Assembly (NCBI GenBank): GCA_963682175.1
Contig: OY821784.1
Location: forward strand, 35,259,621-35,323,620
Direction: 5' to 3'
DNA length: 64,000 nt
Source of the DNA: Triglochin maritima
Lineage: Eukaryota; Streptophyta; Magnoliopsida; Alismatales; Juncaginaceae
The translations under genes and the position numbers were made by a program. A model generated the notes under the pieces. It was given only the letters and a program-made list of their open reading frames with translations, was not told the DNA's origin and made no database searches. Numbering within the stretch: the stretch's first letter is position 1; every line of letters begins with the position of its first letter. Shown one piece after another: positions 1 through 64,000 of this stretch.

Positions 1-1075
1 TTAACTGGACATAGCCACACCTTACCGTTCATACACGACAACCATGTTTGGAATAACCAAATGTAATTTTCAGTGGTCTCAGAAGATAGCAAAACGCAAT
101 CGAGCAAAACTAACCTCAAAATGGTGATTAACTCCTACAAATGTAGGTAGTGTTGAAACATATTGCGTCTCCAAAGTATGAATATGCAGCTCTAGGGCGA
201 CAGTCAACCCAAAACACGTTCTGTAGTCTTCATTCGTCATCCATATCCATTACATAGAAAAACATGGAATCAATCTTCTGCATCCTAATGAAATAGTTCT
301 GAAGAGTTTGTGCATCGCCATGTCCATCTTCAAATTTCTGACTTCATTTATAACGTTCCTGCACACAGAAACCACTAAGACCAGGAGAAAAATGTTGAAC
401 TTCAATTATGTTAGGCCGAAAGAACGCAAACCTTAAATCCCTTTCGTTGAAAGTCAATTTGTCATGACCTCCAGCCTCGACCACAAAAAATTACATGGTC
501 TTAGCAGCCGATATCCCAACAGTATCATTGCAGGATATGCGTGCTTTGGCAGCCTCAGGGACAGTTCGTTTTTGTCTGAGAAAATGCATTTGCTCCTGGT
601 CAAGCAAGACGTGGTTATGTTTAAGATCCACAAAGTTAATGTGGTAACTCATTGCTGGGTTTCTGGAGACCCTTATCCAAGCAGTGCATTGGACTCTACT
701 GGATAACCTAGGCTTCAATTTCCCTTGCCCTTGGTTTGTTGGTGTCGTGCCCTCCTTGGAGCAAGTCAGTGTGATCCGTATAACAACACCACGATCGTAA
801 TGAGATTGTCTTATCTTAACACCAAAACCACAAGAATCGGCATAGGCCACGTAAAATGTTTTGACTTCTTCGAAAGAAGGAAAAAACATCTCCTCCTTAG
901 GAGTGTTTGTCGGCTGCTCCACTTGGGAAGATACATTAACGATTTCCATTGGAGTACAGAGGAAAAACCACAGAAGAGAAGGGAAGAAAAAGGAAGACGC
1001 TTCTTGAGATGAAGATGAAAAGTCATCTGCTGTGTAGGAGCGCCAAAATGAGGAATGAAGTAGTTTGAGACGCAT
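1..1075 (-). pseudogene. FAR1-related (FRS) family pseudogene, runs off the left edge
   Basis: The minus strand has an open stretch from 1075 to 491 that carries a FAR1 DNA-binding domain: PSFEEVKTFYVAYADSCGFG, then GVVIRITLTCSKEG, then HNHVLL. An in-frame TAA follows KTM at about 491. Homology continues past it with FVVEAGGHDKLTFNERDLR, a typical FRS block. A plausible GT-AG intron (about 359-431) joins DLR to NVINEVRNL. A frameshift then leads to GDAQTLQNYFIRMQ, FFYVMDMDDE, a stop, and [18 protein letters not shown], which is the start of the MULE-type transposase-like domain. FAR1 and FHY3 are transcription factors domesticated from Mutator-like transposases. The two stops and the frameshift argue that this copy is dead. 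Keeping an intron suggests a former host gene rather than a recent transposon. The remainder lies left of the window. Confidence 0.8.
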
Positions 1076-1821
1076 TAATGAGGGATGGAGGGAGAGATGA
1101 AGGGATGAAGTGATTGCTCAGGACATTTGTACGGGCAACCAAATAATAGAGAGATAAAATAAATAATTTTTTTTCTCTGCTGACATGATGCGTGCCAACT
1201 TAGCCACGTCCTCAAAAGCGATCGTTTATCATTTTCTTTTGTTTAAAGTTCTCAAGATTATTATATAATGAATGACTTTACGTCTTAATTACCTTTCAAA
1301 GGTCCACGGAATTGTTATTGCTTTTGATACTTTTCGGTCTTGGGTATCACTTTGATTGTTAAATTTTTAACCACTTTTCAAAAATCTAATTAACTGTTTG
1401 GGTTGGTCCAAAATTATTAAGAGATGCCTTAATTTGCCATTGTATATGGAAGATGTAAAGATTGCTGGATAAATTAATTTAAAAAATCTCAGTGTTTATT
1501 TTTTTATTATCTTTCTTACACGCACATATATAAGTATGGTTTGCATCATGTCTTTCAAAAATACCGTCTGGAATGCATACAGAAGCCACTAAAATTCTTC
1601 TCATCTTCTCCTTCCTTCGTCTTTATTAGGATGAGTTTTTACAAGTGTAGTATAAAAGAATGAAAAGAAAATCGACCATTTGCATCAAATCAAACATGAT
1701 AAAAAGTTGGAAGTCTGACAATATTAGTCTTTTATTTTGGTGATGGAATATAAAAAAAAGTATGTACTTAGCACGTTCTGATCAAATGATTCCATATAAA
1801 GTGTCACACGACGAAGTCTTA
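1076..1821. other. AT-rich intergenic stretch
   Basis: No coding region or clear repeat structure was seen. Short open frames here have no recognisable motifs. Confidence 0.5.
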
Positions 1822-2228
1822 GGGTCCGTTTGGTTAGGCAGAAGTCAGCTTCTCCAACCCCTCAGGATCTCAACTTCCATCGAATCTCCATCCAAACGGA
1901 CACCCAAAAAAGAGATTCGCAGCTCCAAGCGCGGAGTCCAAGGTGGAAAATCGAAGCAGCCATGGGGGTGCTTCCTCTAGCTCTGATCACTGTTCAGGAA
2001 AAAATTTCCCGTTTCTTCCGAACGTGCCCTGGATCTTTTGAGGTGTTGATCTTTTGAGGTGGGGGCATTTCGGGTATTACAGCCATGATGGGACATTTCT
2101 TCTCCGACTGTTCAGCTTCCAAGCCAAACATCTCCTGCTGAGGGGGATGGGCAGCTCCTTCATCTTCTCGTGGGGGAGCTAGATTCTCTGAAGAAGTTGG
2201 GAGCTGGATTCTCTAACCAAACAGAGCA
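1822..2228. mobile_element. Harbinger/Tourist-like MITE
   Basis: The sequence starts GGGTCCGTTTGGTTAG and ends CTAACCAAACAGAGCA, an imperfect terminal inverted repeat. TTA flanks both sides (1819-1821 and 2229-2231). A 3-bp TTA target duplication with GGG-type termini fits PIF/Harbinger non-autonomous elements. The short duplication makes this less certain than the hAT calls. Confidence 0.6.
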
Positions 2229-2660
2229 TTATTCATTTCCCATATCGTGGAAAACTATTTTCACATCTTTTAACCCTATCCTATTCTAGGGATATTTAAG
2301 TGTCACGTTCTATGAGAAACGGATGTTCCTATTTGGTTCAAATACCTAGCGAGAAACTCCAAATACCTGGTGAGTAACTCCTATGTTCCTTTCAATTCGG
2401 TTTTCACTCCGACAACTAAATCCTTTCTTTTTATAACTTTTTATTTTTCATGGAAGCTTTACAACTCATTATATTTCCGTGTTGACAAATCAACATGGTT
2501 TTTGCTTAGGTACACTTCTAAAAGTGTCTTATTGAACCTTTACACACATATAAGTTTTTATTGGCCTAGTATACTTGGAAACTTGACTATTTACTTTGGT
2601 GCACTTCCCCGAAAAAGTCGTTAACATACGTTGGTAGGTTACCTGACGATGTTAGGATAA

Positions 2661-2887
2661 TTTACATTTAACCCTTCCCACTTTCACAAAATGACAATTT
2701 ACCCCAAAACCCATCAATTTGCATTTAACCCCTCACACTTCCACCAAATCACCATTTACCCCCAAAACACATCAAATTTGCATTTAACCCCTCACACTTC
2801 CACAAAATCACCATTTACCCCATAAAACACATCCAATTTGCATTTAACACCTCCTACTTCCACGAAATCACCATTTACTTCCTAATT
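2661..2887. repeat. Four tandem units of about 57-60 bp in the left arm
   Basis: Units start near 2661, 2718, 2776 and 2836. Each reads roughly TTTGCATTTAACCCCTC, then CACTTCCAC, AAATCACCATTTACC and CCAAAACACATC. Only one unit is kept in the opposite arm near 6185-6235, so the array expanded on one side. Confidence 0.75.
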
Positions 2888-3149
2888 GAAAAAAAAGTTT
2901 TATACCCACATGAATTCAATTTGAATTCAATCCAGAAATCAACTTCAATTTAGCATGAATTCAACATTAATTTAAAACATATCGACATTCAAAATACAAC
3001 TATAAAAAAGATTATTTTCATTCACGTGAATTCAGCTTGTATTTAACATGAATTCAATCCAAGATCACCCCTTGTCCCATCCAAATCAGATCTCAAATCC
3101 ACATAAAATCCACACACACACATCCAATTGAAATGGAAATGGAAAGGGA

Positions 3150-3240
3150 TGACCGAGGAGGGTTGGCTGGAGGAGGGATGACGGAGGAGTTGACTGGAGG
3201 AGGGATGATCAGAGGAGAGACGACCGGAGGAGGGACACCT
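3150..3240. repeat. GGAGGAGGGATGAC-type minisatellite
   Basis: Degenerate repeats of a GGAGGAGGGATGA word at roughly 22-27 bp spacing lie just left of the solo LTR. Open frames through it on the minus strand are by-products of the repeat. Confidence 0.55.
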
Positions 3241-3327
3241 CGAGTAGGGATGGCAAGGATGGCTTGGAAGACGACGAGGAGAACAAGTCGGAGGAGACAA
3301 GGATTTTCGTAGGGATTTTGGGGGAGC

Positions 3328-6138
3328 TGTAACGCCCCCAATCTTGCGGGTACGCACACTGGGAAAGACTACAAGTGTCGCGATCAGAGATCTCCGCGAC
3401 GACCGAAGGAGTTACAAAAGACAGACCAAACAACGACTCGACAATACATAGAGAGATCATACATGGATAGACTAACATAAAACATAACTGAAAAGTGAGA
3501 GATTATCCATATATGGTAACAAGGTCAAATACATTACATCGAGTTCAAAAGGGAAATACATCATAAATAACGCGGAAGCAAAAGACAAACAGAAGAATCT
3601 GGTCGACGTGTCCCTCGTGTACAGAATCTTCGACTACTCGTCCAGTCTACCCTGTAGGAATCTAAGTACCTGCAAGCACCGCATCAACATATGCGTGAGT
3701 TTTCTATAAAGAAAACCCAGTATGCCCCTGGCCCAATCGGAGTTATATAGAAGAATGCATGCAATCTATCTAAGAAGAAAGCATCCGAAACAGAAACAGG
3801 AAAGCACATAATGCAACAGAAGGCTATGGCTCCATAAGCCGTGCCGGACGGGCGCACCCGAATCATTCCTCAATAGGAACCAGAACACCAGCCTCGCTGG
3901 TCAAAGGCGGTCACTCGACAGTGACCCACCGCTCGGCACAAAGCGGTGCGCCGGATAAGTGTCCCAATTCGCGGCAAGTGACCTACATGGTGCCATCGCG
4001 AACTTGGGAATACCTACCCTGAGACAGAATGACAGCGCGCCTGCCCAGGACTTATCTTACGCCTGGCCTCCCAACGTTAAGGTCTTATGCGAATGGCCTC
4101 TCTAGCTAGAGGACCCACTCGTGGCCCGTCGGCCCAAAAACAGAATGTGCCCAGAATTATTAATCAGATTAAATGTGATGCAAGCTACTTAAGCATCTAA
4201 CATCTAATGCATCTATAGTGGATGGAGTGAGCTCAAGGAAAGGTATCTGGATACCCTCCTAACAGGCCTAAACAAAACAAAATCAGAACATCCCAACAAT
4301 AACCAAACACAAATCAGCAAGCAGACAACGCCGGTGGCAATTCAAGGTAAACAACACATTGAGTTATCTACGGTTCATGATAAAGATGTCATAAGGCCTG
4401 ATATCCTAAGGGTCAACTAAAATCATCACACAACACCTCATATCAGTCATATATTGGTACTAAACGAATAACAAAAAAACATGGATAACAACAGAATACA
4501 TGATGATCAACCACTACAGGTAATCGATAGTATAAACCATAAATTTGAGAAGACGCATGCATTAGAACTTGTGATCCGAACATGGTCAGAGAATAGGTGG
4601 ATGGGACTTAATTCATACATGTATTAGTAGTCCTATATATATAAACATGCCTCTGAAATCAGGAGTCTTTGTTCCTTCATAGTCGAAACAGATATATATA
4701 TTGACATGCATGTTGGTTGATTTGCACAATACTAGATGTCATAGTATGAATAGCATAGATCATAGATGAGTCCTGGTTTAGTCTCATGTGAGAGCATAAT
4801 GAGATATGTCAGATATATCATACACAAATCTGATTGTACACCTGATCTAGACATGGTTCGAATAAAATCAGATTCGATGAACTCAACTCAATGTTCGAGT
4901 CGAGACGACAACTATACTTGTTACGTTATAATCTTGATGAAAGTATTCGATTTATTCACTGATGGAATGTCATGAATATATCATAAGGGATCAACAAATC
5001 TGAGTGTGTATGGGTGTTAATGATTTCTGGACTAAAATCAGAGCGATTCATGCAATATTATTTATACTTACTAGTTAGATCATGCATGGACGTAAGAGCA
5101 GAATTCAGTAACGAGTCCTACATATGATGTCTGACCCTACTCATGAAATAACACATAAATACGTGACTCTAATATATGCAAATATCTCATGCAAACACAT
5201 CTGGACATGATCACAATATCACACACAAGTATAATATTCGAAGCTCACAAAACAACATCACAAGATGAATAGCAAGATGCACAACATGCACGCAAAAACC
5301 CCTCTCCTCTAGATCTCCACGACCCAGACTCACCACCTCTGGTTTTTCGAACAACCACCAAGGAATCATGAGTCAAAATTCATGGTAGAGAGAGAGGTGC
5401 TCAGCCAACCTCTGAAAATTTGAAGAGTGCACCACAGTCCACCCTACCGGGTAGATCTCCATTTATGCAACTCCAAACCTCAGACCGACCACTCTATTTA
5501 TGCTGGACTAATCTCCATCCAACACTCCATGCTTCCTACTACACTAAGGGTCCAGGAGCATACCTGATTGGCAAGAAGATTGCCCAAGTTTTTCCGGAGA
5601 TTCTGCCCACAATCTCTTCTTCTAGCCGCACCAGGCTGCACTTGACGTAGCTCCCAACTCTACGGAGATCAGCCCACCAATCAGCTGGAGAGGAGGGATG
5701 AGTGGTCTGAAATGGTGTGTGTGAAGATGGAAAGGGGAGGAAGAGGACGAATGGGAGGGCCTTATATTTGTGCACACAACCCTCCAACTTCCTAGCCATG
5801 AAGCCACTTCAAAATTGCCAAGAATGGTGCTAGCATGGACACCCAAAAGTCTCCCTTGCAAAATTCGTGTAACTCCCAAACCCTCTTCCCATTCCATGCC
5901 ACTCCTAACCAAGCTCAGCCCAAAGTCGTCTCTACACACACCCGGGCCCAAAATGAGGTGATCGAGTCAACCCACCGCGAACTAGCTCGATGTGTCGCAC
6001 CCGATCGACCAATGGGAAATCCGATCAAATATACTTAAACAAACATACCATAACACAAATTGACATTCTAAGAACTAAATTATGCATAACCGAGGAGAGT
6101 GGATTTATTATTATTATAGCAGGAGAGCGGGTCTTACA
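3328..6138 (+). mobile_element. Solo LTR, Tekay/Del-like Gypsy type, 2.8 kb
   Basis: The left end is TGTAACGCCCCC, the usual start of Tekay-type LTRs, and the right end is GGTCTTACA. Flanks are GGAGC and GGTGC, a 5-bp target duplication with one mismatch. No gag, pol, primer-binding site or second LTR is present, so this is a solo LTR. A hairpin near 3699 is shared with three other LTRs in the window (32255, 31201 and 61683). Unlike those, this LTR lacks the CGGTCGACCG array. Confidence 0.75.
3699..3716 (+). other. Conserved LTR hairpin, variant GTTTTC/GAAAAC
   Basis: GTTTTC-TATAAA-GAAAAC is followed by CCAGTATGCC. The related LTRs have GTTTCC and GGAAAC arms, so one stem pair has changed on both sides. 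Confidence 0.6.
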
Positions 6139-6422
6139 GGTGCAATCATGTTTTTCGCTTCTACCTGAAATTGGATGGGTTTTGGAGTAAATGGTCATTT
6201 TGTGAAAGTGGAAGGGGTTAAATGCAAATTGTCCTAACACCATCAAGTAACATACTAACGGATGTTAACGGGTTTTTTTGGGACGTGCACCAAAATAAAT
6301 AGTTAGGTTTTCAAATGCACTAGGTCAATAAAAACGTATACATGTGCAAAGGTCCAATAATATATTTTTGAAAGTGCACCCAAGCAAAAAACCCACAAAT
6401 CAATGTATGTACCGTTAATTAA

Positions 6423-7419
6423 CTGAATTGCTATTTATCGCCGAAAAACTAATTAAATCGCCCGTCTAATTATCATTTTGTCATTATCTCATTTCTACTT
6501 ATATATCTCTTCATTTCACTCTCCTACCACCACTTTCTCTTCATCCTCCTTTCATAATCATCAAAAACAATGTTTCGGAGGTGAGGAAAGGAGCCAGTGG
6601 ACGCCCCGGTACACTCGAATATGGTAAAATGTACAACTTCTTTTTAGTAAAAAAAATAAAATAAAAAGAAATTAGGAAACGTCCACCGGAGACCCCCCCC
6701 CCCCCCCCCCCCCCCCCAACGCCACCTCCATGGGGCAGGCGGCTAAGCTAGACGCCCTCCCTCGGCTTAAACACCTTTTTAAAAAAAATCTAAAAATATA
6801 TGGTGTGTTATCTCAAATTATTTCAGGTTCCGTTCCAATATTTTTGGTATTAAGGAGGTGGATTACAGTGAGTTTTTTGTAAGTCAGAAAGTTTTACCAA
6901 ATACCACATTGACAGGTCGGTCGGGGGTCTCGCTCCCCGGTGAGTGAGCGGCATTCCACCTCGCCGGTGAGGTGGCAGGGGTGGTAAATTGTTGGATCTT
7001 CATCACTTGCAAAAAAACTCATTGTAATCAAACTCGTTACCACCGAAAACTTGCAACGGAACCTCAAATAATTTGAAATAACACACCGAATAAATTTAAG
7101 ATTTTTCTTGTTTTTTTTTTTTGGACAGACATCTGGGTAAAACACCCCCTTGTGTGGGGGAGGGGGGGACGTCCAAGCCAGACGCCCCCACCATGAGGGC
7201 AGCGGCTTACACAGATGCCCGACCCTTTTTTTGCTGGACTTACTTCATCGAATCTAGATGTTTCGTTTTGTGGTGTTGGTACTGGTAAAATGAGGAAAAC
7301 ATAGATAGAATCTTTAATTTAAGAGACAAGACGAAATGAGTATTAAATGAATTGTGAATGACAAAATGATAATTAGACGAACGATTTAAGTAGTTTTGGG
7401 GTGACGAATAGTAATTCCC
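6423..7419. mobile_element. Non-autonomous DNA element with 8-bp TSD, GGAGGCGTCT family, copy 1
   Basis: Perfect TTAATTAA duplications flank it (6415-6422 and 7420-7427). The left end is CTGAATTGCTATTTATCGCC. The right end, read inward, is GGGAATTACTATTCGTCACC. The interior carries GC-rich palindromic words around AGACGCC near 6690-6770, 6910-6980 and 7150-7225. The element at 54620-55678 has the same ends in the opposite orientation. An 8-bp duplication suggests hAT-like insertion, but no transposase was seen. Confidence 0.75.
6693..6717. repeat. Homopolymer of 25 C
   Basis: An uninterrupted run of C sits inside a GGAGACC-type palindromic word of the element. Its length may be affected by sequencing error. 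Confidence 0.85.
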
Positions 7420-7427
7420 TTAATTAA

Positions 7428-9157
7428 CGACCGAAAGCTAAGATATGATTTTGAAATATTTAATGCTTGAAAATAAGTCCCCAGTCTTTTGTGACTCTAT
7501 AAGGCATCAATTTGTTTTTTTCTCAACCTTACCCAATCAAGTTAGGTCTACCAAATGTGGTAGTTAACGAGTCAGGAACGAAATAAACCCAATATATATA
7601 TATATAATAAATATGATGACACGACAGTTAATTGAGCAAAGGTCCAAAACTAACACGTATTGTGTATGTGAAAAATGCTCAATCCGAATTAAGAAAGGTC
7701 ACCATTACTTACGTGGATGTTTAAACTTTGGAAAATTGTTCTGTACGTAAATTATAAAAGTAAATTTCTCATTGGTATTCACAGACTCACAGTTGCTTCA
7801 CTATTTCTATTTGCCATCTTCCAATCTTGATAGCTTATAATATTATCGTCAGACTCACAGTTACTCACAGCTACGTTTTGATCCCTTCTTCCAATCTTGA
7901 TATTACTTAATGAAATCTATAATTGTAATAAGATTTCAATATATTTTGACCCGCCAACAGTCTTTGATCATGGGGTCATTAGTCTTATTAATGTATCTTA
8001 TCCAAAAATATTGCTAAAACCCTTCTAATGAGAATGTTTGTTGTTCTTCCTTGTATACTCTCCATAACTCGAGTATTCTTTTTTATCATGGTTCAGATAA
8101 TTAATCCAGATAATATTATGGTTCTTTAAGGAGGTGGTGCACTCGATGAATCTTTCCAGCTAGCCAACATCTAATCATATTTTAAATGAACCATACTTTT
8201 ACGAATTTTGAACAATTACATGATTGATAAATCATATTTAATGTTAGAATAATTATGCATATTTTTGCTTTTTTTATGACAAATCAATGTTGGATGAAAC
8301 ACGTTAGTTTTAAATCATTTATTGAACAAATCAATTTTTTTGATATATCATATCATATTTACGTTGTAAAAATCATATATTTGTTACATATCATATATTT
8401 CAAGTATACTTGCGAACAAATTTAAATAAGATGTATCATCATTTTGCCATGTGGTGCGCATTACTTTAAAAAGAGTACTTTAAAAAAAGATAATCCACTA
8501 ACACTTAACTTTTGTCAACAAAAAATATTTATGACTCGTAATATCCATGTAAGTCAAAAAAATTGAGCACCATCTAATATAAGGTCAAAAGAATCCAAAA
8601 GATGTGTCACATTGTTCCTTAGAATCTCAGTCTTCTAATGTGAAATTTAGGTTAGATCACTACTTCAACAGAACTTAAGCACTTAGTGAAGGATAATGTA
8701 TTCAACTTTATTATAGAATATTACACACAACTTGTGTTTAGCAATATTAGACTATTTGGTCAACATTTTTCCGCACACGTGATTGATATATATATTTTCT
8801 CTGTGTTTACGTATGGACAATATGAGCTGGAGTGAACTCTCACAGGTCGATCGACCCGATACCATGTGAAATTCTGGCTGATTCACCGCCTCTACAAAAC
8901 CTAAACACTTAGGTGGAGAATAATGAATCCAACTTTATTATAGAGTGTTGCACACAACTTGTGTTTAACAATGTGAGACTATTTGCTCAACATTCGATCT
9001 TATTTCAAATGAGATAATCAATTTGTTATCATTGTCCATATACAAATGAGATCATCCATTCTATACGAATAAAACATCTTTATGGACACAAATTAAACAT
9101 GCACGCTTTGTACGTGCATAAACATTTTGTAATTACATTTTAGATACTAATACAAGT
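7428..9157. other. AT-rich intergenic stretch with a local duplication
   Basis: No gene was seen. It holds a short AT microsatellite near 7590, a small internal duplication of CAGACTCACAGTT and CTTCCAATCTTGAT words at 7780-7900, and the duplication at 8640-8990. Confidence 0.5.
8640..8990. repeat. Two diverged copies of about 110 bp
   Basis: Segments near 8660-8770 and 8890-8995 share AACTTTATTATAGA, TTACACACAACTTGTGTTTA-type and GAGACTATTTG words. They are separated by about 230 bp. Confidence 0.65.
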
Positions 9158-9165
9158 ATGGAGAC

Positions 9166-10092
9166 TAGGGTTGTAAACGAGCCAAAATCGAGCGAGTGAT
9201 GCTGACTCGAACTCGGCTCGTTTATTTTTGGGCATGCTCGTGACTCGGTTCGAGTGCGAAAATTGAGCTCGTACTCGATTTGCTTCTTGCTTGTGAGCCG
9301 CTCGACTCGGCTTGTTTGCTCGTGAGTCTGCTCAGCTCGTTTGCTCGCGAGCCTGCTCATCAAATTAATTAGCAGTTCAAAATAGATTTCAGAAGTTAAT
9401 CAACAATTCAAAAAAAAAAAAGAAATTAATATCTTCCACTACCAATCATCCCAACACGTTGATGTCATCACATGGATCAAGAAAGTGAGCAAACATGTTC
9501 AGTGATAACGAGGAAAGTCACAAACATATAAAGCATGACATCCTATTGACGGTGATGTGAGACTAATATTTGATTTTGGGATGACACTTCAATTTTGGTT
9601 ACCTGAATGTCACTTTAAATTTTTAATTGGTTTGGGGATTTGCAATTCAACTACTATGTTTTTATCTAATGCAATTCACTTATCTAAAATTAATTTGTTT
9701 TAATCTCATATTTAAATAACTATAAGATGATTTTCTATGTAATTAATAATCTTGTTTTTTTCCAAAACATTATTATCTTACAATAATATTGCAGAAATTA
9801 ATCTTTATGTCTTCATTCATTCTTTATGTATAAAGATGTATATTTGTAATGTACTTGTCGTGTATGTAAAAATGGTGTATGTGTGTATGCGTATTGCGTA
9901 TATATGAGCAACCGAGTCGAGCGAGCGAGCTAATGAGGGTGCATAGTTTCACTCAGCTCGACTCATTTATTTTCCCGAGCGGATTTTTTGACTCGTGTTT
10001 GACTCGTTAACAATTGAGCTGAGCTGTTGAGCGAGGGAAACCGAGCGAGTCTCGGACAAGTTAGCAAGCGTGAGCAGAAGCCAACAACCCTA
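9166..10092. mobile_element. hAT-type non-autonomous element (GAGCGAGC-rich)
   Basis: Termini are TAGGGTTGTAAACGAG and the inverted CAACAACCCTA. Perfect 8-bp target duplications ATGGAGAC lie at 9158-9165 and 10093-10100. Both subterminal regions are dense in CTCG and GAGC words, likely transposase-binding repeats by analogy with other hAT elements. No transposase was seen, and the minus-strand open frame at 9133-9363 is a repeat artefact. Confidence 0.85.
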
Positions 10093-10840
10093 ATGGAGAC
10101 ACCCTCTGAACGGGAAAATCTTAACTACATTTTCAATTTCAGAAATCGAACCTATGGCCACAGGAGGTAGTTGACACGTGTAATGTATTTTACGAATTCA
10201 ACGAAGGCAATTGTTTGCTATATATGTACTTTTCACATCCTAAACATTTTGAAAATACATTTCCCGTACAATACGGACCAAAACGGGTATAGATCGAGAA
10301 AAGAGGAGTCTCCAAACTAAAAATCCTAAGTAAATCATCACTCTTAGGAGTCGATCATTTGATCCTAAGAAGTCTGCCCTCACCTCATGTTTTATGAATC
10401 CACATTCTAAGAAAATATTTATACATGCACTTTCTTAAACCATATGCGGTTCCCAGTTACATTTCAAAAAAACCCAAAATAAATTGTCACTTCCAAGAGT
10501 CGACCACAGTAAACATCTTACTCCTCACCAAAATACCAACATCTGTTACACATCTAGGACTGATTTTATTTGAGCCCTTCCCCCTTTGGTACAACCTTCT
10601 ACCTAATTGAGCAGTTCGTACCGCATTTTGATGCTCCTTTAGATGTCTAGTTTTTCCTAAGTGCCTTGTGTTTTTGTTGTATCCTATGTATTAGCCTTTG
10701 AGCAAAACATATGGTATTTTCCAATACTAGGCTAATATGCTCTACTGTAACTATATAATGTGGATAACTCGACTTTATTTTGATTTCTTGTCGTGGTTCA
10801 TAATTGATTATCTACTATTAATCCTACGTACTACCATTGG

Positions 10841-11448
10841 TAAGGGTGTAAAAGAGTCAAGTCGAGCAAAAATTTCGAATCAAAAGTATTAACCTATATC
10901 AAGGTTTTAATGTGCGGTTGCATACCAAACAATGCAGTTCAGCGGGCTGGGGTCTCATATGCGACCACCACACAGTCACACCCAACAGTGTGCGGCCACA
11001 TATGCGGTCGCACAGAGCATGATGGAGGGACCGGTGGGGTGGGGTAGGTGGAGAATGAAGATGAGAAAGAAAAAAGAGAGGAGAGGGGGATGAGGTTGAA
11101 GAAGGAAGTTGTGGGGACAGTTATTGTTTGATTTGATTTTTTTTTCAATTTTTTTAAAATAAAATTTAGCTTTTGTGATCACACAACCGCATATGCAGCC
11201 CTGGACACAAAATCGCACAGGACCGCATATGCTAAGTTAAAATCTTGATCTATATTATTACTAAATAAAAAAAATTACAAATTGAGTAATAAAAAATTTA
11301 CAGAAGTTTTTTCAAGTTCGGACGACTTGGTTATCGAACCAAGTCAGAATAATTTTTTATTTTTTATCAAGATATTTCATTTCTAAGCCAAACCAAAGTC
11401 GAATGTTTTTGTAGTCGAGTTCGAGTTCGAAAAAGAGTTACAACCATA
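10841..11448. mobile_element. Older hAT-like element hosting a second hAT element
   Basis: The left end is TAAGGGTGTAAAAGAGTC and the right end is GAGTTACAACCATA. Flanks ACCATTGG and AACGTTGG match at 6 of 8 positions. GTCGAG and GTTCGAG words resemble the element at 9166. The younger element at 10900-11247 is nested inside. Confidence 0.5.
10900..11247. mobile_element. hAT-type MITE, CAAGG..CTTG ends
   Basis: It runs CAAGGTTTTAATGTGCGG to TTAAAATCTTG. Flanks ACCTATAT and ATCTATAT match at 7 of 8. Terminal and internal words (TGTGCGGTTGCA, CGCATATGC) match the longer element at 16691-17946, so the two belong to one family. Confidence 0.75.
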
Positions 11449-11639
11449 AACGTTGGAAATGAAAAAAAAATCCAAACTACAACCACAAAAAGACATCTAC
11501 CTCACTTCATGATGTACGAATTCTACCAAAGTCCTACAAAAACACCAACATCCGTTTGGACGGATTTTATATTTGTAATTGAGTTTGACCCTTTGGTACG
11601 GCCTCCTACATTTCCGTCGTTCCAGAAAAGGAATCGTCG

Positions 11640-11730
11640 AATAGAAAACGGAATTGGTATCGCAGATCCGCGGAGATATTTCTAGGGTTTCGCTCCCCTC
11701 CTCTCCTTCTCCGATCCTTCTCCGCTCCAG
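11640..11730 (+). other. Presumed 5' UTR exon of the DEAD-box gene
   Basis: A pyrimidine-rich leader (CTCCCCTCCTCTCC type) ends in CTCCAG followed by GTGCGTACGG, a good donor. The transcription start is not determined, so the left limit is approximate. Confidence 0.5.
11683..11690 (-). promoter_or_regulatory. telo-box in the helicase leader
   Basis: TAGGGTTT is the complement of AAACCCTA. This motif is common near transcription starts of plant translation-related genes. It lies in the presumed 5' UTR exon, about 40 bp before the splice donor. Confidence 0.5.
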
Positions 11731-14045
11731 GTGCGTACGGAACCCACCGATTTCGTCCCCCTTTTTGGATATCTTCGATTTAGGGCTCCGTTTTAGGTGG
11801 GATGGTGGATTCGACCGCTGGATTGTGTGTGTGTGTGTGTGTGGAAGTGGCGTTGTTTGGTCCTTTGCTGTTAATCTAGGGCTTCGTTTGGATATCTTTG
11901 GTGATTCTACCTTGCCGTTGGATTTTTTGGGGAGATTTCTGTTTTAGGTGTTGATTGAGGCTCCGTTTGCCGTTGGTTGCCAGCATTTTAGATTTCTAGG
12001 TATGCTAATCGATTGGAACACTAGATTTTGTGGAAAAAATGGCCGTTTTGGTATGTTGCTGTTAATATGGGGCTCAGTTTGCCGTTATTGGTCACCATTC
12101 CGGGTATGTCAATCGATTGAACCCTTAGGTTTGTGGGAAAAAATGGCTTTTTTGGCTGCTTATTTTGGTCCTTTTCTGTTAATTTAGGGCTCAGTTTGCT
12201 ATTGTTGGTTACCATTCCAGGTATTCTAATAAATTAAACCACTTATTTTTGTGGAAAATGTGGCCTTTTCAGCCCGGTAATGTTTATGTAGGGCTCGGTT
12301 TGGATATGTTTTGGGGTTCTCCTTTGCTGTTGAATTTCGTCGGTAAAATTTCTGTTTTAGTCATTGTTTTGGTCTGTTGCTGGTGATTTTAGGGTTTGGT
12401 TTTGGATATCTTTGGGGTTTCTTCTTTGGCAGCGTTGTAGGTACGACAATCGTTTGGGCAACTGGATTTTGTCGAAAAGGTAGCTTTTTTGTCCCTTGCT
12501 GTTAACTTAGGGTTTAGTTTGCCGTTATTTGCTACAGTTCCTTCCAATCGATCGAACCTCTAGATTTTTTTAAAAGCGGCTTTTTTGGAGCCTTGCTGCC
12601 TATCCCAGAAAATGGTGATTTCCATCCCCCTTTGGATATCTTTGGTTCTTCTTTGCTGTTGGATTTCGTGGGAGATATTGCTGTTTTAGTCATTTTTTGG
12701 TCCCTTGTTGTTAGTTTAAGGCTTGGTTTGCCGTTATTTGCCACCATTCTAGGTATGCTAATTGATTGCACCACTAGGTTTTATGGAGAAGTGCCCGTTT
12801 GGTGACTTTTTTGGTCTGTTGTTAATCTAGGGCGCCACTTGGATATCTTTGAGGATTCTTCTTTTGCATGCAGATATATTTTACTGCTAGATTTTGTTGA
12901 AAATGTGGCAATATTTGGTGCTTATTTTCGTACCTTGCTGTTGATTTCAGGCTTGGATTGTCGTTTTTGGCCACAGCTTTAGATTTTCATGCGAATAGAT
13001 TGATCCACTGGATTTTGTTTCAAAAGTGGTTTTTTTGGGGCCTCACTGTTAGTGTAGGACTCAGTTTTCCATTATTGGTCACCATTTGGGGTATGCTAAT
13101 CGATTGAACCACTAGATTTTGTGGAAAAAGTGGCATTTTTGGAGCTTTTTGGCTGTTGCTGTTAATTTCGTGCGCCACTTGGATATGTTTGGGATTCTTC
13201 TTTGATTTGGATTTTGTGGGAGAAAATTGCTGTTTTAGTTGTTTTGGTCCGTTGGTGATTTAGGGCCTGGGTTTGGATATCTTTTGGGATTGTTTTTGGC
13301 AGCTCTTTTTTATTTTGATCGGTGTTCTTGGCAGCTGTTAAGGTTTGCTGATACATTTTTGCTACCATGGTAGTATTCTAATCCATCGGAACACTTGATT
13401 TTGTAAAAAATAGCTTTTTTAGTTATTGTCTTGCTATGTTGCTGTTAGTCTAGACTTCGGATTGGATCTGTTGATCGGAGTTCGATTTTTGCAGATCCTT
13501 TGTTACTTTCTAGCTAGTATTTTGGTCCAACCACAGTACCACATGTTTTTACTGATTTTTTTTGGTATTCCTTTTGAAGTTTTGATCGACTGCTGTAAAT
13601 CTAGGTTTGATTCGGTGTTGTAGTGCTCTTACCCTTTTATTCCATCATTTTTGGTTATGTAAATTGATTAAACCACTTTATCATCAAGTTAGGTAGTTTT
13701 CCAGTTTTTCCGGTTTATGTTGATATGTTGCAGATTTGCAGTTATTCTAGGCTTTGGGGTCTTTTTATGGAATTATATTGCTGTGAATGAGTACTGACGG
13801 ACTGCCCAGTGTTTCATTTCTCCCTTTTCATCCTTAATTTCCTCTATCTTTGCCACCATCCTAGATATGTAATTGTTCGCACTGCTTGTTTTTGTAGGAA
13901 ACATGGTCTTTAGGTGTTAACTGTATTTGTTATAATGATTGCAGACTTGCAGTCAATCTTGGTTCGTGGTTGTGCTGTGTTGCTTCAGATCTCTGTGAAG
14001 ATTAGAGTTTTTTTAGTTATTGTTGATTGGAGATTGCTTGTTTAG
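11731..14045 (+). other. 5' UTR leader intron of the DEAD-box gene
   Basis: GT at 11731 pairs with an acceptor ending TTTAG at 14045, three bases before the chosen start codon. The sequence is T-rich throughout, as plant introns are. It lacks long frames and is built largely of the degenerate repeat at 12003-13900. A (TG)n run lies at 11825-11843. Long leader introns often raise expression in plants. That role is inferred here. Confidence 0.6.
12003..13900 (+). repeat. About eleven degenerate repeats in the leader intron
   Basis: The word TATGCTAATCGATTGAACCA, followed by CTAGATTTTGTGG, recurs with changes near 12001, 12103, 12219, 12439, 12545, 12753, 12988, 13091, 13374, 13657 and 13865. 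Neighbouring words (TTGCTGTTAATTTAGGGC, GTTTGGATATCTTTGG, TTTGCCGTTATTGG) recur with it. Spacing is about 100-230 bp, which indicates old tandem amplification. Confidence 0.75.
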
Positions 14046-14047
14046 TT

Positions 14048-22547
<8,500 letters not shown>

Positions 22548-23050
22548 TCCAATACCTAAGGAAATGTAGTACTATGGTGTTTTTTTCTTCTTCTTTTCTT
22601 ACTATATATTTTTGCGGGATCACACTTTCAGCTTTCGAAGGGTAAGATAAGACCCTCACTGGTGAGGTATTCTGTTTTTTTCTCACCATAGGAGGGTTTT
22701 GGGTTTTCCCTGGGAAATGCATATCTTTAGTGAGGGAACTAAAGAGGCAGTTCCTTGGATATCCATTGTGGTATCCGATTTGGTTCTCTTTAGCCTGTCT
22801 CGATTTTTTGGTGCAGTTGGTGGTAGGTTGTAGAATATGTAGTGAGAGTAAGTAGTTGCTCGGCATCTATTGTCTGTTTGATCTCGTCAGCATATTTTCG
22901 GCCTAATTTACCATTAGTAGTAGGAAAGGTAAAGTCTGTAATCGGTTTCCCTCGGAAGTTTGTTGGGGGGTGGTGTTTCCTTATGTTGACCGGATATTGT
23001 GTTTGCTGCAAGGAGGAGATGTTGATATTGGTAATTTTTGTTGTTTGGTG
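22548..23050 (+). other. Probable 3' UTR of the helicase gene
   Basis: T-rich sequence follows the TAA stop. The cleavage site is not identifiable with confidence, so the right limit is approximate. Confidence 0.4.
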
Positions 23051-23922
23051 ACAGTAGTATTAATCAATCAGCTGCATGTTTTCTCAATAGGTTTTGCTTG
23101 GATTTCTTTAGTTGGATGCTTTAGCTATGAGATATCCTCTCTATGCTCTAGGTCAAAGTAGTTGAGAAAAGGTCCGGTAAGTGTTGTTTTTTTTTGAAAT
23201 GATGCTACTACATAGTTTCCTCGACTTCGGTTATCTTTTGAATTATTTAGAGGATGTGATATTATTCATGCTCGTACTTCCAACCTAGATATTAATGTAT
23301 CAGTAATAGCTAATTAGTGTAGTCCGAATCATTTTTTTAATCTTTGTCAGCGTCAATTTCAGCGTTGTTGTGAATGTGGAGCTAGAAGTGTCTCCCCGTG
23401 AAAGACCCATACGACATTGTACAGTGAGTAATGTAAAAATTGTCATCACATGTTGGGTTTGAAGCATTTTCTGATGGTCTAACTCACAAGGGGTGGTATG
23501 CCACAATATTTTCAAGTGTAGTAGGATTTCCTCGAGCCTAAATCCAGTTTCAATCGGATATATCTGCTTATGGTTCAAGGTCAAGAAGATGATTTGTAAG
23601 CCAAAAAATTAATTGGGAAATATTGAATCAGTCAACTTTATTTTGGATGGATAAATCTGAACTAAATCCTAAACTTTAAATCCCAAATTGCAAACCTTAA
23701 ACCCTAAACCTGGCTGATATATTTTTGTATGACTAAGTTCAAAAAGATAATTTGCAAATCAAAAACATTTTTGGTGATGTCTATAGATATCCCACTGTCG
23801 CACGAGGTCAAAATGGTGACAATAAGGAGAATAACACAATTGCAAGTGAGTGGAGAATAACACAATAAGGAAGTTATAAATGCTATTTGTTGTGAATTTA
23901 CCTGACTTGTTCAATTTCCAAG
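23051..23922. other. Intergenic stretch
   Basis: No gene was seen. A short degenerate telomere-like run (AAACCTTAAACCCTAAACC) lies at about 23690-23710. It is too short to be an interstitial telomere array. Confidence 0.5.
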
Positions 23923-23930
23923 ATCAGGTA

Positions 23931-24572
23931 TAGGGCTGTCAATTTTACACGAAACACGATAACACGACACGAAAACGACACGAAGTTAGCGGATATGGAT
24001 TGAGAATTTGAACACGATTAATAAATGGGTTGGATACGGCAACACGATTATTAAATGGGTTGGATATGGATTTCTGCTGCAAAAACGATTAACACGATTA
24101 AGACACGATAAAACACGATAAGTAATTGGGTAATTAGGCATACGATTACGAATACGACACGATTAATACACGACTAATACCGACAAATCTATAAGTAATA
24201 TATAAGTTATAAATTATAATAAACAAATTCTAATAACTGAATGTCATATTTATAATTTTACCAATTATATATATAATTGCTTTGAAACTTTGAAGTTTGA
24301 ACTCTGAACTCTGAACGAGTGGATAATTGTGTGTTAAACGTGTGTTAAATGGTGTAAACGGTAGCAGTGTTAAACGTGTACAGGAAGTAACCCGTTTAAT
24401 AATCGGGTATAAACGGGTTGGATATGGCAACACGATTATAAATGGGTTGGATACGGCAGAAATTTAGCAACACGATTATTAAATGGGTCGGATACGGCGC
24501 AACACCTAGAGCTTATATATAGGAGTTGACACGACACGATTAGCACACGACACGACACGATTGACAGCCCTA
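23931..24572. mobile_element. hAT MITE rich in ACACGA words
   Basis: Termini are TAGGGCTGTCAA and TTGACAGCCCTA. Perfect 8-bp duplications ATCAGGTA lie at 23923-23930 and 24573-24580. Both ends are filled with ACACGA, CACGATTA and AAATGGGTTGGATA words. No coding capacity was seen. Confidence 0.92.
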
Positions 24573-24580
24573 ATCAGGTA

Positions 24581-25003
24581 TCTTTGGTCACTGAAAGTGA
24601 GAATCCTGTCTATGCTTAATATAAGCGTAATTGAGTGAACGAGTAAAGTGGGCCTCGACGTAACGAGTCATGCCCAAACAAGCTTTGCACTGTTAAGACG
24701 GCAACCCGCCACAAGCGAGGCAAGGCCTAGATGTTTGCATAGTGCAAAGATCATTCCATTCATCGGATAATATTTTGTCATATACCCATGGTCAAATGAT
24801 TCAAATAAGACCAAAGTGAGGGCTCCATTGCCCATTGGGATTCTATTTAATCTACAGACAAATGAGACCCGGTTGCCTGGTCTCTTAAATTAAGGGAGAT
24901 TTTGTTTGTCTTTGTTGGGAATAATTAATGATATTTTAGGTTTTAATAATATCCTGGTAAAGGCCAGGTTGACCCGATAATTAATGATATTTGTCATGAC
25001 AAA
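24581..25003. other. Intergenic stretch
   Basis: No gene, RNA or element boundary was recognised between the hAT MITE and the CACTA element. Confidence 0.45.
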
Positions 25004-25006
25004 TAT

Positions 25007-26084
25007 CACTATGACAATACAGGGTTTCACCAACGGTACTTATTCGTCGGTGCATGTCAACGTCCTTCGGTGTAGATCAAGACAAACAAATATCTTGCTG
25101 TCGGTCTTACATGCGTCGGTGTTTCTCTACTCCGTCGGTGTTATTTTTGATGCGAAAGTTTCCGTCAAAATATTTTACCTACTTTCGTCGCATTGAACAC
25201 CACTGACGAATGAACACTGACAAATAGACTTGTCAGTGTCTGTTACACCGACTGATGTTCACATACACCGACATATATGTACTGTTGGCGATATATATTG
25301 GTACGTTTCACCAACAGATATGTACCGTCGGTGTACGTCTACTAACAAACGTCAGATATTTCTCCAACGGATACGTCCGTCGGTGTATGCCTATCAACAA
25401 ACGTCAGAACCTACACTGACAGATTCCTGTTGGTGACGTGGTGGTAGCGGCGCGACGACGAGCGGCAACGATATGGTGGCAATTAGGGTTTTGGCGATTA
25501 GGGCAGGGAGTGGTGTTGTATTGAAGAAAAATGAAGAGAAAGCTCGTGTGAGGCTACTGATGTAAAGATACACGTATAGAGAGTGTACGTCGGTGTTTCG
25601 TGAGATATCCGTCGGTGGTATCTGTATTAATGGTCAGACGGTCCTATTCGTCGGTGTTCGATAACCTATCCGTCGGTGACGTTAAATGTAATAAGTTCGT
25701 AACGGTAGTTTTTCGAAATATATACTCCAACAGAAAATATCCATCAGTGACATTTTTGAAAAACAAAGCACCGACGGATAGTTCGGTCGTAGTCTGGAAA
25801 CTCAACCGTTGGTGTCGTTTTCTGCGGGACAAATTTCATTTTATTGCAGATTGTTTCATCGAATATATACATCGACGATACTGATCTGTCAGTGTATATT
25901 TTTAGTCTGACAAATACAACAAAATATTAGTCGATAGACTATATTTGTCAGTGTTAGTAAACACATTAGTCAGTGTACGTTTGCACCGACGGAAAAAGCT
26001 ATCCATCAACGTACAATTACCTGCATCGACAAATGTGTCATCGACGGATAAAAATCCTCAAGTGTCGCATGTTTTTTGGTAGTG
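25007..26084. mobile_element. CACTA (En/Spm) non-autonomous element
   Basis: The left end is CACTATGACA and the right end is GGTAGTG. TAT duplications flank both (25004-25006 and 26085-26087), the usual 3-bp CACTA duplication. Subterminal regions hold many CCGTCGGTG and CACCGACG words in both directions, typical of TNPA-type binding repeats. Open frames are interrupted by these repeats and encode no transposase. Confidence 0.82.
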
Positions 26085-26345
26085 TATCTAGGACGTTTTA
26101 GTTCCTGCCACATATGACAGATGGATTCTTAAATATTTGAATAAGAGTTTTCCCTTTTGACACCCCAAAATTAACTTGTAATCATAATTTCCTGTTTCGG
26201 CACCAAAGTGTCACTCAGGCGTGACTTCTTGAAAAGATGACATGTAAAAATTTAAGGAAAAGGCAAGATTAATGCAGAACCGATAATTCTATGAAATGAC
26301 GTTGTGCCGTCAATCTGCAAGCCTCGCTTTATAGACTATCCCGAT

Positions 26346-26484
26346 CTAAAGGGAAGCTAAAACGACAGTGCCAACCATCAACGCAATCACAATGCCTGCA
26401 ACCATGCCTGTGCTGAGACCTGACTTGACACCGCATTGCTTCAATGGAGCACCAGTGCACCACATGGAGCAGCATTGCATTGCC
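26346..26484 (-). pseudogene. Possible orphan terminal exon with a membrane helix
   Basis: An acceptor-like TTTCCAG at about 26485-26491 on the minus strand is followed by an open stretch. It encodes CCSMWCTGAPLKQCG, then a hydrophobic segment (GMVAGIVIALMVGTVVLASL), then a stop. The block is GC-richer than its surroundings. No upstream exon was found before the duplication at 26571. The family is not recognised, and chance is a real alternative. Confidence 0.25.
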
Positions 26485-26570
26485 CTGGAAATATCACATA
26501 TGAACTGTAAATTTGGTTCACTTCATGATAATCGAGAACATATCATAAATATTCAAACAAAAACTCCTTG

Positions 26571-26638
26571 TGTCACTGCATAAGCTTAATGCAACAGTAC
26601 CGCGTGTCACTGCATAAGCTTAATGCAACAGTACCGCG
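26571..26638. repeat. Perfect 34-bp tandem duplication
   Basis: Units at 26571-26604 and 26605-26638 begin TGTCACTGCATAAGC and end CAGTACCGCG. The copies are identical, which indicates a recent event. Confidence 0.95.
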
Positions 26639-26660
26639 TAAGACCGAAATTGATCACTGT

Positions 26661-27387
26661 GGTATGACATTTGTATTAAATCCTATGACACTTAAACCGT
26701 CACAACCAATTCACGTTACTACCATTTTTTATCATGTCTAAATCAAATCCCTCAACCATCAGATCATCTCATGTATAAGTCCTATGACACTCCATAACTA
26801 TTTGTATTACTGTCACTGAAAAATTATACAAATTTCATTGATATCATACTTTTTTGTGCATGTCACTCCCGTTACTTTTTTTCCGTTAACAACGTTAATT
26901 AATATATTTTAATAATAATATTTACAAATTCTAACTTATATAATCTAAAAACTTACTAATCTAAATATATTATTTTTATAATTTTCACAACAAAACACTT
27001 AAATTCCAAAAATCAAGGATTTTAATTTTCACAGCAGAAGAAAACCCAAAACACTTGTATTACCACCGCTTGTACTCGTGAAAAATTAAAAACTTTGATT
27101 TTTTTTTAAATTTAAGTGTTTGATTGTGAAGATCGTAAAAATGACATATTTGGATTATTAAATTATTAAATTGTATAATGTGGAATTTGTAAATATTACT
27201 ATTAAAATATACATTTTAATGTTGTTGACAGAACAGAAAAAGACGTTAACAGAAAAAGTAACGGAGTGACATGCGTGAAAAAAGTAATGACATCAATATA
27301 ATTTGTGTAGTTTTTCAGTGGTAGTAATACAAATAACTATTGAGTGATGACATAAACAAAAATATAATATTTTAAAATGACATACTA
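26661..27387. mobile_element. Foldback-like element with arms of about 300 bp
   Basis: Left-arm words (TATTTGTATTACT, CATGTCACTCCCGTTAC, GTTAACAACGTTAA) recur inverted in the right arm (AGTAATACAAATA, GTAACGGAGTGACATG, AGACGTTAAC). The arms are AT-rich and imperfect. No target duplication could be fixed, so it is a foldback or MULE-derived MITE. Confidence 0.6.
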
Positions 27388-29399
27388 GCAAAAAAAAAAC
27401 TTATTAATTCTTGTAGCCTCTATCCGCATCTCCGGTAAGACGGTTGTTTTGAGTACAATTTCTTTTGTGTCGTGACATTGGTTTTTTAAATGGTTAAGAA
27501 GAGATAGAATGGAATAGGAGTATAGCTAATATGAGGTTGGAGTCTGGAATTAATGTGCGTTGTATAATTTATTAATTATTGTTGTTGCTCACCAGACATG
27601 AAAAAATTAAGGCCATTTTGTGTTCTAATTGGCGAGTGTAATAAGAAATTTGAATTCTAGTATAACAGGCGAGTCCAATAAGAAAATTAGAATTACGGGT
27701 GTAAATTTAAAATTAGACTCGAAATTTGTTTAATTTCGTCTTGTGAAAAATACTGACTGGAGCTCTACTCAGAAACTAAAAGAGCTAAGCCGTGATCCCA
27801 AATTTAGACTTGACTAAAGAATTGAATTTGTTCCGGCTCAACTCTAAACGTGGTGGGTTGTTTAGATGTGATGTCGGCCCCTTAAGAGTTGTTGTTTTTC
27901 TTAAAATTACGGTTTTACCCTTCTTAATTACGAAATGTCATTACGAAAATATATAGAGGCGAGCATCCGTTTTCGTCCAAAATCGAATTTTTTAAAATAA
28001 AAACCGAACCATACTGGTTGGATCCGGTCCGTTCGGATCCAAAAAACCCAATTAAAGGACTAAAAGATTCTCGATTGTTTCCTTGAAAAAAGAGTAAAAA
28101 AGAATAATTCTTTTCAAGTTAATTTTTTTGAACAGTGGTATGACCACAAACTCGGCCTGATTACCTCTAATGATATATAAGAAGGGCAACACAAGTTCCC
28201 AAAGAACACCTTTAGGTAGTTAACTGACACGAGATATGCTCCTGTGGGGAAGGTTATAATTCGATCTCTTGGTGTGACAAATTCCCAAGTCTTCACATTT
28301 GCAAGAAAAACTCCCAAATCTTTTGTGGATAATTTGCCCTGCAAAAGAAGTTAAGAAGGTAAACAAAGGAAATTACTATAGATATGGATGAATATACATA
28401 CAGAGAGAAGCTGAGTTGGGTCTTTTGTCGCAAAGAGACGGCACTTGCTCAAACCAATAACCAAAATTCATTTATGATTAGCAAGTGCCATCTCCCCTGC
28501 GACAGTAGACCTCAACATCGATATAGATTGGAATGGTTTCTCTCTTCTCAACATCTCTTGTATTTATAGATTAAATGATCACAAGCCTACACTTGAAACC
28601 AATGGTGTAGATCAGATTCCTTTAAGTTTGACTTGGCTACCATTATATGTTAGTCACCAACATCACATCAAAGAATGGTAGAATGAGTTGGAAAATAAGG
28701 ACAAATAACCATTACGTATGTTGAATTGTTGATGATGATTAGAAGCAGCCGGGTAGGAACATAACAAGCATAGTGTGGAATAATGTTGATGATTGAGACA
28801 ATTGTGGACCACATCACATGGTTTATTTAGTCTTGAAGAACAATAGTGTCTAAACATGTTGAAGACCACATTTTCTTGGTTGTTTGATAACAGGTTTCGG
28901 TGGGAGAGTTGGACCTGGTCAAGTTCCGGAATTTGCCAAACCAAGTTTTATAAATGATTTCGTTTATTCAAACAAGAAACTTATAGTTGGCGACGAAATA
29001 TTTTGGTATTATGAAACTCTACTTTTGAGAAGTTGATGGTAGGAGCTTCTGTTATTGTTTATGAGTCTGGTACAAACTTAGGTTTTATATAGATTCCGAC
29101 ATACCTAGTATTTAAGAATCAAAATTAAATCCAAAACTGGTGGACCTTCAATCGAAAGTGCTTGACTGCTCCTATCTATCCTATTAATTGTAGCCTCCTA
29201 CATCTTCATGCAAGACACCTAGAAAAGAGGTGCGGGTGTGAGATCCTAATCCTAATTGTGCCTTAATGATGTTTAGGTGGTGATTAGGGGGAGATGGAGA
29301 TGGACGGCTGTGATTGAAAGTTGATGGATGAAGGGTGGGGATGGATGAGATTTGGATGGATGGTGAGGATGGAGTTGGGGTGAGATATTTATTTGGTGT
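27388..29399. other. Intergenic stretch
   Basis: No supported gene. Short frames near 28114-28944 have no recognisable motifs. A GGATCCGGTCCGTTCGGATCC word near 28020 may be a degraded hAT-MITE remnant. Confidence 0.4.
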
Positions 29400-29849
29400 T
29401 TTTCTCTCTCTCACCTTACTCTCTCACTCACGTCTCTCTCTCCTAGTTTTGAGCTCCGACGAGTTTTGTGATCTCCGGCAAAGTGAGGAGCGGCGAAGGT
29501 GGTAGTTGGAGGTGAGTTGGTGGTTTTGCTAGCCGTCCCTTTTGCCTTGATTCTCTCTCTCAACCTCACTCGTGTGTTGTGGTCGTGGTTGGGTGGTGGA
29601 GGTTGACGAAGGTGGAATCACGAGTGTTGATCGTCAAGGAGGTGTTGATCGTGGTTTGGTCGCGAGGATCGTCGACGGATCGTGATTTTGGGAGGCGTGC
29701 TCGTGGAGGCGTCGTCGGAGTTCTTCAAAGGTTTCTTCAAACCTTCCGGTATGTCAACTCGCTCACTTAAGTATCGTGAGTATTTGGAAGTCGACGGTAG
29801 GCCTTCCGGCTCGTCGCAAGTAAACGTGCAGCGGATTTTACTGCCTGAT

Positions 29850-30529
29850 CGGTCGACCGGTTGGTGCAAACGGTCGACCGTTAGTATTGAGATTTCGGGT
29901 TCTGCCTCACATCGGTCAAACGATGCCCTTGGGGCGGTCGATTGATCGTGCACAGGAGGCAAGCCTGTTGGTTTTCGGTCGAACGGGGCCCCTTCGCCGT
30001 TCGACCGTGTGCACTGTCATAGGTCGGTCGGGGGAATTGACCATCCAAACGGTCGATCGCTCGCTGACTTCGTCCGACCGTGACTTAAGTTGGAATAGTG
30101 GTCGGTACGACCGAAGGTGGTTTCGGTCGACCGGACTTGATGAGGAGCGTGGGGGAATGCTCTGGACGAATTCGGTCGACCGAGAGTGCTCGGGCGCTCG
30201 ACCGGATTTGTGGTGAGAGTTGGGGGAATTCCCTGGTGGAATTCGGTCGACCGAGAGTGCTCGGGGGTTCGACCGGATTCGTTGTGGAGATCGTGGGATT
30301 TGTCCCCGGTGACTTTCGATCGAACGGGGCCCTTTTGCCGTTCGACCGATTGGTCGTTTTGTTCATTGAACCTGGGAGTTGACCATCTAAACGGTCGACC
30401 GTCCCTTGATTTGGGTTCGGCCGAACGAGTACTGCTGGTGGGAATCGGTCGACCGAGGGAGTGCTGGTCGAGGCGATTGCCCTGTGTTTTTGTGATTCGG
30501 TCGACCAGGACTTTTGGTTCGGTCGACCG
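29850..30529 (-). promoter_or_regulatory. Paired-palindrome array, LTR B1
   Basis: Exact CGGTCGACCG sites begin at 29850, 29871, 30124, 30173, 30244, 30392, 30446 and 30520, with many one- or two-base variants. Pairs start exactly 22 bp apart at 29976/29998, 30173/30195, 30244/30266, 30317/30339 and 30498/30520. Two pairs are 21 bp apart (29850/29871 and 30103/30124). Two pairs enclose a GGGGCCC spacer between CGAACG and CGTTCG half-sites. On the sense strand the array lies upstream of the unresolved LTR end, where core promoter sequence would be expected. Confidence 0.85.
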
Positions 30530-30637
30530 TTTGTGTCAAGTTTTGCACTATGGAGGTGCGGTTGTTGTGGTCGTCCGTGTGGGGTGAGTTGTGGTGCCGA
30601 GGTTCTTTCGACGAGTGTGCTAGGGTGCACGAGTGTT

Positions 30638-31125
30638 GCGGTGGTTGGGTGAAAAAGCTATGGAGCCCCGTAAATGTGTGAGAGGTTGGGATGGCTGAAA
30701 AAGGCCTAGAGCCCAGAATTGTGGCGTTGCGGTGGTTGGGTGAAAAAGCCGTGGAGCCCCGTAACTGTGCTAGAGCTGCGGTTGGTTGAAAGAGACCTGG
30801 AGCCCAGCTAGTCTGTACGGGGTTGGTTGAAAAAGACCTGGAGCTCCGTAGTGCATTCAGGTTGGCTGAAAAAGGCCTGGATCCTGAGCAGGGACCGCAT
30901 GTTAAGGGTTGGTTGAAAAAGACCTGGAGCCCTTGGACGTTTGGGTTGGTTGAAAAAGACCTGGAGCCCTTGGTCGTGTCGTGGTAGCTGCGGTTGGCTG
31001 AAAAAGGCCTGGAGCCCAGCTTGGCCACGATTGTGTGCTGCGGTGGTTGGGTGAAAAAACCCTGGAGCCCCGTGACGGTGGTGTGTGTTGTGGTTGGGTG
31101 AAAGAGCCCTGTAGCCCAGCCTGTT
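30638..31125 (-). repeat. Minisatellite, about 11 units of about 45 bp
   Basis: The core GGTTGGTTGAAAAAGACCTG followed by GAGCCC recurs near 30641, 30690, 30733, 30781, 30823, 30863, 30908, 30945, 30992, 31043 and 31091. The 213-codon minus-strand frame through it, with repeated GSRPFSAN peptides, is a product of the repeat. Confidence 0.9.
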
Positions 31126-31200
31126 TGTGATGCTTTCTTGTTAGTAGAATTGCATGCTAGGGTGTTTTCATGTCATGCATTGTAGAGTTTAGCATACGAG

Positions 31201-31216
31201 GTTTCCTTATGGAAAC
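31201..31216 (-). other. Conserved LTR hairpin, GTTTCC/GGAAAC
   Basis: GTTTCC-TTAT-GGAAAC lies next to GCATACGAG. On the sense strand this corresponds to the same block in the LTRs at 3699, 32255 and 61683. Confidence 0.6.
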
Positions 31217-31579
31217 TAAGACATTGTTGCACGTTTACTTTTCAGGCAGTGACCGACGATAGGTGGTGGTGACCGAGGAGAGGAGCACCGCTACCGGATC
31301 CAGCTTTCTCTCAGTTGAGGTCGGGTGATTACTGTATTCGTTGTATAGCCTTTTGATGTAATCACAACTTTTGAAACTCTGATGTACATATATATATGAT
31401 ATATGTTGGTGCACCTGTTTCCCTTATTTGAGTAATATCCTCTGTTGATTGTGTGTTATTTACAATTTTAAATTCTTCCGCTGTTTGAAGATGTTACAGT
31501 GGGTGATCGACTTCGGTGTCATATTTCGGCTGTAATATTTTGGATCGAGGGACAGAGGAGTGGTTAGTGTGCATTCTTC

Positions 31580-31819
31580 TTTAGGCAATGTGGTTCAAAG
31601 CAAATAGGTCTCTGAACGTACTATTTGGAATCCCATGCCATGTTTGTTGCGACAGCGATGGCGTTGCACAACTACATCCCGAGCAAAATGAGGATGATAT
31701 TCTTGAAGAGTTTGGAAATAAGAGACTTCCTACCCAATTATAATTGTAGAACTTCACTATGTCGACGTTGTTGTGATGAACGACTCAATGATGTTGTAGC
31801 TGCTTCTCGTGTACTCTAG
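31580..31819 (+). pseudogene. Possible Harbinger transposase C-terminal remnant
   Basis: The frame includes MFVATAMALHNYI, reminiscent of the conserved ALHNFI block near the end of PIF/Harbinger transposases, and then DFLPNYN. It sits between two LTR insertions at 31498 and 31964. Only about 60 codons are readable and no DDE residues are visible, so the call is weak. Confidence 0.35.
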
Positions 31820-32254
31820 CCAGTTTACTTCTCATTTGTATTGTTTTTTCTCGATAACGTTTTGCAAAATTTGATGTTGGATGGTACGTTTTGCCTTTGA
31901 GATTGTCCCGAATTGGTCTTGTAAGCATTTATTTCATATGATGTAACATGTTGTTGTTTCTTTTGTAACATCCCGAGACAGCGGAAATTTAAAAATTCAT
32001 ACTCAAGACAATGGAACTCAATAATCAAAGACGAGACTGTTACTTCTCATAAAACAAATAGCGGTGCACCAAATTACATCAGAGTTTGTCAAAATGATAC
32101 ATGATTACAACAGAACAACAAAAGAAGATAAAACGTAATCATGTTGACCTCAGTGATCCGAGTAGAGGATCCGACTCCAAAATGCGCGCACCTGTCGATC
32201 ACCACCCTACTGGACCTACTGTGGTCCTGAAAAATATATAACAACAATGCCTGA

Positions 32255-32270
32255 GTTTCCAGAAGGAAAC
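32255..32270 (+). other. Conserved LTR hairpin, GTTTCC/GGAAAC
   Basis: GTTTCC-AGAA-GGAAAC is followed by CCCGTATGCC, matching the block at 3699-3726 with a paired stem change. Confidence 0.6.
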
Positions 32271-32631
32271 CCCGTATGCCAACTCACCTATATGCGTGCA
32301 TTACACAAATGAACCTATCATACTAGTAGGATGTCATGACATCAACAGAAAGGAAAACAGTTCCACCGAAGGGTAAAACAGGACATCAGTCCGACAGTCA
32401 ACATCGGGTCTCCCGAGGAGACCTACTGTAGGCACATGCAGTCTTACAGCACGCGACATCACACCCCCCACACGCGGCTACGCTACTCAAGGGTTCGGCA
32501 GGGAGCCTCTGTCACGCCTGCGGGCCGATAGAATACAGATCTGCAAATCTCTGTGGTCGGAGCCATGGGGACCAACGGGGCCGTCGCTCGGAAGGTATAA
32601 CAATACCATCTCGATAGGTGCCCAGTCGAGG

Positions 32632-32760
32632 AATCAACATAGCCGGAACAACCTCGGCCCAACAATCATCATCGCTGGCACAACCTCGGCGGCATCACCA
32701 GCACAACATCGGTGGTCCATCACAAACGTCCGGCACAACATCGGACAGATCCAGACCGAA
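32632..32760 (+). repeat. Degenerate minisatellite in LTR C
   Basis: Four to five units of about 25-32 bp share GGCACAACATCGG or GGCACAACCTCGG. The unit is unrelated to that of LTR B1 but lies at a comparable place in the LTR. Confidence 0.65.
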
Positions 32761-33143
32761 GTCTGCCAGGTCATCAGGCTCCACGAGCCGCAAACACCAA
32801 CCGCGCCGCTATAAAAGCAGGGCAACGACCTTCGTAGCCCGTAGGCCGGTAGTCACCTCACCCAACGCCAGTTGCGTGCCCGCACAACATCAAACATTGG
32901 GATCCGCGACCCCTCAGGCCTGTTATACTACAATGAGTCCAATCAATCCATCAACTTAGTCACGGTCCATACATGGAGGTGACGCGTCCCGAACACCCAC
33001 ACTTTTCCAAACGGCGGTCCCTGGGCAGGCACGCAAATCGCGCCCACCGTCACCTCTCGGCTCACGCACAAGGCGAGGACACGAGTTTCCGTGGACAAAG
33101 TTGGCATTCGAAAGGGAACCAGGAATTCTGTCCTGGGCCCAAA

Positions 33144-33621
33144 CGGTCGACCGGAAGAGGTGATTCGGTCGACCGGTTCCAGAAAGGAATCGGTCGACCG
33201 TACGCCTAACACGGTCTACCGCTACGCTCAAAACACAATCCCCAACGGTCGAACAAAGGTCTAAAACCGGTCGACCGAACGAGGTCAAAATCCAGAGTCT
33301 GGTCAACATCAAAATCAAACTATCGGTCGGCCGACTCAGGGGTCCCGGTCGACCGAAAACTAACAATACATCTTTTATATTATTTAAAACCATCGGTCGA
33401 CCGACTCAGGGGTCTCGGTCGACCGAAAACTTACAGGGTCAACCTATTATTCTACGTCATATAACGGTCGACCGAACGAAAACCAACGTCCGAACATCAT
33501 GCATAATAAACCAATAAACTTAAGTTCCGGTCGACCGAACACAAGGACCCGGTCGACCGAAACACAACAGACAGACAAAATACATGCATTCGGTCGACCG
33601 CCCGAAGGGCCCGGTCGACCG
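33144..33621 (+). promoter_or_regulatory. Paired-palindrome array, LTR C
   Basis: Twelve exact CGGTCGACCG sites begin at 33144, 33166, 33191, 33268, 33346, 33394, 33416, 33465, 33528, 33550, 33591 and 33612. Variants begin at 33212, 33246 and 33324. Start-to-start distances within pairs are 22 (33144/33166, 33246/33268, 33324/33346, 33394/33416, 33528/33550) or 21 (33191/33212, 33591/33612). Spacer bases differ between most pairs. This is the least decayed 22-bp array in the window. Confidence 0.92.
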
Positions 33622-34397
33622 TTGGTCGTCTTCAACCTCGCGCTAGCCAAGGTTTCTTCACCAAATCTCAATGTTGGAGAGGTCTCTGACCTCCTCCGAC
33701 CGACCAACACAACCCTCTCATGAGGGTTAACAATAAAACCACACTAGAGGGCGGCATACCTCAAAGAAACGACGAACCCGCCGGAGCCTCGCTCGCGCAC
33801 GTCGCCTCCAGAGATCACCTTGCGAGCTCGCCTCCTTGCACAACCTCCGCTAGATCCGCCTCCGCCTCCTCTGGTCGCCGTACAAGGAAAGGAATGAGAT
33901 GAGTGTAAGTGAGAGAGAGAGAGAGAACAAAACAATACATAAACCCAACCAACACCCTCTCTCCCACGCGCGCACAGTAACCGGCCTCCACTCCAGCACC
34001 CTACACCACCTATCTCCTCCTTCCCCATGCACACAACTGTGTTGCCTCCACTCCAACAGGTTTAACGTTGTAACATCTTTGCTTATTGATGTATTACTAT
34101 GTAATCATATTGGATTGTCTATTGAATTCTCTAATCCACTAATTTGCTCTTTACTAGTCTTATCACCATCACTATTTTTCATTTAGATTTGGATCCCGGA
34201 ATGTAACCGACTGAGAATGTGTCGTGGGCCCAAGAGATCGAATAAGACGACTTTCCGTGTAATGTCATGCACCCAGAACTGAGTTTTAGTGACAGTCTTT
34301 ACCAACATTAGACAAGCAACTTCTATCTGGCCACCTCTGATTATGGAGAGGGAAATGTTGGCGTTCAGGGGCAGAACTAGGATTTGAGTCTTGGGAG

Positions 34398-34617
34398 TAG
34401 GGGTGAGCACCGGTCCGGAACCGGACCGGACCCGGACCATCTCCGAGGTCCGGACCAAACTCGGACCGGACCGGATTTTTATTATTAAAATTTGAGTTTT
34501 GGACCGGTTTTGGATCGGACCGAAACCCAAACAATCTTCGGGGCCCGGACCGAAGACCGAACCCGTCGGATCCGGACCATAACCCGGACCGATTGGTCTG
34601 GTCTTTGCTCTACCCTA
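34398..34617. mobile_element. Small hAT MITE rich in CCGGACC
   Basis: The ends are TAGGGGTGAGCACCGG and GGTCTTTGCTCTACCCTA. Flanks CTTGGGAG and CCTGGGAG match at 7 of 8. The interior is packed with CCGGACC words. The sequence at 49251-49400 is of the same kind. Confidence 0.8.
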
Positions 34618-34899
34618 CCTGGGAGAGCTGAAGTCAAACATATATTATAATTTGTGTGCGTCCTATAAGGCCTTGGTGGTAGGCCTGGGTACCTGGCCCG
34701 TAGGCTATTTGTGCCAGGTCGGGGGGACCAATACAATAGGCAGGTCCGACGGGTCTAGTAGGGTCGGGCTGGTTTTGTTGGGTTCAGGTTATTTTCTATT
34801 GGGTTTGCGGGTCTTTTTATCCGTATCAGATATATTCAGATAAAACTAACTTACAAAGATTAAATTAAAAACACTATGAGATTAAGATTTTAACAAAAA

Positions 34900-35352
34900 A
34901 ATCTGTTCATCGACGTTATTGCCTCACTGACTATAAATACTAGAACACAATTTCCTAAATTCTTTATATATATTATTACTACCTAGAAGCAAAATAGCAT
35001 ATCTAACGTTTTGTAAATATGATTTAATTATTTCAAGTTCATTTTGTACAAGTAAGTTTAAAACACGACAAACACAACTAACATGAAATAATAAGGTTTC
35101 ATCTAAGGGTTGATTATATAAATTTTTAAGTAATTTTATTGTTGTAGAGTTATTAGTAACATGGTCAAAAGAAATTGTACAAATTTTATTTTCTATTGAT
35201 GCAAAAATTGTTTGTGAGAGTGCAAAATTGGTGCAAATATCTTATTGGTGATATATAATCGTAGTAGTGTGTGAGTACAAAAATGGTGCAAAAAACAATT
35301 TGTTTATGTAAAACCCATGAGTTATCTAAAAAATGAGCAATTACGCAACTAC
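34900..35352 (-). pseudogene. hAT transposase pseudogene, C-terminal portion
   Basis: Minus-strand reading gives CVIAHFLDNSWVLHKQI at 35350-35290. After a frameshift it gives KICTISFDHVTNNSTT, then LLFHVSCVCRVLNLLVQNEL, then YLQNVRYAILLLGS. These match the core of Ac/Tag1-type hAT transposases (the TAHFID..W block, then FHVRCACHILNL). Frameshifts and stops show it is dead. The coding sequence is cut at ACTAC by a solo LTR and resumes at 43970. Confidence 0.75.
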
Positions 35353-36022
35353 TGTGGGGATCGTAAGTGGCCCTCTAGTGATCGTAATTAACTAAAGTGC
35401 GGAATTAAAACTTAATTACGAAACTAACAACTAATCATGCAAGGGTTAGATGAGAGTTAGAGAACTTGCAAACCACGTTGTAGTCGACGCCCAATGTAAC
35501 GAGGTTCGGCACCCTCTCCGGGTCCTAGTCCTCACTCACAAGCCCCGCTCGTCCCTCGAGCCTCGCTTGTGGTTTCCACTATCCGATCTCCGTTACCGGG
35601 CCGAGATCAACGCCTTTACAAACAACGAGCCTCGCGAACACCCTCGCCTCGCCCGTGTCTCCTCTCACAACCCGAGAGGGAGCTTCCCCGAAGCTATTAC
35701 AACTCTTGTGATTTGGATGACGGAATGAATCACACTTCTTGCTAATGACACTCTAACTTTGAGCACACTTGGATTATGATATGGATCTAGGAATACAAGT
35801 GGTGAAGTTTTGTCTTGAGTGTGTAGGATTTGAGCTTTGAAGGTTTGGAAAAGATAGCACAAGGATAGTTGATGTTTGGAGAGTGTAGTGCTTGTTGTTG
35901 TGCTTCTAATGAGGTCCTTATATAGGCTTCAAAGCTCTTAGAGCCGTTGGGGAGTGGGTGAGAAAGTTGACCCATGAAATGTGATGATGTGACAAAAATT
36001 CGGGTAGAATTTGCACGCTCTT

Positions 36023-36480
36023 CGGTAGACCGTTAACCTAACGGATTACCGAAGATGGTCTTTTCGGTTTACCGAATTCTATTCGGTGAACCGCTCACTC
36101 AACTCCAGTAGCTCTCTAACTAGCAACCCTAATACTATTCGGTTTACCGAAACCTATTCGGTTAACCGTTCCAAACTGGACAATAAGATTGGTAGGGTTC
36201 TGTTAATGCTAGGTTCGGTTGACCGTCTATACTTCGGTATACCGAAGTTAGCGCAGGTTTTGCGCTGACAATGCGTGGGAAATTGTTTTACCAATAACGG
36301 TCAAGTTAAATAGCCGTTGGGCTCCTAAAGCAATATGATTCGGTTGACCGAATGAAGTTCGGTGTTCCGAATATGGATAAGTCAATTGGGCTTTAGGTCA
36401 AGATTTAAATACGACCGTTGGAGCAAAGTCCAAAACCGGTCCAGGCTAATTCGGTCTACCGAAGGTGGTTCGGTATACCG
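36023..36480 (-). promoter_or_regulatory. 19-bp paired-palindrome array, interrupted LTR A (part 1)
   Basis: CGGTNNACCG-type sites occur as pairs with starts exactly 19 bp apart: 36023/36042, 36065/36084, 36140/36159, 36216/36235, 36341/36360 and 36452/36471. The central two bases vary (AG, TT, GA, TA, TG, CT) while CGGT and ACCG halves are largely kept. Most sites extend to TTCGGTNNACCGAA. Confidence 0.92.
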
Positions 36481-37662
36481 AGGTGGTTATGAAGGGAATG
36501 TGTTCTAAAAGTTTTACTTTTAAATGTCAATTATTATGAATTGGATGAGAAATCATTTTGTTCCTTGCTTATGTTATTCGTCTTTTAGAAGTGTTAAGGA
36601 AGAGGCTCTTGGTCCTTAATCGTAGAGCTCTAAAAGATATTGGTTTACATAAAACAAAACATATTCGCAATCATGGTAATTAACATGAAACATTAATTAC
36701 CGAGTTAAGATTGTCGTGTTGGTCATAGATCATTGTAGCTCTACAAGTGAGTGACAACACGGGTACACAAAAGAGGAAAATATTACTTTTGTATACTAAA
36801 TAGACCTAATAAGTAAAATATTATAGAAATGTGTTTCTGTGTCATTAATATTTTACTGTGTCTTTTGGTCCTTTGATATGAGACTTATATCTAATCACTT
36901 AAGGAATACTTAATTAGATCAGTGTCTTGAACTATCGATCAGTGTAGTGTAAATGCATTGGTTGGTTAAGTACAACTTTTGTTGGAGAAGATAGTTAGTC
37001 AAAAGACTATCATTGCCCCTCTTAATTGAGTGATGATATTAGTGGGCCCCTTGATAAAGCAAAGTTATAATGTGCACAATGTGATTTGAGTTAAATCACA
37101 TATTTATAACTAGCTTAAAGAGATCAAGAAATGAATACTAATACAAAGATGACACAATACTACTTTGTGTGTATTCTTAATATCATGAGGCAAGGGACGG
37201 ACACAAGTGGTGCACTCCATCACTAATTGGATCGGGTTTTGGTTCGAGTGGAATTAAGACATCTAACTAATTGGGAGCTATAATGTGTAGCTAGATACTG
37301 CTTATAGCTTGTGATATTAAGCTCTTAATATCACTGCCAACTTAGTTTAGATCCTCCCATAGGTCACACCACAAAACTGGGAAACAAGAAATGGAGATTT
37401 TGAGTTCATAGGATGTGTCGGGTCTCATGTAGAAAATATGACACATGGGGTGAACAAGCAAAATCAAAATTATGTTGTGATTTATAACATAATTAGAATC
37501 TAAATTAAATTCATATGTGATGTAAATATTATGGGGTGTAATGTATTATCATTACATAGGATAATATGTTACATAAGTTGTGAATTTATTACTAATCCCG
37601 ACATGTCAAATTTTGTAGGGGTTAAACCGAAATTTGACAAGTCTGCATGCACTGTGCAAAAA

Positions 37663-37888
37663 CGGTCGAACGCTAGACCATAAACGGTCGACCGAATGTT
37701 TTGAGGTCGACCGTAATATTGCACGGTCGACCGGATGTGTGTACATCGTAACAGAGATTTCGTTTGCTCGTTTTCGGTCGACCGAATTTATCGGTCGGTC
37801 GACCGAATATTGTGATGAAATATTTTAATGTTGCGAACGGTCGACCGAGTGTCTAAACGGTCGACCGGACCTCGCACACGGTCGACCG
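37663..37888 (+). promoter_or_regulatory. Palindrome array in the Copia 5' LTR
   Basis: Exact CGGTCGACCG sites start at 37685, 37724, 37775, 37796, 37838, 37858 and 37879. Variants start at 37663 and 37704. Neighbour distances are 22, 19, 20, 51, 21, 42, 20 and 21 bp, so most are near one or two multiples of 21. The array ends about 180 bp upstream of the TATA box. Confidence 0.92.
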
Positions 37889-38067
37889 GTCAGACGGTTT
37901 TATGCAGAATTAATTTAAGAATTAATTAGATCATGCATGAAATTGGTCCATAATTGATTTAATTCGTGGCTAAGATTATTTATTAATAAATAATGGATGG
38001 TTAGATGGAATTTTGCATGGAATCATGGGCAAGAGGTTGCACATGAATATGTAATTTGGAGAGAACC

Positions 38068-38075
38068 TATAAATA
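38068..38075 (+). promoter_or_regulatory. TATA box of the Copia 5' LTR
   Basis: TATAAATA in the context AACCTATAAATACAAGG. The same sequence is at 43090-43097 in the 3' LTR. Confidence 0.7.
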
Positions 38076-38539
38076 CAAGGTTATCTCATTACCTCCTTAA
38101 TTAATTCATTATTTTTCTTATGCAAAATCTTTCTCCATAATTCTCCACGAAATTACAGTAATTCTTAAGTTTAGTTTTAGTTCTTCAGAGGTCATCTTCT
38201 AAAGGGAACAAAAGAGGGGTTAGTAATTGGATTCTAAACCCTATTGGAGATCGAGAGGCTAGCTCGTCTCTCTCCAATCTTGTTTAGAGTTTGGTGAAAT
38301 CTCGGAGGCATCCGGCGCAGCAATAATCATCCCCAACGTCTCCGAATATTCAAGAAGTTTTAGAGAACTTCTAGGTATGAATTTCGGAGCCCCATGTTTG
38401 TTTTAATAAAAGTTTTAAAACTAGTTATTGAAACAAACCGATGCATGCATGAAACAAATTACAGAAAATTGAAAATTGATCCTTATTATACATAAAATTC
38501 CGAAAATGTATATGTATAATTAAACATGAAATCCTACAG

Positions 38540-38551
38540 TGGTATCAGAGC
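38540..38551 (+). other. Primer-binding site, initiator Met tRNA
   Basis: TGGTATCAGAGC begins one base after the LTR end. It is the usual plant Copia primer-binding site and fixes the LTR boundary and orientation. Confidence 0.95.
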
Positions 38552-40045
38552 TTAGGGTTCAATTTTCTCATGATTTATGCCTGTAAACAAATCTAGTTTA
38601 CCATGTAGGGTTTAAACAATTCGTTTTACCGGTTTTTCGGTCTTTAAATGTTTTGTTGAAATAATTCTTTATAATAATTCGTTTTAAATGTTTTGAATGT
38701 TTAAAAAATGACATGTAATTACTAGAATTATGATTTAGACATAAGTCTAACTTGCAATAATTTCGTTTTAAGTATAAACGATTATTTTGTAAGAGAATCA
38801 ACAAAACCGAAAAACTGCGATTCATCTTTCCATTGGAAATTGGATGGACAACGGTTCATAATTAATTTGTGAACTATGGATGCATGAAAAATGTTTTTAA
38901 TGGATTTCAAAATGTTTTTCAAAGAATTGTTTGGGATTCTAGATGCTTGATAAACTAGGTTGGATAGTTTATAGCGATATTGCGTGCATGGATGCTCGAG
39001 TTGTTTTGCAGGAATTATGAGTTTGTATGTTCCAAATCAGCAGCTATGAATGTTTATAATTGTTATAATACAGGGGCTTATGTATGTAAAAGCCAAATTC
39101 TCTATTTCCATCTTTTAGATAAATTGCATATGCATATGAGAGGTTTTTACATAGGACTTGCACTAGTCGGTTTTTTATCAAATGTGAGGGGCATGTTTAT
39201 TTTCTGTAAAATCTACATCTCCGGTGCAAGAGGAAGTCGCCGCTGTAGCGCATCGATCGAGGATCGAGGATCGGGGATCAAGGATCAAGGATCGAAGGGA
39301 ACATATAAACTCACACGATGTGGATTGTGTGAATGTTTAATTTCTGTTTTTTAATTTCTGCTATGCATGTGATGAATGTGGTGAATGTTAGGATGTGTAT
39401 GAATATTAATATGCATGATAACCTAAAATTCTACATCACATGTTAAATTGTCCAACAAAAATTAAGAATAAATTTCCTTCTTATTTTCATCCACTAGCAG
39501 CCATTGATCGAGGGATACTCTGCTCGCCCTTAGCGGGAGATAACTCCCTCCATCTTTGGGAATAGTGGGAGATATAAAGGTTGTCTGTTGTTGTGCCACA
39601 ATTAAATATATGAGGTGTCTTTCACCCTAGTGAACCCCAAGTATGTTTAGTTGTGAATACAATGGATAAACGTATCTCGTATCAAATGAAAATAAGTTTT
39701 CTTAACATTACCTAGAGCCCTCGTTCGGTTTTGGGAAAAAGTTTTTCTTAGGAGGATAGGTCGTATTCCCTCATAATTAAAACGACAAGAGTCACAAGAG
39801 TTTGAAGATGCTAAATGTTGCTAAAATTCAAAAAAGTTGTGATTAGAAAATGTTTTCTTACCTTGATATTGTAATGTATTCGATAGCCCTTAGCTAGTCT
39901 ATATTACAATTGATGGGATCTTGGATTGTTGCATTTATGGGCAAGATTTTTATTTGCAACATTTGCATTTATATTTGATATATGTATGCATGTGTATTAA
40001 AACATAAAATTGACATTAAAATCCTGTATAATTTATTTTGTAGAA
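38552..40045 (+). other. Untranslated Copia leader, about 1.5 kb
   Basis: No coding sequence was recognised between the primer-binding site and gag. A short repeat of GATCGAGGATC-like words lies at about 39252-39297. Confidence 0.6.
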
Positions 40046-41017
40046 ATGTCTAATATCCAACCTATTATGCGATCTATGATCGAAAAGAATCCTTTGCAAA
40101 ATGATGGCTCAAACTTCATGAAATGGCAACTCAATCTTAATATCGTGTTGAGGTTTGAAAAACTATCTCATATTTTGGACGGTGAAATCCCAAAATTGAA
40201 TGAGATGACAACCGATAATGAGAAAGAGGCAATAGCCAAGTGAGAAGACCAAGAGAACCAAGTTCACGGTCTAAAGTTGGCATCCATGGGTGACTCGCTT
40301 CAAGCGAAATACTTGGATTCAAAACCCAAGAAGACCATGGAAGCTTTAACAAAGATGTTCATGGATAGTGCCCGGAAGGAGCGCTATAAGACCACCATCG
40401 CACTCACAAGGTGCCATATGGCGGAGGGAACATCGGTGTCCATGCATTTTCTCACGATGCAAGGATACCTTGAGAAATTGTCGAAGTTCTCTTCTCCAAT
40501 GCCCAATGACATTGCCGAAGATCTGATTCTTTGCTCTCTAGCCCCATCCTTCAAGGACTTTGTGATGCACTATCATGTGCGTGAAAAAGGGGTGAGTCTT
40601 GAGGAGCTTCACAACGCTCTCAAAACGGCATAAGTTGACATGGGCAAGGGTCGGGACAATCACGTCCTAGCCGTCCATGAGAATAGGAAAAAGATCAACA
40701 AAGGTAAAGGCAAATTTACCAAAGATACGTCAATCGAGAGCAAGGGAGTAGGAGGTGCTCAAAGGAGTGCCTCAAGGGGGAAATCTTTGAAATCTCCAAC
40801 TCCCAACACGGAGTGCTTTCACTGCGGTGAAAAGGAACACATCCGACCTAATTGCCCCAAATACAAGGAAAACCTTGAAAATGGGATGATTGAACGTAGG
40901 CGCCCGAGAAACGCCATAGATATGTTTGTTATTGAGATAAATTTAATCACCTCTGTCCTTGATTTGGTAATTGTTACCAGATCTTATGCTCACATAATTT
41001 TGATGTGCGGTTGTTGA
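40046..41017 (+). pseudogene. Copia gag, two in-frame stops
   Basis: The frame starts MSNIQPIMRSMIEKNPL and shows the gag block NFMKWQLNLNIVLRFEKL. A TGA at 40241 and a TAA at 40631 interrupt one continuous frame. Downstream it reads VSMHFLTMQGYLEKLSKF and SLEELHNALKTA. The zinc knuckle C-FH-C-GEKE-H-IRPN-C is intact near residue 260. Gag forms the virus-like particle that packages element RNA. The stops make this copy non-functional. Confidence 0.88.
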
Positions 41018-42054
41018 AGGATAGGAAGGAACTCGTGAAGAACGAGATGATATTGAAGATTGGAAATAGTACAAGCATCGCTGCGATTGTACAAAATTTT
41101 ATGGAACTTCAATAGTCTAGTGATTTAAATTTATGCTTTGAAGAATGTTTGTTATGTACCTTCGATTAGCAAGAACTATTCTGTATCATGTTTTGGACAT
41201 GGATAACTTAATATATATTTTTAATTATTGCTTGTCTATATCGAAGAATGGAATTCTCTATGCAAATACATTCGCATAGAATGATTTCTATTTGCTTGAA
41301 ATAAATAATAAACAAACTCAAACAAACAATAACAAAAGGAACTAAGATAACTCACGTAGATGATACAATCTTGTAGCACTATCGGATTGATCAAATAAAT
41401 GACCAAGAGACCTTTCAAGAAGAAAGGAACGAAAATGAATAACTAATTGGATATGATACATTCTAATGTATGTGGTCCGATAAGTACAAGTGCAAGGGAC
41501 GTTTAAGGTACTTCATTTTGTTCACGGACAACTATAGTCATTATGGTTATATTTGTCTAATGGGAAGCAAAAGTGAATTCTTTGACAAGTTCAAGGAATT
41601 CGAGGATGAAGTAGTGAACCGACTCAACAAGAATATCGAGTCTCTATGAAAGGTTCGTAGGGGTGAGTGCTTAGGATACCTAATTTGACTTATTCCTAAA
41701 GTAGGAACATGATATTGCTCGACATGGTTCGATCAATAAGTCAATCTAAATTGCCTATTTACTTTTGGAATTATGCACTACAAATAATGACAAACACACT
41801 AAATAATGTTCCATCCAAATCCGTGGAGAAAATGTCTTGTGAGCTATGGAGTTGAAAGACACCTAAGCTCGATTTTCTCAAGATTTGGGGTTGTGAGGTA
41901 TACATCAAGAAATTGATGTCGACCAAGCTTAAACCAAAAGCGGATAAGTGCTTCTTTATAGGTTGTCCTCGTGTGACAAGAGGATACTACTTTTGGTATA
42001 TCACCTCCAATCGAAAGATTGTAGAGAGAGATATGGTTTTTCTGGAATTTCTGG
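41018..42054 (+). pseudogene. Copia pol fragments (pre-integrase and integrase)
   Basis: Readable pieces, in different frames with several stops, include KNEMILKIGNSTSIAAI (pre-integrase region) and RYFILFTDNYSHYGYICLM (integrase core). They also include FFDKFKEFEDEVVNRLNKNI and, before the 3' LTR, YYFWYITSNRKI-like sequence across 41985-42010. Reverse transcriptase and RNase H are missing. The break to the LTR is at AAAGCAAAG, a word also present inside the 5' LTR. Confidence 0.8.
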
Positions 42055-43560
42055 AAAGCAAAGTTATAATGTGCACAATGTGATTTGAGTTAAATCACAT
42101 ATTTATAACTAGCTTAAAGAGATCAAGAAATGAATACTAATACAAAGATGACACAATACTACTTTGTGAGTATTCTTAATATCATGAGGCAAGGGACGGA
42201 CACAAGTGGTGCACTCCATCACTAATTGGATCGGGTTTTGGTTCGAGTGGAATTAAGACATCTAACTAATTGGGAGTTATAATGTGTAGCTAGATACCGC
42301 TTATAGCTTGTGATATTAAGCTCTTAATATCACTGCCAACTTAGTTTAGATCCTCCCATAGGTCACACCACAAAACTGGGAAACAAGAAATGGGGATTTT
42401 GAGTTCATAGGATGTGTCGGGTCTCATGTAGAAAATATGACACATGGGGTGAACAAGCAAAATCAAAATTATGTTGTGATTTATAACATAATTAGAATCT
42501 AAATTAAATTCATATGTGATGTAAATATTATGGGGTGTAATGTATTATCATTACATAGGATAATATGTTACATAAGTTGTGAATTTATTACTAATCCCGA
42601 CATGTCAAATTTTGTAGGGGTTAAACCGAAATTTGACAAGTCTGCATGCACTGTGCAAAACGGTCGAACGCTAGACCATAAACGGTCGACCGAATGTTTC
42701 GAGGTCGACCGCAATATTGCACGGTCGACCGGATGTGTGTACATCGTAACAGGGATTTCGTCTGTTCGTTTTCGGTCGACCGAATTTATCGGTCGGTCGA
42801 CCGAATATTGTGATGAAATATTTTAATGTTGCGAACGGTCGACCAAGTGTCTAAACGGTCGACCAAAACCAGGTCTAAACGGTCGACCAGACCTCGCACG
42901 CGGTCGACCGGTCAGACGGTTTTATGCAGAATTAATTTAAGAATTAATTAGATCATGCATGGAATTGGTCCATAATTGATTTAATTCGTGGCTAAGATTA
43001 TTTATTAATAAATAATGGATGGTTAGATGGAATTTTGCATGGAATCATGGGCAAGAGGTTGCACATGAATATGTAATTTGGAGAGAACCTATAAATACAA
43101 GGTTATCTCATTACCTCCTTAATTAATTCATTATTTTTCTTATGCAAAATCTTTCTCCATAATTCTCCACGAAATTACAGTAATTCTTAAGTTTAGTTTT
43201 AGTTCTTCAGAGGTCATCTTCTAAAGGGAACTAAAGAGGGGTTAGTAATTGGATTCTAAATCCTATTGGAGATCGAGAGGCTAGCTCGTCTCTCTTCAAT
43301 CTTGTTTAGAGTTTGGTGAAATCTCGGAGGCATCCGGCGCAGCAATAAGCATCCCCAACGTCTCCGAATCTTCAAGAAGTTTTAGAGAACTTCTAGGTAT
43401 GAATTTCGGAGCCCCATGTTTGTTTTAATAAAAGTTTTAAAACTAGTTATTGAAACAAACCGATGCATGCATGAAACAAATTATAGAAAATTGAAAATTG
43501 ATCCTTATTATACATAAAATTCCGAAAATATATATGTATAATTAAACATGAAATCCTACA
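42055..43560 (+). repeat. Truncated 3' LTR of the Copia element
   Basis: It corresponds to 37056-38538 of the 5' LTR and ends with the same ATCCTACA. The first 566 bp are lost. It carries one extra palindrome unit compared with the 5' LTR. Confidence 0.9.
42661..42910 (+). promoter_or_regulatory. Palindrome array in the Copia 3' LTR
   Basis: It is collinear with the array at 37663-37888 but has an additional unit near 42856-42880. Three sites (42836, 42856 and 42880) read CGGTCGACCA, a G-to-A change at the terminal CpG. Confidence 0.88.
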
Positions 43561-43593
43561 GGTTATTTCAGGGAACACGTAAAGGATTCTACA

Positions 43594-43665
43594 CGGTTGA
43601 CCGCAAGGTGTTCGGTGGACCGAACTCTACATGTTTCGGTTTACCGAGAGGGGTTCGGTTAACCC
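43594..43665 (-). promoter_or_regulatory. 19-bp paired-palindrome array, interrupted LTR A (part 2)
   Basis: Pairs begin at 43594/43613 and 43637/43656, again exactly 19 bp apart. This is the continuation of the array cut by the Copia insertion. Confidence 0.9.
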
Positions 43666-43969
43666 AGGGATACGGGACAGAATCCTAATGTGCTCAAGTT
43701 TACATTAATCCTTAGGACTCAAATTATACTAAATTACATATTGGTCCAAAGCTTGATTACATGTCTTGAGTCTTTATCTTCTTGTCCAAAGCTCCTTAGC
43801 TTGATTCTTCATCAACCTATTAAGAATATCGCAAATACACGAATATATATGCAATGCATGTATTCATGTTTGCTTACTTTGATTGTCTAGGTTGATTGAT
43901 TAAATATAGATTAAGATTAGATTACTTAATCATCAAAACTAAATAAAGATTAAGGCTAAAAAGCCAACA

Positions 43970-44195
43970 ACTACATGAGAAGTCATTAGAACCAATCCAA
44001 ACATCTTTAGTTAATGTTATCTTAGAAGTCATTGATGCAAATGTATTAATTAAGTTCATTTTCCTGGTATCATATTTTTATTTACACCATTATTAAATGG
44101 AGTTATGATAACTAAATGCTTTTCTAAGGTTTGAAGATTCACGTTGGCTAAATGGTAATTCATTTGTAATTATATATTCAACAATTACATCTCAG
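43970..44195 (-). pseudogene. hAT transposase pseudogene, N-terminal portion
   Basis: Minus-strand reading gives IITNELPFSQRESSNLRKAF (about 44180-44120), then stops. It then gives NTFASMTSKITLTKDVWIGS, which joins across the ACTAC site to CVIAHFLDNSW at 35350. The order matches hAT transposases (ELPF block, then S.I.LT.D.W, then TAHFID). This shows that the solo LTR inserted within the transposase gene. Confidence 0.7.
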
Positions 44196-44735
44196 CCTTC
44201 AATTTAATCAATTTAGTTCAATTTCTAGTATTTTTGTCGTTGGATTGTCTAATTGATGCACTAATAATGGATTATGATTCTCTTTAGGTGATGAATTAAT
44301 TGAGGGTTCATATGCTAATGAAATTAAAAATATGCAAAAAAATCTATTTTTTTTAAAATAATGTGAGAAAGACACGATAATTAACTAAATTAAATTTAAC
44401 TAAAATATACTAATTCTAATAAATAAACTAAAAGAGTAAAGAAATGCAAATGAGAAGACGAGAAGCACAGAAAATGTGTCGACATGTGAAATTAGACAAA
44501 TCGGACAATAGTTTTAGGTTTTTGCTCAAATTCGACCCGCTTTCAACACAACTAGAACACTTAATGAAAGATTTAGGAGAGTAAGTAAGAAGATTGGAAG
44601 ATAATGAAAATATTTGATGTGAAAAAAGAATAAATTGGGGGTTTATATAGATTTTTTGTAATTGCATTTTTGTAATTAATCAATGGTAATTTCGTAATTT
44701 AAAAAAACTTAACGACTATTAGAGAATCAACTATC

Positions 44736-44864
44736 ATGACCTAGGTCATCCTGATGACCTAGGTCATGCACACTCTCTTTCTTCATTTCTCTCTTTGTCA
44801 CGCCAGTATGACCAACCTACTCTTTTTCCTTCACTATTCACCAATTTACCATGACCTAGGTCAT
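44736..44864. repeat. Three copies of the palindrome ATGACCTAGGTCAT
   Basis: Exact 14-bp palindromes lie at 44736-44749, 44754-44767 and 44851-44864. The first two start 18 bp apart. GACCTAGGTC recurs at 47697-47706, on the other side of the ORF1-like pseudogene, so these may be subterminal repeats of its element. Confidence 0.8.
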
Positions 44865-45073
44865 CACACTCTCTTTCCTTCACATCATTTATTTCCTTAT
44901 CAACTTTTATTCTATTCCAAAATCATTTATATTTACCAAAAACATTAATAATATATTTGTAAAAACCAAAATACCAATAAATCTCGTATTTCCAAATTAC
45001 ATATGATTTTTTTATTTAACCATCAATGATTAGCAAATAATAAATATCATTCATATTAAAAAAACAAATATTA

Positions 45074-45170
45074 CGCTCGTGATGCCTTATCTTGTCGGAC
45101 TGACAAGCTAGAGTATGCTCGTGATGCCTTATCTTCTGAAACTGACAAGCTACAGTACGCGTGTGATGCC
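45074..45170. repeat. Tandem repeat of about 48 bp, 2.3 copies
   Basis: GCTCGTGATGCCTTATCTT, then GACAAGCTA, then AGTA, occurs twice, with a third partial copy. Confidence 0.8.
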
Positions 45171-45362
45171 TACTCTGACCGATTTGAAATCTTTTCTGCG
45201 AATATAATTATCTTAAAATCATCTTGGGGAAACTAATAAAATGAGAATCTTGTTTAGGGAGCTAAGTTAAATCAGAATAAGTTCTCTATAAATACCATCA
45301 ACTCCACATTAGCCATCACACACAACTTCATTTCCCTCAACCTTCCAAACTCTTCTGAACCA

Positions 45363-47202
45363 ATGTCTTCGCCTGACCACAACAGTAAGGCTCGTGAAAG
45401 ACCCAATGATTTGTCTCCTCATCGTCTTTTTAAACCTCAAGGATTTGCCGCCTACTCCCAACAAGAACAATACTATCGACATTTCCTTCCACACGGCGTA
45501 GGAAGTAGTACCCAACCACCTCCCGAACAATACTCCGAACAACCACCACCGCACCAAAACTGGGGGTATTCCCAACAATACTCTGAGAAACCACCACCGC
45601 TCTAGAACTGGGGGTATTCCTAGCAATACTATGAACATCCACCACCACACCAAAATTGGAGATATTCCCAACAATACTCCGAGCAACAACCACCGCTTCT
45701 AGGGGTGTAAACGGGTCGGGTACGGGTCGGGTATGCCCCTACCCGTACCCGTACCCGGCTAAATTAGCGGGTACGGGTATATACCCGTCAAAAAACATAT
45801 ATACCCGTACCCGACCCGTACCCGTTAAGTTAGCGGGTACGGGGCGGGTAAACGGGTATAGTATATAATATATAAAAATATAATATATATTATATAAAAT
45901 ATATATTATATATAAAAAATATATAATATATAACATATAAAATATTAAAAAAATATTATATATATAATATAATATATCTTAACGGGTATACGGGTAAACG
46001 GGTATGAGTAATGCGTATACCCGTACCCGACCCGTTTATTAAGCGGGTAAACGGGTACGGGTATACGGGTTTGAATTTTTAAACGGGTATGTATTTTTGT
46101 ACCCATACCCGTACCCGCCCGGGGCGGGTGACCGGGTATACGGGTATTACCCGCCCCGTTTACACCCCTAACCGCTTCAGAACTAGGGGTATTCCCAACA
46201 ACCACCACCGAGACGTATACCCGACCCACTGCTCAGTAGTCAATCTAGTAGGAACAAAGATACCACTACTCCAAATGACGAGGATAGTGAGGAAGCAGAC
46301 CTTTCCCAATCAACCTATCTCAACGTGCGCCAAAAACGTTGACCAACCCCCTGAAAGGCATGAACTTATGGGTGAAAGAGGAGGACGAAGCCTTCATTTC
46401 ATCGTACATGAGGATTAGTTGCGATGCAGTGGTTGGAACAAACCAGAAGTCAATGGTCCTTTCGGCAAGAGTGAAGGCATTGTATGACGAAGCGATGCTC
46501 ACAAACGAGGAACTGAAGCCACGAAACGTCGAGTCCCTCAAAGGGAGCTGGGGGAGGATAAATTGGGCTACTATGAAGTGGACTGGTTGCATGGATGAGG
46601 CCACTTGGCGGAGTAGAAGTGAGGACAGTGCTCAGGACCTCATCGGACAAGCTCATGCGATTTATGAGCGCACTGAAGGGACGACCTTCACGTACTACCA
46701 CACGTGGTCGATGCTGAAAGAGTACCCTAAGTGGCGGTCTGCGGTCTCCATTCCCCATTTTCAAAACAATCAAAGCCCGCAGATGCAAAGTAGTACTACC
46801 CGACCATCTACCGATTCGTCCGGGAAAATGGGTCGTACAGACTCTTCGGAAGATAATTTATTTGGCTCTCCTCCTCAATCAACGACCCCAAAATTTGTCG
46901 CCTCAACTGCACCACCCCGTCCTGAGGGTGTAAAGAAAAGCAAAAGGAAAGGGAAAACAATCATGGAGGATCCGGACAACGACGCATGATTACAGGCTCT
47001 TCATGTCGCGACCTCAGTCAAACATGATGAAATTACGTTGCAGCGAGAGAAGATAGCGTTGGAAAGGAAGAAAGAAGAAACTTGTCAAGATTCCATGAAG
47101 TACGACCTTTATATTTCACTTCTGAAAGCAAAAGAAAAAGACATCCTGACCCCGCAAGATGAAATTAATTTGGAGATGATCAGTGACCAAATATTTAAGT
47201 AG
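45363..47202 (+). pseudogene. PIF/Harbinger ORF1-type Myb/trihelix protein, broken
   Basis: A TATA-like CTATAAATACC lies at about 45287. The N-terminal part (MSSPDHNSKARERP) contains a repeated NWGYSQQYSE/PPPHQ peptide and two in-frame stops. A hAT MITE interrupts it at 45700. After a frameshift, the SANT/trihelix region reads MNLWVKEEDEAFISSYMRIS, then TNQKSMVLSARVKALYDEA, then SLKGSWGRIN and PKWRSAV. A TGA at 46987 is followed by the helical C-terminal part (KIALERKKEETCQDSMKYD). This architecture is that of Harbinger ORF1 and related NAM-associated proteins, which help the transposase bind DNA. No transposase ORF is present here. Confidence 0.75.
45700..46170. mobile_element. hAT MITE rich in CGGGTA, inserted in the ORF1 pseudogene
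   Basis: The ends are TAGGGGTGTAAACGGG and CGTTTACACCCCTA. Perfect 8-bp duplications ACCGCTTC lie at 45692-45699 and 46171-46178. Both arms are filled with GGGTACGGGTA words around an AT-rich core (about 45860-45990). Confidence 0.93.
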
Positions 47203-49250
47203 AATTTTCTGGTTTTTTTCGAGTTTATAACCTATCTTTCCTAATTTGTAGTTGTAGTTTTTATTTCAGTTTAAGACTTATCGCCCCTATTTTCATGATT
47301 AGTTTCGGTTGTTGTTATTTTAGTTTAATTGTTATTTTCTACTTTAAATTTAGTACAATGTTTTCTATTTCAGAAAAGTTGGTGTATTTCAGAATAAATT
47401 TCGTACTTAAATCCTAACTATTTTTCAAAATTTAACCCTTAATTATTATAACAAATACCAATAAATCTTGTATTGTTATTTTGTTATCATTTTTATCTGT
47501 TTTTTAAATCTTATTTTCTTAAAATATGTTTTCTAATTGTTTTTTATTTTCTAATTATTTTTTAATTTTTTCCTGAATCGACCCCAACTTTTCAATACGG
47601 AGAGAGACTCTTACACATCATTTGATTTTGCAAGTAATTAAAAAAATAATTAATTTCTTTTTAAAATATAAACAATTATAAAAACCCCGACCGACCGACC
47701 TAGGTCATGACCCGGTCGACGGATGACAGGGTCATCCTCCCCATGACCAGGTCGGTTGCTGAGGTAGCGACCTCCACTGGGTCGGTCATCGGAGGATGAC
47801 CTCCACACTGGATGGTCTTATAGCTGTCAGGCAGCCCGGGCCTGGAGCAGACTGAGCAGTGTCGTGCCGCCCCCACCTGACTCCCATGTCTACTTGGTGG
47901 TGTCTTATCTTGGAATCACTTATGTTACGGTTTTAGTTTCATATTAGCAACCATTGTTATTTGATAACCCGATTGTAATCCGAGCTGTATCACGTCGGGT
48001 ACTATCGTATTGCGTAAATATTTTATGTTAATTGAAATTTTAATTTACCAAATTTGTATTACTCTTTTGAAGCAATGATAGTATAATACTAGTAGTAGCT
48101 TAATATATATTTTTTACAGGACTTTCAAACCACATTGTTCACTATTAATAATTCATAAAACTTCCCACCATTTTCCTTTTTAGTATATATGGGATACACG
48201 TTTTCTTGTCCATCCTAATCCAAGCCTAGAGAGTAGAGATCTCTATATACATATCGTTTTAAAATATATAATGCTCTCCAAATCGTAAGAAATTCTTATC
48301 TTTAACCAAAACATTGTGGTCTCCTATTGGCCATTATAAATTTATAACTGTATTATTGCGTGTTTATCTGAGTGGGAGATTAAGTGAAATTCTTAGCGGG
48401 GGTAAAGTGAGTTTGTGGACAGCTAGACAATGACTATGTAAAGAATATTAGATCATACTTGAGTGAGTTAGTTGAACCACCAAACCAACAGTAACCATTA
48501 AACTTATGAAATGTGGTTCCAAGTTCGATTTCATACCTCTAGAGTAGAGGCTCTACTACTACGATGCAACCTGATATTATCGAATGGGATATAACATTTA
48601 TCCGAATTCAAATCCAATTTTTTTATAACTTACCATTTTATATCCAAATTCGAAAAAAAATTGAATTAAGATAATATTCAAATTCTTATGACATATTTTT
48701 TTAATATATTTTGTAAAGACATCTTAAGAAAATTATATTTAAAATTTTTGGCGTTCTGTTACGTTTATAAATATAAATGATTAACTTAATTTTTTATTAA
48801 CCCATCATATAAATATTAATTACCTCATATATTGGATGCAAAAATTGATATTTTCGATTATTCAGATATGATGTGACCTATATCCAAACTCGGATACAAA
48901 TCCGAAATTGGTATAGTTTCATAAACCAATTTTAATTACAATTTGTATTCACTAATTTTTTTTTTACCAAATACCAACTAAAATTTAATTTTCGAATCAG
49001 ATACTTATATATTCGATTACCATTTGCATCCCTACATACACCCCTATCTTTTGAGTAGTACTGTTCCGTTGAGGACGATCACTTTCTTCAAATCCAAAGT
49101 AAAATTGATAGTGCTTTGCTTGCAATGACATTTAAAAGCATCAAAATTGCCGAATATCACACAAAAAGTTGTATTTACTTAGATGTCACTCTATTAAAAT
49201 TCTTGTTTGCTTATATGTCACTTTACCAAAAATTCATGTCGCTTCATCTA
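47203..49250. other. Intergenic stretch, mostly AT-rich
   Basis: No gene was seen. A GC-richer patch at about 47685-47860 is dense in GACCTAGGTC, GGTCGAC and GGATGACC words. AT-rich sequence at 48520-49040, ending CATTTGCATCCCTA, may be a worn hAT element without a clear duplication. Confidence 0.45.
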
Positions 49251-49400
49251 TGGTTGAGCATCCGGTCCGGTCCAGGACCGGATTTTTGTCTTAAAAAAAC
49301 CCGAACCGGACCGGAATCAGATTTTCAGCAATGTCCGGACCGAAACCCGAACTAGTTGGTTCCGGTCCGGACCGAACCTGGACCGGTCCATGCTCAACCC
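49251..49400. mobile_element. Small hAT-like MITE rich in CCGGTCC
   Basis: Inverted ends GGTTGAGCATCCGGTCC and GGTCCATGCTCAACC flank CCGGACC-rich sequence. Partial flanking similarity (TTCATC) is seen. It is related in composition to the element at 34398. Confidence 0.65.
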
Positions 49401-49905
49401 TCTTCATCACTAACATCGCTACTATATATTATTTTTTATAAAATAATTGCAAAATTAACTGTAAACTATCTACAAACCCAAACACTCATGTGGTCGAAGG
49501 ACTAGTTATGAGGATGCAACTTCGATCTCATATTTGTACACACAAGTGGTCGGTGACTGGGTGGGATGGATTATGTAACATACTTTAATAATTAAAATGA
49601 ACCATAAAAAATATTGTACCCCATAAAAATACTTATCTTTGGTATAAATGTATCATATTAAATGTAGTACCAACACAACTTAATACAGTGACAACAAATC
49701 CTCGCTCTAGTTGTCTATGTACCATGTAATTCTACCCTTCTAACACAAAATGTTGTAACTTTGTAAGTCTAGTTTTTGTGTCCATATTTATCATTTAATA
49801 AATCAAATTTCATGCTTTCGAAAAAAAGAAAAAAAGGAGGAGAAATAGTAGTCACTACTCCCCGAGTCACCTCCACCTCCATTCCCAACATCTAAGATTC
49901 TCAGC
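49401..49905. other. Upstream region of the GT14 gene
   Basis: AT-rich sequence becomes purine-rich then C-rich close to the start codon. The last 100 bases contain AAAAAGAAAAAAAGGAGGAG and CTCCACCTCC-type leader sequence. No TATA box was chosen with confidence. Confidence 0.4.
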
Positions 49906-52900
49906 ATGCAACCCCTTCTCCTCCACCACTTCCCGTCCTTCCTCCGCCCCTCCAAACCCCAAACCCCAACCCACCACCACCGTTCTCGCTGCCTCCTCCT
50001 CCTTTTCCTCACCGCCGTCCTCTCCCTCCTCCTCCTCCTCCTCCTCCTCCTCTCCTTCCTCCTCCACCCCTACCACCCCACCCCGACCTTCGTCGAGTCC
50101 AAACTCCACCCGATCCCCATCCACCCCCTCTCCTCCCCCCTCCCCCGCCTCGCCTTCCTCGTCTCCGGCTCCGTCGGGGACGCCTCGGCTCTTCTCCGCA
50201 CTCTCCAGGCCCTCTACCACCCCAACAACCTCTACGCCCTCCACCTCGATCTAGAGGCCCCCGAGGCCGAGAGGGAGAGGGTTCGGGAGTTTGTTAGGGG
50301 GAACGAGGTGTTTAGGAGGTTTGGGAATGTTAAGTTTATCGAGAAGGCTAATTTGGTTACTTATAGGGGCCCCACAATGGTTGCCAATACTTTGCACGCC
50401 GCGGCGGTGTTGTTGAGGGAGGGTGGGGAGTGGGATTGGTTCGTCAACTTGAGCGCTACGGATTATCCGCTCGTTACGCAAGATGGTCTGTTTGTTTGTT
50501 TGTTTGTTTGTTTGTTTGGTTGCCTTTTGGATTGGATCTGATCTGGGTTTGTGAGTTTTAGTTTTTGACTATTAGGTTATTGGTTTTGTAGATCTGTTGT
50601 ATGTGTTCGGAAAGTTACCGAGGGATCTAAATTTCGTGGATCACACTAGTAATATCGGGTGGAAGGCGTAAGTTTCGTTTGGTTTGGTGAGAAAGAGTTT
50701 TTTCCTTTCTTTTGAAATTTGAGGTTATTGAGGTGTTTGTGTTGTTTGGGTTGGTTCAGGTTCCAGAGGGCGAAGCCGATCATTGTTGATCCGGGGTTGT
50801 ACTCTAAGAGGAAGAAGGATGTGTTCTGGGTGCAGCAGAGGAGGAGTATTCCGACCGCGTTCAAGCTTTTTACAGGTTGGGTTTCGTTGTTTTGGTTTGG
50901 ACCTGGGGTTTGGTTTAATGTTTTAGTTTGTAATGCTAGATTGGAAAGCAGAAGAGCTCACCCAGAAAGCTGGTATTAATGAACATTAGAATTCATTAAA
51001 AAAAGTTAATGTGAACGTTAGAATTCATTAAAAAAACAAGTTAATGTGTTTAGGTCACTCACAAATTTGTCTGTGGGTAATCACGGGCGTTTAACTGTTT
51101 AGTGAGCATCTGGTTTACATGTTATGCATAGCACATGCAGGAAACAATGACTACGGTTGAGAGAATGTGGTTGTACAATTGGAGTCCAAAAAGATGATGA
51201 CCATATAACCGGGGACAAATGCATGATGTAAACCAGACATTGTCTTGAACTTTCTAATTATACATTAGTGGTGCAATACGTTTAGGTTTAATGCAGATTT
51301 GAAAGAGAGATATGAAAGAGGCTACTGAATTTTCAAACCTGATAATAACAATTACGGGTGGCAGAACCAGATGAATGTACATATCCAGTGTTGATCTGTT
51401 CTTTTACGCAAATAGGATAAATTTTAGAATTGGGCTAGGGCAAAACCAATGCTGTGTGGGTTCTATCTTATTTTAATTTTGAGATATGGTAATTAAGCCT
51501 TCTGCTTCAGTGGCTACCTCTTCTCTAATATGTAATGGAGACTTTTTTTTGATAAGCTATCTAATGGAGACTGTTGAACTTGACCTTTTATGTTATACAT
51601 ATTGTCTAGGGAAGTGGGATTTTTTGAATGGCCACCTGAAATTTCTATTGGATTCAATCATCTATACATATGAGCTTCACAACTATGGTGTTTGACAAAA
51701 AAGCTTCTCCAAGCAAGTGTGATGCTAGTGTTTTGAAGCTTGAAGCTTGAAGGGACAATGTCCGTTTACATAATGCAGTGAACATACCTATGACTATTGA
51801 CCATTTGACCTAAACCTTTCATACGTCGACGACCTACTTAAGTGTGGTTGTGTATAACTATGACATCATGATGTTCGAAAAACTTAACTGATTATTTGGA
51901 CATAAACATTTAGACATTTCTTAAATGTCTAGAATGTTATTTGAATTCTATTGTACAACTTACGTGCATACTTTAGAGTTTAGATTACGAGTTGTTTAAT
52001 TACATACTGCATGCTGAATTTATAACGTGGGATTCTGATTATTTTCAGCATGATCCCTCTTCTTTATTTCAAACAGCCTTACCTTGTTTGCCAGATTATC
52101 GATGCTGGCCTTTTTCCGTTTTTTTGAATGTGGTGGCTACTTGTGATTTACAAATCTTTTTATGTTCTTATCTCTCTTTTGGCATTACCCCATCGTACCC
52201 TCTAAGGAGGACTCTTTATGCCATACCATTCAATGTAATGTTATGAAATGGTTTGATTGATACAACTGAATTGCATTTTTTTCTTGCTAATAGTTTTGTA
52301 TTTAAATTTAACAAAGAAAATCTTGAAATTTACTGTTATTTCAATTACTATCAATGGCGTGACCTTCAGTTGTGTAGCTCAGATCTCCTGAGTTTTTTTT
52401 CTTCCTCGTATGGCAGGTTCTGCTTGGATGGCACTGTCTCGGCCTTTCATTGACTATTGCATATGGGGCTGGGACAACCTTCCTCGAACTGTTCTTATGT
52501 ATTATACTAACTTCCTGTCCTCACCCGAAGGATATTTTCACACTGTCATCTGCAATGCACAGGAGTTCCGCAACACAACTGTGAATAGCGACTTACACTA
52601 CATATCGTGGGACAATCCTCCGAAACAGCACCCTCACCATCTCACCCTCAGAGATTTTCCAAGAATGATAAACAGCAATGCTCCATTTGCAAGGAAGTTC
52701 CCACGTGGTGATCCTGTCCTCGACAAGATCGATGCTGAGATCTTGCATCGGGGCCCAAGAATGTTTGTCCCTGGTGGATGGTGTGCTGGAGAAAAGGAAA
52801 ATGGGTCCGATCCGTGTTTGGTTGTGGGTAATGTATCCACTCTTTTGCCTGGTCCAGGTGCTGTCAGGTTACAACAGTTAATCGACACCCTTCTATCGGA

Positions 52901-52931
52901 GGAGAAGTTCCGGCCCAGACAATGCAAATAG
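49906..52931 (+). CDS. Beta-glucuronosyltransferase GlcAT14-like (GT14 family)
   Basis: Exons: 49906-50485, 50592-50667, 50760-50875 and 52417-52931. All introns are GT-AG, and the product is 428 residues, normal for the plant family. It is a type II Golgi membrane protein: a short cytosolic N-terminus, one Leu-rich anchor (about 29-53), a Pro-rich stem, then the branching-enzyme (core-2/I) domain from about residue 82 (RLAFLVSGSVGD). Family blocks: NLYALHLDLEAP, NLVTYRGPTMVANTLHAAA, WDWFVNLSATDYPLVTQDD, DLNFVDHTSNIGWK, KRKKDVFWVQQRR, SAWMALSRPF, SSPEGYFHTVICNAQEF, SNAPFARKF and FVPGGWCAG. Arabidopsis members add glucuronic acid to type II arabinogalactan. That activity is inferred here. Exon 1 is strongly biased to C-ending codons, unlike later exons. 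No defect was seen. Confidence 0.93.
50486..50518. repeat. (GTTT)n microsatellite at the start of intron 1
   Basis: TGTT/TTTG units begin immediately after the splice donor and run about 30 bp. Confidence 0.85.
50876..52416 (+). other. Third intron of the GT14 gene (1.5 kb)
   Basis: T-rich sequence with no coding or element structure recognised. A short duplication of GTTAATGTG and AGAATTCATTAAAAAA words lies at about 50985-51040. Confidence 0.7.
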
Positions 52932-53452
52932 TTCCTGAATCTAGTCGTCAAGTACACGTTTGTTTTTTTGCTCGAAGAAGGTGATACTTAGAAAATAGGC
53001 TGATATGAATTGGTTGCACTTCCTGTTTTGCAGAACCATGACTGCAATCACAGTCAGATTTTGATTTTTAAGGAGCCAACGGCATTGGGAGGGTAATCAG
53101 ATTTTTGTAATATGCAATCCCTTACTTTTTTGATAGGGTTGGCTTGTCTTATAATATACTTCATTCTTTGGTTGATTTTTCCATGGTGACTAATTTTATA
53201 TTCATTTGATATTTGATACTTTCAGATCTTTCTGTGAGTTAGTTACAGAGAAAATCATCCATGGTTTTCTTATTAAATTTTGTTACCAGGATACCTTTCT
53301 GCTAAGAACTGAAGTGACAATGCCAACAAAAAATATAGGGTGAGTTACTATTTGTGGTCTTCAATTGTGTTATGAAATGTAGATTCTTCTTTTGAACTTG
53401 AAATATTTTCAGATACTGGAATTTTTTTATTTACAAGATTGTCTTTTAGTTA

Positions 53453-53511
53453 CCTTTTCCGAACACGCTACATTTGTGATACATTTGTAGCGGTCAATGT
53501 GTTTGGAAAAG
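53453..53511. repeat. Nested inverted repeat of about 59 bp
   Basis: Outer arms CTTTTCCGAACAC and GTGTTTGGAAAAG enclose inner arms GCTACA and TGTAGC. It could be a very small MITE or a hairpin. Confidence 0.6.
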
Positions 53512-53689
53512 ATAGTTTCACATTACTCAAGGCAAAAAATATATTTGGTTGAGTAACCATCTAGTGATAGGAGCAAAAGGTGGGAAGAGTAGGAAGCATA
53601 AGAGCTAAATAGTGTAGGATGGAAGTTGAAGAAAGACTCTACGAGTTTGATGAGATGGCATAATCGGTCGTGTTGTGGTACGTCCTCTT

Positions 53690-53880
53690 AAGAGTAACCA
53701 TCTGGCAATATGGAGGTTAAGGAGGAGTTTGTCTATTTAGCTACTAAGTAAGAGTAACCACCTAGCAATATGGGGGTTAAGGAGGAGTTTGTCTATTTAG
53801 CTACTATTAAGTAAGAGTAACCACCTAGCAATATGGGGGTTAAGGAGGAGTTTGTATATTTAGCTACTATCGTGTACTTA
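53690..53880. repeat. Three tandem units of about 62-64 bp
   Basis: Units begin near 53690, 53750 and 53812. Each contains AAGAGTAACCACCTAGCAAT, GGGGTTAAGGAGGAGTTTGT and TATTTAGCTACTA. Confidence 0.9.
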
Positions 53881-54619
53881 AAACGCCAGTATATGTCACT
53901 GTCACCGTATACGAGGCATGCTTGTTTGATGATGTAACCCTCAATGTCTCAAACTCTATTATCAGGATTGTTTGCATGCTTTGGTTGGGAGTGTTGTGGT
54001 TTATAGCTCTTCCCATCACTTCATATTAATGGTTCCAACTAGGTGAACTTTCTTTGCATAATATATCTCTATATATCTGAATCATTGTAACAATCATCTT
54101 CTGGAGAATGTTCGAACTGCATATTGAAAAATAATTGACTTTTCCGTAGTCATTTATTTCAAAATTTATCATTCAAATATTTCACGGGAGTTTAATCTTT
54201 TCAGAAGTCCCTTTCATATTATTCTTCAAGATGATATGCATATTCTCCTTGCTTGTTCATATCATAATATTGTCATAAATTATATCGCATCACTTCATTA
54301 TAATTTGCCATGGGCAATTTAGTCCTACAATGACTCATATCAATATCAAGTGACTTATACAAATTTACAGTCACAACATATCTTATATGTTTATCTATAT
54401 TTATGTCATACTGATCAAGTAACATAACGTAATATTATACAATTCGGGAGAATGATTAACATCATATAGATGTTGGGTCCTGCAAAAAACCCTTGTGTCA
54501 TTACTCGCTTTATATAGTACCACCATGTTATTGTAATGTGATTTCTATTCACATTCTTCAGAAATTAGGACTACATGTCCAATAAGCGAGTCTAGTTCTA
54601 TATTGTTGACCTTTTTTTA

Positions 54620-55678
54620 GGGAACTACTAAACGTCGCCCCAAAACTACTTAAATCGCCCCTTGAAATTACCAAATTGCCCTTAAGAAACTTAAAAAACA
54701 AATTTTTTAGGGGGAGGCGTCTGCCGGAGACGCCTCCCCATAGGAGGGAGGCGTCTGCCGGAGACGCCTCCCCATAGGGGGGAGGCGGCTGACACAGACG
54801 CCCGACCCTTTTTTTTGGGGTTTTTTTTAATATTAATAGAAAATAGGGTTTACATTATCAAATTTAATATGTTTGTACATTATATAGTGTGAATTGATTA
54901 TCAAAAAAATTAAAAGGTAGAATACTCATCATAAAAAAATAACAGTACGACAGAGAAACAAACACAAATACGAAAACAAACGTACGACAGATAAACAAAT
55001 ACAAGTACGAATAGTAAGTGTACGACAGAAACGAGAATACAATAATAAGAGTAAGATACTAATACTCTAACTACTTATCAACCTAATCATGGTCGGGGAT
55101 GCCCAACTGAGAATGTCACGCCTGTATCAAGTGACCATCATCTACACAAGCAGCTCTGCTGTACTCGTCTGACATCTCGTCCTTCTTCGCCAGGATCGGC
55201 TACACAACCCAAATCATCTTACCCATCCACTGTACATAACAACCCCATTAGTATACACTAAACATCACCCAAAAATTACTTAAATCGCCCCTGAAAATTA
55301 CCATTTTAACCAAATTAAAAAAAAAATAGGGGGAGGCGTCTAAGGCAGACGCCCCTCCATAGGGAGGAGGCGTCTGTCGTAGACGCCTCCCCATAGGGGG
55401 GAGGCGTCTCCGACAGACGCCTCCCCCCTATGGAGGGGCGTCTGCCTTAGACGCCCAGGTAAGTGGTTTTTTTTTTTTGAAAAAATATACATCGGGGGAA
55501 CCGCTGGTTGCTTTTCTGGTCTCCGAGACATTCGAGATATTGTGCATGAGGTATAGGAAGAGAAAACGGTGGTAAAAAAGTGAAATTGTGACTTATATAA
55601 GCCTAAATAAGGTCAAGGGCAAAAAGGTAATTTGTTAGGGCGATTTAAGTAATTTTGGGGCGATGAATAGCAATTCAG
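54620..55678. mobile_element. Non-autonomous DNA element with 8-bp TSD, GGAGGCGTCT family, copy 2
   Basis: The left end is GGGAACTACTAAACGTCGCC. The right end, read inward, is CTGAATTGCTATTCATCGCC. TTTTTTTA duplications lie at 54612-54619 and 55679-55686. Two blocks (54712-54800 and 55328-55456) hold repeated palindromes of GGAGGCGTCT and AGACGCCTCC. The GC-richer middle (about 55085-55240) may be captured sequence; no protein family was recognised. It is inverted relative to the copy at 6423. Confidence 0.8.
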
Positions 55679-56058
55679 TTTTTTTATTCATTTCAAATAC
55701 GAATACTTTGTTGGCTTTTTGGCCTTAATCTATAATTTGATGATTTAATCAACCTAATCTTAATTGTAATCAATGTAGAGTAACATACATTTTGCATATA
55801 TATTGCTATGTGTTAACTTCTACAGGTGATCAAAACTCAAAGAAGAAAGGAAATCAAGTCAAGACATGTAATTTGCATTTCTTTTGAGTCTTAGGAACTT
55901 TGTGTAATTGAGCATACTTGAGCTAAAACATACTCAAACACACACTAGGTCCATTATAGAAGTCACACACAAAATCACATATAATTTGGACTTCAATAGA
56001 TCACCCAAACTTAGATCGGAAAACACTAAACACTTAACCTGAACTGACTGCCCACATT

Positions 56059-56507
56059 TGATCGACCGAAACATACCGTTCGGTCGACCGAGTGATCAAT
56101 TACCCAATTGGTGTTTTACTGCCCAGTTTCGGTCGATCGTCCAGACATTTTCGGTCGATCGAGTTAACATATTTATCCGACCGTTAGATTTGCCGTATTA
56201 TACCCAACGGTCGTATTCGTATTATTTCCATATACCCCAAAATACATTTAGTGTATCAGTCGACCGAGGACTTGTTCGGTCGACCGAACGTATGATAACT
56301 CGGCAAACCCAAAGTGCATGTCGATTTTTGGTCGATCGTATTCCTTGTTTCGGTCGACCGAATTTGATCTTGTTTGTCAATCCCGTAGAGCCTGTTATGA
56401 ATCGGTCGACCGAACCCTATTCGACATTCGACCGATCACTTAAGTGAACTTAAGTCAAAGCCAAAATTGACCAACCGGTTGACCGACATACCCGATTTGG
56501 TCGATTG
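56059..56507 (+). promoter_or_regulatory. 22-bp paired-palindrome array, LTR A (+ copy)
   Basis: Pairs of CGGTCGACCG or close variants start exactly 22 bp apart at 56059/56081, 56130/56152, 56329/56351, 56403/56425 and 56476/56498. One pair is 20 bp apart (56257/56277). The array ends about 100 bp upstream of the TATA box. Confidence 0.92.
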
Positions 56508-56603
56508 ATTTTTTTCTAAATTGGGTCCTGCAGATTTCTGTTTTGTGTATCTTACACAACCTTTACCCAATTCATCCCCAACGACTATAATTGTCTTGGA
56601 GCT

Positions 56604-56612
56604 TATAAATAG
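56604..56612 (+). promoter_or_regulatory. TATA box of LTR A (+ copy)
   Basis: TATAAATAG in GAGCTTATAAATAGAGTTG. It sets the sense orientation of the family. Confidence 0.65.
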
Positions 56613-57225
56613 AGTTGTAAAACACATTTTAACATAACTCTCCCACTACTATTTGTCCCCTACATTAGAGAGAAAACTCCACACACTCAAAAGCTCAAAA
56701 TCTTCCACACTTAGTAATCAATTCCATATTCTACACAAGTGTGCTTAAGATTAGAGAGTGTTGTTCCACTCCATTATTGTCAAAGAAGCAATGGTCTTGG
56801 TGAAAGCCCAAGACAAGAGTTAGACTTTGGTGAGAGCCTGAAGTGATCCCTCTCGAATTGTGAGAGGAGGAGCCAAACTCGGTAAGGGTTGTTCGCGAGC
56901 TTGAAGATTGTAAAGGTGTTCTCTCCCGACCCGGAATGGGGAGTGGTTAGTGAAGTCGTGAGCGGAGTTTGCAAGAGACGACTAGGACCCAGGTGGGGTG
57001 CCGAACCTCTATAAAAATCCCCTGATTGCTTGTGGTTTGCTTGCCTTTCCTTACTTGCTTGTTTATTTGTTTAAATTCCGCTGCATATACTTGATCGATT
57101 AAACAAGTAGGTAATTAGGGATAAAAGTTATTAGAATTAGAGACCCTCACGATCCTACATACTTCTGGCATTCTTATAATGGTATAGGTTTTGAATCCAA
57201 TTTTTCTCTTGATTAATGAGCATTC

Positions 57226-58654
57226 TGTTAGGATCTATGACCCTTTAATCGCTAGATAAATGCGGAATTTAAAATACTAATCGAAGGATTAAGAGATAAG
57301 ACATGCAAACCACAAAATCGACGACACCCGAGTTTAGAGAGGTTCGGCACCCACACCCATGTCCTAGTCATCTTCGTAAGCCTCACTCGATCCCCCAAGC
57401 CTCGCTTACAGTTCCACTAACTGATCACCGTTCCGGGCCGAGATCAACGTCGTTTATAACTCCGAGCCTCGCGAACAACCTTGCCTCGCTCGTGTCTCCT
57501 CTCACAACCCGAGAGGGAGCTTCCTCGAAGCTTTACAACTCTTTGGTGATTCTTGAATAGGGAAGTTGAATCACAATCTAACACTATATACTTGAGCATA
57601 CTTGGATATTGATATAGAATTGGATAAGGAAGTGGTGAAGTTTAAGCTTGAGTGTTGAAGAATAAGCATTGAAGGTTTGAGAATTGAGAGCACAAAGATA
57701 GTTGATGAATAAAGGGTGTTAAAGGTTGGTTTGTGTCTCTAGAATGATGTTTATATAGGCTTCAAAGCTTAGAGATCCGTTGGAGACTTGGTGGGGAAAT
57801 AGACCAATGAGAATGCAAGATGTGAGTTAAGCTCGGGATTTCGAGGCATATTCGGTCGACCGATAGAAAAACGGTAGTCCGAAGAATTGGTCTGAATTAA
57901 ACATTTGGTTGACCGATTATATATCGGATCACCGTTCCATTGGTTGGTCTCTGATCTACTCAAGTTTGGTTGACCGTGTACACTTCGGTAGACCAAAGTT
58001 AGTGCGGGTTTTGCGCTGACAGTTATAACTCAAATAGTTGTTGGGTACAACGGTCAAGTGCCACATGTCAATAGCCATTGTGAACCTAAAGCCAAGAAGG
58101 ACTCGGTTGACCGATAGGTATTTGGTCGTCCGAAGTGGGACAAGTCAATTGGGCTCTAGGGACTCGATTCGAATACGACCGTTGGAGCAAAGTCCAAAAC
58201 TGATCCAGGGCTATTCGGTTGACCGAATGTGGTTCAGTTTTCCGTTGAGGCATTTCTAGAGAACACCTAAGTTTTACTAGTTGGAAGTATTCGGGTATCC
58301 GAAAGGTGTTCGGTAGACCGAACAAGACATGATTCGGTTGACCGAAGGTTGTTCGGTTTACCGATGAGGGACGTGACAGAATCCTAGTACTCAAGTTTAC
58401 ATAAAACCTTATGGACTCAATACATACAAAATTACTTGTCATGGTCCAAAGCTTTGATTACAAGTCTTGATGTCTTTGTCCCAATGCTCATTTTGTTGAT
58501 TATCTTGATCAACCTATTAAGATGATTGCAAGTATACAAATATGTATGCAATGCATGTAATCATGTTTGCTCACTTTGATTGATTATGTTAATTGATTAA
58601 GATTAGTTTAATTAATCATCAAAATTAATATAGATTAAGACCAAAAAACCAACA
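57226..58654 (-). mobile_element. Solo LTR family A, antisense orientation
   Basis: It runs TGTTAGGATC to AAACCAACA. Perfect CATTC duplications lie at 57221-57225 and 58655-58659. The minus-strand TATA-like GCCTATATAA is at about 57751-57760. It is collinear with the interrupted copy at 35353-43969 and inverted relative to its neighbour at 55709. Confidence 0.92.
57853..58362 (-). promoter_or_regulatory. 19-bp paired-palindrome array, LTR A (- copy)
   Basis: Pairs start exactly 19 bp apart at 57853/57872, 57906/57925, 57967/57986, 58104/58123, 58216/58235, 58292/58311 and 58334/58353. Some sites are decayed by one or two bases, yet the spacing is unchanged. On the sense strand the array lies about 100 bp upstream of the TATA-like sequence. 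Confidence 0.92.
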
Positions 58655-58659
58655 CATTC

Positions 58660-60059
58660 TACTAAGAAGGTGAATTAGTCGTCGACGATAACTTCAATTA
58701 TTTTATGTTTCTCTCTCGTATCAACATAGTTGATTGCCACTTTTATAATAATCAAATCCTCGTTGTTTCCCAAACACTAGGATTTGATTGTTATGTATTC
58801 CTGGATTTGTAACATTTGTAAGCATCTGCTTTTATTTTACCGGGTTTATATTCTTCAAGAATAACCTCTTCAGGTTGTGTAACGAGTGACTAATTTTTTG
58901 TTTTTATTTTCACAAATAATATATGTTCTAGTCCACGCTTTGGTGTTGATTCAGCTCAAATATATTTTATCATGTCAAGATCTCTACTTTATATTATGCA
59001 TTTTATGTCTAGTAATACAAGACTTTGTTACTCATTTGTGATCAATAAATACGTATGACAATTACTGGCTAGGTATTGCAAGTTTATGATTTTATGGACT
59101 TCAGGTTCAATATAATACATTTTTCTTGACATTAGCTTCTCGTTTTCTCCCCATAATGGCAAAAATATGTGCCTATATATATAATTGTTGGACTGGACAA
59201 TATAATACATCACCCTTTAAGGGCTTTAAATATTTTAATATGATCACGAATATGAATCCTGCTGAAAAATCCAATTTAATTTGAGGCCACTGAATTTGGA
59301 GGCGGTACTTAAAAAACATACAAGTATATAAAATAAGAGAGTATTTAAATCGCAGATGGAAAACATTTCATTCAACAACATACAAGTATATAAAATAAGA
59401 AAGTATTTATAATAAGATCTTAGTCTAATAATAAAAATTTATATTGGTAGATATGATACTAAAATGATGCATCTTGAGAGATATTTTATCAATAGAGGGA
59501 ATCATTTTGTTGTGAAAATTAGTCGACAAACATGACCTCATTTTTTTTAACTAGTACATGTCAATACAGGATCACCGTCGATACCCATAATGAATACAAA
59601 TGATAACTTCATTTACACACTTCTGGGCTGGTATCTGTAGTTAACTCGTTTGAGAGTCATTTAAATCTCTTATTACTTCATATTTGCATTATTTATTTAT
59701 TTCACTACGTATGTTTTTTTTCTTTCACAATGCTTTGTATTGTGTGCTTTGGGCACATGATCCAAAATATGAGGGCAAATATTGTGATTTTGTAATAACT
59801 TATCTTTATGACTTTCAATTACAAGTAATGCATAACACAAGTAATCATATCGCACAAAAAATAGTCTGTAGATACCCACTTAGATGGTCATATGAAATTT
59901 CAACAACATTCGTCATCATATCTAATCATCATTGACCTAATCAGTCATACCATATATTATTATAATCAATATTCATTTGATTCACCAGTGCAAGTATTTT
60001 GACCAAATCACTACGTGTGCAATGACACATTGTTCAAAAGTCAAGTAATTTTCTCAATA
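58660..60059. other. AT-rich intergenic stretch
   Basis: No gene was seen. A short duplication of AACATACAAGTATATAAAAT, followed by AAGARAGTATTT, lies at about 59315-59415. Confidence 0.5.
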
Positions 60060-60659
60060 AAAATGATGCATGGACGCGGGCGTCAAGGACGCTGCCCAAT
60101 TGGTTGTTGATGTGGTTGTGTTGATGTGGTAGTTTCAATATTTTTTATTATCGAGTGGGTGTGGATGCGGGTTCATGTGCGTGACAAGCTATGCGACAGT
60201 TCAATTCCAAATACATATTTAAATCCTTTTTTTGTTTCCTCATCCCTCTACGGCTCTACCCTCTCCCTAAACTTTCGTATTCTGTCTTCATTATCCCTGC
60301 GTGGGCAGAGTCTCCAGTGCAGCTCCGTCCCTTAGAGAATACGAGCGTCCCCTCGACGACGACAACAAAGTCCGGAGGGTGTCTCCGGGAGTCTCGCTTG
60401 TAGATGGTGATGAATGCGGGAGTTGGTGAGCTTGGAGATGGCGATGGGTTCGAAGGGGTTTTGGATAGTGTTGTGGATGTGAGTGGTTTTGTGTTGTGAA
60501 TGAAAGTGGAATGTGTTGAATGGTCATATTTTGGAGTGTCCAAGTTTGATTCTAAATTATTTTATAAGTACTTGAAATTTCTAACTTTGTATTTTGGAGT
60601 GTCATTTTCTTTTGTTCGAAAGACTCGTAGGAGTTGTGCAACAGAGCTCAGCACTAAAA

Positions 60660-61270
60660 TGGTTGACCATTTCTGTGGTTTGGTCGACCAGTTGTAGTGT
60701 ATTTTGGGCGTTCATATCTCGCACCGGTCCAACGATACCCTTGGGTGGTCGACCGAATATGCATTTTTAGCGAGAATATGGAGGCTCTGAGAGTTTCCTG
60801 TCAAACGGGTCCCCTTTGTTATTCGATCGAATGCTCTGTAGTGTGTCGGTTGGGGGCATTGACCATCTAAATGGTCGATCGCCCTGTTAACCAGTCTGAC
60901 CGAATGCACTGTTTTAAGTCGGTTGGGGTTGTAGACCACAAAAAAGGTCAACCGCCCTGAGACCTCATTCAACCGACGACATAAAATAACTTAAAGTTTT
61001 TTTGACTTTTTTGTCGTTCGGTCAACCGATATGTTTTGCTTCAAGTCTGAATTTACTACCTTTTTACGGTCGACCGTCACTTTTGTTGTTGTTCGACCAT
61101 CGCTTTTGTTGTTGTTCGACCGTTCGTGTTTTTGTGCGTGAAGTGGATTTTACTGTTTCTTTTCGGTCGAACGGGTCCCCCTTGCCGTTCGACCGGTTGA
61201 TGGGTTTTTTGGTTGGTTCAGTCCTCTGGATGGGGATTCGGTCGACCAGAGTGGTGGTTTTGTCCGACCG
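60660..61270 (-). promoter_or_regulatory. Decayed paired-palindrome array, LTR B2
   Basis: Sites are mostly one to three bases from CGGTCGACCG. Pairs at exactly 22 bp remain at 61164/61186 (enclosing GGGTCCCC) and 61239/61261. Others are 21 (60660/60681) or 23 (61067/61090, 61090/61113). On the sense strand the array lies upstream of the TATA box at 60561-60566. Confidence 0.8.
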
Positions 61271-61312
61271 TTTCTGCTCAGTTTGGTGTTTTTGTGGTGT
61301 TGTGGAATCAAC

Positions 61313-61470
61313 TTAAAGGAACCGGGTCCCCGACCTTTGTGGGGGCAACAGTACGGACATTGCTGGCCTGATAGTGGTTCATCGGATCAGCTTTGAAGGC
61401 AACGAGTCCCCGGCCTTTGAGGGCAACGATACGGACATTGTCGGCTTGATAGTGATCCAAAGTTGGTGTT
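61313..61470 (-). repeat. Two-unit tandem repeat in LTR B2
   Basis: CGGGTCCCCGACCTTTG / CGAGTCCCCGGCCTTTG, then GGGCAACRRTACGGACATTG, occurs twice. Units are about 80 bp apart. Confidence 0.75.
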
Positions 61471-61682
61471 GTTACCAAGGTTGTTTCCAGTCGTGGTGCC
61501 TGGGGCATGTGTGAGGGTTGGGCCCGAAGACCCTTGAGACCCGTCATTGCTTTGTGTCTGCTGAGGCTGGGAGAGAGTTCCCTGAGGCCCAATGCGACGA
61601 CGATAGTTGTTTTACTGTATTTCATATCATACATGCTTGTAGTTGTCTAGTTCATTTATGTGATAGAAGTTTGGCATACGGG

Positions 61683-61698
61683 GTTTCCTTATGGGAAA
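61683..61698 (-). other. Conserved LTR hairpin
   Basis: GTTTCCTTATGGGAAAC lies beside GGCATACGG, the inverse of the block in LTR C at 32255. Confidence 0.55.
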
Positions 61699-61984
61699 CT
61701 CAGACATAATTTATGTTTTATTTCAGGTCGTGAGCGACGCTAGGAGGTGGTGACTGAGGAGGAGCGTGTCTGGAGCTAGATCTTGCTTTTCCCTTTTGAG
61801 GTTTTAGTGATTACATGTACTTTTTTTCCTTAAGCTTTTGTTGTAATCACACTTTTGAACTCTCGGATATATATTATGTATATTTGTTGGTGCACCGTTT
61901 GCCTGTGTTTTTCTGTAATATCCTTATGTTTGAGTTTATGTTAAAATTTTAATTTTCTTCCGTTGTTGAGGACGTTACAATAAA

Positions 61985-62496
61985 TCATTTATTCATGAAT
62001 AGGTTCGAGGAATATCAATAAGGTTGGGAATACGAAGAACAATATGTATAATTATAGAATAAGGGAAATGAGGTTTTGAATGACTTGGTTATGATACTTG
62101 GTTATGATACTTGGTTGACCTATTTTTGATGTGTTTTTTTTAAATTTAAAGATTACATCTATTATGCATAAGTAACGTATGGTAAACATTTCAGCTGAAA
62201 CGGATTATTTCAAATCTAGATCTAATCATTTTAAAAATCAATAAATAATAGTCGTACAAATTTTGACATATTTAGATCAACACCGAAATTAACTTGAATT
62301 GACCTTAAGATTCAATATGTTTAATATTAGAAAAGAAAGAATGTGATCTAATTTGACTGGAAAAATATGATCTTTAAAATGCTAAAAAGGAAACACCACA
62401 ATCAAGATGGGCTATAAGTGGCTCATAGCCACATTATTTCCTTATAAATATCTGCCCATTACAGCACCATATGTTTATCACCGATTTTTTTTATGA
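61985..62496. other. Intergenic stretch
   Basis: No gene was seen. A short GGTTATGATACTT duplication lies at about 62085-62115. Confidence 0.5.
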
Positions 62497-63050
62497 GCTA
62501 GGGGTGTAAGCGGAACGGGGTGGGTTTCTTGCCCACCACTACACATCCCACCTAAGTTAAGCGAGTATGAAGGGTGGGGCAGTTCAAAAATAAAAAAACC
62601 GCTACTCGCCCCGCCTAAGGTTGGACTAGATGAGACGGGGCAAGTTTGGTGGGGTTTTTTAATTGTTTTTTATTTTTCCTAAGAAAAATAAAAGAACATC
62701 CAAACTTAGAAAAAGTAATTACTCATTGTATTTTTTGGAAAATTGAATGTGTGGTCAGTGAGAAATTAGAGATTTGGTGAATGTTGAATAATGACTTGGT
62801 ATGGTAGGTTAATGATTATCAATAAAATTGAAACATTAAAATGATTTTAGTATATAAAAAATTAATAGTTTATTTGATTAGGCGGGTTGCGGGTTATGCA
62901 GGACGGGTTGCAAGACAACCGCAACCCGTCCCATTTGTTAGGCGGGTTATGCGGGTGGCGGGTTAATGGGTTGGCAGGTAACATTTTTTTGTCCTCTACC
63001 CGCATTAGGCGGGGCGGGTTGCGGGTAAAATCCTACCCATTTACGGTCCT
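62497..63050. mobile_element. hAT-like MITE rich in GCGGGTT
   Basis: The left end is TAGGGGTGTAAGCGG and the right end is CCATTTACGGTCCTA. The interior carries many GCGGGTTGCGGG words. No matching target duplication was found, so one end may be altered. Confidence 0.6.
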
Positions 63051-63055
63051 AGCTG

Positions 63056-63918
63056 TAGTACCATATTCCATTGACAATATTCCACCAAAATATTTCTCGT
63101 CGGCAATAGCCAATAGCATTGGCAACAAAAATTCCATTGGCATGGTTCAATCGCACAAAAAAATCTACTATTGCCGATGGAAATAAATAAACAAATTCAT
63201 GAATGACATCGTACAACAAATAATTATAATATAACTTTAAAACATATATAGAAGGTAAAATTATCACCAAAAAAATCCAAGACTTGGAGAGGGGTGACGG
63301 TGAAGCTACAGGCAACAAGGAGGAGGTTGTTGATGAGGACCGGTTGACGATTTGCTCGATTTGTGCGACGGTCGGCGACTCTACTGGATTGTAGGACTTT
63401 GGTCAAATTTTGGCCGGGGTAGGGTTTGATCAGAGCCAGAGTGGGTTTTGGTCGAGATGGGGTTTGGTCAGTGTCTGGTTAGTGTCTAGTCGAGGGTCAT
63501 GGTCCAATCGGTGGCGTGGAGACAACGTCGATTGAGTACCGACGAGGATGAGTGGAACGAGGTGACGAGGACCGGCGACGGAAAGGTAGTGTGGCGAAGG
63601 AGTACTGGCGGTGAAGTCATATTAACGAAGCAGGATCAATGGCGAAGTCGCAAGCGAAGCAGAGGTCCGACGGCGAGGACGGGATTTGGGTGTGAGATTC
63701 TAGTGCGTTGGGAAGGTGATTTGAGGATTTTCTCCCTCTGTCACCGCATCGCCGATGGAAATTCCGTCGACAATATGGTACCGCATGTAATAGGCATGTG
63801 CAAACTTAAATCGGATACAAATGACAATTTTCCGCGCTCGATCTAATAAAAAGGGATTATTGCCGACGGAATTTCTATCGGCAATAATCCGTATGTGAAG
63901 TTCTATTTTCTAGTAGTG
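63056..63918. mobile_element. CACTA-like element, right end and subterminal repeats
   Basis: The right end reads CTATTTTCTAGTAGTG, the inverse of a CACTACTAGAAAATAG terminus. TTGCCGACGGAA and TTCCGTCGG words occur near both margins. The matching left terminus was not found, so the element is truncated or abuts the hAT-like sequence. The frame at 63499-63846 has no recognisable domain. Confidence 0.6.
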
Positions 63919-64000
63919 TAAATATATTTGTTAAGCATTACGTATTTCATAGAAAATTTTCAAATTTTTTGGGTGAGCTTTCACTATCAAAGACTCCCAA

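Follow-up and report, generated by a model that had tools for sequence, protein, structure and literature searches.

RM-box palindromes in closely spaced pairs in three LTR groups of Triglochin maritima

The RM boxes of Sireviruses were described by Bousios et al. (2010), who found no common binder and called the boxes Sirevirus-specific (PMC2829016). In the grapevine (Vitis) element the consensus is exactly CGGTCGACCG, with 12 copies, 10 of them in the 3′ LTR. The palindrome considered here has thus been known before, as the RM box, with which it shares the palindromic form, the CGG–CCG core, the many LTR copies, the CpG richness and the position upstream of a TATA box. A word search of that paper's text brought up nothing on how far apart the boxes lie, a distance that was measured here (PMC2829016). 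The accessible parts of PMC5311732 and PMC10760457 describe maize Sirevirus palindromes that are similar in forming rapidly evolving CGG…CCG-core clusters in the LTR regulatory region, but differ in consensus (CACCGGAC...GTCCGGTG). A further likeness is found in ONSEN/COPIA78, where, according to the accessible sections of PMC5059998, the LTR promoter captures host factor (HSFA2) sites made of small inverted modules and strengthened via proto-element duplication, activity being dependent on motif number and distance; motif and spacing differ from those of the RM arrays. The sequence-only reading of the locus had instead named VANDAL elements and their VANC proteins as the closest parallel. These are alike in the dense short motif in non-coding regions and its growth by tandem repeats, whereas the VANC21 motif (YAGTATTAY) has a single orientation, its binder is element-encoded and its carrier is a DNA transposon (accessible parts of PMC5735166, whose main text, to the same extent, mentions neither palindromes nor spacing). 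Given the identical published consensus, the Sirevirus RM boxes are closer (PMC2829016).

In the 64-kb window, i.e. the whole stretch of DNA analysed, the palindrome CGGTNNACCG occurs in 59 exact copies, as compared to 0–2 per first-order Markov shuffle (n = 10). All 59 lie inside LTRs, in agreement with the earlier observation of dozens of copies confined to LTRs. With ≤1 mismatch allowed, 99 sites are present in the window, 93 of which fall within LTRs by their final borders; the remaining 6 represent no excess, because shuffles of the whole window yield 9–18 such sites. The eight LTR copies form three groups (Table 1), namely the nested copia element B, the solo LTRs F2a–F2c and the ~2-kb LTRs G1–G3. 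Seven of these copies carry 8–16 RM sites each (≤1 mismatch); the B 3′ LTR carries 10. When the sites were masked, no cross-match between the G, F2 and B groups was obtained at E 0.01. No internal region was found beside the F2 or G LTRs in the 64-kb window. With its start, TGTAACATCCC, family G appears similar to LTRs of the Ty3 Tekay type; the ends of the F2 LTRs are presumably copia-like.

Table 1. Positions of the LTRs, RM arrays and parts of element B in the window.
Feature	Position	Strand	Remarks
G1, family G LTR	29221..31498	- (tentative sense)	+ strand end GTTACA; lower border approximate; aligned with G2/G3
G1 RM array	29850-30530		15 sites with ≤1 mismatch
G2, solo LTR	31964..34075	+ (tentative sense)	TGTAACATCCC...GTTGTAACA; 5-bp target duplication TCTTT
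G2 main RM array	33144-33621		
F2a solo LTR, 3′ part	35353..36489	-	target duplication ACTAC; interrupted by element B
F2a 3′-part RM array	36023-36480		19-bp pairs; TATA-like box downstream
Element B, Ty1/copia	36490..43560	+	decayed; nested in F2a; target duplication GGTTA
B 5′ LTR	36490..38538	+	2,049 bp; TATAAAT at offset 1579
B 5′ LTR RM array	37663-37888		9 sites (≤1 mismatch), 19-22 bp apart
B internal region	38539-42052		
B primer-binding site	38540..38551	+	TGGTATCAGAGC; one base past CA of LTR
B gag fragment	40244..40630	+	Retrotran_gag_2 PF14223, E 5e-8
B zinc-knuckle fragment	40634-41014		follows gag; slightly under Pfam cut-off
B 3′ LTR	42053..43560	+	without first ~0.55 kb
B 3′ LTR RM array	42661-42910		one 24-bp RM unit more than 5′ LTR
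F2a solo LTR, 5′ part	43566..43969	-	RM sites 43594-43665
F2b solo LTR	55709..57159	+	target duplication TACTT; TATAAAT at offset 896
F2b RM array	56081-56486		20- and 22-bp modules with CG centres
F2c solo LTR	57226..58654	-	target duplication CATTC; TATA-like box at LTR offset 898
F2c RM array	57853-58363		19-bp pairs
G3, family G LTR	60070..61979	- (tentative sense)	lower border approximate; RM sites mainly 60725-61248

The sites agree with the Sirevirus definition of RM boxes, which asks for palindromes with a CGG–CCG core in a minimum of eight copies per element. In contrast to the Sirevirus-only distribution proposed for these boxes (PMC2829016), they are found here in the copia element B and in the G LTRs. 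The Sirevirus junction of 5′ LTR and PBS reads CA-ATTGG-TATCAGAGC, or has G replacing the first T, and B departs from it with ...CCTACA-GTGG-TATCAGAGC, which is one base short and shows 3 mismatches in an ungapped comparison with the 16-mer. The 9-bp TATCAGAGC itself is present in B, the LTR end being set by the GGTTA target duplication. Sireviruses have several copies of the PPT AGGGGGAG, 10 bp ahead of the 3′ LTR. It is absent from both strands of 36490-43560, where B lacks the beginning of its 3′ LTR together with the bases that preceded it. In the last 60 bases of the B 5′ LTR and F2a–F2c, inspection by eye revealed no clear C-rich block at ~21 bp from the end, where Sireviruses have their integrase signal. 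A search with B gag gave 7 matches, the best 96% identical across 76% of the query, and we assume that this gag resembles that of non-Sirevirus copia elements. Integrase-like remnants were noticed as well, likewise judged by eye. The pair spacing, the two dialects described below and the presence of RM boxes in an element that deviates from the Sirevirus PBS junction are apparently new, and the use of RM sites by unrelated LTR families looks new as well.

The distances between neighbouring sites are far from random. Gaps of 19–22 bp account for 38 of 82, while 5,000 random placements gave a mean of 8.4 and a maximum of 20, and gaps of 10–18 bp are lacking altogether (0/82, null mean 23.7). Leaving out the B 3′ LTR as a duplicate, 32/73 gaps measure 19–22 bp versus 7.1 expected; LTR by LTR, the excess reaches P<0.05 in 5/7 (F2b 0.09, G3 0.06). 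Among all pairs of sites with ≤2 mismatches, 18 are 22 bp and 17 are 19 bp apart, close to the 17 and 15 counted earlier, which had been read as two rigid values. This latter part does not hold: with ≤1 mismatch, the counts are 14 at 19 bp, 5 at 20 bp, 8 at 21 bp and 11 at 22 bp, and therefore the spacing is better described as a 19–22 bp range with family preferences. Of the pairs quoted previously, 33394/33416 and 36065/36084 consist of exact sites, each site of 56130/56152 and 61164/61186 carries one mismatch, and 30244/30266 combines an exact site with one that has two mismatches. The 19-bp pair given as 58334/58353 exists, albeit one base further on (58335/58354). Moreover, from one pair to the next the distance is somewhat less variable than had been proposed, since no gap of 26–33 bp was observed and 21/36 of the 26–120-bp gaps measure 41–57 bp (≤1 mismatch, B 3′ LTR excluded). 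A 10.5-bp phasing of the longer gaps is weak and suggestive only (P 0.02 with ≤1 mismatch, 0.57 for exact sites).

The preferences follow the LTR groups. Modules with 19-bp spacing are found in F2a/F2c in 12 of 13 cases, and varied central dinucleotides are tolerated there. Those of 20–22 bp sit in G, B and F2b, and in 17/19 of them both sites are centred on CG. Two dialects can thus be distinguished, TTCGGTNNACCGAA with 19 bp and CGGTCGACCG with 20–22 bp (Fisher 5e-6). As spacing and centre differ by family, the idea of one rigid module common to all families is not supported. In addition, 19 and 22 bp are ~100 degrees of helix rotation apart, which weakens the case for a single rigid cooperative complex.

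Comparison of related LTRs shows what is retained within a module. Between F2a and F2c the site arms are 91–98% identical (80/88 and 47/48), values that are inflated by picking sites that are exact in one copy, as compared to 66–67% for the flanks (217/329 and 164/244; arms vs flanks, Fisher 1e-6) and 50–55% for the central bases (12/22 and 6/12). Fixed-length spacers hold 0.5–0.6 bits only and the arms 1.7–1.9 bits, the latter partly by construction because the motif was used to choose the sites. The earlier impression that intervening bases vary while the sites persist is borne out by these figures. For G1 and G2 the corresponding identities are 48/64 and 74/96 in the arms and 145/349 and 155/354 in the flanks, and the CG centre is likewise kept (11/16 and 22/24). 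In the two LTRs of B, arms (54/56 and 40/40) are no better kept than flanks (187/193 and 191/198), as is expected after insertion; this comparison lends no support to the reading favoured below. Module spacing was preserved free of gaps in 7/8 F2a and 4/4 F2c modules when these two LTRs were aligned (control windows ~0.5; P 0.02–0.09). Between F2a and F2b both sites recur at the same spacing in 0/8 and 0/2 modules, and the G copies retain it only in part (1–2/4, 1–3/6 and 1/2, varying with aligner setting).

The arrays of F2 and B precede a TATA-like box, which follows the last site after 98 (F2a), 118 (F2b), 95 (F2c) and 179 bp (B). In the F2 LTRs this box is located at 970/1541, 896/1451 and 898/1429 bp (offset/LTR length; F2a, F2b and F2c), with further TATA-like matches at offset 121 in F2a, 89 and 1302 in F2b, and 732 in F2c. 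The first RM sites are at offsets 305, 373 and 292 and the last at 862, 768 and 793, i.e. 53–56% of the LTR length. F2 thereby conforms to the Sirevirus layout, in which RM sites start at 200–400 bp and occupy the upper half before a mid-LTR TATA, apart from last sites slightly past half. In B, the cluster (offsets 1174–1390 of 2049) is upstream of the TATA at 1579 but in the lower LTR half, and so deviates from this layout.

We favour a reading of the arrays as cis-regulatory boxes, i.e. tandem sites for a host dimeric transcription factor that act as upstream activator of the LTR promoter, with a rough probability of 0.58. Each palindrome would most likely be a docking site of such a host-encoded dimer, and two dimers about two helical turns apart might bind cooperatively; in the F2 and B layout, the array would then activate the TATA promoter from upstream. 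The units may arise through short tandem duplication, after which arms and distance would be held by selection as the spacers drift. Arm preservation and non-random spacing fit the dimeric binding protein that had been proposed from the sequence, minus the rigid module for all families. Since G, F2 and B do not cross-match, a common trans-acting factor is the simpler reading, and it is hence probably host-encoded. We know of no binding protein for the RM site. Neither of the core patterns of DREB (DRE, RCCGAC) and WRKY (W-box, TTGACY) accounts for all arrays, the two occurring in 0/19 and 6/19 exact F2a/c, 1/5 and 1/5 F2b, 1/23 and 1/23 G, and 1/7 and 0/7 B sites, respectively. Spacing rule and arm conservation together make a sharp two-site probe to fish out the binder.

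Alternatively, adjacent palindromes could pair as RNA or cruciform hairpins, so that structured LTR transcripts feed or evade small-RNA silencing. RM arrays do fold far better than dinucleotide shuffles (z -7.5 for F2b, -10.3 for G2, -6.7 for B and -8.0 for the larger F2a part), but every palindrome array folds well and these scores are not discriminating. In two G1 modules and one G3 module, the inner arms have changed so as to match each other, CGGTCGAACGG...CCGTTCGACCG, apart from one mismatch in one of the three. Across all 36 pairs, 46/72 central positions are complementary versus 34.9 expected, and 0/5,000 shuffles reach 46; we conjecture that this excess stems from CG centres co-occurring within the same families. 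No covariation of paired centres is seen in the 15 F2a/c pairs (6/30 complementary vs 4.9 expected, P 0.34), and hairpins neither require loops of 9–12 nt nor forbid gaps of 10–18 bp. A hairpin/small-RNA role has been proposed for the maize Sirevirus palindromes. According to the accessible part of PMC5311732, these are hotspots to which small RNAs map. For the present arrays such a role appears less likely than protein binding.

A neutral origin, in which a unit of ~20–24 bp or ~70 bp with one or two palindromes was spread by slippage and the spacing is the unit length, would account for the 24-bp RM unit by which the B 3′ LTR exceeds the 5′ LTR, and for a 71-bp tandem unit in G1 (2.3 copies). 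The four G2 22-bp spacers are alike (0.44 vs 0.24), and two G2 modules with near-identical spacers point to local duplication, as with the G1 unit. The eight full F2a spacers are slightly alike as well (0.38 vs 0.28, P 0.002), owing to their first and last two bases, but inner spacers resemble shuffled ones (0.24 vs 0.24 in F2a, 0.23 vs 0.23 in F2c). Arms are conserved between F2a and F2c, and the same spacing range is shared by three mutually dissimilar groups; we consider a purely neutral relic unlikely. Least probable are targets of an element-encoded anti-silencing protein, VANC-like as in VANDAL transposons. Dense non-coding arrays and CpG-rich RM regions (o/e 1.2–2.2 in the F2 and B arrays) would suit protection from methylation, but the site is common to unrelated groups, and the target duplications mark F2a–c and G2 as solo LTRs. 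A Pfam scan of ten ORFs (four in B), out of 181 ORFs of at least 60 aa from 28000 on, returned gag and zinc knuckle (B) only and no VANC-like gene.

Extending the host-factor reading, a dimeric factor with a spacing code (19 and 20–22 bp dialects) might have been captured independently by unrelated LTR lineages of one plant genome, copia and perhaps Ty3/gypsy, the Sirevirus RM box being one case of convergent hijacking; this is put forward tentatively. If RM sites serve several unrelated families, a large part of a plant's retrotransposon load may be under the control of a single host factor. The exact 22-bp module was also scanned against viral contigs and is present in 2 of them, which was counted neither for nor against any reading. 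Finally, a glycosyltransferase exon lies nearby, with matches in many flowering plants among the matches listed (120 of 735).

The plant DNA of the window (39% GC) contains retrotransposon remains with LTRs that sort into three groups: the ~2-kb LTRs of group G (G1–G3), the solo LTRs of group F2 (F2a–F2c), and those of element B, a nested copia element with a primer-binding site and a copia gag fragment. The 5' and 3' LTRs of the latter (B5 and B3) share ~97% identity across 1,508 bp. LTR borders were set from TG...CA ends and 5-bp target duplications; a clean duplication was sought at the borders of G1 and G3, and none was found. LTR comparison showed F2b to be akin to F2a and F2c. The named matches to the GlcAT14-like gene, among the 120 listed of 735, are flowering plants. 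An ORF at 46291–46986 encodes a NAM-associated C-terminal domain (PF14303, E 1e-7) and is possibly transposon-derived.

LTRs, nested element and gene in the window (window coordinates)
Feature	Position	Target duplication	Remarks
G1	up to 31498 (-)		group G; low end approximate; LTR sense tentative
G2	31964-34075	TCTTT	group G; LTR sense tentative
G3	up to 61979 (-)		group G; low end approximate; LTR sense tentative
F2a	35353-36489 + 43566-43969	ACTAC	group F2
F2b	55709-57159	TACTT	group F2
F2c	57226-58654	CATTC	group F2
Element B	36490-43560	GGTTA	nested in F2a
Core-2/I-branching (beta-glucuronosyltransferase GlcAT14-like) gene, exons	49852-52928		Branch domain

The short palindrome CGGTNNACCG, here called the RM site, occurs 59 times in exact form, as compared to 0–2 times per shuffle in ten Markov shuffles. 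All 59 copies lie inside LTRs, as do 93 of the 99 sites with ≤1 mismatch (final borders). For sites with ≤1 mismatch in eight LTRs and gaps <200 bp, 38 of 82 neighbour gaps measured 19–22 bp (null mean 8.4, maximum 20 in 5,000 placements) and none measured 10–18 bp (null mean 23.7, minimum 12), the null being random site placement with a minimum gap of 10. Tested one by one (B 3' LTR excluded as a duplicate), G1, G2, F2a, B and F2c exceeded the null at 19–22 bp (P 0.025 to <0.001), while F2b (P 0.09) and G3 (P 0.06) fell short of 0.05. The whole finding comes from a single 64-kb window that offers seven LTR copies, some of them related to one another, and one duplicate.

Modules, i.e. pairs of neighbouring sites, follow two dialects. 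At least one non-CG centre (middle dinucleotide) is found in 12 of the 13 19-bp modules, all 12 in F2a or F2c; the remaining one is in B. Conversely, both centres are CG in 17 of the 19 modules with 20–22 bp spacing (G, B, F2b). The association of centre type and spacing (Fisher 5e-6, B 3' LTR left out) is overstated, as modules of one family are not independent. Sites in F2a/c are flanked by TT...AA (0.71 and 0.84 after symmetrising). With F2b related to F2a and F2c, the switch of both centre and spacing occurred within a single LTR family.

Comparison of LTR copies separated the arms (outer bases of the palindrome) from flanks, comprising flanking and spacer bases within 30 bp. With F2a as reference, 11 of 13 exact sites align gap-free to F2c, with identity in 80/88 arm, 12/22 centre and 217/329 flank positions; the 6/6 exact F2c sites gave 47/48, 6/12 and 164/244. 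The difference between arms and flanks is significant at 1e-6, that between centre and flanks is not; arm identity is somewhat inflated by picking sites as exact in one copy, but alignment alone is not its cause because the centre of the same sites is poorly kept. The same direction, albeit weaker, was seen for F2a/F2b (arms 44/72 and 29/40 vs. flanks 169/366 and 119/264), F2b/F2c (24/32 and 30/40 vs. 132/262 and 106/240), G1/G2 (48/64 and 74/96 vs. 145/349 and 155/354) and G1/G3 (37/48 and 12/16 vs. 127/274 and 39/79). In group G the CG centre is preserved as well as the arms. No difference was found for B5/B3 (54/56 and 40/40 vs. 187/193 and 191/198). Whole-module spacing between F2a and F2c was retained in 7/8 and 4/4 cases vs. 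about half of control windows (P 0.02–0.09), the aligner being biased in favour of retention. Between F2a and F2b, 0/8 and 0/2 modules had both sites at equal spacing, and between G copies spacing was kept in 1–2/4, 1–3/6 and 1/2; the pairs compared were those of F2a with F2b and F2c and of G1 with G2 and G3.

A TATA-like box follows the last RM site at 98 (F2a), 118 (F2b), 95 (F2c) and 179 bp (B), with further TATA-like matches present in F2a–c. CpG o/e is 1.2–2.2 in the arrays vs. 0.5–0.9 in the remaining LTR for F2 and B, 1.38 vs. 0.80 for G1 and 1.15 vs. 0.92 for G2; G3 shows no difference (0.97 vs. 0.93). The high CpG of the arrays is largely due to CpGs within the sites.

The sites are dyad-symmetric, and their arms are kept while the spacers and, in F2a/c, the centre are not. 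They observe a minimum distance and favour a step near two helical turns, and the arrays lie upstream of TATA. Together, these features point to occupation of the modules by paired dimers of a putative DNA-binding protein. Such a factor is likelier to be host-encoded than element-encoded, as the site is common to unrelated LTR groups. A possible alternative is that the arrays act as hairpins or in a small-RNA pathway: they fold far better than shuffles, and three G modules carry matched inner-arm changes. Against this alternative, the two centres within a pair show no covariation in F2a/c (6/30 vs. 4.9 expected). Covariation over all 36 pairs (46/72 vs. 34.9 expected) is probably due to CG-centred families having CG in both sites.

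Passages of the 2010 Sirevirus paper (Bousios et al., PMC2829016) describe palindromic RM boxes, 8–32 in each element, which are called Sirevirus-specific, have CGG-CCG as their core and precede the TATA box of the LTR; in Table 3 of that paper, the consensus for a Vitis element is CGGTCGACCG. Neither the box nor its general location is thus new. The same passages state that a single common binding factor could not be named, and a word search of that paper returned nothing about inter-box distances. Such spacing appeared in no report among the titles and abstract starts of the matches listed, a scope with most subscription papers outside it. Each of two viral contigs (L001:3859-3890 and L002:8529-8560) contains two exact copies of CGGTCGACCG at a spacing of 22 bp. 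Element B misses the published Sirevirus primer-binding-site junction by one base, has no obvious C-rich LTR end and, unlike the Sirevirus layout, has the array placed in the lower LTR half. The arrangement of RM sites in F2 agrees with the Sirevirus layout, but a C-rich LTR end is absent. From these results it is well supported that the arrays work like Sirevirus RM boxes, whereas the identity of element B as a Sirevirus is doubtful.

The B 3' LTR array is 24 bp longer than its 5' counterpart, corresponding to one extra unit, and the tandem-repeat scan identified a 71-bp unit in G1; RM units are therefore gained, or lost, through tandem duplication. Growth by this route is likewise described, in passages of the respective papers, for VANC targets (PMC5735166) and the ONSEN proto-element (PMC5059998). 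In F2a and in F2c, inner spacers resemble one another no more closely than shuffled spacers do; G2 spacers, by contrast, do so. The G1 LTR also holds an imperfect tandem array at 30635–31120 (GGTTGGGTGAAAAAGCCCTGGAGCCC, ~46/91-bp unit), and the scan gave no repeat at the corresponding place in the G2 or G3 LTRs. Beyond the LTRs studied, a 63-bp minisatellite lies at 53689–53870 (2.9 copies, 94% matches), and two blocks of tandem 34-bp units on GGGGAGGCGTCT...AGACGCCTCCCC (54708–54802 and 55326–55455), themselves palindromic, form a second palindrome array.
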